This document shows positions 1 through 55,166 of a stretch of DNA of 55,166 bases, piece by piece. The notes under the pieces are model-generated. The model was not told the origin of the DNA. It worked only from the letters and a program-made list of their open reading frames with translations, and made no database searches. Origin of the DNA: Rhodospirillaceae bacterium MC! (GTDB lineage: Bacteria; Pseudomonadota; Alphaproteobacteria; MC1); contig NQOV01000007.1 in the NCBI GenBank assembly GCA_002632265.1, positions 417-55,582 on the forward strand. The letters are read 5' to 3'. The stretch's first letter is position 1. Each line of letters begins with the position of its first letter. Both the position numbers and the translations under genes were made by a program.

Positions 1-473
1 TTAATATGCGATAAAACTTTCAATTGTACTTCTCGATAAATACCGCCATAGGTTAGATAATCGATCATATTACCAAAGGGCGGAATGTCAGCTCGTTCGG
101 TTGAATCTACCATTATGGTAACTTGGTTTTTATCTTTAATTAAGTTTGTTGGTAATGGCACGTCAAAAGCCGTATATCCGCCCTTATGTTCCTTGAGAAA
201 TTCGCCGTTAAAGTACACTTTTGACGCAGTCATTATCCCTTCAAAATGGAGCGATAAATATTTACCTTGATCTTCCTTAGATATCTCAAGATCTTTTTTG
301 TAGCAAGAAACAAACATGAAATCTTCTTGATCGAAATAGTTAAAAGGTAACTCGGTATTAGCATGGGGAATGCGAACTTCGTGATAATCTTGGGTAATTT
401 CTGCTGTAATATCATTTTCAGAAAAAGTTGGCTTGTAGAACCAATTGTTATTTATAGATATATTTTGTCTCAT
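1..473 (-). CDS. Glycoside hydrolase family 2 enzyme, N-terminal fragment (runs off left edge)
   Basis: Reading leftwards from the ATG at 473, the frame stays open to the window edge (about 157 codons). It encodes the GH2 sugar-binding jelly-roll domain: IPHANTELPFNYF near residue 36, HFEGIMTASKVYFNG near 75, HKGGYTAFDVPL near 95 and the family signature YGGIYREVQL near 145. GH2 members are beta-galactosidases, beta-glucuronidases and beta-mannosidases. The catalytic domain is outside the window, so the substrate cannot be told. No signal peptide is visible, suggesting a cytoplasmic enzyme acting on imported oligosaccharides. It lies downstream of the ABC permeases but behind their terminator, so it probably has its own promoter. 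Confidence 0.88.
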   Translation of the reverse strand, partial: MRQNISINNNWFYKPTFSENDITAEITQDYHEVRIPHANTELPFNYFDQEDFMFVSCYKKDLEISKEDQGKYLSLHFEGIMTASKVYFNGEFLKEHKGGYTAFDVPLPTNLIKDKNQVTIMVDSTERADIPPFGNMIDYLTYGGIYREVQLKVLSHI

Positions 474-513
474 GATTTTTTCCTTTAAAATCTTAAATTT
501 TATTGTGTTATAT

Positions 514-600
514 TTACATTTTATGTAGTACTTTTTATGTGGCATATTTTGTATGGGATGTTTTATCTCTCATGTTATATATGTTACATTTTATGTACTA
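514..600. repeat. Pair of TACAT-TTT-ATGTA palindromes in the GH2 leader
   Basis: The 17-base sequence TTACATTTTATGTA(G/C)TA occurs at 514-530 and 584-600 with one mismatch. Each copy contains the palindrome TACAT-TTT-ATGTA. They lie in the AT-rich spacer 474-704 upstream of the GH2 gene; a TATAAT-like hexamer occurs further upstream near 630. Paired operator sites or leader hairpins are possible. No gene is credible in this spacer. Confidence 0.4.
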
Positions 601-704
601 CATTTATTTATTATGTTTGTATTATACACCCTATACCTTGTACATATACAGAGATGAAAGACATGTGTATTACATAATATGTAGATGTATAAAAAATTAT
701 CAAT

Positions 705-744
705 ATTACTTAATATGCTTAAATTAACAAACATATTAAGTAAT
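705..744 (-). terminator. Terminator after the permease operon
   Basis: A perfect 13-bp inverted repeat, ATTACTTAATATG / CATATTAAGTAAT, lies 11 bases past the stop of the downstream permease gene. On the minus strand it is followed by a T-rich run. It separates the permeases from the GH2 gene. Confidence 0.75.
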
Positions 745-755
745 TATTTCTCTCA

Positions 756-1580
756 TTATCCCTTAGTACCAGAACTTAACATATTAGATATGAAATGACG
801 TGATAATAATAGGAATACTATCATAATTGGAATGGTAGTTATGGCGATACCTAGAACGATTTGTCCATAATCTGTCATATCAGCACCCTTTAGAGTCGAT
901 AGGGCTACAGGTAGGGTTTTCATATCATCTTGAGATGTGATGATCAATGGCCACATGAAATTATTCCAGTTTCCCATAAAGATGAAGATACCTGCTGCGG
1001 CTAAAGTTGGCTTGATGTTTGGTAGAACGATTTTAAGGAAGATCCATAATTCATTTGCTCCGTCCATACGTCCAGCGTCCAGCAATTCTTCGGGAAAGTG
1101 AGTTAGTGATTGACGCACTAAGAATACAGTAAAGATATTACATAAACCTGGAATGATCAAAGCGGTATATGTATCCATTAGATCAGCATTGGCAAACATT
1201 GAAAATAAAGATATCATTGTTGCTTGATATGGAATCATCATAGAAAAGATAAATATAGCAAAGATTGCATTTTTAAATCTAAAATGAAACTTCGCAAAAG
1301 AATAACCAGACATTACAGAAATCGTTAATGTTATAGATGTTCCAACTATTGATATGATAACCGTATTATAAAATACTCGAACAATACCAACGGATTCATT
1401 TAAATTTTTAAAGTTAATCATAGTATGATCGCCGAACCACATATGTGGTGGGAAAGCGTATACCCCTGAAGTATCGTAACTGGCATTTATTATCAGCCAA
1501 TAAAATGGATAAAGAGAAATAATAACCAATATGGTCAGAATTGTATACAAGCTTATTAATGTGAATTTATTATAGTACAT
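756..1580 (-). CDS. Carbohydrate ABC transporter permease, MalG/UgpE type (CUT1)
   Basis: A 274-residue inner-membrane protein with about six hydrophobic segments. The cytoplasmic EAA loop that docks on the ATPase is clear: EELLDAGRMDGANELWIF followed by LPNIKPTL, around residues 165-195. Length and order match MalG/UgpE/LacG-type subunits of CUT1 sugar importers. It starts within the stop codon of the MalF-type gene (TAATG, 1-nt overlap), indicating translational coupling. It is the only MalG-like subunit in the window. Substrate is unknown. Confidence 0.93.
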   Translation of the reverse strand: MYYNKFTLISLYTILTILVIISLYPFYWLIINASYDTSGVYAFPPHMWFGDHTMINFKNLNESVGIVRVFYNTVIISIVGTSITLTISVMSGYSFAKFHFRFKNAIFAIFIFSMMIPYQATMISLFSMFANADLMDTYTALIIPGLCNIFTVFLVRQSLTHFPEELLDAGRMDGANELWIFLKIVLPNIKPTLAAAGIFIFMGNWNNFMWPLIITSQDDMKTLPVALSTLKGADMTDYGQIVLGIAITTIPIMIVFLLLSRHFISNMLSSGTKG

Positions 1581-2437
1581 TATTTTTCTCCCATAAATTT
1601 AAATTGAATAATTGTAATGAAAACAACGATCAGCACAATACCATAAGCGATAGTAGAACTATAGCCTAATTCTCCTGAATTAAATACTTGATACATTAAT
1701 TGTGTTGGGCTTTCTGTAGCTCCATCGGGTCCGCCTGCGGTTAAGTTTTGCGGTTCTTCGAATAATCTTAAAGTACCCATAGTAGATAATACGGTTGTAA
1801 ATAATATGGCTGGCTTTAACAGTGGCATGGTAATATGTAAGAATCTTTGCCATGTGGTTGCACCGTCAATGGTTGCGGCCTCATATAAGCTTGTGGGAAT
1901 ATCTTGCATAGCTGCAAGAAAAATGATCATATTATAACCACTCCAATGCCATGTTACTGCTATCCCTAAACTAACCTTTGCCCAAATTGGCGAAAGTAAC
2001 CAAGGAACGGTAGGTAATCCTACACTTTTTAGTATACTATTTAGTAAACCACCGTTATCAAGTAACATTGAGAACACCAAAGCGTACGCCACTAAAGATG
2101 TAATGGCAGGCATAAAGAAACTGATTCTAAAAAATGCCTTCATTTTGATAATAGCCGAATTTAAAATAGACGCCATTAATAAAGCAATAAATAACATGAT
2201 AGGAACTTGAATCACTAAGATCTCAACCATATTTAATAGAGATTGCCACCATTCATGATCGCCCATTAAACGTATGTAGTTAGCTAATCCACCCCAACGA
2301 GAAGATTCCCCACGAGTTATATGTAAACTCAACCAAAAGGAATCCAAGACGGGATAAATGAACATAAGTAAAAATATGGATAGGGTTGGAAATATCATCA
2401 CATATGGAAAATATTTTCTTGTTAGGAGTTTTTTCAT
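1580..2437 (-). CDS. Carbohydrate ABC transporter permease, MalF/UgpA type (CUT1)
   Basis: A 285-residue membrane protein starting MKKLLTRKYFPYVM. It has about six membrane segments and an EAA loop TSLYEAATIDGATTWQRF then TMPLLKPAI around residues 190-220. Length matches UgpA/LacF rather than the longer E. coli MalF. It forms the heterodimeric channel with the MalG-type subunit encoded 1 nt downstream. Upstream is an SBP remnant with an SBP-type promoter, so the ancestral unit was probably SBP-MalF-MalG. No ATPase (MalK/UgpC) gene is nearby. Confidence 0.93.
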   Translation of the reverse strand: MKKLLTRKYFPYVMIFPTLSIFLLMFIYPVLDSFWLSLHITRGESSRWGGLANYIRLMGDHEWWQSLLNMVEILVIQVPIMLFIALLMASILNSAIIKMKAFFRISFFMPAITSLVAYALVFSMLLDNGGLLNSILKSVGLPTVPWLLSPIWAKVSLGIAVTWHWSGYNMIIFLAAMQDIPTSLYEAATIDGATTWQRFLHITMPLLKPAILFTTVLSTMGTLRLFEEPQNLTAGGPDGATESPTQLMYQVFNSGELGYSSTIAYGIVLIVVFITIIQFKFMGEK

Positions 2438-2574
2438 AACTTTTGCCTTTCTTTAATATGTATTTTATATTTTATATTGTATATTGTATTGTATTATTAT
2501 ATTATATTGTTGTATTGTAGTGTGTTGTGTTTTATTGTTATTTCTTAATTTAGAAATAACAGGATAAAGATAAT

Positions 2575-2673
2575 TTACTTTACTTTATCTACAAACTGCC
2601 TCACATTTGCCATACTATTGTAAGCTATGGAGATCTCTGTCGTGAGTATTGTGATTAATAATTTCTTTTTCAT
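2575..2673 (-). pseudogene. Sugar-binding protein remnant: signal peptide only
   Basis: A 32-codon frame begins MKKKLLITILTTEISIAYN and ends soon after VRQFVDKVK. Its start matches the MKKILLTTIATTLIAT signal peptide shared by the eleven intact SBPs. Its leader (AAGGAATAACTTATG) is the same as that of SBP K, and the promoter further up is also conserved. The mature binding-protein domain is gone. It probably marks the original SBP gene of the SBP-MalF-MalG operon, now serving only as leader. A functional micropeptide cannot be excluded. Confidence 0.65.
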
Positions 2674-2756
2674 AAGTTATTCCTTTTTAATCATTGATTT
2701 TATAGTTTTATTTATATTTATATTTTATTGTTTTTATAACAAACAAAATATATAAC

Positions 2757-2776
2757 AGCAACCGTTTACGATTACT
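2757..2776 (-). promoter_or_regulatory. Degenerate copy of the palindromic operator/leader hairpin
   Basis: AGCAACC-GTTTAC-GATTACT. The right half is identical to the perfect palindrome ahead of SBP K; the left half has drifted at three positions. It sits just downstream of the -10 box, as in the K and F copies. Confidence 0.5.
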
Positions 2777-2785
2777 ATATAGTAT

Positions 2786-2813
2786 AGTATAGCACATATT
2801 AATATAAATGCAA
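2786..2813 (-). promoter_or_regulatory. Sigma70-type promoter for the SBP remnant and permeases
   Basis: On the minus strand: TTGCAT (2808-2813), 16-base spacer, TATACT (2786-2791). The -35, spacer and upstream block closely match the promoter of SBP K. It would transcribe the remnant and then MalF-MalG. Confidence 0.65.
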
Positions 2814-2915
2814 TAACAAAAAAACTAAAATTAACCTTTGATAGTGTTTTTGTCATAGTTTTAAAATTATATTCATATATTTCTCACTAAAAACAATCTA
2901 CTAAAATTGTAAGAT

Positions 2916-2961
2916 AAATCACTCTCGCATATCTTTTGCACTGAATATACGAGAGTGATTT
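2916..2961 (-). terminator. Terminator after SBP A (end of the D-C-B-A unit)
   Basis: AAATCACTCTCG(C/T)ATAT is repeated inverted, giving a 17-bp stem with one wobble position, 40 bases past the stop of SBP A. It is followed on the minus strand by an AT-rich stretch. With the remnant's promoter and operator, this accounts for the 2674-3000 spacer; nothing else is visible there. Confidence 0.7.
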
Positions 2962-3000
2962 CTAAAAATATAAGAATATAAGTATATAATAAAAACTAAC

Positions 3001-4278
3001 TTAGTATTTATTAACCTTACGACCAGTACGAGCCTTAATGGTTTGTGCTGTTTGGTCTAGGCGTTTAAGTAGATCTTTATTATCGAAGATCACACCAGTA
3101 AATAGCTTGTTTGATTCAAGATTTGCATAATAATAATCTTCGGTAAAGTTAGTTGTCTTAATTATTTTAAGAGCTTTAGCACCAACTAGCCAGATTTTCT
3201 GACCCTTAAAGAATGGTAGTGATTCTTTAAATACATTAGTTTTCTGCATTTTTAACAGACTAGGAAATAAGCCACCTTTAAAAGCAAGGGTTTGAGCTTC
3301 TACGGTTGTGGTATAATATTTCAAGAAATTATATGTAAGTTGTTTATTTTTTGATTTTTGGAACATAAGGAAACCGCTACCGCCTTGAGTTGCGGCTGCC
3401 ACGTCGCCATCGCCATTTTTAGGCAACAACATTACACCCCAATCGCCTTTGGTTTTCGGAGCTCCCATTTCGATATTCCCAGCAAGCCAAATACCCTGCG
3501 GAAGTGCCGAGATAGTGCCTGACGCTATATCACGCATATACGGAGTCCAACCTGTGCCACGATGATGTATGATCCCCGCTTGTTGCATACGTTTAATTAG
3601 CTTTAAGGCCTTGATAGAACGTGGAGAGTTCATGTCTATGTTACCTTTAGCATCAAAATATCCCTTACCGTACTGACCGATCATTAAACGATATACGGTA
3701 TCATCATCATTCCCACCAAACATGAATTTTCCTGTTTTTGCTTTGATGATTTTACCATATTTAAGATAATCTTCCCATGTTTTGATCTGACTAGGTTTAA
3801 CTCCTGCTTTGGCGAATGTACTGCGACGATAAAAGATCACAGCTGGACCACCGTCAAAGGGGAATCCGTACATGTGAGATTTATATTTATAGGCATTTGC
3901 CTTATAGGTAGGGAACAGATTCGCTAGCTTATCGTAACCCATTTTACCCACATTAACGAAACTTCTCGGATAAATTCTCACGAAACTATCAAAGTGATTA
4001 TCTTGAAGTAAAGTAGCGTCTGGCAATCCCTTACCACGAGCCATTAAACCAGCCGATAACTTCTGTAAAAGTGCGGTGTGTCCTAAATTAGTAATTTTAA
4101 TATGTGCATTCGGATGAGCTTTCATGAAGATTTTCGCTGCTTGTTTTAATGGTGGAACATTAATTGTCCATGCCCAAATGTTGGTATTACCTGAAAATCC
4201 GTCTTTCGCTTTCGCCATAGTAGTAAAAGACGTAGCGATCAAGGTTGTAGCTATTGTTGTTAGTAGAATTTTTTTCAT
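3001..4278 (-). CDS. SBP A: periplasmic sugar-binding protein of a CUT1 ABC importer
   Basis: 425 residues. Signal peptide 1-24 (cleavage after AKA) with no lipobox Cys, so a soluble periplasmic protein. Family landmarks: IWAW 34-37, PPL 42-44, SHMYGFP 134-140, FYRRS 149-153, KGDWG 277-281, NGDGD 288-292 and the C-terminal RTGRK. These fit the SBP_bac_1 / MalE-UgpB fold that delivers sugars to MalF/MalG-type permeases. It is the last gene of the D-C-B-A cluster and belongs with B and F (shared KLIKRM, HHR and MRDIA(S/T)GT stretches). Leader is the GAGAACAATAAG type of internal genes. Ligand unknown. Confidence 0.92.
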   Translation of the reverse strand: MKKILLTTIATTLIATSFTTMAKAKDGFSGNTNIWAWTINVPPLKQAAKIFMKAHPNAHIKITNLGHTALLQKLSAGLMARGKGLPDATLLQDNHFDSFVRIYPRSFVNVGKMGYDKLANLFPTYKANAYKYKSHMYGFPFDGGPAVIFYRRSTFAKAGVKPSQIKTWEDYLKYGKIIKAKTGKFMFGGNDDDTVYRLMIGQYGKGYFDAKGNIDMNSPRSIKALKLIKRMQQAGIIHHRGTGWTPYMRDIASGTISALPQGIWLAGNIEMGAPKTKGDWGVMLLPKNGDGDVAAATQGGSGFLMFQKSKNKQLTYNFLKYYTTTVEAQTLAFKGGLFPSLLKMQKTNVFKESLPFFKGQKIWLVGAKALKIIKTTNFTEDYYYANLESNKLFTGVIFDNKDLLKRLDQTAQTIKARTGRKVNKY

Positions 4279-4344
4279 CTTATTGTTCTCGCTTTCGATT
4301 TTGAGTATGAAATTATAATATTGCGATTATTGTGATTGTTATGA

Positions 4345-4380
4345 TTATTGTTAAAGTTAAAGTTAAAGTTAAAGTTAAAA
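4345..4380. repeat. GTTAAA hexamer microsatellite between SBP B and SBP A
   Basis: About five tandem GTTAAA units upstream of the SBP A leader. Slippage here would change spacer length, not coding sequence. Confidence 0.75.
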
Positions 4381-4402
4381 TTATAAAGCAAAATTAAGAA
4401 TA

Positions 4403-5686
4403 TTAATATTGATTTATCTTACGTCCTGTACGAGCTTTTATCGCTTTAGAGGCTCGCTCCAGACGTTTCATTAAATCTTCGTTGTTATATATTACACCTG
4501 AATATAAATTGTGCATTTCTGTTACTGCATAGGCGTAATCTTCTGTAACTTTCTTACCTTTAATTAAAGGTAAAGATTTAGCACCCATTAGCCATATTTT
4601 TTGATTGTGAAAAAATGGTACAGGTTTAGCAATTTCTTTAGTATCCTTAATTGCTAGCAAGCTTGGGAACAAGCCATCCTTAAAGGCTACTAGTTGATTT
4701 TGCGTATTTGTTGTGTAAAACTTCAAGAAATTATAGGTAAGTAATTTATGTTTAGAACTTTTAAACATAACGAATCCACTACCACCTTGAGAAGTTGCGG
4801 CCACGTCGCCATCGCCATTTACAGGTAAAGGGAAGACCCCCCAATCCCCTTTAGTTTTAGGTGCATTGGCTTGGATATTTCCTGCAAGCCAAATACCTTG
4901 AGGCATTGCCGAAACCGTGCCAGTGGCGATATCACGCATATAGGGAGAATGTCCGTCAGAACGATGATGTAAAATCCCTGCCTTTTGCATACGCTTTATT
5001 AGCTTTAAGGCCTTGATAGAATATGGCGATTTAATATCTATATTCCCTTTCGAATCATAATATGATTTACCATATTGACCCAACATAATACGATAAACAG
5101 TATCATCAGCATTCCCACCGAACATATATTTGCCTGTTTTCGCTTTGATGATTTTACCATATTTAATATAATCTTCCCATGTTTTGATCTGACTAGGTTT
5201 TACTCCTGCTTTGGCAAAAGTACTACGACGATAAAAGATCACCGCTGGGCCACTATCAAAGGGAAATCCGTACATGTGAGATTTATATTTATAGGTACTG
5301 GTTTTATATGGAGGAAATAACTTTTCTAACTTATCAAACCCCATTTTTCCCACGTTGACAAAACTATTAGGATAAATTTTCACGTAACTATCAAAATGAT
5401 TATCTTCCATTAAAGTAGCATCCGCCAAGCCCTTACCGTGAGACATCAAGCCAGCTGATATCTTCTCTAAAAGTGCGTCGTATCCTACAGTCGTAATCTT
5501 AATGTGTGCCTTAGGATGAGCTTTCATAAATACTTTCGCCGCCGTTTTTAATGGTGGAACATTAATAGTCCACGCCCAAATATTGATATTCCCTGAATAT
5601 CCGTCATTCGCTTTCGCCTGTGCCACACTGCCGATACTTGTAGCGATCAAGGTAGTAGCTATTGTTGTTAATAAAATCTTTTTCAT
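4403..5686 (-). CDS. SBP B: periplasmic sugar-binding protein paralogue
   Basis: 427 residues, signal peptide ending SVAQA (about 1-24). Closest in motifs to A: SHMYGFPFDSGPAVIFYRRS, IKALKLIKRMQ, HHR, SPYMRDIATGT. Differences from A cluster in MEDNHFDSYVKI, the H-S-P segment before YMRDIA, and the stretch around residues 345-380 where A has AFKGGLFPSLL and B has AFKDGLFPSLL. These differences are more consistent with ligand or interface divergence than decay: no frameshift, full length. Spaced 124 bp from A and 64 bp from C, so co-transcribed with both. Confidence 0.92.
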   Translation of the reverse strand: MKKILLTTIATTLIATSIGSVAQAKANDGYSGNINIWAWTINVPPLKTAAKVFMKAHPKAHIKITTVGYDALLEKISAGLMSHGKGLADATLMEDNHFDSYVKIYPNSFVNVGKMGFDKLEKLFPPYKTSTYKYKSHMYGFPFDSGPAVIFYRRSTFAKAGVKPSQIKTWEDYIKYGKIIKAKTGKYMFGGNADDTVYRIMLGQYGKSYYDSKGNIDIKSPYSIKALKLIKRMQKAGILHHRSDGHSPYMRDIATGTVSAMPQGIWLAGNIQANAPKTKGDWGVFPLPVNGDGDVAATSQGGSGFVMFKSSKHKLLTYNFLKFYTTNTQNQLVAFKDGLFPSLLAIKDTKEIAKPVPFFHNQKIWLMGAKSLPLIKGKKVTEDYAYAVTEMHNLYSGVIYNNEDLMKRLERASKAIKARTGRKINQY

Positions 5687-5750
5687 GTTATTGTTCTCTC
5701 TTTCGATTTTTTATTTCCAATTATTTCAAATTATTTAAATTTATTTAAGT

Positions 5751-7037
5751 TTAATATTGATTTACCTTACGCCCTGTACGAGCTTTTAAAGAAGTAATAG
5801 TTTTTTCTAAACGTTTAACCACATCAATATCAGAAAAGACAATTCCTGTATATAATTTATGTAATTCCATATTAGCATAATAATAATCGCTAGTATAATT
5901 TAAGCGTTTAATGGTATTAACAGTTTTAGACGCTTCTTTCCATACGTTTTGACCTTTAAAAAATGGCATACTAGCATTAAATTCTTTAGTTTTATAAACT
6001 TTCTGTAAAGTTGGAAATAATCCGCCCTTTTTAAATGATATCAATTGGGCTTCTGTAGTTGTTGTATAATATTTCAAGAAATTATATGTAAGAGATTTAT
6101 TTCTTGATTTTTTAAACATAATAAAACTAGCACCACCAAGATTACAAGCAGCCACATCGCCATCGCCATTTACAGGTAAAGGAAACACACCCCAATCGCC
6201 TTTGGTTTTTGGAGCATTAACCATAATACTACCTACAAGCCAAACACCTTCGGGAATCGCTACAATTGTACTTGTAGATATATCACGCATATACGGAGTC
6301 CAACCCGCCGCACGATGATGTAAAATTCCCTCATGCCCCATTTTTTGGATCAACTTCAAAGCGTGAATTGATTGGGGAGATCTCAAATCGATATTCCCTT
6401 TGGCGTCAAAATATCCTTTGCCATATTGTGCCATCATAATACGATAGAATCTATCATCTTCACTACCACCAAGCATATATTTACCTGTTTTAGCTTTGAT
6501 AATTTTACCATATTTGAAGAAGTCATCCCACGTCTTGATCTGGCTAGGTTTTACTCCTGCTTTAGCAAAAATACTGCGACGATAAAAAACCATAGCAGGC
6601 CCACCGTCCAAAGGGAATCCGTACATATGTGATTTATATGTTACATTACCGACCTTATATTTAGGGAATAAGTTGGCTAATTTATCCATACCCATTTTCC
6701 CCACATTCACAAAACTACTAGGATAAATATGTACAAAACTAGCCAAATGATCATCAGGTATTAAAGTAGCATCAGGTAATCCCTTACCATGTGCTATTAA
6801 GCCCACTGATAATTTCTCTAAAAGTGCTTCATGCCCTACGAGAGTAATCTTCACATGTGCGTTAGGATGAGCTTTCATGAATAATTTAGCGGCTGCCTTT
6901 AATGGTGGAATGTTAGCATTCCAAGCCCATATATTGGTATTCCCTGAATATCCGTCATTCGCTTTCGCCTGTGCCACACCACCGATAGTCGTAGCGATTA
7001 AGGTAGTAGCTATTGTTGTTAATAAAATCTTTTTCAT
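5751..7037 (-). CDS. SBP C: periplasmic sugar-binding protein paralogue
   Basis: 428 residues, signal peptide ending GVAQA. Groups with E and G by SPQSIH, KYK-then-TYKSHMYGFPLDGG (shared with G), an extra Lys in the FKKGGLFPT segment (shared with E), and the DIDVVKRL end (shared with G). Carries WNANIPPL near the N-terminus where most copies have WNINVPPL or WTINVPPL. Only 26 bp separate it from D, so it is translated from the same transcript. Leader is GAGAGAACAATAACATG. Confidence 0.92.
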   Translation of the reverse strand: MKKILLTTIATTLIATTIGGVAQAKANDGYSGNTNIWAWNANIPPLKAAAKLFMKAHPNAHVKITLVGHEALLEKLSVGLIAHGKGLPDATLIPDDHLASFVHIYPSSFVNVGKMGMDKLANLFPKYKVGNVTYKSHMYGFPLDGGPAMVFYRRSIFAKAGVKPSQIKTWDDFFKYGKIIKAKTGKYMLGGSEDDRFYRIMMAQYGKGYFDAKGNIDLRSPQSIHALKLIQKMGHEGILHHRAAGWTPYMRDISTSTIVAIPEGVWLVGSIMVNAPKTKGDWGVFPLPVNGDGDVAACNLGGASFIMFKKSRNKSLTYNFLKYYTTTTEAQLISFKKGGLFPTLQKVYKTKEFNASMPFFKGQNVWKEASKTVNTIKRLNYTSDYYYANMELHKLYTGIVFSDIDVVKRLEKTITSLKARTGRKVNQY

Positions 7038-7063
7038 GTTATTGTTCTCTCTTTCGATTGAGA

Positions 7064-8347
7064 TTATTTATATTGGTTGATTTTACGGCCTGTACGAGCT
7101 TTTAGTGCTTTAGTGGCTTGGTCGAGACGTTTCATTACGTCAGCATGTGCAAACATAATTCCAGAATACATTTTCTTTACTTCGGCATTACCATAGAAGT
7201 AATCTTGAGTATAGTGTACAGGTTTAATTTTCTTAATTACTTTAGCACCCTCTGCCCAAACGTGCTGATTTTTAAAGAAAGGTACGCCTGCATTAAATTC
7301 TTTAGTTTTATAAACTTTTCCTAATGTTGGAAATAATCCGCCTTTAAAAGCTGTTACTTGAGATTGTTTTGCAGTTGTGAAATACTTTAAGAAATTATAT
7401 GTAAGTGTTTTATTTTTTGATTTATTCAACATAACAAAACCACTACCACCTTGAGCGGAAGCACTTACATCGCCATCGCCATTAATAGGTAAAGGGAACA
7501 CTCCCCAATCGCCCTTAGTTTTAGGAGCTACGGTTTCGATATTACCTTCAAGCCAAATACCTTGGGGAATTGCAACCAAGTTACCCGATGCGATATCACG
7601 CATATACGGATCCCACCCAGGACTACAATGATCTAAGATACCTGCGTCATTCATTTTCTTCAACATCTTCAAAGCTTTTACAGAGGCAGGAGATTTTAGA
7701 TCAATATTCCCTTTTGTATCAAAATATGACTTACCATATTGACCTAGCATAACTAGATATATCGCATTATCCGAGCCACTAAACATATACTTACCTGTTT
7801 TAGCTTTAATAATTTTACCATACTTTAAAAAGTCATCCCATGTCTTGATCTGGCTAGGTTTTACCCCTGCTTTAGCAAAGACACTTCTACGATAGAACAC
7901 CATAGCGGGACCACCGTCAAAGGGAAATCCGTACATATGAGATTTATATTTAAAACTATTTGATTTGTAATTTGGAAATAAATTTGCTAGCTTATCATAG
8001 CCCATAGTTCCCACATTAACAAAACTTCTAGGATAAATCTTCACAAAACTATCAAAGTTAGAATCTTCTATTAGTGTTGCGTCTGGCAATCCCTTACCGT
8101 GAGACATTAATCCTGTAGATAATTTTTTATAAAGATCTTCACGCCCTACTTCGGTAATCTTAATATGAGCTTGTGGGTGAGTTTTCATAAAAGCTTTTGC
8201 CGCCGCCTTTAAAGGTGGCACATTGATATTCCAAGCCCAAACATTCGTACTCCCTGAATATCCGTTACTCGTTCTCGCCTGTGCCACACCACCAATAGTC
8301 ATGGCAATTAAAGTACTAGCTACTGTTGTTAATAAAATTTTTTTCAT
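7064..8347 (-). CDS. SBP D: periplasmic sugar-binding protein paralogue, first gene of the D-C-B-A unit
   Basis: 427 residues, signal peptide ending GVAQA. Groups with H, I, J and K by WNINVPPLKAAAKAFMK, SPASVKALK and a terminal RTGRKINQYK. It has one residue fewer in the GGNDDD region (GSDNAIY) and a Cys in DHCSPGW where others have HHRAAGW. It has its own promoter and the AAGGAATAATTTATG leader that marks promoter-proximal copies. Confidence 0.92.
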   Translation of the reverse strand: MKKILLTTVASTLIAMTIGGVAQARTSNGYSGSTNVWAWNINVPPLKAAAKAFMKTHPQAHIKITEVGREDLYKKLSTGLMSHGKGLPDATLIEDSNFDSFVKIYPRSFVNVGTMGYDKLANLFPNYKSNSFKYKSHMYGFPFDGGPAMVFYRRSVFAKAGVKPSQIKTWDDFLKYGKIIKAKTGKYMFSGSDNAIYLVMLGQYGKSYFDTKGNIDLKSPASVKALKMLKKMNDAGILDHCSPGWDPYMRDIASGNLVAIPQGIWLEGNIETVAPKTKGDWGVFPLPINGDGDVSASAQGGSGFVMLNKSKNKTLTYNFLKYFTTAKQSQVTAFKGGLFPTLGKVYKTKEFNAGVPFFKNQHVWAEGAKVIKKIKPVHYTQDYFYGNAEVKKMYSGIMFAHADVMKRLDQATKALKARTGRKINQYK

Positions 8348-8361
8348 AAATTATTCCTTTG

Positions 8362-8395
8362 CAGTTATTTTAGTTTTAGTTTTAGTTTTAGTTTT
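8362..8395. repeat. TTTTAG hexamer repeat in the SBP D leader
   Basis: About five TTTTAG units lie between the SBP D start codon and its promoter, so length changes would alter the 5' untranslated region. Confidence 0.7.
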
Positions 8396-8454
8396 ATTTT
8401 TATTTTGTATTTTACTATATTTTACTTTGTTTGATAATAAATAAAATACGTAAC

Positions 8455-8474
8455 AACAACCCTTTAAGATTACT
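8455..8474 (-). promoter_or_regulatory. Degenerate copy of the palindromic operator ahead of SBP D
   Basis: AACAACC-CTTTAA-GATTACT. It keeps the GATTACT half-site in the same position relative to the -10 box as in the K and remnant promoters. Confidence 0.45.
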
Positions 8475-8483
8475 GTTAGGTAT

Positions 8484-8512
8484 AGTATAACACATGCTAT
8501 CTATAAATGCAA
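8484..8512 (-). promoter_or_regulatory. Promoter of the D-C-B-A SBP unit
   Basis: Minus strand TTGCAT (8507-8512), 17-base spacer, TATACT (8484-8489), the same hexamers as the K and remnant promoters. Together with the MFS terminator it explains the 8348-8655 spacer. Confidence 0.65.
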
Positions 8513-8597
8513 TAAAAAACTAATATAAATCTTATATAGTGCATTGTCAGACTATTATTTTATAATATAAAGGATAAGGAATAAGGATAGGAAATAA

Positions 8598-8633
8598 AAA
8601 TATTGCTATAGTATAATTACTATAGCAATATTT
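8598..8633 (-). terminator. Terminator of the MFS sugar porter gene
   Basis: Perfect 15-bp inverted repeat AAATATTGCTATAGT / ACTATAGCAATATTT with a 6-base loop, followed on the minus strand by TTTTTATTT. It lies 22 bp past the stop of the MFS gene. Confidence 0.85.
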
Positions 8634-8655
8634 AAAGTTTAAAGTTATATGATAT

Positions 8656-10242
8656 TTATTTTTTAACTATTAGCATTTCCTCTATGCTTTCTATGGTTTT
8701 ATCTTTAGTTTCAGGGACAAATATTATAATAAATACTAAAGAGAAAGCTGCTAAGACAGCATATACTAAGAAAGTATTGGCACTCCCAAAAGTAGCTAAT
8801 TGCCATGGGAAAAGTTGTTGGGTTGCGTATACCCCTATACTACCAAGAATTTTAAAGGCAGGGATACCAATAGAACGGACGGAGTTTGGTAGTATCTCGG
8901 AGAACATTACCCATAATAGCGGCCCTACCGCTAGGAAGAATGCTATCTCGAAGACGAAGATTGCGACAACAATTAACATGGGATTTACGCCAAAGACAGC
9001 GGTGGCTTTAATTAAGACAGAGCTTTTTAAATCCAATATTTTTTTACTATAATTCTTTCTTAAAAATGCTTTAAACTTTAATTCATTGGAAAAAGATCTA
9101 TTTAAGTTATTTTGCAATGGAGTAACATCAAGGTTTTTATCTACTTTCTGCACTTGCACGATTGAATCTTGACTAATTGTATAACTCATTTTATGGAAAC
9201 CATAATAAATGGAACTATGGGCAAATAACACAGCTACAGCACCAGCTATATATAACATACGGCGTCCGAATCTATCGACAATAAATAAAGTTCCGATAGA
9301 TGCCAGCACTCCAGCACCACCTACTAACATGGTTTGAAAGGCTGCAGAGTTACCACCAAAACCAGCTTCTTCAAATACTATAGGAGCATAATAAGATATA
9401 ATTCCCATACCACACATTGCTTGACTGATAGCTAAACCAAATCCGATAATTAGTATTTTTTTCATTTTACCATCAAATAAACGGATTAATTGTTCCCATA
9501 TTCTTAATTTAGGTAAATATTCCACATTAGCTCTAATTTCGGCAATTACGTCTTCGGCAACTTCTGGGGGATTTACTGTACGAATAACTTTTTCGGCTTC
9601 TTTGAATTTATCCTTTAACATTAACCATCTTGGAGTTTCTGGAACTATGAATAATGTTACTAACCATATGATACAAGGAATCATTGTAGAACCAATCATG
9701 AAACGCCATATGTGAGTATCGCTAAAAATGAATGATTGTGCCATAGCTTCAGGGTTTGAGTTTTTATGTATAAGAAATAAATAGCATATTATATAAGCCA
9801 TTAAAAAACCGATAGTATTAGAAACGATCATACCTGCAACCGCTTTACCACGCATATGACTTGGAGCAACCTCACCAATATACATGGAAATCACGCCCAA
9901 TGATGTGAACGCCATACCACCTAGTAATCTTGCAATTACTAAAGAGTAGTATCCTACGCAAAAGGCAGAACCAATTGCAGAAATTAAAAATAAGAATGCA
10001 ATTAGTAATAATGTTTTCTTTCTTCCGTATATGGATGCCACTTGTCCGATAAACATTAAGGCAATCACAGCACCAAAGTTTGGTGCTCCTACCAATGCAC
10101 CCACTTCGGATGGCGTTAAATTAAATTCAACTCTAATATATTTTAAAGCTCCTACAATTATACCGCCGTCTAAACCAAATATTAGACCTCCTAGCGATAC
10201 AATGATTGCAAATAAATATGCTTTTTGTGTATGTTTTGTCAT
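8656..10242 (-). CDS. MFS sugar porter (XylE/GalP/AraE-like proton symporter)
   Basis: 528 residues with about twelve membrane segments. Sugar-porter signatures: GRKKTLLL after helix 2, PETPRWLM before the central loop, DRFGRRMLY after helix 8, PLLWVMFSEILP at helix 10 and VPETKDKT at the end. The family moves monosaccharides with protons. It is about 50-60 residues longer than typical members. The excess is a hydrophilic periplasmic loop before the NPMLIVVAIFVFE segment, containing QKVDKNLDVTPLQNNLNRSF. It interrupts the SBP array and suggests a second route of sugar entry. Confidence 0.93.
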   Translation of the reverse strand: MTKHTQKAYLFAIIVSLGGLIFGLDGGIIVGALKYIRVEFNLTPSEVGALVGAPNFGAVIALMFIGQVASIYGRKKTLLLIAFLFLISAIGSAFCVGYYSLVIARLLGGMAFTSLGVISMYIGEVAPSHMRGKAVAGMIVSNTIGFLMAYIICYLFLIHKNSNPEAMAQSFIFSDTHIWRFMIGSTMIPCIIWLVTLFIVPETPRWLMLKDKFKEAEKVIRTVNPPEVAEDVIAEIRANVEYLPKLRIWEQLIRLFDGKMKKILIIGFGLAISQAMCGMGIISYYAPIVFEEAGFGGNSAAFQTMLVGGAGVLASIGTLFIVDRFGRRMLYIAGAVAVLFAHSSIYYGFHKMSYTISQDSIVQVQKVDKNLDVTPLQNNLNRSFSNELKFKAFLRKNYSKKILDLKSSVLIKATAVFGVNPMLIVVAIFVFEIAFFLAVGPLLWVMFSEILPNSVRSIGIPAFKILGSIGVYATQQLFPWQLATFGSANTFLVYAVLAAFSLVFIIIFVPETKDKTIESIEEMLIVKK

Positions 10243-10867
10243 TTTATCCTCTTTTTTATTTTATAAAAATGTTTTATTGTTTTAATTATTGTATTTGTAT
10301 CAAACTCTTAACTAGTATTTTAACTAATTAATAATCTTATATTATTTAATTTTTAAGTTGCTTGGGAGACGTTATTTTAGACAAAAATCCCTGCTTTGAT
10401 TATTATTGGAAACATCAAAGTTCTCCTAAGGTATTCAATATATTACATATGAAACCTTGTTGTTATTACTTTATTTTAAATGAAATACAAATTTTAATTT
10501 TAATTTTGTGAACATGGATTTATTATAATTATTTACCAACATTGAATAATTATGCACACCATGATCCCTAAAATAGGGATTAGCTTTCCTTTCATAAATT
10601 ATTATGCCTGTATGTTTGTATATTTTTTAAAAATCTTTCTTGAATTTAATTTTTTAAGATTCTTAAAATAATAAGTATTGAAATATAATATATTACTTCT
10701 AATTTAAAATATCAGTATTAATATATCATAGTATAACTTTAACACGGAATAACTAACTCAACAATGACCTTTATTGCACTAGTTAGTGTTCTTATCTACT
10801 AAAATAAAGACTGCAAAAATAAATTAAAATGTACATTAATTATTGGATTCTTAAAGTTTTTCCATTT
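10243..10867. other. Long AT-rich spacer upstream of the MFS gene
   Basis: No credible gene. There is a small hairpin ATCCCTA-AAA-TAGGGAT (10564-10580), an imperfect stem around 10750-10792 (CTAACT...AGTTAG) and a TATACT-like hexamer on the minus strand at 10730-10735. A short minus-strand frame MKGKLIPILGIMVCIII from 10598 vaguely resembles a signal peptide but is too short to call. This is probably the MFS leader plus decayed sequence. Confidence 0.5.
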
Positions 10868-10993
10868 ATGCTATCAATACTATACTTAAAAGTATAACAT
10901 AAAGATATGCAGTCGTGTAATGTCCTAATCCACCTTTAAGACTGACCCTATTTACTATAAAGTATATATAATGGCAAAAAAATTCCCATACAT
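10868..10993 (-). promoter_or_regulatory. Duplicated regulatory block, copy 1 (upstream of MFS)
   Basis: This stretch aligns along its length with 12481-12608, the promoter region of SBP E. Shared pieces include ATG(C/T)TATCAAT, AGTATAACA (TATACT on the minus strand at 10891-10896), TAATGTC(C/T)TAA, ACTGACC and CCCATACAT. The second copy drives E, so this copy may drive the MFS gene through a long leader. Confidence 0.55.
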
Positions 10994-10994
10994 T

Positions 10995-11071
10995 AGAAAC
11001 ATAACCATAATTTCCTAGAAACTCATAATATAGCACTAGTAAATATTAGCATTGTTCCCCATGTATGGGAA
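10995..11071 (+). pseudogene. Decayed fragment of the AraC-family regulator gene
   Basis: Positions 11012-11071 align without gaps to 21731-21790 inside the intact AraC-type gene, with 51 of 60 bases identical by eye. The preceding GAAACATAACCATAA matches 21601 onwards (GAAACATAGCCATAA). The fragment therefore joins two parts of the sensor-domain coding sequence with about 110 bases deleted, and has no open frame. Its TTCCC-CATGTAT-GGGAA hairpin lies 25 bases past the stop of SBP E and may now act as that gene's 3' structure. Confidence 0.75.
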
Positions 11072-11096
11072 AGTAACAATTGTGATATAAATTTAA

Positions 11097-12386
11097 TTAA
11101 TACTTGTTAACTTTACGACCTGTACGAGATTTTAAAGAAGAAGATATTTGATTTAAACGCTTAACGATATCCATATCAGGCGAGAAAACCATTCCTGAAT
11201 ATAATTTACATAATTGCAGATTAGTATAATAATAATCTTGAGTATAGTTTACTTGTTTAATTAGGTTGATAGTTTTAGCTGCTTCTTGCCATACTTTCTG
11301 ACCTTTAAAGAAAGGTAAACCCGCATTAAATTCTTTAGTTTTATAAACGCTTTTTAAAGTAGGGAATAATCCACCTTTTTGGAAAGCGATCAATTGTGGT
11401 TCTTTTGTTGTTGTGTAATATTTCAAGAAATTATATGTAAGTTGTTTATTTTTTGAATATTTAAACATAACGAAACTAGATCCGCCCTGGTTACTTGCAC
11501 GTATATCGCCATCACCATTTATAGGTAAAGGGAATACACCCCAATCGCCTTTAGTTTTAGGTGCTTCGGCTTTAATATTACCTGCAAACCAAATACCTTT
11601 TGGAATGGCTACCACGTTACCCTTAGCTAGCTCACGCATATCAGAACTCCAACCAGGGCCACGTTTTTGGAATACGCCTGCCTTAACCAATGTTTCAATA
11701 TATTTTAAAGCATGAATAGATTGTGGTGAGTTTAGATCAATATTACCTTTAGAATCAAAGGCACTTTTCCCATATTGACCAAGTAAGATATTATAAAATC
11801 CGTCATTACTAACGCCACCCAGCATATATTTACCTGTTTTCGCTTTAATAATTTTACCATACTTTAAGAAGTCCGCCCATGTCTTGATCTGGCTAGGTTT
11901 TACTCCTGCTTTAGCAAAGGCACTTCTACGATAAAAGACCAATACTGGACCACCATCTACAGGAAAACCGTACATATGTGATTTATATTTTATACCGTTT
12001 GTTTTATATTTGGGAAATAAATTTTCCAATTTATCAAAGCCCATAGCTCCCACATTGACAAAACTACTAGGATAAATATTTACAAAGCTAGCAAAATGAT
12101 CATCAGTTACTAAAGTGGCGTCTGGCAATCCTTTACCGTGTGCTACTAGACCTGTTGATACTTTATCTATAAGTGCGTCATGCCCTAAAGTAGTAATTTT
12201 AATATGTGCTTTAGGATGTGCTTTCATAAATAATTTTGCCGCAGCTTTTAATGGTGGTATGTTCTCTGTCCATGCCCAAATATTTGTATTACCTGAATAT
12301 CCGTCATTGGATCTCGCTTGTGCGATAGTGCCAAAACTTGAAACGATCAAACCTGTTGCTAATGTTGTTAATAGAATTTTTTTCAT
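11097..12386 (-). CDS. SBP E: periplasmic sugar-binding protein paralogue
   Basis: 429 residues, the longest normal copy. The signal peptide (MKKILLTTLATGLIVSSFG...) is slightly diverged. It shares the SPQSIH and FQKGGLFPT features with C, but has a distinct middle: ALKYIETLVKAGVFQKRGPGW, SSDMRELAKGNVVAIP and FAGNI in place of the usual HHR / MRDI / LAGNI. This makes it one of the most divergent members. It has its own promoter block and the AAGGAATAACTATATG leader. Lies between F and the AraC remnant. Confidence 0.92.
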   Translation of the reverse strand: MKKILLTTLATGLIVSSFGTIAQARSNDGYSGNTNIWAWTENIPPLKAAAKLFMKAHPKAHIKITTLGHDALIDKVSTGLVAHGKGLPDATLVTDDHFASFVNIYPSSFVNVGAMGFDKLENLFPKYKTNGIKYKSHMYGFPVDGGPVLVFYRRSAFAKAGVKPSQIKTWADFLKYGKIIKAKTGKYMLGGVSNDGFYNILLGQYGKSAFDSKGNIDLNSPQSIHALKYIETLVKAGVFQKRGPGWSSDMRELAKGNVVAIPKGIWFAGNIKAEAPKTKGDWGVFPLPINGDGDIRASNQGGSSFVMFKYSKNKQLTYNFLKYYTTTKEPQLIAFQKGGLFPTLKSVYKTKEFNAGLPFFKGQKVWQEAAKTINLIKQVNYTQDYYYTNLQLCKLYSGMVFSPDMDIVKRLNQISSSLKSRTGRKVNKY

Positions 12387-12439
12387 ATAGTTATTCCTTT
12401 TTTGGTTATTTCTTTATTTGATATTTATTTATATTGTTA

Positions 12440-12465
12440 ATTAGCTTATGAATTTTAAAGCTAAT
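12440..12465. repeat. Inverted repeat in the SBP E leader
   Basis: ATTAGCTT-N10-AAGCTAAT is a perfect 8-bp stem between the E promoter and its start codon. No T-run follows on the minus strand, so a leader hairpin or operator is likelier than a terminator. Confidence 0.45.
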
Positions 12466-12480
12466 ATTTTTATAGTCTTG

Positions 12481-12608
12481 ATGTTATCAATCCTATGTTT
12501 GCCAGTATAACACAAAATATAGAATTATATAATGTCTTAAATTACCGTTAATACTGACCTAAATTGCCAAAATAAATTGCCAAATAAGTATAAAATAATC
12601 CCATACAT
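12481..12608 (-). promoter_or_regulatory. Promoter/regulatory block of SBP E (copy 2 of the duplicated block)
   Basis: Homologous to 10868-10993. A TATACT -10 lies at 12504-12509 on the minus strand; the -35 is weak (TTATAT at 12527-12532), as expected for an activator-dependent promoter. The conserved stretch just upstream, AGGTCAGTATTAACGG then AAGACATTA, is a candidate activator site. The neighbouring AraC-type regulator is the obvious candidate, by inference. Confidence 0.5.
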
Positions 12609-12632
12609 GAACATGACCATGTATGGGATTAT
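12595..12632 (-). terminator. Terminator of SBP F
   Basis: Perfect 15-bp inverted repeat ATAATCCCATACATG / CATGTATGGGATTAT with an 8-base loop, 24 bp past the F stop. It is followed by a T-rich run on the minus strand and overlaps the start of the E promoter block. Confidence 0.75.
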
Positions 12633-12656
12633 CGCAATAAATAAAATGATATCTTA

Positions 12657-13931
12657 TTAGTATGTATTAACCTTACGCCCTGTACGAGCTTTTAATGTTT
12701 TAACTGCTTGATCTAGACGTTTCATTAAATCTTCATTATTATAGATTGCACCTGTGAATAATTTATGAACTTCTTCAATGGCATAGGAATGATCTATGGT
12801 ATTATTTACTGATCTAATTAAAGGTAAAGCCTTAGCTCCCACTTGCCATATTTTTTGTCCTTTAAAGAATGGTAATGCTTGAGAGAATTCTTTAGTATTA
12901 CGCATTTTTAACAGACTTGAGAAAAATCCGCCTTTAAAAGCGATTTTTTGAGCTTCTAGAGTAGTTGTGTAATATTTCAAGAAATTATATGTAAGAGGTT
13001 TATTTTTTGAATGTGCGAACATAACGAATCCGCTACCACCGTGAGAGGCTGCGGCCACGTCGCCATCGCCGTTTACAGGTAGGCTCATAATTCCCCAATC
13101 GCCTTTGGTTTTAGGTGCTCCTTTTACGATACTAGCCTTAAGCCAAATACCGCTCGGAATAGCCGAAACTGTACCAGTGGCGATATCTCGCATGAACGGA
13201 GTCCAACCTGTGGCACGATGATGTAAAATTCCTTCTTTTTCCATACGTTTGATGAACTTCAGAGTTTTGATCGAACGTGGCGATTTTAAATCGATGTTAC
13301 CTTTAGCGTCAAAATAACTTTTGCCGTATTGTTGCATCATGATTGTATAAGGAGCGTCATCATCATAGCCACCGAACATGAATTTGCCTGTTTTCGCTTT
13401 GATGATTTTACCATATTTTAGATAATCATCCCATGTTTTAATATCGCTAGGTTTTACTCCTGCCTTAGCAAATGTACTTCTACGATAAAATATCACTGCT
13501 GGACCACTATCAAAGGGAAAGCCGTACATATGAGATTTATATTTATAAACATTTGCCTTATAGGCAGGGAATAACCCTGTTAGTTTATCCATTCCCATTT
13601 TACCGACATTAACAAAACTTCTCGGATAAATCTTCACATAGCTATCGAAACGTTTATCTTCCATTAAAGTAGCGTCTGGCAAGCCTTTACCGTGAGCTAC
13701 TAACCCAGCCGATAACTTACTTAAAAGAGATTCGTATCCTATGGTAGCAATCTTAATATGTGCTTGCGGATGTTTTTTCATGAAGATTTTCGCTGCGGCC
13801 TGCAATGGCGGAATGTTCATAGTCCACGCCCAAATAGTTGTCGTACCTGAATAGGGTCCAGCCTGTGCCATACTACCGAAACTTGTAGCGATTAATGTGG
13901 TTGCTATTGTTGTTAATAGAATTTTTTTCAT
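12657..13931 (-). CDS. SBP F: periplasmic sugar-binding protein paralogue
   Basis: 424 residues, signal peptide ending SMAQA. Same subgroup as A and B: SHMYGFPFDSGPAVIFYRRS, SIKTLKFIKRM, MRDIATGT, EDLMKRLDQ. Distinct features: MQQYGKSYFD, IMSLPVNGDGD, FFSSLLKM and SVNNTIDHSYAIEE in place of the usual NYTEDYYYANLE. Upstream it has its own SBP-type promoter and a perfect operator-like palindrome. Its first roughly 45 leader bases are identical to those of G, pointing to recent duplication or conversion. Confidence 0.92.
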   Translation of the reverse strand: MKKILLTTIATTLIATSFGSMAQAGPYSGTTTIWAWTMNIPPLQAAAKIFMKKHPQAHIKIATIGYESLLSKLSAGLVAHGKGLPDATLMEDKRFDSYVKIYPRSFVNVGKMGMDKLTGLFPAYKANVYKYKSHMYGFPFDSGPAVIFYRRSTFAKAGVKPSDIKTWDDYLKYGKIIKAKTGKFMFGGYDDDAPYTIMMQQYGKSYFDAKGNIDLKSPRSIKTLKFIKRMEKEGILHHRATGWTPFMRDIATGTVSAIPSGIWLKASIVKGAPKTKGDWGIMSLPVNGDGDVAAASHGGSGFVMFAHSKNKPLTYNFLKYYTTTLEAQKIAFKGGFFSSLLKMRNTKEFSQALPFFKGQKIWQVGAKALPLIRSVNNTIDHSYAIEEVHKLFTGAIYNNEDLMKRLDQAVKTLKARTGRKVNTY

Positions 13932-14038
13932 GTGGTTGTTCTCTCTTTCAATTTTGAGATTAAATTTATGATTTGTTTTTATGTTTATATTTGATATTGA
14001 TATTTTACCTTATTTTTATAACAAAGAAAATATATCAT

Positions 14039-14058
14039 AGTAATTTTTTGCAATTACT
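14039..14058 (-). promoter_or_regulatory. Perfect palindromic operator/hairpin ahead of SBP F
   Basis: AGTAATT-TTTTGC-AATTACT, a perfect 7-bp inverted repeat just downstream of the -10. Compared with the K copy (AGTAATC...GATTACT) the innermost pair has changed on both sides, preserving the palindrome. Confidence 0.6.
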
Positions 14059-14067
14059 ACACCATAT

Positions 14068-14096
14068 AGTATAACATATATAAATGCAATAAACAA
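14068..14096 (-). promoter_or_regulatory. Promoter of SBP F
   Basis: Minus strand TATACT at 14068-14073. The ancestral TTGCAT is only 10 bases away here because the spacer is shorter than in K. TTGTTT at 14091-14096 gives a 17-base spacing and is the better -35. Activity may differ from the sister promoters. Confidence 0.5.
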
Positions 14097-14115
14097 CTAA
14101 ATAAATTATGAATTT

Positions 14116-14146
14116 ATTAGATTATTAGATTATTAGATTATTAATA
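14116..14146. repeat. GATTATTA octamer repeat at the 3' end of SBP G
   Basis: Three to four tandem units of AGATTATT directly adjoin the stop codon of SBP G. Confidence 0.6.
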
Positions 14147-15415
14147 TTGATTAACCTTACGCCCTGTACGAGCTTTTAAAGAATCAATGGTTTTAGTTAA
14201 GCGTTTCACTACATCAATATCAGTGAAGACCATTCCTGAATATAGTTTTCTTACTTCTAGATTAGCATAATAATAATCTTCGGTATAATTAACTTTTTTG
14301 ATTAATTTTGTAGTGTCAGCCGCTATTTTCCAGACTTTTTGATTTTTGAAAAAAGGCATCTTTGCATTAAACTCTTTAGTTTTATAAACTGTTGTTAAAG
14401 TGGGAAATAATCCAGCTTTAAAGGCAAGTAATTGGGGTGCGGTTGTGGTTGTATAGTATTTTAAAAAGTTATATGTAAGAGCTTTATTTCTTGATTTTTT
14501 AAACATAACAAAACTAGCACCACCAAGGTTACTAGCGTGTACATCACCATCGCCATTTGCAGGTAAAGGGAACACTCCCCAATCGCCTTTGGTTTTTGGA
14601 GCTGCGGTTTCAATGTTTCCCGCTAGCCACACACCCTCGGGGATAGCTGATACAGTGCCTGTAGCCATATCACGCATGGACGGACTCCAACCTGCTGCAC
14701 GATTGTGTAAAATCCCAGCTTTACCCATTTTCTGGATGAACTGTAAAGTATGAATAGATTGTGGCGATTTTAAATCTATGTTCCCTTTTGCGTCAAAATA
14801 TCCTTTGCCGTATTGCCCAATCATTATACGATACAAGCCGTCATCATCACTACCACCACACATATAATGACCTGTTTTAGCTTTTATTATTTTACCATAT
14901 TTTAGGAAGTCATCCCACGTTTTGATATCACGTGGATTTACCCCAGCTTTAGCAAAAGTACTTCTACGATAAAAAATCACAGCTGGGCCACCGTCCAAAG
15001 GAAAGCCGTACATATGTGATTTATATGTTATATTAGCCACTTTATATTTGGGAAATAGCTTTGCGGTCTGATCCATACCCATTTTCCCCACATTGACAAA
15101 ACTACTAGGATAAATATTGACAAAACTAGAGAAATGATCATCAGGTAGTAAAGTAGCGTCTGGCAATCCCTTACCATGAGCGACCAAACCTGCCGATAAT
15201 TTCTCTAAAAGAGCGTCATGTCCTATGGTGCTTATTTTTATGTGTGCTTGCGGATGAGCTTTCATGAACATTTTTGCCGATTGTTGTAATGGCGGAACAT
15301 TAATAGTCCACGCCCACACGTTTATTTTACCTGAAAACTCTCCAGCATTCGCCATACTAGCGAAACCTGTAGCGATTAGAGTGCTTGCTATTGTTGTTAA
15401 TAGAATTTTTTTCAT
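14141..15415 (-). CDS. SBP G: periplasmic sugar-binding protein paralogue
   Basis: 424 residues, signal peptide ending SMANA. Same subgroup as C: LPDDHFSSFV, KYK-then-TYKSHMYGFPLDGG, SPQSIH, DIDVVKRL ending. It differs from all others in NPRDIKTW (usually KPSQIKTW), HYMCGGSDDD with a Cys, and PTLTTVYKTK. Leader is GAGAGAACAACCACATG. Lies 205 bp downstream of H, separated by a large palindromic element, so read-through from H may be partial. Confidence 0.92.
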   Translation of the reverse strand: MKKILLTTIASTLIATGFASMANAGEFSGKINVWAWTINVPPLQQSAKMFMKAHPQAHIKISTIGHDALLEKLSAGLVAHGKGLPDATLLPDDHFSSFVNIYPSSFVNVGKMGMDQTAKLFPKYKVANITYKSHMYGFPLDGGPAVIFYRRSTFAKAGVNPRDIKTWDDFLKYGKIIKAKTGHYMCGGSDDDGLYRIMIGQYGKGYFDAKGNIDLKSPQSIHTLQFIQKMGKAGILHNRAAGWSPSMRDMATGTVSAIPEGVWLAGNIETAAPKTKGDWGVFPLPANGDGDVHASNLGGASFVMFKKSRNKALTYNFLKYYTTTTAPQLLAFKAGLFPTLTTVYKTKEFNAKMPFFKNQKVWKIAADTTKLIKKVNYTEDYYYANLEVRKLYSGMVFTDIDVVKRLTKTIDSLKARTGRKVNQY

Positions 15416-15503
15416 GTGGTTGTTCTCTCTTTCAATTTTGAGATTAAATTTATGATTGTGAATAGATTGTGAATATAAAATTCTTGCTTATTTAAATGAT
15501 ATG

Positions 15504-15590
15504 AAAATGAGATGTGTGTATCTTAAATTATGGCGACATTTACTCTATCTTAAGCTTAGTCATGATTAATTTAAGACACATATCTCATTC
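15504..15590. repeat. Dispersed palindromic element, copy 1 (between SBP H and G)
   Basis: Left arm GAGATGTGTGTATCTTAAATTA (15509-15530) pairs with TAATTTAAGACACATATCTC (15567-15586). The centre GGCGACATTTACTC matches GGCGACGTGTACTC in the element at 47591. It probably also acts as a terminator or attenuator after SBP H. Confidence 0.6.
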
Positions 15591-15620
15591 TCACATATCT
15601 CATTTTTTTTCACAGTCGTT

Positions 15621-16901
15621 TTATTTATATTCGTTGATTTTACGTCCTGTACGACTGTGTAAGGCTTGTGCGGCCTGATCTAGACGTTTCATTAAGTTAC
15701 CACCGTCGGCGAAGATTACTCCTGATTGTAATTTACCCATTTCCAATTCTGCATAATGGAAATCGTTTGTAAAGTCAATAGGTCTGATAATTTTTACCGC
15801 TTTGGCAGCTTCTGTCCATACTTTTTGCCCCTTAAAGAAAGGCACGCCTGCATTAAATTCTTTAGTTTTATAAACCTTATTTAATGTTGGGAATAGTCCC
15901 TCTTTAAATGCGACCAATTGCGGATGTAATTCCGTTGTGAAATATTTCAAGAATGCGTATGTAAGAGCTTTGTTTTTTGATTTCTGTAGCATAACAAAAG
16001 CACTACCGCCATAAGCTGCCGATCCCACATCGCCATCGCCATTTACAGGCAACGGCATTACGCCCCATTTGCCCTTACTCTTAGGAGCTACGGTTTCGAT
16101 ATTCCCCTCAAGCCAAGCCCCAGCAGGCACGGCTGCGACTGTGCCTCTTGTAAGCTCACGCAAGAACGAGTTCCAACCTGCGGCACGATGATGTAAGATC
16201 CCCGCTTTGTTCATTTTTTGTAAGAACTTCAAAACTTTAATAGAACGTGGCGATTTTAAATCGATATTCCCATTTTTATCATAGTATCGCTTACCATACT
16301 GTTCCATCATGATACGATATACGCTATCATCATCATTACCGCCGAACATGAATTTACCTGTTTTCGCTTTGATAATTTTACCATACTTTAAGAAGTCATT
16401 CCACGTCTTGATCTGGCTAGGTTTTACTCCTGCTTTAGCAAAAACATCTCGTCTATAAAAGACTAAAACTGGGCCACCGTCAAAGGGAAATCCGTACATA
16501 TGAGATTTATATTTAAAAGCATTGGATTTATAAACAGGGAATAAATTCGCTAATTTATCCATTCCCATTTTGCCCACATTGACAAAACTTCTAGGATAAA
16601 GACCAACGAAACTATTAAAATGTTGATCCTGCATTAATAAAGCGTCTGGCAATCCTTTACCATGAGCAATCAGCCCAATTGACAACTTCTCTAAAATATC
16701 CCCACCACCAACTAAGCTGATCTTAATGTGAGTATTCGGATGAGCCTGCATAAACTCCTTTGCCGCTGATTTTAACGGCGGAATGTTAATATTCCACGCC
16801 CATATAGTAGTATTACCTGAAAGTGCTTTCCCATTCGCCACACCACCAAAGGCAGTAGCAATTAAAGTACTAGCTATTGTTGTTAATAAAATCTTTTTCA
16901 T
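15621..16901 (-). CDS. SBP H: periplasmic sugar-binding protein paralogue
   Basis: 426 residues from the ATG at 16901, chosen because MKKILLTT is the conserved family start. An in-frame ATG seven codons upstream (MKRENNK) simply overlaps the AGAGAGAACAATAAG ribosome-binding region shared by other copies. Subgroup D/I/J/K. It is the most divergent of that group: GGGDILEKLSIG, MQDQHFNSFVGLYP, YRRDVFAKAG, NSFLRELTRGTVAAVPAGAW and ALHSRTGRKINEYK. Full length with an intact signal peptide. Confidence 0.92.
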   Translation of the reverse strand: MKKILLTTIASTLIATAFGGVANGKALSGNTTIWAWNINIPPLKSAAKEFMQAHPNTHIKISLVGGGDILEKLSIGLIAHGKGLPDALLMQDQHFNSFVGLYPRSFVNVGKMGMDKLANLFPVYKSNAFKYKSHMYGFPFDGGPVLVFYRRDVFAKAGVKPSQIKTWNDFLKYGKIIKAKTGKFMFGGNDDDSVYRIMMEQYGKRYYDKNGNIDLKSPRSIKVLKFLQKMNKAGILHHRAAGWNSFLRELTRGTVAAVPAGAWLEGNIETVAPKSKGKWGVMPLPVNGDGDVGSAAYGGSAFVMLQKSKNKALTYAFLKYFTTELHPQLVAFKEGLFPTLNKVYKTKEFNAGVPFFKGQKVWTEAAKAVKIIRPIDFTNDFHYAELEMGKLQSGVIFADGGNLMKRLDQAAQALHSRTGRKINEYK

Positions 16902-16959
16902 CTTATTGTTCTCTCTTTTCATTTGAATATAAATTTATAATATTTGTAATATTGTGATT

Positions 16960-17024
16960 GTTAAAATTAAAAGTTAAAAGTTGAAGTTAAAAGTTAAAAA
17001 ATAAAAGTTGAAGTTAAAAAATAA
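16960..17024. repeat. AAAGTTRAA-type simple repeats between SBP I and SBP H
   Basis: Irregular tandem GTTAAAA / GTTGAA units fill the spacer upstream of H. They resemble the GTTAAA repeat at 4345 and the TTAAGGTT repeat at 18343. Confidence 0.6.
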
Positions 17025-17026
17025 GG

Positions 17027-18304
17027 TTATTTATATTGATGTACCTTTCGCCCCGTACGGGCTTGTAGAGCGTGGACTGATTGGTCTAAGCGTTTCATTA
17101 AATCGCCACCTGTGAATATTACACCAGAAAATAATTTACTTAATTCTAGATTGGCATAATAATAATCTTCGGTAAAGTTAACCGCTTTCATACTATTACT
17201 AGCTTTTGCCGCTTCTAGCCATACTTTTTGATTATGAAAGAAAGGTACGCCTGCATTAAATTCTTTAGTTTTATATACTTTCTTTAATGTAGGGAATAAT
17301 CCTGCCTTAAATGAAACCAATTGAGATTGAGTTTCGGTTGTGAAATATTTTAAGAAATTATAAGTAAGTGCTTTATTTCTTGATTTTTTCAACATCACGA
17401 AACTAGTACCGCCATTGAAAGCCGAGGCCACATCGCCATCGCCATTTACAGGTAAAGGGAAGACACCCCAATCGCCTTTAGTTTTTGGTGCTCCAATTTC
17501 AATATTTCCCTCAAGCCAAACACCTGACGGAATAGCAACAATAGTACCAGTAGCAATCTCACGCATGAAAGTATCCCAACCTGCACCACTATGATGTAAA
17601 ATCCCTTCGTTCGCCATTTTTTGAATAAGTTTCCACGCTCTCACAGATATAGGATTTTTTAAGTCTATATTACCTTTACTATCGTAATATCCCTTACCGT
17701 ACTGTCCTGCCATTATGCGATAAATACCGTCGCCATCGCTTCCGCTAAACATATATTTACCTGTTTTAGCTTTGATGATTTTACCATATTTTATAAAGTC
17801 ATCCCATGTTTTGATCTGGCTAGGTTTGACCCCTGCCTTAGCAAAAATACTGCGACGATAAAAGATCATAGCTGGACCAATACCAAAAGGTAAACCATAA
17901 ATACGAGATTTATAACTTGCTGACTGGATTTTATAAGCAGGAAATAAATTAGCTAATTTACTAAATCCCATTTTTCCCACATCAACAAAACTACTAGGAT
18001 AAATTTTAATGAAACTATCAAAATGATCATCTTCCATTAAGGTACTATCAGGCAATCCCTTACCATGTGCGACCAATCCTGCCGATAATTTCTCGTAAAG
18101 ATCATCATGACCCCTTGCCACGATCTTAATATGTGCTTGCGGATGAAGTTTCATAAAGGATTTTGCTACCGCCTTTAAAGGTGGCACGTTGATATTCCAC
18201 GCCCAAATAGTTGACGTCCCTGAAAACGCCCCCGCATGAGCCACACCACCGATTGTCGTGGCAAGTAAGGTACTTGCTATTGTTGTTAATAAAATCTTTT
18301 TCAT
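17027..18304 (-). CDS. SBP I: periplasmic sugar-binding protein paralogue
   Basis: 425 residues, signal peptide ending GVAHA. It differs from every other copy at the otherwise invariant SHMYGFP(F/L)DGGP motif, here SRIYGLPFGIGP. That motif lines the family's most conserved block, so ligand handling may be altered. It also has KLHPQAHIKIVARGHDDLYEKL and NPISVRAWKLIQKM. The C-terminus ends RTGRKVHQYK. Lies 78 bp downstream of J and 122 bp upstream of H. Confidence 0.92.
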   Translation of the reverse strand: MKKILLTTIASTLLATTIGGVAHAGAFSGTSTIWAWNINVPPLKAVAKSFMKLHPQAHIKIVARGHDDLYEKLSAGLVAHGKGLPDSTLMEDDHFDSFIKIYPSSFVDVGKMGFSKLANLFPAYKIQSASYKSRIYGLPFGIGPAMIFYRRSIFAKAGVKPSQIKTWDDFIKYGKIIKAKTGKYMFSGSDGDGIYRIMAGQYGKGYYDSKGNIDLKNPISVRAWKLIQKMANEGILHHSGAGWDTFMREIATGTIVAIPSGVWLEGNIEIGAPKTKGDWGVFPLPVNGDGDVASAFNGGTSFVMLKKSRNKALTYNFLKYFTTETQSQLVSFKAGLFPTLKKVYKTKEFNAGVPFFHNQKVWLEAAKASNSMKAVNFTEDYYYANLELSKLFSGVIFTGGDLMKRLDQSVHALQARTGRKVHQYK

Positions 18305-18342
18305 ATTTTTTTCTCTCTTTCGATTTAAATATTGTGATTGTT

Positions 18343-18385
18343 AAATTTAAGGTTAAATTTAAGGTTGAAGTTAAAGTTAAAGTTA
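18343..18385. repeat. TTAAGGTT/GTTAAA simple repeats between SBP J and SBP I
   Basis: Tandem GTTAAATTTAAG and GTTAAA units fill most of the 78-bp spacer. Confidence 0.6.
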
Positions 18386-19666
18386 TTTATACTGATTTAC
18401 CTTACGCCCTGTACGAGCTTGTAAAGTGTGAATGGCTTGATCTAGACGTTTAATCAAATTACCTTTCCCTGTAAAAATTACGCCAGAAAGTAATTTTCCT
18501 ACTTCTATATTGGCATAATAATAATCTTCGGTATAATTAATGGGTTTCACTACATGAACAGCTTTAGCTGCTTCCATATATATCTTTTGCCCTTTAAAAA
18601 AAGGTACGCCTGCATTAAATTCTTTAGTTTTATAAACTGTTTTTAATGTTGGAAATAATCCCACTTTAAAAGCTCCCAATTGTGCTTTGGTTGTGGTTGT
18701 ATAATATTTTAAAAAATTATATGTAAGTGCTTGATGTTTTGAGTATTTAAACACAACAAAACCACCACCGCCATGGGCAGCAGAAGCCACATCGCCATCG
18801 CCATTTACAGGTAAAGGGAACACACCCCAATCGCCTTTGGTTTTTGGTGCACCAAGTTTGATAGTACCTCTAAGCCAAACCCCAGACGGAATAGCCACAA
18901 TAGTACCAGAGCTAATATCTCGCACAGATGGAGTCCAGCCTGACGCACGATAATGCAAAATACCCGCCTTAGCCATATTTTGAAGACGTTGTAAAACTTT
19001 AACAGATACAGGAGATTTTAAATCAATGTTACCATTGTTATCATAATATCCTTTACCGTATTGCCCTACCATGATACGATAAACACCATCATCATCATTA
19101 CCACCAAACATATATTTACCTGTTTTAGCTTTAATGATTTTACCATACTTTAGGAAGTCATCCCATGTCTTGATCTGGCTAGGTTTTACCCCTGCTTTAG
19201 CAAAAGCACTTCTACGATAAAAAACCATAGCCGGACCACCGTCAAGGGGAAAGCCATACATATGAGATTTATAGGTAAAGGCCTTTGCCTTATAGTTAGG
19301 GAATCTGTTAATGAATTTATCCATACCCATTTTGCCTACATTAACAAAACTGCTCGGATAAATTTTCACAAAACTATCAAAATGATCATCTTCAATTAGA
19401 CTAGCGTCAGGCAAGCCCTTACCACGTGCGACCAATCCTGCTGATATCTTTTGATAAATATTATCATGACCGCTTTGAGTGATCTTAATATGTGCTTGCG
19501 GATGAGCTTTCATAAAATCTTTTGCCGCCGCTTGTAACGGTGGTAAATTGATATTCCACGCCCAAATATTAATACTGCCTGAAAATCCATTACTCGCATG
19601 TGCCATACCGCCGAAACTGCTGGCAAGTAAGGTAGTTGCTATTGTTGTTAATAAAATCTTTTTCAT
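18383..19666 (-). CDS. SBP J: periplasmic sugar-binding protein paralogue
   Basis: 427 residues, signal peptide ending GMAHA. Subgroup D/H/I/K. Distinctive stretches: WNINLPPLQAAAKDFMK, KFINRFPNYKAKAFTYKSHMYGFPLDGG, SVKVLQRLQNMAKAG, HYRASGWTPSVRDISSG and LRGTIKLGAP. Tail is RTGRKVNQYK. Second gene of the K-led unit. A hairpin between K and J may lower its expression relative to K. Confidence 0.92.
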   Translation of the reverse strand: MKKILLTTIATTLLASSFGGMAHASNGFSGSINIWAWNINLPPLQAAAKDFMKAHPQAHIKITQSGHDNIYQKISAGLVARGKGLPDASLIEDDHFDSFVKIYPSSFVNVGKMGMDKFINRFPNYKAKAFTYKSHMYGFPLDGGPAMVFYRRSAFAKAGVKPSQIKTWDDFLKYGKIIKAKTGKYMFGGNDDDGVYRIMVGQYGKGYYDNNGNIDLKSPVSVKVLQRLQNMAKAGILHYRASGWTPSVRDISSGTIVAIPSGVWLRGTIKLGAPKTKGDWGVFPLPVNGDGDVASAAHGGGGFVVFKYSKHQALTYNFLKYYTTTTKAQLGAFKVGLFPTLKTVYKTKEFNAGVPFFKGQKIYMEAAKAVHVVKPINYTEDYYYANIEVGKLLSGVIFTGKGNLIKRLDQAIHTLQARTGRKVNQYK

Positions 19667-19838
19667 ATTTTTTCTCTCTTTCGATTTAATTCAATTTGAG
19701 TATTTTTATATATGATTATATTTGTATTTATTATTTTTGTTGTTTTTTTGTTTGTATTTTTATTCTTTTTATTATTCTTATTTTTGTTATTTTTATCATA
19801 TTACAAAGTAAACTTAATAATTAATATAATTCAATTGA

Positions 19839-19890
19839 AGTCATTGAAGATACCATAAATAATGAAATAAATAGTATCTTCTTTATGACT
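19839..19890 (-). terminator. Putative terminator/attenuator after SBP K
   Basis: Imperfect stem AGTCATTGAAGATAC / GTATCTTCTTTATGACT with a 20-base AT-rich loop, lying between the K stop and the J start. No strong T-run directly follows, so partial termination or 3'-end protection is more likely. The rest of the 19667-19964 spacer is simple AT/GT-rich sequence. Confidence 0.45.
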
Positions 19891-19964
19891 GAATATAACT
19901 TACTGAATGTAACTTACTTAATATAAGTTATTTAATATAAGTTATGTTAGGTTAGGTTAAGTTA

Positions 19965-21239
19965 TTAGTACTGGTTTGCTTTGCGACCTGTACGAGCTTT
20001 TAAGCTTTTTACAGCTTGATCTAAACGTTTAACCATATTGGTATTTGTAAAGATTGCACCTGAATATAATTTGCCTAATTCCATATTGGCATAATAATAA
20101 TCTTCGGTATAATTAACTGGTTTAATTACTTTAATAGCTTTAGCAGCCTCTAGCCAGATTTTTTGACCTTTGAAGAAAGGTATACCTGCACTAAATTCTT
20201 TAGTTGTATAAACTTTATTTAGTGTTGGGAATAATCCTGCTTTAAAGGCAACCAATTGAGCTGATGTTTCTGTTGTGAAGTATTTTAAAAAGCTATATGT
20301 AAGAGCTTTATTGCGTGATTTTTTAAGCATAACAAACCCGCTACCACCTTGAGAGGCTGACGCCACATCGCCATCGCCATTTACAGGCAAAGGCATTACA
20401 CCCCAATCGCCTTTAGTTTTTGGTGCTGACGATTCGATATTACCTTCAAGCCAAGCCCCTGCAGGAATAGCTACAACTGTACCAGTGGAAATATCACGCA
20501 TGAACGGATTCCAACCTGGAGCACGTTGATGTAAGATCCCTGCTTTAGCCATTTTTTGAATGAATTGCAAAGCTTTAACCGATTTAGGATTTTTTAGATC
20601 AATATTACCTTTAACATCGTAATATCCTTTACCGTACTGGCCTGCCATTATGCGATATGAACCATCGTCATTACTACCACCAAACATAAATTTGCCTGTT
20701 TTCGCTTTGATGATTTTACCATATTTTAAGAAGTCATTCCACGTCTTGATCTGACTAGGTTTTACACCTGCTTTAGCAAATGCACTGCGACGATAAAAGA
20801 TCATAGCTGGACCACCATCAAGGGGAAATCCGTACATATGAGATTTATATTTAAAAGCACTTGCTTTATAATCAGGGAAAAGATTCGTTAATTTATCAAA
20901 CCCCATAGTTCCCACATTAACAAAACTTCTAGGATAAATCTTCACAAAGCTATCAAAGTGATCATCTTCAATTAGGGTAGCATCAGGCAAGCCTTTACCA
21001 CGAGCGATCAAGCCAGCCGATAATTTTTGATATACATCATTATGACCAATTTCTGTAATCTTAATATGTGCTTTCGGATGAAGTTTCATAAATGCTTTTG
21101 CCGCCGCCTTTAAAGGTGGCACATTAATATTCCAAGCCCAAATATTGGCAGAGCCTGTAAATTGACCAGCATTCGCTACACCACCAAAGGTAGTAGCAAT
21201 TAAAGTAGTAGCTATTGTTGTTAATAAAATCTTTTTCAT
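19965..21239 (-). CDS. SBP K: periplasmic sugar-binding protein paralogue, promoter-proximal copy
   Basis: 424 residues, signal peptide ending GVANA. It carries many of the residues shared most widely across the family: WNINVPPLKAAAKAFMK, SHMYGFPLDGGPAMIFYRRS, MRDISTGTVVAIPAGAW and NYTEDYYYANMELGKLYSG. It is the first gene next to the divergent AraC-type regulator, with the best-preserved promoter and a perfect operator palindrome. That makes it the likeliest directly regulated, ancestral-like copy. Confidence 0.93.
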   Translation of the reverse strand: MKKILLTTIATTLIATTFGGVANAGQFTGSANIWAWNINVPPLKAAAKAFMKLHPKAHIKITEIGHNDVYQKLSAGLIARGKGLPDATLIEDDHFDSFVKIYPRSFVNVGTMGFDKLTNLFPDYKASAFKYKSHMYGFPLDGGPAMIFYRRSAFAKAGVKPSQIKTWNDFLKYGKIIKAKTGKFMFGGSNDDGSYRIMAGQYGKGYYDVKGNIDLKNPKSVKALQFIQKMAKAGILHQRAPGWNPFMRDISTGTVVAIPAGAWLEGNIESSAPKTKGDWGVMPLPVNGDGDVASASQGGSGFVMLKKSRNKALTYSFLKYFTTETSAQLVAFKAGLFPTLNKVYTTKEFSAGIPFFKGQKIWLEAAKAIKVIKPVNYTEDYYYANMELGKLYSGAIFTNTNMVKRLDQAVKSLKARTGRKANQY

Positions 21240-21331
21240 AAGTTATTCCTTTTATCTTCTTATTTTATTGTGTTTTATTTTTATGTTTGATTTATATTTT
21301 ACCTTTTTTTATAGTAAATAAAATATATAAC

Positions 21332-21351
21332 AGTAATCTTTTACGATTACT
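21332..21351 (-). promoter_or_regulatory. Perfect palindromic operator/hairpin ahead of SBP K
   Basis: AGTAATC-TTTTAC-GATTACT, a perfect 7-bp inverted repeat immediately downstream of the -10 box, so around the transcription start. It could be a repressor site or a 5' mRNA hairpin. Related copies occur at 14039, 8455 and 2757. Confidence 0.65.
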
Positions 21352-21360
21352 ATCTAATAC

Positions 21361-21388
21361 AGTATAACATATATTTATATAAATGCAA
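21361..21388 (-). promoter_or_regulatory. Promoter of SBP K
   Basis: Minus strand TTGCAT (21383-21388), 16-base spacer, TATACT (21361-21366). The upstream block ACTATAACAAAAA is shared with the promoter of the SBP remnant near 2850. The 290-bp spacer to the divergent AraC gene therefore holds both genes' control regions. Confidence 0.65.
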
Positions 21389-21529
21389 TAACAAAAAGAC
21401 CAAAAACGATCTTAAATGGTTTTTTTGTTATAGTGTTAATTTTATATTAAAAGATTTACAAGTAAAAAAGAATCTGTTAACATGGTAAAGTAAACTAACA
21501 ACATTCACTATTATATAAAGGCTAGAGCT

Positions 21530-22402
21530 ATGAATATACATGAATTTACGGTATCTAAGTACATATATATATCACGCAACATTAAACATCCAACCTATGA
21601 GAAACATAGCCATAACTTTCTTGAATGCTTTCTTGTAGTTAAAGGTTATGGAATTCATATTCATAATAATTTTTACGATCTGCTGTTACCTGGATCATTC
21701 GTAATGATTAACATTAAAGATGAACATCAATTCCTAGAAACTCATGATCTAGAATTGGTAAATATTAGCATTTTTCCCAATGCGTGGGAAGATACATCAC
21801 CTTTGTTAATTAATTACACAAAAGAAATCAGTCAAATATTCACTAGATATAACAGACATATAACCCTATCAGGGCAAACCTTATATCAAGTAAACGCTCT
21901 AGCTTATTGGGCTGAAAAGGAATTAAGGCAGACGGTATATATTCATAAAGAAACTACTAATGTTTTAATTTCTACAATCATATCGCAAATTTTTGTTACT
22001 ATCATCAGAAGTAAGAAAAATATAAAAACATGCGAAGATCTCAACAGGGAAAGGAACTTGTATACTAATCAAACAATCGAGCATGATATTATAGATTTAC
22101 TTTACAATTATATTTCCTTTGATAATGACATTTTAATTACAGATTACGCCCTAACTCGCTCACGTACATACAATACATTCGCTCGTACATTTAAAAAATT
22201 GGTGGGCTTAAATGCCAAGGACGTCCAGAACAAAATAAAATTATTTAACAGTCGAAATATGATAATACAACATCCAGAAAAACAAATAACCCAAATCGCC
22301 ACAAGCTCTGGCTTTAACGATATGGCGTATTTCTCCAAAACATTCAAAAAAGAATTCAAGATCCAACCCACCCAACTCCTAAAAGAAAACTTACGCACCT
22401 GA
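21530..22402 (+). CDS. AraC-family transcriptional regulator
   Basis: 290 residues. Residues about 20-85 form a cupin-like effector domain (HSHNFLECFLVVKGYGIHI, then DEHQFLETHDLEL). The C-terminal ~95 residues hold the paired helix-turn-helix of AraC/XylS proteins, ending with the signature IATSSGFNDMAYFSKTFKKEF then PTQLL. Divergent to the SBP array, it is the only regulator in the island and is the obvious candidate to control it in response to a sugar. A partial decayed copy lies at 10995-11071. It converges with murD, 21 bp between stops. Confidence 0.93.
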   Translation: MNIHEFTVSKYIYISRNIKHPTYEKHSHNFLECFLVVKGYGIHIHNNFYDLLLPGSFVMINIKDEHQFLETHDLELVNISIFPNAWEDTSPLLINYTKEISQIFTRYNRHITLSGQTLYQVNALAYWAEKELRQTVYIHKETTNVLISTIISQIFVTIIRSKKNIKTCEDLNRERNLYTNQTIEHDIIDLLYNYISFDNDILITDYALTRSRTYNTFARTFKKLVGLNAKDVQNKIKLFNSRNMIIQHPEKQITQIATSSGFNDMAYFSKTFKKEFKIQPTQLLKENLRT

Positions 22403-22423
22403 TATTAAGCACAGATTAGATTA

Positions 22424-23830
22424 TTACTCGCCTGTAATTATGTCGCTTATGGTGGCTTGGAAGATATTTCCACGGTCTTCGAAACTTTTGAACATGTCGA
22501 AACTTGCACAGGCAGGAGCTAGGAGAACGACGCCACCGCCGTTTTTGTTGCTGGCGTCTTTATAGGCTTGTTTTATGGCGTTGATGAACGAGATATGTTT
22601 TCTTTTTACTGGGTGGATGTCTTCCATTTTGATGTTTGTATCGTCGAATATGCTAAAGTTGGTATAGCCTGCGTCTCTTAGGGTTTGAGCGAATTCTTCA
22701 CGGGCTTGACCGTATAAATATACGTGTGCCACTTGGCTTTTAATTTCGTCTACTATGGATGTAATTCCGCCCTCTTTGGCGATACCGCCAAGCAGTAAAT
22801 GGGATTGTGAGAAGTTTTCTATGGCTTTTTGGGTTGAAACGGCGTTGGTGGCTTTGCTATCGTTATAGAATTCCACATCATTAAATTTTAAAACAAATTG
22901 TTGACGATGTGCCAAGCCTGCAAATGTGATAAATGCTTGATTGATAACATCATTTTCCAAACCGCAAGCGTGCAATGTTGCCCATGCTGATACGGCATTC
23001 TGTGCATTGTGCGATCCGTGTAAATGTTTATAATCGCCAAGATTTCCCAGTGGATTTTCATCTTGAGTGCTATAAATAGAGTTATCTTTAATATAATAAT
23101 CTGCAGATTTTTCGCTAGAAGATACGGTTATAACCTTTTGTTTTCCCTGATCTTTCAAGCGAGTAGCCACCTTTTCGCTATACTCATCATCAATACAGAT
23201 AATCGCAAAATGATTACTATTTTGATTATGGAAAATATTCGCTTTAGCGTTGATGTAGTCATTAATATCCCCATGGCGTATTAGATGATCTTCGGAAATA
23301 TTCAACCATAAAGCCACATTAAATACGGTAGTTGGAACGAGTTCTAGCATATATGAAGACATTTCCAAGACATAATTTTCACAATTACCCAAACTAACCG
23401 CAGGCTTACCTAAATTCGCCCCTGCGTTAACGCTGATTCCTGCGTGCAACATGGTATGATGTAATAATTCTGTGGTGGTAGATTTCCCATTCGTACCAGT
23501 AATGCCGATGAAGTTTGCGGTGGATTTATCCTTATAAAGCAATTCCACATCGCCGACAATAGGCACATTTTTCTTCTTAGCTTGAGCGATCATTGGGTGC
23601 GGTTTAGGATGTGTATGGGGAATACCTGGGCTTAAGACTATATAACTAATATCATCCCAATCGGTATTTTCCAACGTGATAGAATCCAATCCTTGCTCTT
23701 GTGCTTGCAATCTTACTTCTTCCTTATCGTCCCACACAAGAACATTTTCGCCCTTTTCCTTTAAAAATAATGCGTCGGCAAGCCCTGCTTTACCCAAGCC
23801 TATAACCGCTACTTTTTTACTATTATCCAT
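22424..23830 (-). CDS. murD: UDP-N-acetylmuramoyl-L-alanine:D-glutamate ligase
   Basis: 468 residues from the ATG at 23830 (MDNSKKVAVIGLGKAG); a TTG five codons upstream is a less likely start. It adds D-glutamate to UDP-MurNAc-L-Ala in peptidoglycan synthesis. Visible: N-terminal Rossmann GLGKAG, ATP-binding GITGTNGKSTTTELLHH, the NDSKATN motif and the C-terminal LLAPACASFDMFKSFEDRG signature. Length is normal. With dacA and rlpA it indicates a retained murein wall. It stands apart from the usual mur cluster. Confidence 0.95.
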   Translation of the reverse strand: MDNSKKVAVIGLGKAGLADALFLKEKGENVLVWDDKEEVRLQAQEQGLDSITLENTDWDDISYIVLSPGIPHTHPKPHPMIAQAKKKNVPIVGDVELLYKDKSTANFIGITGTNGKSTTTELLHHTMLHAGISVNAGANLGKPAVSLGNCENYVLEMSSYMLELVPTTVFNVALWLNISEDHLIRHGDINDYINAKANIFHNQNSNHFAIICIDDEYSEKVATRLKDQGKQKVITVSSSEKSADYYIKDNSIYSTQDENPLGNLGDYKHLHGSHNAQNAVSAWATLHACGLENDVINQAFITFAGLAHRQQFVLKFNDVEFYNDSKATNAVSTQKAIENFSQSHLLLGGIAKEGGITSIVDEIKSQVAHVYLYGQAREEFAQTLRDAGYTNFSIFDDTNIKMEDIHPVKRKHISFINAIKQAYKDASNKNGGGVVLLAPACASFDMFKSFEDRGNIFQATISDIITGE

Positions 23831-23913
23831 AATTCCATATCCCAACTTTATATCTAACTGTTATTTGTATACATATGATACTAACATAAATTATATAAGA
23901 AATCAAAATAAAA

Positions 23914-25248
23914 TTATTTTGCCCCTAATTTCTTTAATGTTTGAATTACATTAGGGGATTGATCCGATAGTATGGCATAATCTAAAGCAGTTTTTCCCTT
24001 ATTGCTTTTTGCGTTGATCTTCGCTCCTGCTTTTACTAAGATCTTAATGTTCTCAATAACTTCCTTTTGAATGTATGGAGTATCATTTACATACATTATA
24101 GAGCCATCGTAGTTGCGTCCGCTACCTTCGTTAGCGTAACGTGTACCTTTTAAAGTTCCATATTCATATAATGTTTGTAATGCTCCAAAACGCTTATTTA
24201 CTACCATATACATTAAGGGAGTTAAGCCGTAATTATCTTTAGCGTTAACATCTGCCCCAGCTTTTATCAAATCGGCAATTAGTGTATTTCTCATATTATA
24301 AAAACTAAGAGAAGTGGTTTCCATTAAAGGTGTAATATTGTTATCGGCCTTTAATTTTTGATTTACATCAAATTTTAATCCTGCCTGCAATAGTTGGGAT
24401 AATGCGTAAGGTAAATCAACAGCAGAATCACGATTATAAATAGTGTTGGTTAAAAGAGTTTTAGTAACTTTCTTTGTATCTACCCCAGCGGTTATTAAGC
24501 TTTTGATTATGGGTAAAGTATCATGACTTCTAAACACACGCCACATATGAAACCAACCATTTTTATTAAAGGCAATATTAAAAGCATTATCCCCATCTGA
24601 ATTAGTGATATTAACATCAGCCCTTGCTTTTATTAATCTATCAACTATTGGAAGATTATTTTTTATAACCGCTTGAATTAAAGCGGTATTGCCTTTTTTA
24701 TTTTTAATAGTAACATCAGCACCTGCTTTTATTAATCTATCAACTATTGAAAGATTATTTTTCATAACCGCTTGCATTAAGGCGGTATTGCCTTTTTTAT
24801 TTTTAATATTAATATGGGTTTTAGCGTCTATTAAGATGTTAAGTAGTTCTAGTTTTTGACTTTCTAAAACTATATTCATTAAAGGACTATTGCCGTCCAC
24901 ATCAACGATATTAGGATCGGCTTTTCTTTGGATTAAAAGCTTAAAAGTGTCAGATCTCTTCTTTAATGCTTGCTTAGTATGTTCTAAATATTTTTTCGAT
25001 ATCTTAAGCAAGGCAGTATTACCCCAACTATTAACCAAATTCACATTAGATTTAAAAGCTTTTTCCTGACGTATGAATCTCATTTGCTCGGAAAAGCTCA
25101 CTTTATCATCTGGCTCATTGTGATATATTAAAGAAGTATCTTTATTCTTAACGTAAATATAATCTGGCACTTCAGAGCCTAGACCCAAACCTATCGCTAC
25201 TAATATACCCAAGGCTATTAGTAGCAATTTCTTTTTAGGTTTGTTCAT
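23914..25248 (-). CDS. Membrane-anchored ankyrin-repeat protein
   Basis: 444 residues. A single N-terminal hydrophobic segment (LLLIALGILVAIGLGLG, about 8-25) acts as signal anchor or uncleaved signal. The rest is about seven to eight ankyrin-type repeats, e.g. DVDGNSPLMNIV, NKKGNTALMQAV (twice) and DNYGLTPLMYMV, with KAGAKINAKSNKGKTALDYA at the end. The repeats at 24614-24811 are nearly identical. Ankyrin proteins in host-associated bacteria often bind host proteins, but this one appears periplasmic or surface-facing and its partner is unknown. Starts 25 bp after nusA with a good GGAG site. Confidence 0.88.
   Translation of the reverse strand: MNKPKKKLLLIALGILVAIGLGLGSEVPDYIYVKNKDTSLIYHNEPDDKVSFSEQMRFIRQEKAFKSNVNLVNSWGNTALLKISKKYLEHTKQALKKRSDTFKLLIQRKADPNIVDVDGNSPLMNIVLESQKLELLNILIDAKTHINIKNKKGNTALMQAVMKNNLSIVDRLIKAGADVTIKNKKGNTALIQAVIKNNLPIVDRLIKARADVNITNSDGDNAFNIAFNKNGWFHMWRVFRSHDTLPIIKSLITAGVDTKKVTKTLLTNTIYNRDSAVDLPYALSQLLQAGLKFDVNQKLKADNNITPLMETTSLSFYNMRNTLIADLIKAGADVNAKDNYGLTPLMYMVVNKRFGALQTLYEYGTLKGTRYANEGSGRNYDGSIMYVNDTPYIQKEVIENIKILVKAGAKINAKSNKGKTALDYAILSDQSPNVIQTLKKLGAK
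24614..24811. repeat. 99-bp in-frame tandem duplication within the ankyrin gene
   Basis: Two adjacent 99-base units (24614-24712 and 24713-24811), each one 33-residue ankyrin repeat, differ at only a few bases. This indicates recent duplication and possible copy-number variation. Confidence 0.85.
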
Positions 25249-25273
25249 GAATTATCACTCCATGGGTAGCTCG

Positions 25274-26836
25274 CTAGCTGTCGGCTTGAGCGTCGTCGCT
25301 AGCTGGAGAGTCTTCGGTAGTCTCGCTGTCTTCTTCGGCGAACCATTTTTCACGGGCTTTCATGATTAGTTTGTTGGCGTCTTCTTCGGAGATTTTATCT
25401 TCTCCTAGGGATTCCACCACTTCGTATCCTGCCAGCTCGGCGAAATCGTCCACGGATTTAATTTGGAGATCTTCGGAAAGAGCCACGATGTATTCCACTG
25501 GTAAACCCTCGAAATCAAGTAAATCTTGTTCTACGCCAAGAACTTCTAGTTTTTCGATTAGTTTAGATTCTTGCTCTTGTTGATAAGCAATGGCACGATC
25601 GATAATTTGAGTTGCGGTTATTTCGTCAAACTCTTCGATTCCGCATAGCTCTTCGGCGGTGGTAAGTGCAAGATCGCTAATGGTTTTGTAGCCGAATGAG
25701 ATGATTAATTCGGCGATGTCTTCATCCACGTCTAGAGCGTCGGTAAATACTGACGATAGGCGGTTAAGATCGTCTTGACGGCGTCTGGCTTCTTCTTCTT
25801 CGTTGATTATATCGATACTCCAGCCGATAATTTGCGACGCTAAACGCACATTTTGACCACGGCGACCAATGGCACTAGATAGTTGATCATCAGGCACAAC
25901 AACTTCGACCTTATTTTCCACTTCATCGATAAGCACTCGAGTAATTTCCACATTCGATAGTACAGATATCACAAGTTGAGCTAGATCATCGGTCCATTTA
26001 ATGATGTCGATTCGTTCGCCACTTAGTTCGGAAGTGATCGCTTGGATTCTACTTCCTCTTGCTCCGATAGTCGTGCCGATAGGATCGATGAAATCATCTT
26101 CCGAATGGACTAGGATTTTAGCTCTCGCCCCTGGATCTCTTGAAACGCCTTTGATTTCGATAACACCGTCGGCAATTTCTGGAACTTCTTCATGTAATAA
26201 TGCTTTCAAAAAGTGCGGATGTGTACGAGATAAGAAAACTTGATGGCCACGAGTTTCTTCTCTTACATCTAGCACGAGAGTTTTAATTTTATCGCCCACT
26301 TTGAATCTTTCACGGGGGATAGTTTCTTCACGGCGTAAAATAGCCTCGGTTTTACCCAGATCAAGCACAACATTACCGTAATCGATACGCTTGATTTCTG
26401 CAGTAATAACCTGCCCAACCTTGTCTTGAAAGTTTTCGAATTGATGATGACGCTCCGCCTCACGAACCTTTTGTAATATGATTTGTTTAGCGGTTTGAGT
26501 AGCCATGCGTCCGAAATCAAGGGGCGGTAGTTCTTCGATGATAGTATCGCCCACTTTAAGGCTTTTATCTTTGGCGTGGGCCTCGGCTAAGGTGATTTGA
26601 TTAACTTCATCTTCAATATCTAACAGTTCTGGCACAACTTCGGTTACTTTTGCCAGCGTGATTTTACCGTTATTACGATCGATAGTAGCTCGTATGTCGT
26701 GTTCTGCACCATAGCGAGAACGTCCTGCTTTTTGAATGGCAACTTCCATAGCCTCCAAGATATCTTCCGCATCGATCCCCTTTGTTTCGGCTACTTCTTT
26801 TGCTACTTGTAATATTTCTGAACGTACTTTTGTCAT
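25274..26836 (-). CDS. nusA: Transcription termination/antitermination factor NusA
   Basis: 520 residues from the ATG at 26836, preceded by AAGGGAG at 9-base spacing; a TTG three codons upstream is unlikely. NusA binds RNA polymerase and modulates pausing, termination and rRNA antitermination. Domains in order: N-terminal polymerase-binding domain, S1 (about 135-200), two KH domains (GTTIGARGSRIQAI and SAIGRRGQNVRLA), and two C-terminal acidic helix-hairpin-helix repeats as in proteobacterial NusA. The end is an acidic D/E/S tail. Starts 1 nt after the rimP stop. Confidence 0.96.
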   Translation of the reverse strand: MTKVRSEILQVAKEVAETKGIDAEDILEAMEVAIQKAGRSRYGAEHDIRATIDRNNGKITLAKVTEVVPELLDIEDEVNQITLAEAHAKDKSLKVGDTIIEELPPLDFGRMATQTAKQIILQKVREAERHHQFENFQDKVGQVITAEIKRIDYGNVVLDLGKTEAILRREETIPRERFKVGDKIKTLVLDVREETRGHQVFLSRTHPHFLKALLHEEVPEIADGVIEIKGVSRDPGARAKILVHSEDDFIDPIGTTIGARGSRIQAITSELSGERIDIIKWTDDLAQLVISVLSNVEITRVLIDEVENKVEVVVPDDQLSSAIGRRGQNVRLASQIIGWSIDIINEEEEARRRQDDLNRLSSVFTDALDVDEDIAELIISFGYKTISDLALTTAEELCGIEEFDEITATQIIDRAIAYQQEQESKLIEKLEVLGVEQDLLDFEGLPVEYIVALSEDLQIKSVDDFAELAGYEVVESLGEDKISEEDANKLIMKAREKWFAEEDSETTEDSPASDDAQADS

Positions 26837-26837
26837 T

Positions 26838-27329
26838 TTACACAACTCCCTTGGATGTGGCTTGGATTAATTCATCGGTTAATAATAATTTTGCTTTTGC
26901 TATGTTGGAAAATTCTATGGATAATTCATTGTTTTCGCTATCTCTAACAATAATATTGTTATCCATAACATCGATCAATGTAATACTATATTTTCTTCTA
27001 TTATCCACAGGCATAATTGTTTGGATCTTTGCCTTAAAGCCTGAAAATCGTTTAAAATCTTTCAACCTTGTTAAAGGTCTATCAATTCCCGGACTGCTCA
27101 CTTCAAGCGAATATTTCTCCGAGATAGGATCTTCCACATCTAAAATAGGCGATATGGCTAGACTTATCTTGGAACAATCCTCAACCGTAATTTTCTTTTG
27201 ATCCATTCTATCAATCATCACTTGTAATGTTTGATGTTCGTTCCCATTAATGCGAATCACAGCTAACTCGTAGCCCTCTTCTTCAATAATAGGTTCGATA
27301 ATATCTCTGATTTTATCTTCTAATAGCAT
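26838..27329 (-). CDS. rimP: Ribosome maturation factor RimP
   Basis: 163 residues. RimP assists 30S subunit maturation. The family motif SPGIDRPL sits mid-protein (VSSPGIDRPLTRLKDFKRF), preceded by the VEDCSKISLAIS region. First gene of rimP-nusA, as in most proteobacteria; ylxR-infB-rbfA, usually next in the operon, lie 16 kb away on the other strand. Confidence 0.95.
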   Translation of the reverse strand: MLLEDKIRDIIEPIIEEEGYELAVIRINGNEHQTLQVMIDRMDQKKITVEDCSKISLAISPILDVEDPISEKYSLEVSSPGIDRPLTRLKDFKRFSGFKAKIQTIMPVDNRRKYSITLIDVMDNNIIVRDSENNELSIEFSNIAKAKLLLTDELIQATSKGVV

Positions 27330-27392
27330 AAACTTAACCTCAAATATAATTTGGTTACTTCAATAAACTTAGATGAATTACAAGTTATAAAA

Positions 27393-27480
27393 AAAGGTGT
27401 GTATCTTATGCGAACACCACCTTTACATCTCTTCACTCTTAATAACATTAAGCTTACTTAAATACATTTAAACACATTTT
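27393..27480. repeat. Possible degenerate palindromic element, copy 2 (upstream of rimP)
   Basis: It shares GTGTGTATCTTA, then ATTAAGCTTA and ATTTAAACACAT, in the same order with the element at 15504. It also holds a local stem AAAGGTG...CACCTTT (27393-27424). It lies between the divergent rimP and nuclease genes. Confidence 0.4.
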
Positions 27481-27519
27481 TTCTAAATAATCAATAAAAA
27501 AATTATAGATATTATTTTA

Positions 27520-27549
27520 TTGACTCTTTTAAGGGGGATAAGTTATGAT
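27520..27549 (+). promoter_or_regulatory. Putative promoter of the PD-(D/E)XK gene
   Basis: TTGACT (27520-27525), 18-base spacer, TATGAT (27544-27549), about 32 bases ahead of the start codon. Confidence 0.45.
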
Positions 27550-27581
27550 AAATATAGAATAATTATGAAAGATATACCAAT

Positions 27582-28973
27582 ATGACAGAACTCAATAAAG
27601 AACTTTATAATATATTTTTTGAAAAGATAGCATTGATCAGCAAACAGCATGATAATTCTTCCACTTTAAGAAATAAATTTAATATATTTAGTATATTAAG
27701 AAAATCACATGATGAAGTAAATTTACATTCTCAATTTATACATCAGGCATTAAAGAATCTAGAAGATCATAATGTGGTTAAATACTTTTTGCAATCCATT
27801 AAGTTGAAAGATCATACTAATTTTGAAAATATCGATGTTTATACGGATTTTAAAAAACCTAAAATTTATAAAGAAAGTGATAATATAGATCTTTTACTAG
27901 AAATAGATTTTGAAAAAGGCAAAGAAAGAGAAAAATTAGCGATTATCATAGAAAATAAAATTTATGCTAGTGATCAAAACGCCCAACTACTTCGCTATTA
28001 TCATGTAATGAAAAAAAGGGGGTATTCTGATAATCAGATTAAAATTTACTATCTAACGTTAGATAGGCACGAACCAAGCGATTACAGTATACAAGAATTT
28101 AATGAAGAGAACAAAAGTGAGTTAATTGATAAAAATTACCCAACAAACTTACAAGATGTTTATAATATTGCTTATGAGAAAGAGAAAGAGAAACAAGATA
28201 AGGAGAGAGAGTCAGAAGATAAATACGATGAAAAAGAGAATGTTTTTCTTATTTCTTATAAAAAAGAAATTATAAATTGGTGCGATTCGTGTATTTCCCA
28301 ATTCGCAACAGAACCAACCTTACGAGAAACATTTGTACAATATCAATTATTACTACAACAACTAACAGGACTAATAGGAACAGAAATGACAAACGAACTG
28401 ACAAATATAATTATGGATAATGATAACAATCTAGAAATGGCTCTAAAACTCTTCTCAATAAAAGATGAAATACATACAGAATTAAAATATAAATATTTTG
28501 AAAAGCTTTATGAAACAATAAAAAACTATAATAAAGATCAAGATGATAATATCTCTTTTATAATGAAAGATTCAGAATTTCCCACAGATAATATAAAAAA
28601 GAAAAATTACGGATTTAACTTTAAAATTATAAGCTCACAGTCTGATAATGATCTTTTAACTGGTAGAGTAGAAAATAAAGGTGGCCGTGTTTATTGGGGG
28701 CTACCATATTGGAATGAACTCAATAAATCAGACAAGGTTATTACTGATAAGGTAATTATATTATGTAATAATGAATTTGGTGGTACAGAAGAAACAGTGT
28801 GGATAGCTCTTCAACCGCTAGATCAAAGGGATGATTATACTCTTAATTTCAATTCACATACTAGCCTAGCTAAAATTATTCGTAAGGAAAAAGACTTACA
28901 AGAATATATAACAAAGCATGTAAAAAATATGGCTAATAACTACAAAGAAATTTTAAAGGCAGAGCAAGAATAA
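27582..28973 (+). CDS. PD-(D/E)XK nuclease superfamily protein (PDDEXK_4-like)
   Basis: 463 residues. The N-terminal half carries the family core: E45 in DEVNLHSQFIHQAL, D103 in DNIDLLLEI, E124-N-K126 in IIIENKIYASDQNAQLLRYY, with Q132 and Q135 following. These are the expected metal-binding and catalytic positions, so the nuclease core looks intact. The C-terminal half is Lys/Asn/Asp-rich with no recognised domain. Such proteins are often linked to phage defence or DNA repair, but no partner gene is present. It is the only plus-strand gene between 22.4 and 39.4 kb, and its stop is 2 bp from the convergent tolB stop. Confidence 0.75.
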   Translation: MTELNKELYNIFFEKIALISKQHDNSSTLRNKFNIFSILRKSHDEVNLHSQFIHQALKNLEDHNVVKYFLQSIKLKDHTNFENIDVYTDFKKPKIYKESDNIDLLLEIDFEKGKEREKLAIIIENKIYASDQNAQLLRYYHVMKKRGYSDNQIKIYYLTLDRHEPSDYSIQEFNEENKSELIDKNYPTNLQDVYNIAYEKEKEKQDKERESEDKYDEKENVFLISYKKEIINWCDSCISQFATEPTLRETFVQYQLLLQQLTGLIGTEMTNELTNIIMDNDNNLEMALKLFSIKDEIHTELKYKYFEKLYETIKNYNKDQDDNISFIMKDSEFPTDNIKKKNYGFNFKIISSQSDNDLLTGRVENKGGRVYWGLPYWNELNKSDKVITDKVIILCNNEFGGTEETVWIALQPLDQRDDYTLNFNSHTSLAKIIRKEKDLQEYITKHVKNMANNYKEILKAEQE

Positions 28974-28975
28974 AC

Positions 28976-30324
28976 CTATCTAGGCAGTGGTGGGGACCAT
29001 GAGGCGTCGGAGGCGTCGTGGGGGGTTGGGAGGCGGTGTTCGCCGATTCCTGATATGTCGATCATGTATAGGCTAGAGTGTTTGATTTTGTGGTGGATTT
29101 CTTCTCGAGTAAAGACTATATTTCTTCCGCTACTGGCCCATGAGGGATTCTCAACTAGGTATCCGCTTGTGAGAATTTTCTCGTTAGAGCCGTCGGGGGA
29201 CATGATTCCGATGTAGAATTTTCCCTTTAGAATCTTTGTGAAAGCAATGAGATCGCCACGGGGCGACCATGATGGCGTGGCATAACTGCCGTCGCCTTGG
29301 GAAATGCGTTTTATGGCTTTGGTTCTTTTGTTATATATAAATAACTTTTGATGATTGATTCCGCCCTCTCTATCCGATGAGAAAACAATAAATTTACTAT
29401 CTGGAGATTCGGACGGTGAAACATCAATGGCCTTAGATTTTGTTAAGCGTGTTAGTCTCTTTTTTTTCATGGTTATCTTATAAATATCGGTATTTTCGCC
29501 TGTAGATCCTGCAAAGAGTAAGGATTTTGCGTCGCTTGTAAAACGTGGAGAAATTACCATCATCCCTTTTTTTACCCCTGTTAAGGGAGCAATTTCGCCA
29601 GTTTGAAGATCGGCGAAATAGGTAAAAGGATAGCCCAATTGATAGGATACATATGTGGCCTGCGTGCCGTCTGGAGAAAAATTCGGCATGAGAATCATAT
29701 ATTTACCTTTGGTTAAATATTTAAGATTCGCTCCGTCCTGATCCATAATCGCCAAACGCTTGACGGTAAAACCATTTTTTTTTTGCTCATCAACAAAAAT
29801 CACACGAGTATCAAAAAAGCCCTTTTCTCCTGTGATTTTATTATATATGGTATCGGCTATAATGTGCGATAAGCGACGCCATTGTCGCATTTTTACCTTA
29901 ATTAAACTTGAAGTAATTTGCGATTCTACCGTAATATCATACAAGCGAAAGGCAACAGATAACTTATTGTTATGTATATTTATCTGTGCTTGGACAAATG
30001 CGTCTATATTTTTTTTTTGAAATATGCAAAATCAGGGCGTTTGTTGATGTTATTAAGGTCTTTTTTGTCCATATCAAAATCGTTCATAGTGTGAAATAAG
30101 CCCGAAGTTGTTAGATCTTGGTTAATGATATTAGACATTTTTTTGCCCATATCTTTTTCCAAATATGTTTTGCCGTTAAATTCTGGTATGGCAATGGGTG
30201 TCGGGTCAAAATATCCACCGTCGATGTTAATTTTAACATGAGCTTGCGAGCTTGTAGTAATTAACATACTTAAGATTAATCCTACCGCTATAATAATGGT
30301 TGTTTGTACAAAAGTTAATAGCAT
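28976..30324 (-). CDS. tolB: Tol-Pal system periplasmic protein TolB, interrupted by a frameshift in an A10 run
   Basis: The first frame (30324 to 30004) encodes a signal peptide and the N-terminal D1 domain, ending RPDFAYFKKKI then TAG. The second frame, entered at the same point, continues AFVQAQINIHNNKLSVAFRLYDITVES, then EKGFFDTRVIF and the WD-like propeller (DGTQATYVSYQ, SPSESPDSKFIVFSSDREGG, SPRGDLIAFT). The frames join if the run of ten A (complement of 30009-30018) is read as eleven. The total, about 450 codons, is a normal TolB length. TolB supports outer-membrane constriction at division. Either slippage restores the frame, or the assembly or gene is defective. Confidence 0.88.
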
Positions 30325-30503
30325 GATTCTTTCTCCATTTTCCTAATGATTCTTTATAGTTATTATTATAACAAGCTTTTCCTTAATATATGGTTAAAAA
30401 CTGTAAGCAATTATTATTTTTTCTTACGAGAGAGTAATGTATTCAAATATGACAGATTCTACAGTGAAGATAAGAATGAGAATAGGTTTCATTGCCATAT
30501 ATA

Positions 30504-30546
30504 AAAACACTCACTTTTATTTAAGATAAATAAAAGTGAGTGTTTT
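30504..30546 (-). terminator. Terminator of the rpsF-rpsR-DUF2232-rplI operon
   Basis: Perfect 20-bp inverted repeat (AAAACACTCACTTTTATTTA and its complement) with a 3-base loop, followed by a T-run on the minus strand, 25 bp past the rplI stop. Confidence 0.92.
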
Positions 30547-30570
30547 ACGTAGTCTTTAAGAGAAGAGATT

Positions 30571-31185
30571 CTATTCGTCTTCAGATGTTTCTTCAGCTTG
30601 TTCGGCTTCGATTTCATCTTTATCAAGATCTGTAGTTACAGGAGTCGGAACTTCTTTAACTTCTTCTTCTTCTTCAGAATGTTCGCCTCTTAAGCGAGCA
30701 ATACCTTCTTTACCAAGATTGGCTTGTTCTTCTGCTTCTGCTAAAGATCTAGCAACGTTAATTTCAATGGTAACAGATACTTCCGAATGTAGTGAAATGA
30801 TAACATCGTGTAAACCAAGATACTTAATAGGTGCTGATAAGCGTACTTGTTGGCGTGCGATAGCGTATCCAAGTTCTTTTAAAGCGTTCGCAACATCACG
30901 AGCATTCACAGAACCATACAGTTGACCAGCGTCGCCTGATTGACGTACAAGAATAACTTTAACGCCTTCGATCTTAGTAGATATTTGCTCTGCTTCTGCT
31001 TTTTCTTTCAAGTTAGTAGCTTCAATTTGAGCTTTCTGTTGTTCGAAATAAGCAATGTTTTCTTTAGTTGAACGTAAAGCGTAACCTTTTGGTAAAAGAT
31101 AGTTACGAGCGTAACCCGGTTTAACATCAACTAAATCACCAATTTGACCTAGTTTTTCAACTCTTTTTAAAAGAATAACTTTCAT
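30571..31185 (-). CDS. rplI: 50S ribosomal protein L9
   Basis: 204 residues from the ATG at 31185 (MKVILLKRVEKLGQIGDLVDVKPGYARNYLLPKG), with GGAG six bases upstream. The N-terminal rRNA-binding domain with GYARNYLLPKGYA is followed by a long helix and a C-terminal domain with LGLHDVIISLH. After residue about 150 there is a long acidic tail ending EEEEEVKEVP...EAEQAEETSEDE, longer than in E. coli L9. Last gene of the rpsF operon. Confidence 0.96.
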   Translation of the reverse strand: MKVILLKRVEKLGQIGDLVDVKPGYARNYLLPKGYALRSTKENIAYFEQQKAQIEATNLKEKAEAEQISTKIEGVKVILVRQSGDAGQLYGSVNARDVANALKELGYAIARQQVRLSAPIKYLGLHDVIISLHSEVSVTIEINVARSLAEAEEQANLGKEGIARLRGEHSEEEEEVKEVPTPVTTDLDKDEIEAEQAEETSEDE

Positions 31186-31270
31186 AATAATCTCCAATAA
31201 ATGTGTATATCAACTTTGAATTTTTGTTAATATATGTAAAGCATAAATATGCTTTTTAGTTAATATAGTT

Positions 31271-32329
31271 TTAATACTTTCTTAGCAAGTTTCTATATAC
31301 TCCATGCAAAGCATGAACGAAAAAGAACGAAAGATAACCACTCAAATATAAGCCTAAACCATTGGATGTACCAAATATTATCAATGACATAAATAACGCA
31401 CTATATACCAAAGTTGGTAAAAATGTATTCATTCTTTTTAGTCGACTATGGACAAATCCAAAGGAATAAAAGAAATAAGGTACAAGCATTATACGAATCA
31501 TAGAATAGGTAAATGGATGAACATCATCATAATTAGGTAGCAAGCTGTAATTTTTGTATAGATTCAAACAAAGTAAACAAACAATCATCGCAATAAAAAA
31601 TATCGAATAAGCATAAGGCACAACCGCATTTTCAAAACCCAAACTAGGTCTTAGTAAGCGTTTCATCAAGCGGGCTATTCCCATTGTTAACTTAGCTTTT
31701 ATCAATATGAAAAAAATTGTCGAAATTGATAAAATTAACGGGAAATAGCTAACCAAATACTTTACGAAATCCTCTTTAGGAAAAGTCGAAAAATCTAACT
31801 CTTCCTTATGGGGCGAAGCCTTTAAGGATTCTTTTACAGATTCCACAATTAAAATATAAAATTGTGATACATATTCGCTTAAGTAATCAATATAATTCAA
31901 TCCTTTAAACTTGTAGTATATGAATACGCTACAAAAGAATAAAGAAAGAATCGTACTAGAGATAGAAAGGAATACACCAAGGGATATCCATTTCACACTT
32001 TTAGTTACTTGATCAGCTTTATTTTTTAAGGTCTCACGACGAGCAATCAAGGTAGTAAATAAAAATATAATTATTAAAAGATATTCTTGAATATACTTTA
32101 AGAAAATTATACGATTACTCACATGTACAAGACTGATATTCATGTTGATTGTTACAAAAATAACAACGCTAGCAAATACAGCAGAAATAAGACCGGAAAC
32201 CGATCCCCTAGTCATACCAGAATATAGAATTAAGCATGGTGCGAAAAAGAATAATAACGGATTATTACTCACAAATAACTCACCAGATACCATGCCCAAT
32301 AGAGCTATGATTAACAATTCTATTTTCAT
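31271..32329 (-). CDS. DUF2232 family multi-pass membrane protein
   Basis: 352 residues with about eight to ten hydrophobic segments. Position between rpsR and rplI and the opening (NPLLFFFAPCLILYSGMTRGSVSGL) match the DUF2232 / YybS-like proteins found at this spot in many alphaproteobacteria. The function of the family is not established. It starts near 32329 after an intergenic gap of about 90 bp from rpsR and is likely co-transcribed. Confidence 0.8.
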   Translation of the reverse strand: MKIELLIIALLGMVSGELFVSNNPLLFFFAPCLILYSGMTRGSVSGLISAVFASVVIFVTINMNISLVHVSNRIIFLKYIQEYLLIIIFLFTTLIARRETLKNKADQVTKSVKWISLGVFLSISSTILSLFFCSVFIYYKFKGLNYIDYLSEYVSQFYILIVESVKESLKASPHKEELDFSTFPKEDFVKYLVSYFPLILSISTIFFILIKAKLTMGIARLMKRLLRPSLGFENAVVPYAYSIFFIAMIVCLLCLNLYKNYSLLPNYDDVHPFTYSMIRIMLVPYFFYSFGFVHSRLKRMNTFLPTLVYSALFMSLIIFGTSNGLGLYLSGYLSFFFVHALHGVYRNLLRKY

Positions 32330-32417
32330 TGCCTAGATTAAATCCTTCTGTAATTACCCATAAAATTTATGGTTTATTTTCTCTTGCTAGTTAGGAAAAT
32401 ATAGTTTTGTTTATGTA

Positions 32418-32672
32418 TTATTTAGATACATAAGGCATTAAAGCTAAAAATCTAGCACGTTTGATCGCTGTAGATAAACGGCGTTGTTTTTTAGCAGAAA
32501 CAGACGAAATACGAGAACCGATAATTTTACCACGTTCTGATGTATAACGGCTTAATGTTTTCACATCTTTATAATCGATCTTCGGTGCATTAACACCAGA
32601 AAATGGACAAGTTTTGCGACGGCGAATGAATGGACGGCGTGGCGATGATGGTGCTTTAACTTCTTCAGTCAT
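32418..32672 (-). CDS. rpsR: 30S ribosomal protein S18
   Basis: 84 residues from the ATG at 32672, with GGAGT six bases upstream; the frame extends four codons further to a TTG that is not needed. Family motifs [29 protein letters not shown] and [18 protein letters not shown] are intact. Confidence 0.97.
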
Positions 32673-32718
32673 TGTAAACTCCAATATTTTATTTTAAAAA
32701 GTTTAAAAAGAATATATT

Positions 32719-33054
32719 CTATTCTTCTTCTGTGGCAGTACGCATCATTACTGATGGACCTTCTTCGATTTCATCAATGCGTAGGATTAATTGACGTAAA
32801 ACGTCTTCATTTAAACCTAAACGACGATCTAATTCTTTAATTGTTTCTTTAGTACAATCAAAATTAAATAAAATATAATGAGCTTTTGGACTTTTCTTAA
32901 TTAAATAAGCTAAGTCTCTTAAACCCCAATATTCTTCTTTTTCTACTTTACCGCCAGTTTCTTTAATAAAAGAACCGATCTTAGTACGGATATCTTCAAC
33001 TTGTTTTGTAGATAAATCCTGTCTTGCTAGCATAACGCATTCATAAAATGCCAT
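32719..33054 (-). CDS. rpsF: 30S ribosomal protein S6
   Basis: 111 residues, starting MAFYECVMLARQDLS. It has the S6 fold motifs GGKVEKEEYWGLRDLAYLIKK and HYILFNFDC. Lacks a long acidic tail. First gene of the operon, preceded by GGGAG. S6 binds S18 in the platform of the 30S subunit. Confidence 0.97.
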   Translation of the reverse strand: MAFYECVMLARQDLSTKQVEDIRTKIGSFIKETGGKVEKEEYWGLRDLAYLIKKSPKAHYILFNFDCTKETIKELDRRLGLNEDVLRQLILRIDEIEEGPSVMMRTATEEE

Positions 33055-33169
33055 AATAGAATCTCCCTGTGGATTGTCTTAATATAATAGATTGCACACG
33101 CTTAAATAACAATGATCAGTTAAAGTAACTAAGTATATATATTTATTACGTAATAGTGCATAAGACCAA

Positions 33170-33198
33170 GCTATACTACATAAAAAATAGTGTATAGC
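33170..33198 (-). promoter_or_regulatory. Hairpin in the rpsF operon leader
   Basis: GCTATAC-N15-GTATAGC stem near the 5' end of a leader of roughly 155 nt. Leaders of rpsF operons can be bound by the S6:S18 complex for feedback control. The CC/GG flanks around a TT/TT mismatch are reminiscent of such a motif, but the match is weak. Confidence 0.4.
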
Positions 33199-33217
33199 AA
33201 GGAGCTAACCTAAACCC

Positions 33218-33245
33218 ATTATATAAGAATTTCAAAAAAAAGCAA
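33218..33245 (-). promoter_or_regulatory. Promoter of the rpsF operon
   Basis: Minus strand TTGCTT (33240-33245), 16-base spacer, TATAAT (33218-33223), a near-consensus promoter about 165 bp ahead of rpsF. Confidence 0.7.
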
Positions 33246-33305
33246 GATTTTATTTTAAAAAGTTAAGAAAAAAATAAAAATATGAAAATTGCCTTGTAAG
33301 ATTCT

Positions 33306-34253
33306 TTAAGATGATTTAGCTAAGTTATCATATTTCTTAGCTAAATTATACTGTTTCGATCTGCGATAGATGTGAGCGAGAGCGGAATATCCTTTTGTAT
33401 ATCCTGCTTTAGCTGATAAAAGGTAGTATTTCTTAGCTAGATCGTATTTTTTTAGTCTGTTTTCATACATATGAGCAAGATTATAATAAGCTTTGCTATT
33501 GTGATTCTTACCTGCTAAACGATAGTATTTTCCAGCTAGATTATAATTTTTTAAGCGACGTTCATACATACGGGCTAGATTATCATAGCCTTTGTTGTCG
33601 TGATTTTCACTGGCTAGAATGTAGTACTTTTTCGCTAAATTATACTTTTTGAATTTGCTTTCATATATCCAACCAAGGCTATTATAAGCTTTGGCATATG
33701 CTTTTTGACCTGCTAAAAGATAATATTTTATGGCTAAGTTGGGTTTGTTTAGTATGTTGTCATACATATTAGCTAGAGCATAATAAGCCTTTGCGTAGCC
33801 TTTTTTGCCTGATACTAGATAATATTTCTTAGCTAGATCATAGTTTTTAGACTGATTTTCGTAGATATCAGCAAGAGAATAATAGGCTTTTGTATATCCT
33901 TTTTGACCTGCTAAAAGATAATATTTCTTAGCTAGATCATAGTTATGTAAGGTTCTAGCGTACATACTAGCCAGATCAAAGTATCCTTCGTTGTTACCAT
34001 TTTTACCAGATAGAATATAGTATTTTTCAGCTAATTTGTAGCTTTTTTCCTGTTCTTCATAATATTCGCCGAGATCTTGCAAGAAAGTAGAATAGCAATG
34101 ATTTGTTGGGAGAGCATTTTTTTTCAATCCCTGTAAACCTGCTGTGTTCCATATGTTTTTTGCCAATACTTCACAAGGGTCAGCTTGTGCAGATTGAATA
34201 AATGATAGCTTAAGCAAAAATATTGCACAGATTATAAATTTCATGTATTTCAT
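33306..34253 (-). CDS. Secreted Sel1-like/TPR repeat protein
   Basis: 315 residues with a signal peptide (MKYMKFIICAIFLLKLSFIQSAQA). About seven 36-residue repeats of the form NYDLAKKYYLLAGQKGYTKAYYSLADIYE cover residues 70-310. The Ala, Tyr and Gly spacing is that of Sel1-like repeats, a TPR variant forming a curved helical scaffold. Such proteins mediate protein contacts, and in host-associated bacteria some act at the host interface. No partner is suggested by neighbours. Repeat units are similar enough for recombination. Confidence 0.82.
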   Translation of the reverse strand: MKYMKFIICAIFLLKLSFIQSAQADPCEVLAKNIWNTAGLQGLKKNALPTNHCYSTFLQDLGEYYEEQEKSYKLAEKYYILSGKNGNNEGYFDLASMYARTLHNYDLAKKYYLLAGQKGYTKAYYSLADIYENQSKNYDLAKKYYLVSGKKGYAKAYYALANMYDNILNKPNLAIKYYLLAGQKAYAKAYNSLGWIYESKFKKYNLAKKYYILASENHDNKGYDNLARMYERRLKNYNLAGKYYRLAGKNHNSKAYYNLAHMYENRLKKYDLAKKYYLLSAKAGYTKGYSALAHIYRRSKQYNLAKKYDNLAKSS

Positions 34254-34290
34254 GAGAATAGCCTTTTTGTTTTAAGATGTTTAGTCTATA

Positions 34291-35025
34291 TTATATACGC
34301 AAGATATAGCCTTGGCCTCGGACTGTTTGAATGAATCTTGGGCTTTTGATGTTTTCTTCTATTTTCTTTCTTATGCGAGTTATTTGGACATCAATGGAAC
34401 GTTCTTCACTGGAAACGCCCATTTGGGTAGCTAGTTCTTTTCTTGAGAGAACTTCATTTAGGTTATCAGATAGAATAGTTAAAAGGTCTATTTCGGCGGT
34501 GGTAAGATGAATTTGGACGCCGTTACGTTCGAGTATTTTGGCGTTTTTATTGAACACTACTTCCCCTAACTGAATTAAGTGTCTGTTCGATAATTGATGA
34601 TCGCCGTTTTCATTGGTAAATGAGCGTTTTAAGACATTATTAATACGCAATAACAATTCTTTAGGCTCGAATGGTTTAGTTATGTAATCATCTACTCCAG
34701 CCTCGAGACCTTCGATTCGGTCTGTTACTTCGCCTTTGGCCGTTAGCATGATTATGGGCATGTTGTTGTTGTGTCGACGAAGTTCTCGAGCGAATTCGAT
34801 ACCACTTTGTCCGGGCATCATTCTATCTAGAATTAGACAGTTAAAATCAATAAACTTTAATTTATGCCATGCGTCTTGGGAATTAGTAGCTCCTGATACT
34901 AAAAAATCATTTTTTGTCAGATACTTAGTTAAAAGACGTCGCAAAAGCTGATCATCATCCACAACTAAAATATGATGTTGAGTAAAGTCTGTTTCTAGAT
35001 CTGTATTTTGCTTAGTAGTATTCAT
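34291..35025 (-). CDS. OmpR-family two-component response regulator
   Basis: 244 residues. Receiver domain with acidic pocket DDD at 23-25, phospho-acceptor D67 (CLILDRMMPG) and K117 (YITKPFEP). The C-terminal winged helix ends DVQITRIRKKIEE then FIQTVRGQGYIL. All key residues are present, so it should be phosphorylatable. No histidine kinase is adjacent; the upstream gene is a degenerate GGDEF/EAL protein about 110 bp away, which may share the transcript. Target genes unknown. Confidence 0.93.
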   Translation of the reverse strand: MNTTKQNTDLETDFTQHHILVVDDDQLLRRLLTKYLTKNDFLVSGATNSQDAWHKLKFIDFNCLILDRMMPGQSGIEFARELRRHNNNMPIIMLTAKGEVTDRIEGLEAGVDDYITKPFEPKELLLRINNVLKRSFTNENGDHQLSNRHLIQLGEVVFNKNAKILERNGVQIHLTTAEIDLLTILSDNLNEVLSRKELATQMGVSSEERSIDVQITRIRKKIEENIKSPRFIQTVRGQGYILRI

Positions 35026-35106
35026 TTTCGCTATGTTTTACCTTAAAAAAACCAAATAATGCTAAAAAGTGCTTAAGGACGTTGAATGGGTGCTGTTTCC
35101 CACCCC

Positions 35107-35147
35107 TTTACTTATTTCACTTTACTTATTTCACTTTACTTATTCAC
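35107..35147. repeat. Tandem 14-mer TTTACTTATTTCAC, three copies over a stop codon
   Basis: Three adjacent copies (the last imperfect) span the 3' end and stop codon of the GGDEF/EAL gene. Confidence 0.7.
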
Positions 35148-37877
35148 CTTTCTGAAGCCTTTGCCAATGCGGGCTGATAACTCTTCAAAAGACATGGGCG
35201 GACATAGGAAATAGGATTGCATAATATTAAAGCCTTTAGCTTGAATTTGCAAGATTGTATCGATGTCGTTCACGCCTTCGATAATAACGGTTTTCATTCC
35301 GAGATCCTTAACCACTGTAACCATGGTATTAAAGTGGGTATTACCTTCAGGAGTTCCTAATTTACTGATAACATCACGGTCAATTTTACATTCGTCATAT
35401 TGTTTATGGCTTAGATCGGCGATGGATAAGTAGGTTGATCCCAAGTTACCAATACGCACATGAACGCCTTTACTTTGTAGGATCTGCAATCCTTTATATT
35501 CTAAAGATTCGTTAGGGTCTAAGACTTCTTCTCTAATTTCTATGCCGATATTTTCAAAAGCCACATCGCTTTCGTCAATAATGTTGCACATGCCTTGAAT
35601 GAATGTGAGATCCAATGCTTGTCTTGTGGAGATATTAAAGGAAATTATCAGATCTGGATTCTTGGATAATTCCATGAAAAGCTTAAGATCGATCAAGGCG
35701 GTATGGATCAGCTTTAAGGAAATTGTACTCAATAAGCCACTATTGTTAATAAAAGGAATAAACGTCCCTGGTGGGATGATTTTTCCGTCGAGTTTCCAAC
35801 GCATGAACGCCTCAATACCAACCATTTTACCCGTTGTTGTGTCGATCTGCGGTTGATAGTGGTAGTTTATATCCTTATTGACAATGGTATCGTGGAGTTT
35901 ATTGTACATGGCCACGTTATTTTCTAAAGATATATTCTGTGCAGTAGTATAACGTTGCAGAGCTTCGCCATTTGAGTAAGTTTTATTTAGGAATTGAATA
36001 AGAGCTAATTCCAAGTTATCATCTAAATAGGCGGTTTCAAGAACTTCGGTATAAATAAGAACCGAATTTAAATTCACATTCTGCCCCTTGATTGAGACAG
36101 TAAATATAATATCTTTCATGATATTGGCAAGAACTTCTTCAATGTGAGCTTGTTCGGATTTCACATTCACTTTAAAAGCAATTGAGAATGTATATAAAGA
36201 GAATCTGGCGATTGTTTGATCTTCTTTTAAGCCGAATACTGATTTTAAACGGAAAGCGATTGTTTGGACTACCGCATCAGCTCCAGAAACGTCGAAAATC
36301 TTAATGATATCATCGAATTCACGCAAGGTAAACATGGCCACAACTAATTTTTCATTTTGTTTTAAGTTTGTCGCCATTTCCTTTATGGTAAAATGGAAAT
36401 GTTTTTCATTGGGCAAATGAGTATGATCATCATAATTCATCACTTGATAGAGAATATTATAATCGGAAACAATTTTGTATACGATCTTGTTGACTTTTAA
36501 AAACCAGCGATACCAAGATCCCAATAGGAATTTGTTTTCATCTTGAACGAGATTTCTTAAGCTACGGGCCTCTTGTTGATCAAATACCGCCAACAGCAAT
36601 CGAGATAAAACATAGGACGGACGGACAAATAATAAATATACGAAAATCGATCCCAAGATCACAGCTAAAATTCCTAAAGTAAATGTTTTAGCAAATACTA
36701 AATATGATGTTTTAGAAATGTATTGATTCCAATAGTTATCGGGAATCACATAGAGAAAATTCCAACCGAATGTATTAATGGGTTCTTTGTAGATTTTATA
36801 TTTGAAGTATGAAAAAAATGTTTTATCTTTTTGATCACGAATCTCATTAAGCGAGATAGGTGGATCTAAATAGGATAAGTTAAAGAGAATATTATTCTTT
36901 TCTTTCAAATGGTTAGAGTATAGAATATTGCTATTTTTATCTACAAAATAGACATTGCCGATAATTTCGCCATCGGAATTGATTTTTGTGTTGGAAAATA
37001 TTTGTGTTTTCTGTTCGAAATCAACAAAGATATTATCAATTGATTTATCCTTATTGTGGATATTTCTTTTATATCTAAAGTTAAAAATGTTGGTTTTTGG
37101 TTGGAATGCAACATTCATCCCCTCATCGACGTTCATGGCACTGGAAACGAAATTAATATCGCCACTTTCACTTAGCTTATTTTCAAGGGTTAACAGCGGT
37201 TTAGAAAAGATAGTTACATGGGTTTTGAAGTTGTTTAAAATCGTCTCTTTAATATCTTCTTTCTTTAAGGGATAAACTAAAGATATATTGTGAGAGGCTA
37301 CAACGATTCGCTTGAAAGATAAATTTAATTGATCCTTATTTAAGACCGCATTAATGTTTCTTGATACTTCGTAATAGGCGTATATCTTTTGGAAATCCTT
37401 TTTCGATAAGCTTGGAATCTCGCCTTTTACAATTAGCATGGAATCATTTAAGGCTATATAGTTGTAAATGGAACTGTTAATTGATATTTTAGGAGCAGTA
37501 ACAAGTAACTTTTTCACGTAGTTACGACGATAGGCAAGATCTGTCTCATCTTCAGAGTTAAGATAGGATGTTACTTCATTTTGAATGATACTTGCAGAAG
37601 TTTGGGTTTGCGATAGAGTGGATTTATAAGCCTGTATGGTTTGATTTATGGCGTTTTCTGTTTTCAAAATAGCAATTTGCTTTTGGCTATTTTGTTGAAA
37701 TAAAGCGAATCCTAAAGAGCTAAGGGTAACTAATATGACAAAGCCAAAAATAAACATATAGAAATAACGTCGTGAGATACTACGTACTTCACTTTGCGAC
37801 ATTTGATCTTCATATGATCCATCTCGGTTATTTTTTGTCAGATCCAATTCGGTTAGATCGTCCTCATTATAATTCAC
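35136..37877 (-). CDS. Membrane protein with degenerate GGDEF and EAL domains
   Basis: 913 residues. Two membrane helices (about 38-60 and about 395-415) flank a ~330-residue periplasmic sensor region. A GGDEF-like region follows, with SLYTF where GGDEF is expected, so no cyclase activity is predicted. The EAL-like domain fills the last ~260 residues: QPQIDTTTGKMVGIEAFMRW, FNISTRQ, IEIREE, GNLGSTYLSIADL, KIDRDVI, IEGVND. The catalytic DDFG aspartates are replaced by GNLG, so phosphodiesterase activity is unlikely. It probably acts as a c-di-GMP receptor or protein-protein sensor. Confidence 0.85.
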   Translation of the reverse strand: MNYNEDDLTELDLTKNNRDGSYEDQMSQSEVRSISRRYFYMFIFGFVILVTLSSLGFALFQQNSQKQIAILKTENAINQTIQAYKSTLSQTQTSASIIQNEVTSYLNSEDETDLAYRRNYVKKLLVTAPKISINSSIYNYIALNDSMLIVKGEIPSLSKKDFQKIYAYYEVSRNINAVLNKDQLNLSFKRIVVASHNISLVYPLKKEDIKETILNNFKTHVTIFSKPLLTLENKLSESGDINFVSSAMNVDEGMNVAFQPKTNIFNFRYKRNIHNKDKSIDNIFVDFEQKTQIFSNTKINSDGEIIGNVYFVDKNSNILYSNHLKEKNNILFNLSYLDPPISLNEIRDQKDKTFFSYFKYKIYKEPINTFGWNFLYVIPDNYWNQYISKTSYLVFAKTFTLGILAVILGSIFVYLLFVRPSYVLSRLLLAVFDQQEARSLRNLVQDENKFLLGSWYRWFLKVNKIVYKIVSDYNILYQVMNYDDHTHLPNEKHFHFTIKEMATNLKQNEKLVVAMFTLREFDDIIKIFDVSGADAVVQTIAFRLKSVFGLKEDQTIARFSLYTFSIAFKVNVKSEQAHIEEVLANIMKDIIFTVSIKGQNVNLNSVLIYTEVLETAYLDDNLELALIQFLNKTYSNGEALQRYTTAQNISLENNVAMYNKLHDTIVNKDINYHYQPQIDTTTGKMVGIEAFMRWKLDGKIIPPGTFIPFINNSGLLSTISLKLIHTALIDLKLFMELSKNPDLIISFNISTRQALDLTFIQGMCNIIDESDVAFENIGIEIREEVLDPNESLEYKGLQILQSKGVHVRIGNLGSTYLSIADLSHKQYDECKIDRDVISKLGTPEGNTHFNTMVTVVKDLGMKTVIIEGVNDIDTILQIQAKGFNIMQSYFLCPPMSFEELSARIGKGFRKVNK

Positions 37878-38326
37878 GGCTAAAATTCCTATTGTCTTAA
37901 TTTTATATTCTATGAAATTATTACATTATCACATAAAGCAATCAGAAAAACAAGTATAAATATTTTTTACTCTCATATTTTATAATTTTAAGGGTTTATA
38001 TTCGTTTACATATGCGTTATATTAAGAGACAAAGACATAAAAAAATTCATGACTGTTTAAAAAAACCATCATGAATTTTTATCGGATAAGAGCAAATTAT
38101 AATTTTGTTACGTAACGGTGTGGTTAACAATAATGATAAGATTGCAAAAAACAATCTCTTCCACTTTTGTTTTTTCAAGTAGAAGCATACTATATCTAAT
38201 TAATTATTATATAGACATTTTTCTTAAAAGTCAAGAGATTCTTTTCATTATAGATAAAAAAAATGTTATATTATATAAAAAAATACTACTTAAAATGTAA
38301 AAAACTAATAAATGCCAAAAATTATC
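37878..38326. other. Non-coding spacer between tpiA and the GGDEF/EAL gene
   Basis: It holds one strong terminator hairpin (38041-38080) and AT-rich sequence. No RNA gene or credible frame was recognised. Confidence 0.5.
38041..38080 (-). terminator. Terminator downstream of tpiA
   Basis: Perfect 12-bp inverted repeat AAAAATTCATGA / TCATGAATTTTT, followed by a T-run on the minus strand. It lies about 250 bp beyond the tpiA stop, leaving an unusually long 3' untranslated region. Confidence 0.75.
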
Positions 38327-39079
38327 CTATTTTACACAAGCACCAATACCCATGAAATCATCAACTTTTAGCGACGCACCACCGATAAGACCACCGTCAA
38401 CATCAGCTAAAGCAAGAATTTCTTCGGCGTTAGTTGGTTTCATAGAACCACCATATAAAATACGCATGCCATCAGCTACGCTCTGCCCTAACTTAGAAGC
38501 TAAAGCCTTACGGATTTCCGCATGGATATTTTGGATATCATCAGATGTTGGAATACGTCCAGTACCAATTGCCCAAATAGGTTCATAAGCAATCACTGTA
38601 TTTTCTGCAGTAGCATTATCAGGAACAGAACCAGCAACTTGAGATTGATTAACTTCAACCGCTTTACCTGCTTTATTTTGCTCATCTGATTCGCCAATAC
38701 AAATAATAGCTTTAAGACCAGCCTCATAAACTGCTTTTGCTTTCTTATTAACTAGAGAATCACTTTCTCCATGATCGGCACGACGTTCAGAATGTCCTAG
38801 AATCACGTATTCAGCTCCTGCATCCTTTAACATAAGCGGACTAATATCAGCAGTATGAGCACCGTTTGTATTGAAATGGCAATCTTGTGCTCCCACTTTT
38901 AAACCCGAACCTTTTACTGTATCTACAGCATTGGCAACCAATGTAAACGGCGGACAAATTAACATTTCATATGCAGAATTGTTATTGTATTTTGCACTTA
39001 CACCTTTTGCTAATGATGAAACTTCAGCCTTAAGGCCGTTCATTTTCCAGTTACCTGCAATTAAAATTTTACGAGACAT
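38327..39079 (-). CDS. tpiA: Triosephosphate isomerase
   Basis: 250 residues from the ATG at 39079, chosen because MSRKILIAGNWKMNG is the normal start and AAGGAGAG lies 8 bases upstream; 21 further upstream codons are unconserved. Interconverts dihydroxyacetone phosphate and glyceraldehyde-3-phosphate. Catalytic K12 (NWKMNG), H96 (ILGHSERR) and E166 (AYEPIWAIGTG) are present, as is the phosphate-binding LYGGSMKPTNA. Its presence fits use of the imported sugars by glycolysis. Confidence 0.97.
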   Translation of the reverse strand: MSRKILIAGNWKMNGLKAEVSSLAKGVSAKYNNNSAYEMLICPPFTLVANAVDTVKGSGLKVGAQDCHFNTNGAHTADISPLMLKDAGAEYVILGHSERRADHGESDSLVNKKAKAVYEAGLKAIICIGESDEQNKAGKAVEVNQSQVAGSVPDNATAENTVIAYEPIWAIGTGRIPTSDDIQNIHAEIRKALASKLGQSVADGMRILYGGSMKPTNAEEILALADVDGGLIGGASLKVDDFMGIGACVK

Positions 39080-39399
39080 ATTATAAGCTCTCCTTAAAAA
39101 TATTGTTAAAATATAAATTAACCAAGCATAGGGATATTGCAATATTCTAATATTATCATGAGCAATATCTAACTTGATTACATGTTAATGATGATAACAT
39201 ATTTTAACAGAATTGTAAAATAAAAAAAAATTTTTTTGCTTTTTTTATAAAAACAATATTGCACTTTCACATAGATACATATATAATGTATTATAGATGT
39301 ATGTGCGAATCTTATTTTATATATCTTATATATTGTAAATTATCACAATAAAAACAATGGCAATATCAACCTATAAACGCTCTATAAAGGGAATTAAAT
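39080..39399. other. Divergent promoter region of tpiA and the PpiD-like gene
   Basis: It contains the ppiD-side promoter at 39259-39287 and, on the tpiA side, a small palindrome TGTTA-N7-TAACA (about 39183-39199). Nothing else is recognised. Confidence 0.5.
39259..39287 (+). promoter_or_regulatory. Promoter of the PpiD-like gene
   Basis: TTGCAC (39259-39264), 17-base spacer, TATAAT (39282-39287), about 110 bp upstream of the start codon. Confidence 0.75.
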
Positions 39400-41265
39400 A
39401 TGTTAGACTTCTTTAGAAGAAACTCACAAAACGGTATTTTAAAATACGTATTCGGTGCTTTATTATTTTTACTTATGCTAAGTTTTGGTGCTTGGGGAAT
39501 CTCGGATGTTATAAGACAACTATCAACTTCACAAACCGCTCCTATTAGTATAGGCAAGCAAACCATTACCGCAGGAATCATTCAAAATGCGGTGCGTGAT
39601 GATATCAACAGAATATCAGCACAAACTAAACATCCTTTTTCCACTAAAGACGCTTTAAAGTATGGTGTTGTTAATCAAAGCATTCAACAACTAATCCAAA
39701 AGCAGATGTTTAACAACGAAATTAACTCCATGATGTTAACTGGTAGTAATGTGGATGTTTCTCAAGAAATCGCCAAAATCCCTGCCTTTTTGAATCCGTC
39801 TACGGGGGAGTTCGATGAAAAGATCTTTAAAGTTACCTTAAAGCAAAATGGCTTAACCGAATCTAAATTCATAAGTAACATAAAAAATACCATTGCTTTA
39901 AATCAGCTAAAAAGATCCATTCAACCTTTGGCGATTCCTTTTAAATCCATATCGAAGATTGTATATAATCATGTGAATAAGCTATATACCATTCAAGTAA
40001 TTAACATTCAAAATAACATGTTTAAGATTCCTGCCATATCTATGGATGAGCAAAAGAAATATTATAAAGAGCATACAGCAAGTTATATGTATCCCGAATA
40101 TCGCAATGCGTCGGCTATTATTTTAGATACAAATGAAGTATCAAAAAGTATCAACGTTAGCGATGAGCAGGTGAAACAGGCTTATAATGATAATATATCT
40201 GCCTATGTGCGTCCTGAAAGACGTAGCTTTAAACAGTTTGAATTCGCAACAGAAAAAGAAGCTAAGGATTTCCAAGCAGAAGTTTTAGTCTCGGATGTAT
40301 ACTCTTCGGCGAAAAAGTACAAAATCTCATCGGTGGAATTTTCCCTAATGACAAAAGAAGGCTTGCCTGCAAACTTACAAGGTATCGTATTTAAAACCAA
40401 AGAGAATCTTGTATCCGATGTGGAAAAGGTTGATGATAAGTTTGATGTAATATACGTAACAAAAATACAAAAAGCACAAACGGCCACTCTAGAATCTGTG
40501 AAAAATGACATCATAGCTACCATTCGTGGCGATAAGGTATCACAACGCATAGAAGATATGAAAAATAACGCTCTTAATATGTTAGGAGAAGGTAAGAAAA
40601 TCGAAGATATCGCTAAAGCTTTAAAGATTAAATTACACACTTTTAAGAATATCACTAAAAACAATCTGGATATTAATGGTAAACCAGCCAATGTCCCTGT
40701 GAATATTTTAACTAAAATATTTAGCGGAAATGCTACAGATGAGCTTAATTTCGTTCCCTTAACCACCACATCATATATCGCTCTGCGTGTGGATAATGTT
40801 GTGAAAGCAAAAGCAAAAGACTTCAAAACAGTCCAAGCCCAAGTAATTAAGGACGCCCATGAAGATAAAGCTCAAGCTCAAGCCGATAAGGTAGTGGCTA
40901 CTATCAAAGATCGCATTATAAAAGGCGATAAGTTTGAGAAAATAGCCTCTAAATATCATCTTGTAACCTTAAAAGATGTTGTTGGTACTGGTCCGATCAA
41001 AGGCTTGAACATCAAAACCAAAACACATCTATTTAATCAAAAGAACCAAATAGCAGTAAATACTTTTAATGGTGTTACCCAAGTGGCGAAGATCGTGAGT
41101 TCTAAATTGAATCCTAAGCTTAATAAGGCAGATTATAATAATCTCTCAAGCCAACTTGTGAAATCCATTTCCGATGATATGCAGATCCTATATTTGCAAC
41201 AGTTATCAATTAAAAACAAAGTGAAAGTTAATAACAAAGTGATATCAGCATTATTTGACAAATAA
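39400..41265 (+). CDS. PpiD-like periplasmic folding chaperone (SurA N-terminal domain protein)
   Basis: 621 residues. An N-terminal signal anchor (LKYVFGALLFLLMLSFGAWGISDV, about 14-37, with the FGAWGI family hallmark) is followed by a SurA-N-like helical region (SIGKQTITAGIIQNAVRDDI) and a long periplasmic part. The parvulin isomerase region (about 265-370) is poorly conserved, so activity may be chaperone-only. PpiD helps fold proteins leaving the Sec translocon, relevant to a cell exporting many SBPs. The tpiA/PpiD neighbourhood is typical of alphaproteobacteria. Confidence 0.88.
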   Translation: MLDFFRRNSQNGILKYVFGALLFLLMLSFGAWGISDVIRQLSTSQTAPISIGKQTITAGIIQNAVRDDINRISAQTKHPFSTKDALKYGVVNQSIQQLIQKQMFNNEINSMMLTGSNVDVSQEIAKIPAFLNPSTGEFDEKIFKVTLKQNGLTESKFISNIKNTIALNQLKRSIQPLAIPFKSISKIVYNHVNKLYTIQVINIQNNMFKIPAISMDEQKKYYKEHTASYMYPEYRNASAIILDTNEVSKSINVSDEQVKQAYNDNISAYVRPERRSFKQFEFATEKEAKDFQAEVLVSDVYSSAKKYKISSVEFSLMTKEGLPANLQGIVFKTKENLVSDVEKVDDKFDVIYVTKIQKAQTATLESVKNDIIATIRGDKVSQRIEDMKNNALNMLGEGKKIEDIAKALKIKLHTFKNITKNNLDINGKPANVPVNILTKIFSGNATDELNFVPLTTTSYIALRVDNVVKAKAKDFKTVQAQVIKDAHEDKAQAQADKVVATIKDRIIKGDKFEKIASKYHLVTLKDVVGTGPIKGLNIKTKTHLFNQKNQIAVNTFNGVTQVAKIVSSKLNPKLNKADYNNLSSQLVKSISDDMQILYLQQLSIKNKVKVNNKVISALFDK

Positions 41266-41310
41266 CTTATTAACAAGTAATTTACCTTACATGAACAGGA
41301 TACCAAGCAT

Positions 41311-42294
41311 ATGAAAATATATCTCGCTAATCCACGTGGTTTTTGTGCCGGAGTTGATAGAGCGGTTGAGATCGTAGAGAAATCAATCCAAGCTTACGGT
41401 ACGCCTATCTATGTTCGTCATGAAATTGTTCATAATAAACATGTGGTAAAATCTCTTGAAGATAAGGGAACTATCTTTGTTAACGAGCTAAGCGAAATTC
41501 CTGATAATGCTAAAGCGGTTATATTTTCCGCTCATGGAGTATCCAAAGCGGTAGAAGAGCAAGCGAAAAAACGTAATTTAAATATTATCAATGCCACTTG
41601 CCCTTTAGTAACTAAGGTGCATTCTCTTATTCAAAAATATGAGAACAGTCAAAAGCATACATTTGTAATAGGTCATAAAAATCATGCGGAAGTTATCGGC
41701 ACTATGGGACAGTTGGCAGATCTTAAGAATATGACTTTAATATCAACCGAAAAAGATGTGGATAATCTTCAAGCAAATGATTATGAAAATACTCATGTGG
41801 CTTTTGTTACTCAAACTACCTTAAGCGTAAATGAAACATCAAAGATTATCGCCAAGCTTAAGGAAAAACTTAAGAATAAACTGGAAGATCTCAACAGTAT
41901 GGAAGATAACGTCTGCTATTCCACCACCAATCGTCAAAATGCCATACGAGAATTGGCGAACATCTGCGACGGTGTTATCGTTTTAGGCTCGAAAAACTCA
42001 TCAAACTCCAACCGCTTGGTAGATGTGGCGAAAAACCAAGGCGTCAAATACGCCACCCTAATCGACGACGCATCAGAATTAGACATCGACGCAATCAAAA
42101 ATTTTAATAGTAGCGGAATGACAAATATAGGAATAAGTGCGGGAGCGTCGGCCCCTGAAAATCTGGTGCAAGGTGTGATCTCGTGCTTAGAAGAAAATTT
42201 CCCCAATATGGAAATAGAAAACATCCAAACCACAAAGGAAAAAATGGAATTCATCATTCCCCCCAAACTCATCCGAGCTTTAAAAAATAAATAA
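41311..42294 (+). CDS. ispH: 4-hydroxy-3-methylbut-2-enyl diphosphate reductase
   Basis: 327 residues. Last step of the MEP isoprenoid pathway, making IPP and DMAPP from HMBPP. Three iron-sulfur cysteines are present: C12 (RGFCAGVDRA), C97 (NATCPLV) and C202 (NVCYSTTNRQNA). Other signatures are HEIVHN, SAHGVS and GASAPE. Full length. Followed by rnhA 59 bp on; the thrB gene that often lies between them in alphaproteobacteria is absent. Confidence 0.96.
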   Translation: MKIYLANPRGFCAGVDRAVEIVEKSIQAYGTPIYVRHEIVHNKHVVKSLEDKGTIFVNELSEIPDNAKAVIFSAHGVSKAVEEQAKKRNLNIINATCPLVTKVHSLIQKYENSQKHTFVIGHKNHAEVIGTMGQLADLKNMTLISTEKDVDNLQANDYENTHVAFVTQTTLSVNETSKIIAKLKEKLKNKLEDLNSMEDNVCYSTTNRQNAIRELANICDGVIVLGSKNSSNSNRLVDVAKNQGVKYATLIDDASELDIDAIKNFNSSGMTNIGISAGASAPENLVQGVISCLEENFPNMEIENIQTTKEKMEFIIPPKLIRALKNK

Positions 42295-42353
42295 ATCTCA
42301 TCATAATCCATACAAACCAGACACAACAAAAACATCAGGAGATAATAACCCCT

Positions 42354-43046
42354 ATGAACATCGATCTACTATCAGCACTAGATAACAGAGAAGAAGAAAT
42401 TCGCAACAAAGAAAACAAACTCAAACAAAGAGAATCACAAATCAAAGAAAAAGAAGAGTATCTGCTAGAGTTGGAAAGATCGCTAAAAAAATATGCCGAT
42501 CTCATCGGCTATAAAGAAGACTATACTCCACCAAAAAATCAAGCAGATAAACTAAAAGAACAACGCCAAACCCACATTCAACAACAAAAGGAAAAACACG
42601 CCCATGATAAAAAGGAAATCATCATATATACGGACGGTTCTTGCCTAGGAAATCCTGGGAAAGGCGGTTGGGGTGTCTATATGATATATGGCGATCATGA
42701 AAAGGAATTATATGGGGGCGAAGTAAATACCACCAACAATCGCATGGAAATGCAAGCAACAATCGAGGCCATGAAATACTTCGAAGATCCATATAAGTAC
42801 AAGTTAGTCATTCATACAGATAGTAGCTACGTACAAAAGGGCATAACACAATGGATGAAAGGTTGGAAAGCCAACAATTGGCGAACATCTGCCAAGAAAC
42901 CCGTAAAAAACGTTGATCTATGGCAACAAATAGACGAACTTATCGAAATAATGGATGTAGACTTCAAATGGGTCAAAGGCCACAACGGCAACCACGGTAA
43001 CGAAAAAGCCGACGAGCTAGCAAATAAAGGTTCTGCCAGCGTATAG
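42354..43046 (+). CDS. rnhA: Ribonuclease HI with N-terminal coiled-coil extension
   Basis: 230 residues. The C-terminal 145 form RNase HI, which removes RNA from RNA:DNA hybrids; catalytic D94 (YTDGSCLGNPG), E132 (NNRMEM), D156 (HTDSSYV), H210 and D220 (NEKADELA) are all present. The first ~85 residues are not in typical RNase HI: a Lys/Glu-rich coiled coil (REEEIRNKENKLKQRESQIK) then a Gln/His-rich linker. This is not the hybrid-binding domain of eukaryotic RNase H1. The extension may mediate oligomerisation or RNA contact. Confidence 0.94.
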   Translation: MNIDLLSALDNREEEIRNKENKLKQRESQIKEKEEYLLELERSLKKYADLIGYKEDYTPPKNQADKLKEQRQTHIQQQKEKHAHDKKEIIIYTDGSCLGNPGKGGWGVYMIYGDHEKELYGGEVNTTNNRMEMQATIEAMKYFEDPYKYKLVIHTDSSYVQKGITQWMKGWKANNWRTSAKKPVKNVDLWQQIDELIEIMDVDFKWVKGHNGNHGNEKADELANKGSASV

Positions 43047-43051
43047 TAAGC

Positions 43052-43067
43052 GTATAGTATACTATAC
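43052..43067. repeat. 16-bp perfect palindrome between rnhA and ylxR
   Basis: GTATAGTATACTATAC, preceded by a direct repeat of AGCGTATAGTA that includes the end of rnhA. It is a possible operator or weak bidirectional stem; there is no T-run. Confidence 0.4.
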
Positions 43068-43133
43068 AGTACACGTCCCGCTCCTTAAATAAACAAGTAA
43101 ACACACAAATCACATCACAAACGAGATACACAC

Positions 43134-43862
43134 ATGCAAAACAAACATTTACAAAACAACAAAGTAGAAAACCTACTGGATGATCTACTAGATGATTACG
43201 AAGAGAGATTCGAAAATTATGAAGAACAAGAACACAATCAAAATAGAGTTAAAAACCGTCATAAACATCAAGAAACATTCACACAAAAACAACAAAATAC
43301 CCGTAGATGTATTGTTACAAGAGAAGATTTTCACAAAAAAGATCTCTTAAGATTTGTAGTAGGACCAAATAACGAACTGTATTTTGATATAAACAACAAA
43401 CTACCAGGGCGTGGCATGTGGGTACAAGCCACTAAAGAATCCTTAGAAACCGCTTTAGAAAAAAATCTCTTTTCCAGATCTGCAAAAATGAAAGTTAACA
43501 TAGATAATAATTTCAAAGAAAATACCAAGCAACTTTTACGAACTCAACTTTTACAAACCATAAAACTTTCCAACAAAGCAGGATTGGTAATTTGCGGATT
43601 CGATAAAATTTATGAACAAATAAAATACCGTTCTGCAAACTATCATTATTATATTGAGGCCTTAGATAGTGCAAAAAATGGCTCGGAAAAGATCCTAAAC
43701 ATCATAGGGCATATGGAAAACATAAAACATATAAATATCTTTACATCAGAAGAGCTTAGCCAATCTTTTAATAAAGTTAACGTTGTTCACTCTCTCATTA
43801 AAAGCGATCCCTTAACACGGAATATCAAAAAAATATATAAGAATTTTTTGCTATTTTCATAA
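43134..43862 (+). CDS. YlxR-like (DUF448) RNA-binding protein with L7Ae-like C-terminus
   Basis: 242 residues. Residues about 57-125 are the YlxR domain (RRCIVTREDFHKKDLLRFVVG, then KLPGRGMWVQA). Residues about 130-235 resemble the L7Ae-like domain fused to it in alphaproteobacteria (LSNKAGLVICGFDKIYEQI). The acidic N-terminal ~55 residues are extra. It normally sits between nusA and infB; here nusA is elsewhere. YlxR proteins influence transcription or ribosome-related processes. Confidence 0.88.
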   Translation: MQNKHLQNNKVENLLDDLLDDYEERFENYEEQEHNQNRVKNRHKHQETFTQKQQNTRRCIVTREDFHKKDLLRFVVGPNNELYFDINNKLPGRGMWVQATKESLETALEKNLFSRSAKMKVNIDNNFKENTKQLLRTQLLQTIKLSNKAGLVICGFDKIYEQIKYRSANYHYYIEALDSAKNGSEKILNIIGHMENIKHINIFTSEELSQSFNKVNVVHSLIKSDPLTRNIKKIYKNFLLFS

Positions 43863-43947
43863 ATATTTTGCTATTTACATAAATATTTGTTACAATGTGA
43901 AATATATACAATTTGCTTACAACTTTAGGAGTTTAAAAAGTAATCAT

Positions 43948-46881
43948 ATGACAGAGTCTAAACAAAAATCAAGTAAGTTAACACTTGGAAACAAGTCAAA
44001 ATTAACTTTAAACAAAAAACAATCTACAACATCGAAGAATCCCAAAACAGGAGTTGTTGTTCGCCGTAGAACTAACTCAAAAGTCAGTGCTGCCGCTACT
44101 GCACGAGAACAAGAAAAGAAACTCCAACTCTTAAAGCAAGCAAGTACCAGTAATGCAGGGCATGAGCAAACCGCAAAAGAAATAGCGGAATCAGTAGCTC
44201 GCCGTCAAGAAGAAATCAATAAAGATAAAGAAAAAAGTAATGAATTACTAAAGTTAAAAGAAATCAATAAAAAGCAAAAAAACGCCGAACAAAACACAAA
44301 AAATTCACAGACTCAAGCTCCTCATACTCCGAAAACTCACGCAAATAAAGATAAGGACGATCGTAATGATCGCAATGATCGTAACGATCGCAACAACAAT
44401 AATAACGATCGTAACAATAACGGCGGATACAAAAAAGATCGCAATAACAACGATCGTAATGATCGTAATGACCGCAATAATAACGGCGGTGGCTACAATA
44501 AGGATCGCAACAATAATAATAATGATCGTAACAATAACGGCGGTGGCTATAACAAGGATCGCAACAACGATCGTAACAATAATAACGATCGCAACAATAA
44601 CGGCGGTGGCTACAACAAGGATCGCAACAATAATAATAATGATCGTAACAATAACGGCGGTGGCTATAACAAGGATCGCAACAACGATCGTAACAATAAC
44701 GGCGGTGGCTACAACAAGGATCGCAACAACAATAATAACGATCGCAACAATAATGGCGGTGGCTACAATAAGGATCGCAACAACGATCGCAACGATCGTA
44801 ACAATAATGGCGGTGGTTACAATAGAAACCACAACTCTCCGAGCGAAAATAAATATGGCTTAGATAGTCTTCCCCCATCTCCGCATAAGGAAGAGGCAAC
44901 AAGAAAAACATTCACGCCAAAAAGCACAGATAAGGATAAAAATAAAAGCAAAAAGCCTGCGGAAAAAACTCCTACTTCCTATTCAAATCGCCGTCAAGGT
45001 TCGCATATTTCCATTCAAAATCTAAGTTTTGAAAGGGGAGAGCGTAGTCGTTCGCAAGCGGCCATCAATAGAGCTCGTAAGAAAGATAAGAGAAAACAAC
45101 AACAAAATGTTGAGACCGTTAAAATTTACCATGAAGTTGCCATTCCTGATTTCATAACCGTAGCCGAACTTGCCAAACGTATGCACGAACGAACTGCCGA
45201 TGTGGTAAAAAAATTAATGCTAATGGGAACAATGGCCACCGCCAATCAGTCTATCGATTCGGATACTGCAGAATTGATCGTTGAAGATTTTGGACATAAA
45301 ATCAAACGTGTATCAGATTCAAGCGTACTTGACGGCATTAAGCGTATTGTTGAGTCGGATGTATCAGCTCCACCACGTCCGCCAATTGTAACAATCATGG
45401 GTCATGTGGATCATGGTAAAACATCACTTCTTGACGCTCTTCGTCAAACTGATGTAGTAGCCAAAGAGGCAGGCGGTATCACTCAACATATTGGTGCTTA
45501 TCAAATTACCTTGGAAAATAAGAAGAAAATCACTTTCATCGATACTCCAGGCCATGAGGCATTCTCTTCAATGCGTGCTCGTGGGGCGTCATTAACTGAT
45601 ATCGTGATCCTAGTTGTGGCTGCCAATGATGGTATTATGCCACAAACAATCGAGGCGATTCATCATGCCAAAGCGGCAAATGTGCCTTTAATTGTGGCCA
45701 TTAATAAAATCGATCTTCAAGATACCGACGTTAATAAAGTAAAACAAGAACTATTACAACATGAAGTTATTCTAGAAGATTATCAAGGGGATACCCAATG
45801 CGTAGAAATATCAGCAAAATCACGCATTAATCTTGAAGGCTTAACGGACGCCATTTTATTACAATCGGAAATTCTAGAATTAAAAGCGTCGCAAGAGGCC
45901 ACCGCTCAAGCGATTGTTGTGGAATCTAAAATCGATAAGGGCCGTGGTCCTGTGGCTACGGTGATTGTCCAACGTGGAACATTATCCGTGGGCGATATCG
46001 TAGTGGCTGGCGAGTCGTGGGGTAAGGTTAGAGCCTTAGTCGATGATCATGGTAAACGCATAAAAACCGCTCTGCCGTCCACTCCTGTGGAAGTTATGGG
46101 CCTTGATAGTGCCCCAACCGCAGGCGAAGAGCTAGATGAGATCCAATCGGAACAAGAAGGGCGAAACATTATTCAATATCGTTTATCTCAAGCCTTAAGC
46201 AAGCGTGAGGCCGAGCGTGCTAAATCAAGCTCTCTTGAAAATCTAATGGCACAAATGAAAGCAGGCGATATCAAAGAATTACCAGTTGTTATCAAAGGCG
46301 ATGTACAAGGTTCAGTTGAGGCTTTAGTAACATCCTTGCTTAAACTTTCCAACGATGAAATCAAAGTGCGTATTTTACACTCGGCCGTAGGGGCGATCAA
46401 TGAATCCGATGTTACCCTATCGAATGCCTCAAATGCTGTAATTATTGGCTTTAACGTTCGTGCCAATCCGCAAGCTCGTAATGCGGCAAGACGTGAGAAA
46501 ATAGAAATCAGATACCATAGTATTATCTATAATGTGATCGATGAAATTACTGGTATTCTTTCAGGTATGCTAGCTCCTGTATATGAAGAAGAATTCATTG
46601 GATATGCGACTATACGTGAAATTTTCACATTCTCGAAAAAGCGTATTGCAGGTTGTATCGTTACCGAGGGTTTTGTAAAACGTGGGGCGAAAGTTCGTCT
46701 ATTGCGTGATAACATCGTAATCCATGAAGGTAAGCTCGATACTCTACGACGTTTCAAAGACGATGTTAAAGAAGTTAAAGAGGGTTACGAATGCGGTATG
46801 AACTTCGAAACCTACAACGATATCCAAGTGGACGACGTAATCGAGTGTTTTGATATCAAAGAAATAAAACAAACAATCTAA
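43948..46881 (+). CDS. infB: Translation initiation factor IF-2
   Basis: 977 residues from the ATG at 43948 ([21 protein letters not shown], the usual alphaproteobacterial opening). A GTG 17 codons upstream is in frame, but AGGAG lies between the two, 16 bases before the ATG. IF-2 delivers initiator tRNA to the ribosome. GTPase motifs: [12 protein letters not shown] (about 488), [13 protein letters not shown]. Domains II, III and C2 follow intact (GIITQ-like [12 protein letters not shown]-terminal [17 protein letters not shown]). The N-terminal region holds a ~155-residue N/D/R/G/Y repeat tract not seen in ordinary IF-2. Confidence 0.96.
44357..44826. repeat. In-frame repeat tract in infB encoding [11 protein letters not shown] units
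   Basis: Short units of DRNNN/DRND alternate with GGGYNKDRN. Blocks such as GGCGGTGGCTACAACAAGGA recur with third-base differences about every 36-60 bases. They occupy residues about 137-293 of IF-2. The tract stays in frame and is rich in Asn, Asp, Arg, Gly, predicting a disordered, RNA-friendly segment. Confidence 0.92.
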
Positions 46882-46993
46882 AAAGTGCGTGAAAAAGCAC
46901 TCATTCAACGTTCTTAAGGCATGCGGGGTGTATATACCCCATACATAAGCATGACTTAAGAACGACGCACACAAGCACTTTTTCACACACTTT
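46882..46993. repeat. Dispersed palindromic element, copy 3 (infB-rbfA spacer)
   Basis: A 112-base nested structure. Outer arms are 46882-46901 and 46974-46993 (17 of 20 pair). Inner arms are CGTTCTTAAGGCATGC (46909-46924) and 46949-46964 (15 of 16). An apical GGGGT...ACCCC hairpin (46925-46940) is followed by an unpaired ATACATAA. It separates infB from rbfA and may set their relative expression. Confidence 0.8.
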
Positions 46994-47098
46994 AAGCTCA
47001 TCTACACACTTTTACGGTTATGAACACATATCACAAAAAAGTAAAAACCAAACAAAAACCAAACAGTAGTCTAAGGATAATATTAAGGATAGAACATT

Positions 47099-47491
47099 AT
47101 GGAAGAACAAGAACCACTTAGCCAACATTCTCAACTTCAAATTAAAGTTGCAAGAGAATTAAGGTTTTTCTTAAATAAAATTATCTCTAAAGCCAGCTTT
47201 GCCGATCCCCTACTTGCTGACACGCAAAACATTTCTTTTTCCCATGTGGACATGAGTCCAGATCTAAAAAATGCTTTAGTCAACTGCTCATTCCTACGCA
47301 CTAAAAATGACGATATAGACACAAAAGCCATAATAAAAGCCCTAAACAAAGCCCAAGGATATTTCAAAAAAGAACTAAGTCGCAATAAAAATCTCCGCTA
47401 CATCCCCCGCATGAAATTCGCCGAAGACAAAATCTACGACCGCAATGACAAATTCGAAACCCTAATGCAAAAACTCCACTCCAAAGACTAA
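47099..47491 (+). CDS. rbfA: 30S ribosome-binding factor RbfA
   Basis: 130 residues with KH-like fold features: QLQIKVARELRFFLNKII, ISFSHVDMSPDLKNALVNCSF, IKALNKAQGYFKKELSRNKNLRYIPRMKF. RbfA supports late 16S rRNA maturation and cold adaptation. Position after infB is the conserved one, though 217 bp and a palindromic element intervene. No extension. Confidence 0.94.
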   Translation: MEEQEPLSQHSQLQIKVARELRFFLNKIISKASFADPLLADTQNISFSHVDMSPDLKNALVNCSFLRTKNDDIDTKAIIKALNKAQGYFKKELSRNKNLRYIPRMKFAEDKIYDRNDKFETLMQKLHSKD

Positions 47492-47590
47492 CCCCAAACC
47501 GCCCCCCTTACCCACTCCCACCACCTACAGGCCTATACCACCCATAAATTAAGTTACAATACTTATCACAATCCCCCACAGGATTGAAAG

Positions 47591-47675
47591 AAATGAGATA
47601 AGATGTGCCTTAAACTAGGGCGACGTGTACTCACGTCTACATAAGCCCTAGTTTAAGGTGCATATTAGCCCATTT
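47591..47675. repeat. Dispersed palindromic element, copy 4 (rbfA/SGNH gene spacer)
   Basis: Arms 47591-47621 and 47645-47675 pair at 26 of 31 positions, including an uninterrupted CCTTAAACTAGGGC. The apex is a perfect GACGTG-TACT-CACGTC hairpin (47622-47637) followed by unpaired TACATAA (47638-47644), as in copy 3. It lies between convergent genes, so it could serve as a bidirectional terminator. Confidence 0.8.
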
Positions 47676-47692
47676 ATCACAACCCTACCAAG

Positions 47693-48730
47693 TTAGTTTA
47701 TTATGTTGGTTATTATATACTCTTCTAGGATTTCGCCGATGTAGTGGCTTATTGCGGTTGATCCGCTTTCCATTAGGTGTAGGGAGTCGTCGAAGTCGTC
47801 GAAGTTTAGGTCTAGGTCTTCTATGTGTTTGTTTAGGTTGATTACTTTTATGTTTTGTTTGGTCTTTTTGGCGAAGTATGATAGGTAATTACTGTATTCG
47901 CAGGAGCTTACTTCTCTTGAGAGATCTTCGGAGTATATGGGGATGTCTATGAAGAAGAGTTTTATATCGTTATCGAATGCTAACTTCATTAGGTAGAGTA
48001 CTTCTCTTTTGTATTGGCTATGAATGGGCTTTCTTTTGGGGGTTCTTATGTTTTTAAATTTGGTATCTTCTGGGACGAAATCGTAGCCTGGGGTTGGTTC
48101 GTCTCTGTATTCTGTTATGGGTAGAAAGCCTTTGTTTATGTTCATATGATTGTCATTTGTCATTAGACTTTGTAAATTAATTGACGATGATTCTTTATAG
48201 GATAAGATATCTTTTAAAATAGATAAGGGCGAATCATCATTTTTATATAATTTAGCGAACTCTTTGCGTTGTTTACGATTAAGTGCGGTTAATACGGCTT
48301 GATAGTAAGTTTCTGTCATCATAGTATTTTTTAGATAGCTATTGCGAATGAAATAACTGTCTATGAATATTATTTTAGGCTTATGGATTTTTATTAATTC
48401 TTGAACCATGTATGATGATAATGTGAAATTTTGCGAATTATTACCAAAGGTATAAACTGATAAACCCCTTGTGTATTCTTCTATGATATCAGGATTAAAA
48501 GTCGAGAATATCCTACTTGAACCGATGAAGTAAATATCAGCTTGAGATTTTAAAAATGCTTTAGTTGATAAAAAGTTAAATGTTCTTGGTGTTATGATTA
48601 TATTTAACAAATATAAAGATAATAGGGTTGCTATTACTAGGCATGCGTATGCCAAGACTGGATCTATATTTAATATGGCTATAATTAGAAAAAATACTAT
48701 TGGTAACAAAAGTTTATAGAATATTCCCAT
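47693..48730 (-). CDS. SGNH/DltD-like membrane-anchored envelope protein
   Basis: 345 residues. Two N-terminal hydrophobic segments (about 5-20 and 26-46) anchor it with the bulk outside the cytoplasm. The soluble part has IGSSR (residues 70-73), the nucleophile-like Ser motif of SGNH enzymes, a strand-like KIIFIDSYF, LFFIDIP and near the C-terminus DDSLHLMESG (D315-S-L-H318), the expected Asp-x-x-His pair. Family members esterify or de-esterify surface polysaccharides or alanylate teichoic acid. Substrate unknown; no glycan-synthesis neighbours. Confidence 0.65.
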   Translation of the reverse strand: MGIFYKLLLPIVFFLIIAILNIDPVLAYACLVIATLLSLYLLNIIITPRTFNFLSTKAFLKSQADIYFIGSSRIFSTFNPDIIEEYTRGLSVYTFGNNSQNFTLSSYMVQELIKIHKPKIIFIDSYFIRNSYLKNTMMTETYYQAVLTALNRKQRKEFAKLYKNDDSPLSILKDILSYKESSSINLQSLMTNDNHMNINKGFLPITEYRDEPTPGYDFVPEDTKFKNIRTPKRKPIHSQYKREVLYLMKLAFDNDIKLFFIDIPIYSEDLSREVSSCEYSNYLSYFAKKTKQNIKVINLNKHIEDLDLNFDDFDDSLHLMESGSTAISHYIGEILEEYIITNIIN

Positions 48731-49106
48731 GTTTTACGTCTCTCACACATAATTATCTTGAAATTTCTATTATAACATATATATAGTTAAAAAAGCAATA
48801 AAACTTAAAAGGAATGAAAAAGCACTTGTTTAGCGTCTTTAAGACATGCTTATTACTTCTTGCTTAAACTTCTTAATTATTATTAAATTAGTTATTATGA
48901 ATTTACAATTTATTCATAAATTCTTGTTACACTATAGATAAATATAATTAATTTTAGATTCGTATCACAAGGGATATTATACAAAAACAATAACTTATAT
49001 GAGATGTATAATTATTTCTCATGAGTTATAACTTTAAGTATATAAATTGCGAAAATTAAGATTAATTACTCATGTGTTAATTCTCAAGGCTAGGGATAGA
49101 AGAATT
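48731..49106. other. Divergent spacer between the SGNH gene and rlpA
   Basis: Contains a half copy of the palindromic element (48814-48853: ATGAAAAAGCACT...GTCTTTAAGACATGC, matching the left arm of the element at 46882) and AT-rich sequence with a TTGTTA...TATAAT-like pair near 48924-48950. No gene is credible. Confidence 0.5.
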
Positions 49107-50378
49107 ATGATAGTAGAATATAATAGAACCGTAAAGATATTAATTGGGAGTGTTGCTTTTCTTGGATTACTGGGTTGTGCAACAGGCGAATCTTATAGAA
49201 CTTCAACAAATGATAATGGTAAAGAACCTAAATTAGTATTAGTACCACATAGCCGATACAGGGCGAGACATCATTCAAGATCTGCCAATGGATCTAGAAG
49301 ATCAGGCTCACAACAATATAGTTCTAGTAATAATAATGGCGGTCATAATAATGATAGTTACGCAGGTGGCGGATCGGCAAAGAATACGCCGTCTTCTTCT
49401 CGTTCTTCTTTGCCTAATTCTGCAAGATACGCAAAGGGCGATTATAGCCATGTGCCTAGAAATACAGATGTGGGCAACATCCAATTTGACGGATACAAAT
49501 ACAAAGGCTTATTACCGTCTGGTAAAGGAGCTTACTATAAAGTGGGCAAGCCTTATACAATTAAGGGCTATCATTACGCTCCCCATGAAAATTATAATTA
49601 TAATGTAGTTGGTACGGTTTCTTGGTACGGTCCTGGTTTCCAAGGTGGGAAAACAGCTAACGGCGAAATCTTTGATACTAATACCCTAGCCGCTGCAAGC
49701 CCTATTCTGCCTTTACCGTCTTATGTGAGAGTAACCAACTTAAGTAACGGCAAGCAAGTTATTGTACGTGTAAATGATCGTGGTCCTTACGCATCTAAAA
49801 GAATCATGGATCTTTCGAAAAAAGCAGCGGAGATCTTAGATTATAAGAACAAAGGTACTACCAAAGTAAGAGTGGAAATTCTAGCCGACGAAAGTAAAGC
49901 CTTAAAGGCCATGTTGCTAGGGCAAAAGGGCGTAAATAAAAAAGGTAAAGGATCTTACAAGGTAAGCGACGGCGACCCAAGTAAAATCGCCAAAGATAAC
50001 AAGCCAAGCCAAGCAAGCAATGCTAAATCATCAGCTAACGACTCATCAGCAGATGCAGACGGAATCAGCAACAAGCCAATTCATAACGGTAAGCAGATCA
50101 TTGCCACATCTTCGGATTATTCGGATTCTAAAACCAAATCAGGTAACTACTATATTCAAGTGGGAGCTTATGCCACAGAGCAAAAAGTACGCACCATTGG
50201 GAAAAAACTTAGCAAGAACTTCGATACAAATATCGATCTAACCAAAATAAAAAAAGGTAGTCAAGATTTATATCGAGTACGTTTTAACAACATAGAATCA
50301 GAAGACAAAGCACGCCACCTTGCCGATCAATTGATTGATCTTGGCTATCCTGATCCAAAAATAACTTTACAGCAATAA
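49107..50378 (+). CDS. rlpA: RlpA-like septal lipoprotein (DPBB and SPOR domains)
   Basis: 423 residues from the ATG at 49107, chosen because it places a lipoprotein signal (ILIGSVAFLGLLGC, Cys24) at the N-terminus. A Ser/Asn-rich linker (about 40-115) precedes the double-psi beta-barrel (GTVSWYGPGFQGGKTANGE, then RVNDRGPYASKRIMDLS). A second linker and a C-terminal SPOR domain (YYIQVGAYATEQ to the end) bind denuded septal glycan. RlpA is a lytic transglycosylase in some species. First gene of rlpA-dacA-tmk. Confidence 0.93.
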   Translation: MIVEYNRTVKILIGSVAFLGLLGCATGESYRTSTNDNGKEPKLVLVPHSRYRARHHSRSANGSRRSGSQQYSSSNNNGGHNNDSYAGGGSAKNTPSSSRSSLPNSARYAKGDYSHVPRNTDVGNIQFDGYKYKGLLPSGKGAYYKVGKPYTIKGYHYAPHENYNYNVVGTVSWYGPGFQGGKTANGEIFDTNTLAAASPILPLPSYVRVTNLSNGKQVIVRVNDRGPYASKRIMDLSKKAAEILDYKNKGTTKVRVEILADESKALKAMLLGQKGVNKKGKGSYKVSDGDPSKIAKDNKPSQASNAKSSANDSSADADGISNKPIHNGKQIIATSSDYSDSKTKSGNYYIQVGAYATEQKVRTIGKKLSKNFDTNIDLTKIKKGSQDLYRVRFNNIESEDKARHLADQLIDLGYPDPKITLQQ

Positions 50379-50446
50379 TATGACATCTTCTTAAATATTA
50401 ATAAGCATACTAATTTTATACATACCAACTTCATAAAGATTTCCTA

Positions 50447-51640
50447 ATGAAAAAATATATTATAACTACCAACTTGTTAATGGCTGGCTTAACATTTACT
50501 ATCATGAGTGCTAAGGCTTATGCCTATACCCATGATGTATCAACCAAAGCCGAGCAAGCTTTTGTAATAGACATGAATTCACATCATATCCTACTTGATA
50601 AGGACGGACGCTCTAAAATGTATCCCGCCTCAATGACAAAGATGATGACAATTTATTTAGTTTTTCAAAGTTTGAAAAATGGTGAACTTAAGTTGAATCA
50701 GAACTTAAGAGTGCCTACAAATGCTTGGAAGTTAGGCGGTAGTGCGTCAGGAAGTTCTACGATGTTTTTACGTCCTAATCAGATCGTACGAGTGGAAGAT
50801 CTAATAAAAGGTGTGCTAGTGGTATCAGGGAATGACGCTTGTATCACTTTAGCGGAAAGTTTAGGCGGTACGGAAGAGGGATTCGCCGAAGAAATGAACG
50901 GAGTAGCCAAGGAAATCGGCTTAAAGCATAGTCATTTCATGAATTCAACAGGTCTGCCAGATCCGAACCATTACACAACTGGGGAAGATTTAGCAATTCT
51001 AACAGAACGCTTAATTAAGGATTTTCCAGAGTATTTTTATTTCTTTAGTTTGAAATCATTTACATATAATGGAATTAGTCAGCCCAATAGAAATCCTTTA
51101 GTCTTTGGTTTCATGGGTGGCGACGGCATGAAAACAGGACACACAGAACTCGCAGGATACAGTGCCACAGGTACGGCAAAACGTGGTAATAGAAGAATTA
51201 TCGAAGTGCTAAATGGTATGACATCAACAAAACAACGCTTTGACGAAAGTAAGAAACTTCTAAGCTGGGCTTTTCGTAGTTCTTATAATATCGAACCGTT
51301 TAAAGCAGGGCAGAGCGTCTATAAATTACCTGTATGGTTAGGAACGGAAGATACTATCAATTTAATCAGCAAGCAAGATATTATCTTAACGATTCCCCAT
51401 GCTAAAGGTGTTAATATAAAAACCTATATTAATTTCATTGCTCCCATTAAAGCCCCTGTAAAACAAGGGCAACACATCGCCGATTATATAGTGAACTATG
51501 GTAAAACTCAAACCGTATTCCCATTATTTTCCGATAAATCTGTGGAAAGAACTGGTTTCTTTGCCACCTTAAGCCAAAAGTTACATTATAAATTAGGATA
51601 CAATCCTTATCATCATTTAAGAGAAATCAATGCAAAATAA
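50447..51640 (+). CDS. dacA: D-alanyl-D-alanine carboxypeptidase (PBP5/6 family)
   Basis: 397 residues with signal peptide (cleavage near AKAYA, 22-26). Active-site motifs are complete: S62-M-T-K65 (YPASMTKM), S127-G-N129 and K229-T-G231 (GMKTGHTELAGYS). It trims the terminal D-Ala of peptidoglycan stem peptides. The C-terminal beta domain (about 275-375) and an end resembling an amphipathic anchor are present. It overlaps tmk by 11 nt. Confidence 0.95.
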   Translation: MKKYIITTNLLMAGLTFTIMSAKAYAYTHDVSTKAEQAFVIDMNSHHILLDKDGRSKMYPASMTKMMTIYLVFQSLKNGELKLNQNLRVPTNAWKLGGSASGSSTMFLRPNQIVRVEDLIKGVLVVSGNDACITLAESLGGTEEGFAEEMNGVAKEIGLKHSHFMNSTGLPDPNHYTTGEDLAILTERLIKDFPEYFYFFSLKSFTYNGISQPNRNPLVFGFMGGDGMKTGHTELAGYSATGTAKRGNRRIIEVLNGMTSTKQRFDESKKLLSWAFRSSYNIEPFKAGQSVYKLPVWLGTEDTINLISKQDIILTIPHAKGVNIKTYINFIAPIKAPVKQGQHIADYIVNYGKTQTVFPLFSDKSVERTGFFATLSQKLHYKLGYNPYHHLREINAK

Positions 51641-52256
51641 ATTCATATCATTTGAAGGGTGCGACGGTAGTGGCAAAACCACTCAAGTTAAGAAATTAGT
51701 AGAATATTTACACTCACTCAAGCAAGAAACCATTATCACACGTGAACCTGGTGGATGTAAAGAAGCCGAAGACATCCGCCATATGCTCGTAACTGGCGAT
51801 CCTGAAAAATGGCACTCTAAAACAGAACTTTTATTAATGAATGCCTCACGCCATGAACACGTAAAACGCACTATAGTCCCCGCTTTAACAGATAAAAAAT
51901 GGGTGCTATGTGATAGATTTTATGATTCATCTTTAGTCTATCAAGGAATCGCAGGAAGTTTGGATTTTACAGAGGCCGAATACATCTGCAAATTCGCTAG
52001 CGATAATTTAGAACCTGACATCACTATCCTCATTGATATCTCGGCAGAAGTCGGCTTACAACGTTCTAACCGTGCCACCAACAAAGAAAATCGCTTTGAG
52101 AAAAAAGGCATAGATTACCACAACAAAGTACGTAACGGCTACCTACAATTGGCAAAAACCTACTCCCACCGCTTTATCACAATCAACGGCGAGCAATCCC
52201 AAGAAGATGTTTTTAAAGATCTCTTACAGGCCTTAAAAGATAAGGATATAGTATAA
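51630..52256 (+). CDS. tmk: Thymidylate kinase
   Basis: 208 residues. Phosphorylates dTMP to dTDP. P-loop GCDGSGKTT (10-18), TREPGG substrate motif, CDRFYDSSLVYQG (DR motif), and the lid region with RFEKKGIDYHNKVRNGY. Length is standard. In alphaproteobacteria holB often follows; here the transcript ends at a strong terminator instead. Confidence 0.96.
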   Translation: MQNKFISFEGCDGSGKTTQVKKLVEYLHSLKQETIITREPGGCKEAEDIRHMLVTGDPEKWHSKTELLLMNASRHEHVKRTIVPALTDKKWVLCDRFYDSSLVYQGIAGSLDFTEAEYICKFASDNLEPDITILIDISAEVGLQRSNRATNKENRFEKKGIDYHNKVRNGYLQLAKTYSHRFITINGEQSQEDVFKDLLQALKDKDIV

Positions 52257-52280
52257 GTATAGTAAGTATATATACTATAA

Positions 52281-52323
52281 ATAAGAAAACTATCATATAA
52301 TATTTATATGATAGTTTTCTTAT
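52281..52323. terminator. Bidirectional terminator between tmk and the flotillin genes
   Basis: Perfect 19-bp inverted repeat (ATAAGAAAACTATCATATA and complement) with a 5-base loop. T-rich stretches follow on both strands, serving the convergent tmk and flotillin transcripts. Confidence 0.9.
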
Positions 52324-52366
52324 TTTTCAATAGCAAGTTTACAAGATAAAGATAAACATTAACTAT

Positions 52367-53689
52367 CTAGCTATTTGTATTAGATACTATAGATTGGATA
52401 CTATTGTCGCCTGTTTGATTTAGGTTAGGATCTAAATTTGCAGGGTCAATACCAGCATTTTGCATGGCTGATACTATAATATTATTCTTTTCTTCTGCCA
52501 TAGCGTGAGGATGAACAGATGAGATTGGTTTAAAATTATCATTTGTTTCATTTGCACCAGAAAGAACCTGAATGCTACCCGTTGGGAATAGCTCCATGGT
52601 TTTCGCAAATGGGGCAAATATCTTATTGAAGTTTTCAAGAATATAGGCGTTTTTACCGTCTCTATTGCCTGATTTAACAAGATTAATAGTTTTTGCCAAC
52701 TGGATTAATTCAGATTTAGATTCGGCTAGATACTGGGCAATATCTTCTTTAGTTTTCAAGATAATAGCTTCCTTTTGTGCCAAGGCAGGCACTTCGATAT
52801 CTGATTTATACTTGATTGTCAATTGCTCAATTTTTTTCTGTTCGGCTAATATTTCACCTTTAATTGATGAAACTGTAGCTTTACCATTTTGAATCGCTTG
52901 ACTGATGCCAACGGCCTCAATCTGTGATTGCTCTCTTAACTCTCTTTCTAGATTCGCCTCTAGATCCAACTTAGCATTTTCCAATGCTCGAATTTCCACT
53001 TCGGCTCTTCTTGCTTGTTGTTGTTCAAAAGATATTGCTTCTGATTCTGATCTTGCAGAAATGGCTTCCGCTCCTGCTTTAGCTGTTTGGACTCTTTTCA
53101 ACAGGGCTATATAATGATCACTTTGAGCTAAATCGCCAATTTTGTTATCATCAACATCGGCAATATTCATTGTTGTTATTTCAATTCCGATATTTTCTAG
53201 ATCGCTTTTACAAGCATTGATCATTTTAGAAATTAACAAAGCTTTATCTGTCATTACCTGTTCGGGAGTAAGGGATGCGATAGCGTCTCTTAGGTGTCCT
53301 TCAATAATGCTACTGGCTACAATATCAATTTTATTACTATTTTTATATAATCTTAAAACTCTTGAGGCCGCCATTCTACGCCCTTCCGAACTGGAAGAGA
53401 CCGCAAAACTTACGGTAGCTTTCACATTTAGCGGGATAATCCCTGCAGAAATAGCCGAGCCAACTACAACTTCCACAGTGTGCGGAGTTAAAGATAGTTT
53501 ATCGTATTTATTGATTAGGGGAATTACTACGAATCTACCACCAGTAATGGAAATAAATCCTGCTTTAGAACTGTTGGTTTTAATACCCAATTCATTACCA
53601 CCTACCATTTTAATGTTTCTTAATACAATAAATAATAAATATATTGCTAAGCCAATTAAACACCCTAAGGCTATAAAAAATATTGCCAT
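52367..53689 (-). CDS. Flotillin-like SPFH-domain protein 2
   Basis: 440 residues. One N-terminal membrane segment (MAIFFIALGCLIGLAIYLLFIV), an SPFH/band-7 domain (about 30-190, with GGRFVVIPLINKYDKLSLTPHTVEV and GIEITTMNIADV), then an Ala/Glu-rich coiled coil with AKAGAEAISARSESEAISFEQ-type repeats and a short polar tail. Flotillins (FloT/YqiK) form ring- or scaffold-like membrane microdomains. It starts in the stop codon of the upstream SPFH gene (TAATG). Confidence 0.88.
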   Translation of the reverse strand: MAIFFIALGCLIGLAIYLLFIVLRNIKMVGGNELGIKTNSSKAGFISITGGRFVVIPLINKYDKLSLTPHTVEVVVGSAISAGIIPLNVKATVSFAVSSSSEGRRMAASRVLRLYKNSNKIDIVASSIIEGHLRDAIASLTPEQVMTDKALLISKMINACKSDLENIGIEITTMNIADVDDNKIGDLAQSDHYIALLKRVQTAKAGAEAISARSESEAISFEQQQARRAEVEIRALENAKLDLEANLERELREQSQIEAVGISQAIQNGKATVSSIKGEILAEQKKIEQLTIKYKSDIEVPALAQKEAIILKTKEDIAQYLAESKSELIQLAKTINLVKSGNRDGKNAYILENFNKIFAPFAKTMELFPTGSIQVLSGANETNDNFKPISSVHPHAMAEEKNNIIVSAMQNAGIDPANLDPNLNQTGDNSIQSIVSNTNS

Positions 53690-55032
53690 TATACATTTCC
53701 TTCTTTTTTAGTTGTACTATCTAGGTTTGCAGTCATAAACTCTTTGATGTTTACGCCTGTTGATTGATTGAAGATATCTAAGAAATCCGCAAAAGCAACA
53801 GCCCCACGGTTAACTGCTCCTTTAAATCCTGTATCCGTATCCAACACCACTAAAGAATCCACAGCAGAATCTTTGGAATGGTTTAAATAGTCTTGATACA
53901 TATCTTCTATGTTTTTTTGAATGAACATGACAGTATTGGCAATACTTCCATTTTCATTTAATAACTTCATTTTCTGTTCTAATACGTAGTTTTTAGCACC
54001 TTCTATAATGGTAATTCTTTCCGCTTGACCTTCTGAAATTATTTCCGCAGCTACCTTTTTAGATTCGGCAATAATTGTAACTTCCGATTGGTTTTTTAAC
54101 GCATTTAATTCCACATGATTTTCTTGAATTTCCTTTTCGGCATTATTCAAAGCTTCGGACACTCTGTTTTTCGCTTGTGCTTGTGCTTGCTTAATTTGAC
54201 CTTGACATTCTCGTCTAAATACTTCTAGCTCTTCTTTTGCTTTGATGATTGAAGTATCGGCGTTGTTTTGTGCCACAGAACATCGGCGTTTACTATCGGA
54301 TACAGCTTTGTCTCCAATGGAACTAAAATAAGCCTCTTGCACTTCCACATCTTGCTTTTTAGCGGCTAACTTCTTTTGTGATAAGTTATCAATATAACTT
54401 GAGCTATCCCAAATTCTCTGTAATGATACCGAAACCACAGTCATCCCAAAACTTTTAAGATCTTCGTTAATATCGGCTAATAGATCTTCTCTAAACTTAC
54501 TTCTTTTAACGCTAGTTTCTGAATTGTCTTTATCTTCCATACCAATGGCTTGTAATGGGGTCGATTTATTTAATGCCCCCCTGAAGTTACCTACTAGTGT
54601 TTGCTTAATTTGCTCTTGAATTTCTGATTGAGTTTTACCTTGTAATCTTTCGACAGCCGTATTTAAGGATTCTAAACTAGAATTATCAATACATACGCAC
54701 GCCGTAGCGTCGGCACTGATGGAAATACCGTTGGCAGAGTTTACACTCTCAACCTTAACATTAATGGGGATAATTTCCAAACTTAAAGTTGAATATGTAT
54801 TAATTAAAGGCACAACATGAGTTCTACCTCTAAAAATAGAAAACCCTACTTTATTACCTGATGATGATTTTGAGTTCTTACCTGTAACGATCATAATTTT
54901 ATTTGGTGTTTCTATACGTATTATATATTTTAGTAATATCAGTAAAAATATGAATATTAATACCCCTATTACTACTGCTATTATAGGCATTACTGGTATA
55001 ATATCACCAATTGAAGGCTCATCTGAATACAT
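53689..55032 (-). CDS. Flotillin-like SPFH-domain protein 1
   Basis: 447 residues. An N-terminal membrane segment (IAVVIGVLIFIFLLILLKYII), an SPFH domain (GFSIFRGRTHVVPLINTYSTLSLEIIPINV, then FGMTVVSVSLQRIWD) and a long charged coiled coil (QAQAQAKNRVSEALNNAEKEIQEN). Paralogous to the downstream gene; the two probably co-assemble. Good AAGGAAATAACA ribosome site. Flotillin operons usually include an NfeD- or YqiJ-type partner, and a truncated candidate lies just upstream. Confidence 0.88.
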   Translation of the reverse strand: MYSDEPSIGDIIPVMPIIAVVIGVLIFIFLLILLKYIIRIETPNKIMIVTGKNSKSSSGNKVGFSIFRGRTHVVPLINTYSTLSLEIIPINVKVESVNSANGISISADATACVCIDNSSLESLNTAVERLQGKTQSEIQEQIKQTLVGNFRGALNKSTPLQAIGMEDKDNSETSVKRSKFREDLLADINEDLKSFGMTVVSVSLQRIWDSSSYIDNLSQKKLAAKKQDVEVQEAYFSSIGDKAVSDSKRRCSVAQNNADTSIIKAKEELEVFRRECQGQIKQAQAQAKNRVSEALNNAEKEIQENHVELNALKNQSEVTIIAESKKVAAEIISEGQAERITIIEGAKNYVLEQKMKLLNENGSIANTVMFIQKNIEDMYQDYLNHSKDSAVDSLVVLDTDTGFKGAVNRGAVAFADFLDIFNQSTGVNIKEFMTANLDSTTKKEGNV

Positions 55033-55093
55033 TTGTTATTTCCTTAATCTAGAAGTTAGTATGTTGTCTTATATTATATTGTATTATATTGTG

Positions 55094-55166
55094 TTATATG
55101 GTATCTACAATGAATTCATTGCTTGAATTTGTTGAGAAAATTTTTACAATTGTCCTTTGTTCAATA
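55094..55166 (-). CDS. C-terminal end of a gene entering from the right (possible NfeD/YqiJ-like)
   Basis: The minus strand is open from the window edge to TAA at 55094-55096, giving IEQRTIVKIFSTNSSNEF then IVDTI. The beta-strand pattern (R-x-VKI...N-x-F-x-V) resembles the OB-fold C-terminus of NfeD/YqiJ proteins that accompany flotillins. It sits 61 bp upstream of the flotillin pair in the same direction. Only 23 residues are visible, so the call rests mainly on context. Confidence 0.35.
   Translation of the reverse strand, partial: IEQRTIVKIFSTNSSNEFIVDTI

What the first reader, a model, noticed from the sequence alone, without database searches (positions are those of the whole stretch)
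3001..21239. Eleven tandem sugar-binding proteins with one permease pair and no ATPase
Eleven full-length, signal-peptide-bearing CUT1 binding proteins (A to K) occupy about 18 kb, with a single MalF/MalG pair beside them. All keep an open frame of 424-429 residues and the family landmarks, so selection maintains them. A typical CUT1 operon has one SBP per permease pair. The simplest reading is a many-to-one importer: a common permease (and distant ATPase) served by a diversified set of SBPs, each for a different glycan or abundant for scavenging. An expansion of this scale in an otherwise small genome would be unusual.
Basis: partly seen in the sequence, partly recalled or inferred. Interest (0 to 1): 0.88.

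Follow-up and report, generated by a model that had tools for sequence, protein, structure and literature searches.

The report
Eleven sugar-binding receptors sharing one importer
A small-genome gammaproteobacterium carries eleven related but differently pocketed sugar-catching proteins in a row, all apparently feeding one membrane importer with a shared motor, an extreme form of an arrangement known before with only a few receptors per importer.

Summary
In detail: eleven intact, paralogous CUT1 solute-binding proteins (424-429 aa, 61-76% identical) lie in one 18-kb run upstream of one MalF/MalG-type pair. An MFS sugar porter (8656-10242) sits inside the run. A GH2 glycosidase follows MalG and is completed on another contig that overlaps by 62 nt. 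No ATPase follows; the genome's only MalK/UgpC-type ATPase lies elsewhere (contig C19) among housekeeping genes. Eleven of the fourteen CUT1-type binding proteins in this 2.05-Mb genome are here; the two other CUT1-type permease pairs have their own. A promoter module (exact 14-mer, only four copies in the genome) precedes three receptor units and the permease unit. A dead receptor start remains directly before MalF, where homologous operons keep their single receptor. In 80 homologous named loci, 77 have one receptor beside the pair and none more than two. The eleven form one clade under purifying selection, yet alignment-mapped ligand-contact positions vary more than in single-receptor relatives (p 0.013-0.024). 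Best reading: a many-to-one oligosaccharide importer, probably for beta-galactoside-type glycans, with a diversified receptor set. Bifidobacterium (2-3 receptors), Borrelia OppA (five) and TTT-family expansions are precedents. Ligands and docking are untested.

The parts
3001..4278 (-). SBP A (425 aa)
   Evidence: ORF and alignment A1; SBP_bac_8/SBP_bac_1
4403..5686 (-). SBP B (427 aa)
5751..7037 (-). SBP C (428 aa)
7064..8347 (-). SBP D (427 aa)
8656..10242 (-). MFS sugar porter interrupting the SBP run
   Evidence: Sugar_tr PF00083 E 1e-73
11097..12386 (-). SBP E (429 aa)
12657..13931 (-). SBP F (424 aa)
14141..15415 (-). SBP G (424 aa)
15621..16901 (-). SBP H (426 aa from the conserved start; ORF opens at 16922)
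17027..18304 (-). SBP I (425 aa)
18383..19666 (-). SBP J (427 aa)
19965..21239 (-). SBP K (424 aa), first of the run; AlphaFold model pLDDT 95.8
2575..2673 (-). vestigial SBP start (32-codon ORF MKKKLLITILTT...) directly before MalF: remains of a dead receptor gene
   Evidence: local alignment to starts of the other SBPs scores 12-30 against shuffle maxima of 13-15; best G 30, most copies above the shuffles, E not; upstream region 77% identical to that of K over 257 nt
1580..2437 (-). MalF/UgpA-type permease
   Evidence: BPD_transp_1; 42-52% identical to MalF of homologous operons
756..1580 (-). MalG/UgpE-type permease
   Evidence: BPD_transp_1
3..545 (-). N-terminal part of GH2 glycosidase (rest on contig C6, exact 62-nt overlap)
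   Evidence: Glyco_hydro_2 domains; contig join; closest to GH2 beside homologous CUT1 pairs
21530..22402 (+). divergent AraC-family regulator
   Evidence: HTH_18, RhaS-like
21310..21402 (-). promoter module upstream of K (TTATTGCATTTATA ... TGTTATACT ... AGTAATC-N6-GATTACT)
14010..14100 (-). promoter module upstream of F
8430..8525 (-). promoter module upstream of D
2735..2830 (-). promoter module upstream of the dead SBP and MalF-MalG-GH2

Best explanation
A many-to-one CUT1 ABC importer. A duplicated ancestral receptor gene gave eleven periplasmic binding proteins. They share the fold and a very conserved segment (residues about 149-188) but differ at ligand-contact positions. Each captures a related oligosaccharide, probably beta-galactoside-type, and delivers it to the single MalF-MalG pair. 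ATP is supplied by the genome's only MalK/UgpC-type ATPase, encoded on another contig and presumably shared with two other CUT1-type pairs. Imported sugar is then cleaved by the GH2 encoded next to MalG. Receptor units and the permease unit are co-regulated by one duplicated promoter module, perhaps under the divergent AraC protein. Shown: gene content, intactness, single permease pair and single candidate ATPase, shared promoter-like module, dead receptor before MalF, monophyly, purifying selection, excess variation at mapped contact positions. Inferred: docking of all eleven to this pair, ligand classes, ATPase sharing, co-transcription, AraC control.
For: Own-genome inventory: 11 of 14 CUT1-type SBPs here; the C13 and C7 pairs have their own SBPs; one TOBE_2/OB_MalK ATPase. 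Homologous operons carry one SBP immediately before MalF, and here that slot holds a dead SBP start. The exact 14-mer TTATTGCATTTATA occurs 4 times in 2.05 Mb, all upstream of K, F, D and the MalF unit (about 0.2 expected from base composition, own estimate); the K and MalF promoter regions are 77% identical over 257 nt. One clade, 100/100. dN/dS 0.14-0.26. Contact-position entropy excess over single-SBP orthologues 0.51 against -0.05 for all positions (p 0.013; 0.34, p 0.024 for the wider set). Homologues of the GH2 and of the MalK sit in homologous operons. Fold: best PDB matches Bal6GBP 6q5g/6h0h, Z 43.5/41.7.
Against: No ligand or docking data. Contact positions were mapped by alignment to CebE at about 20% identity, not read from model coordinates; the p-values are modest and the strict set of 12 was settled after an entropy table of the eleven paralogues had been seen. 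Pocket dN/dS is 0.30, above the rest (0.20) but below 1. Some copies may be redundant.
Confidence: 0.7

Rival explanations
1. Dosage: the copies bind much the same ligand and are kept to flood the periplasm with receptor for scavenging; pocket differences are near-neutral drift.
For: All eleven keep the core pocket: W37, W264, G300 and L90 invariant, D142 in 10 of 11. Intergenic gaps are short and several copies share the same leader before the start codon.
Against: Dosage predicts pocket conservation at least as strong as in orthologues, but contact positions are the more variable ones: position 92 is E in all 11 orthologues and Q/E/P/T here; 69, 298 and 301 also vary. The copies are old (dS about 0.75-1.7) and not homogenised (longest exact match between any two copies 50 nt).
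Confidence: 0.2
2. Some of the eleven serve other transporters (the C13 or C7 pairs, or the embedded MFS porter) or act as sensors rather than transport receptors.
For: One ATPase seems to serve several pairs, so cross-talk is plausible; an MFS porter lies inside the run. TTT-family SBP expansions are found beside sensor and transporter genes of other families (PMC5994714).
Against: C13 and C7 have their own SBPs with little or no similarity to the eleven; the promoter module ties three SBP units to the MalF unit.
Confidence: 0.09
3. Annotation or assembly artefact: collapsed repeats or decaying pseudogenes.
For: The assembly is a 19-contig draft and contig C11 breaks inside the adjacent GH2.
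Against: Copies differ by 24-39% in protein sequence, all frames are open, selection is purifying, the GH2 break joins by a 62-nt overlap, and the genome is 95.5% complete with 0.04% contamination.
Confidence: 0.01

Closest known systems
Bifidobacterium longum 105-A BL105A_0500-0502 (three adjacent SBP genes homologous to Bal6GBP, galacto-oligosaccharide/lactulose)
   Same: CUT1 SBPs of the same structural family; adjacent paralogues; loss of one (0502) impairs lactulose use (PMC8110962)
   Different: three genes, not eleven; a Gram-positive organism
Bifidobacterium animalis subsp. lactis BlMnBP1/BlMnBP2 (two SBPs, one mannoside importer)
   Same: duplicated SBPs of one ABC transporter with a pocket change altering affinity (PMC8106489)
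   Different: two copies, mannosides
Bal6GBP (PDB 6h0h/6q5g), beta-1,6-galactobiose-binding SBP
   Same: closest solved fold: Foldseek E 1e-27, VIA Z 43.5; profile E 1.2e-32
   Different: 23-24% identity; lipoprotein-type N-terminus (own reading)
Bacillaceae SBP-MalF-MalG-beta-galactosidase operons (for example Neobacillus, Metabacillus, Alkalihalobacillus)
   Same: homologous MalF (45-52%), same gene order, beta-galactosidase-type partners judged by eye
   Different: one SBP, two in A. macyae
Vibrio sinensis operon (locus L118)
   Same: SBP-MalF-MalG-GH2-MalK order; GH2 36% and MalK 53% identical to the ones here
   Different: one SBP, ATPase inside the operon, neighbouring genes resembling a porin and a GH53 galactanase (by eye)
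Borrelia burgdorferi Opp system (five OppA receptors)
   Same: several paralogous SBPs with different pockets in one ABC transport system (PMC7822543; single permease from own knowledge)
   Different: peptides, five receptors, not all in one place (own knowledge)
TTT-family SBP expansions (Bordetella Bugs, 434 in Rhodoplanes)
   Same: lineage-specific SBP expansion (PMC5994714)
   Different: not ABC, dispersed over the genome

Membership tests
CUT1 ABC importer (MalEFGK2 type) | SBP of SBP_bac_1/SBP_bac_8 family with signal peptide | tested here: met
   all eleven over cut-off; AlphaFold/Foldseek SBP fold of K; signal peptide read by eye
CUT1 ABC importer (MalEFGK2 type) | two different BPD_transp_1 permeases in tandem | tested here: met
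   756-1580 and 1580-2437
CUT1 ABC importer (MalEFGK2 type) | MalK/UgpC-type ATPase with regulatory OB/TOBE domain | tested here: met
   one in the genome, C19, OB_MalK plus TOBE_2; that it serves this pair is inferred
CUT1 ABC importer (MalEFGK2 type) | SBP-dependent ATP-driven sugar uptake | not testable with these tools
   needs biochemistry
multi-receptor (many-to-one) ABC importer | more receptors than permease pairs, no other cognate pair | tested here: met
   11 SBPs, 1 pair; the other two CUT1-type pairs have own SBPs
multi-receptor (many-to-one) ABC importer | receptors differ in ligand pocket | tested here: met
   mapped contact positions vary, p 0.013-0.024 against orthologues; alignment-based
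multi-receptor (many-to-one) ABC importer | each receptor docks on the same permease | not testable with these tools
beta-galactoside importer (Bal6GBP/LacZ-linked operons) | linked beta-galactosidase-type GH | tested here: met
   GH2 with GalA/LacZ4-type hits below equivalog cut-offs, closest to GH2 beside homologous pairs
beta-galactoside importer (Bal6GBP/LacZ-linked operons) | binds galactosides | not testable with these tools
   no ligand assay; several pockets depart from the orthologue pattern

The most novel reading that the evidence does not exclude
A single ABC sugar permease is served by eleven functionally distinct, co-regulated receptors from one tandem array, more than any ABC importer known to me, showing that a CUT1 translocation pore can be near ligand-agnostic while receptor duplication alone widens its diet.
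Probability: 0.5. Interest if true: 0.72.

Novelty: new variant of a known kind. Interest (0 to 1): 0.55.

Why it matters
It offers a natural set of eleven receptors for one permease, which makes it possible to test how much of an ABC importer's specificity lies in the receptor and how many receptors one permease can serve. The dead receptor before MalF and the duplicated promoter also record how such an array grew and took over from the original receptor.

Tried and rejected
Genome-contig scan with the SBP alignment: patterns fell on the signal peptide and a helix, no relatives; a second scan with the permease worked. Class-wide search found no comparable SBP in 384 other genomes of the class at E 1e-25; the phylum-wide sample found 12 other genomes with one match each at E 1e-40, nine of them of the same class (only up to four candidates per genome are scored there). 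Basic charge (pI 9.7-10) as a hint of sulfated or acidic ligands was rejected as specific evidence: unrelated SBPs of this genome are basic too. Recent gene conversion: no long identical tracts inside the genes, apart from a 42-nt identical leader before F and G. Other SBP remnants in the intergenic gaps: only the one before MalF. Centring a search on the Bacillaceae failed because loci are not accepted as centres. Naming the organism was not possible; no relative nearer than the class was returned among the genomes held. 'Gammaproteobacterium' is my reading, not a tool result.

Full report
OBSERVATION. Eleven intact CUT1-type binding-protein genes lie on the - strand between 3001 and 21239. 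All match SBP_bac_8 and SBP_bac_1 over the cut-offs without internal stops. They are 424-429 aa and 61-76% identical, with near-identical signal peptides without a lipobox. An MFS sugar porter (8656-10242) separates D from E. MalF/UgpA-type and MalG/UgpE-type permeases follow at 1580-2437 and 756-1580. A GH2 gene begins at the window's edge; contig C11 ends inside it, but contig C6 overlaps C11 by 62 nt and carries the rest, after which a convergent gene follows. The operon therefore appears to end with GH2 and has no ATPase. A divergent AraC-family regulator lies at 21530-22402.

GENOME CONTEXT. The genome (2.05 Mb, 19 contigs, 95.5% complete) has fourteen CUT1-type SBPs: these eleven, one beside a permease pair on C13, and two tandem copies (74% identical) beside an LplB/YtcP-like pair on C7 (the C7 type named by eye from sequence). 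The remaining two SBP_bac_1 hits, on C14 and C18, lie beside other transporter types. The C13 and C7 SBPs have little or no similarity to the eleven. A single ATPase with OB_MalK and TOBE_2 domains was found, on C19 among housekeeping genes. It is 53-56% identical to MalK proteins found beside homologous permease pairs of other Pseudomonadota. Sharing one ATPase between several CUT1 pairs is established in Gram-positives (MsmX/MsmK, own knowledge) and is inferred here.

LINK BETWEEN RECEPTORS AND PERMEASE. The regions upstream of K, F, D and of the MalF unit share a promoter-like module: TTATTGCATTTATA, a TGTTATACT-type -10, and an imperfect palindrome AGTAATC-N6-GATTACT. The exact 14-mer occurs four times in the whole genome, only at these places; about 0.2 would be expected from base composition (own estimate). 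The K and MalF upstream regions are 77% identical over 257 nt. Directly before MalF, where homologous operons carry their single SBP, lies a 32-codon ORF (2575-2673) that begins like the other SBPs and is then lost. Its alignment scores against the starts of most copies exceed all shuffles (G 30 against a maximum of 13; E, 12 against 13, does not). The simplest history is an AraC-promoter-SBP-MalF-MalG-GH2 operon whose SBP multiplied upstream while the copy next to MalF died.

COMPARISON. Of 80 named homologous loci found with the permease, 77 have one comparable SBP beside the pair, one (Alkalihalobacillus macyae) has two in tandem, one has none within the stretch held and in one the gene is split; further SBP hits in a few of these loci lie several kilobases away. 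In the eight loci read in detail, neighbours include beta-galactosidase-type genes, alpha-galactosidase-like and galactose-pathway genes, judged by eye from sequence starts. Twelve other Pseudomonadota genomes in a sample of 398 have one match each (at most four candidates per genome are scored). The eleven form one clade (100/100) on a long stem, with subclades {A,B,F}, {C,E,G} and an unresolved rest D,H,I,J,K, so subfamilies are interleaved along the array.

FUNCTIONAL DIVERGENCE. All pairwise dN/dS values are 0.14-0.26 with dS about 0.75-1.7: old copies, all maintained. K folds with pLDDT 95.8; its best structural matches are Bal6GBP (beta-1,6-galactobiose) and its relatives. Ligand contacts of CebE (PDB 8BFY, Table 2 of PMC10714786) were mapped by alignment. 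Compared with eleven single-receptor Bacillaceae orthologues that are less alike overall (62% against 68%), contact positions vary more in the paralogues: excess entropy 0.51 (12 positions) or 0.34 (19 positions) against -0.05 overall, p 0.013 and 0.024. Position 92 (E in all eleven orthologues) is Q E P E T E P Q E E E in A to K; 69, 298, 301 and 390 also differ, while W37, W264 and G300 are invariant. Pocket dN/dS is 0.30 against 0.20 elsewhere: relaxed or diversified, not demonstrably positive selection. Residues about 149-188 are far more conserved than in the orthologues, as a common partner would require, but that they face the permease was not tested.

KNOWN PARALLELS. Three adjacent Bal6GBP-like SBPs in Bifidobacterium longum (PMC8110962), two in a B. 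animalis mannoside importer (PMC8106489), five OppA in Borrelia (PMC7822543) and the TTT-family expansions (PMC5994714) show that the principle is known. Eleven in one ABC array is, to my knowledge, the extreme for a sugar ABC importer, but the literature search was not exhaustive. I file it as a new variant of a known kind.

Noticed in passing
L037 (own genome C7:203000-213000): A second CUT1-type (LplB/YtcP-like) permease pair also has two tandem SBPs, 74% identical, so receptor duplication recurs in this genome.
   Followed up: partly
L033 (own genome C13:1-12000): A third CUT1 system with one SBP beside two closely similar GH43-like genes, a sulfatase, a sodium:solute symporter and a LacY-type MFS.
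   Followed up: partly
L142 (own genome C15:24000-36000): Cluster of sulfatases, GH2 and two LacY-like MFS genes resembling the C13 one: the organism seems equipped for sulfated glycans.
   Followed up: partly
window 8656-10242 and L143 (C2): MFS sugar porter inside the SBP run has a close-looking relative on C2; why it interrupts the array is unclear.
   Followed up: no
own genome, several loci: Periplasmic binding proteins of unrelated systems are strongly basic (pI 9.4-9.9), unlike most homologues of the eleven (pI mostly 4-6).
   Followed up: partly
window 13932-13973 and 15416-15457 (approximate): The 42-nt leaders right before the start codons of F and G are identical although the proteins are only 67% identical.
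   Followed up: no
window 23914-25248: Ankyrin-repeat protein between the MurD and NusA genes.
   Followed up: no
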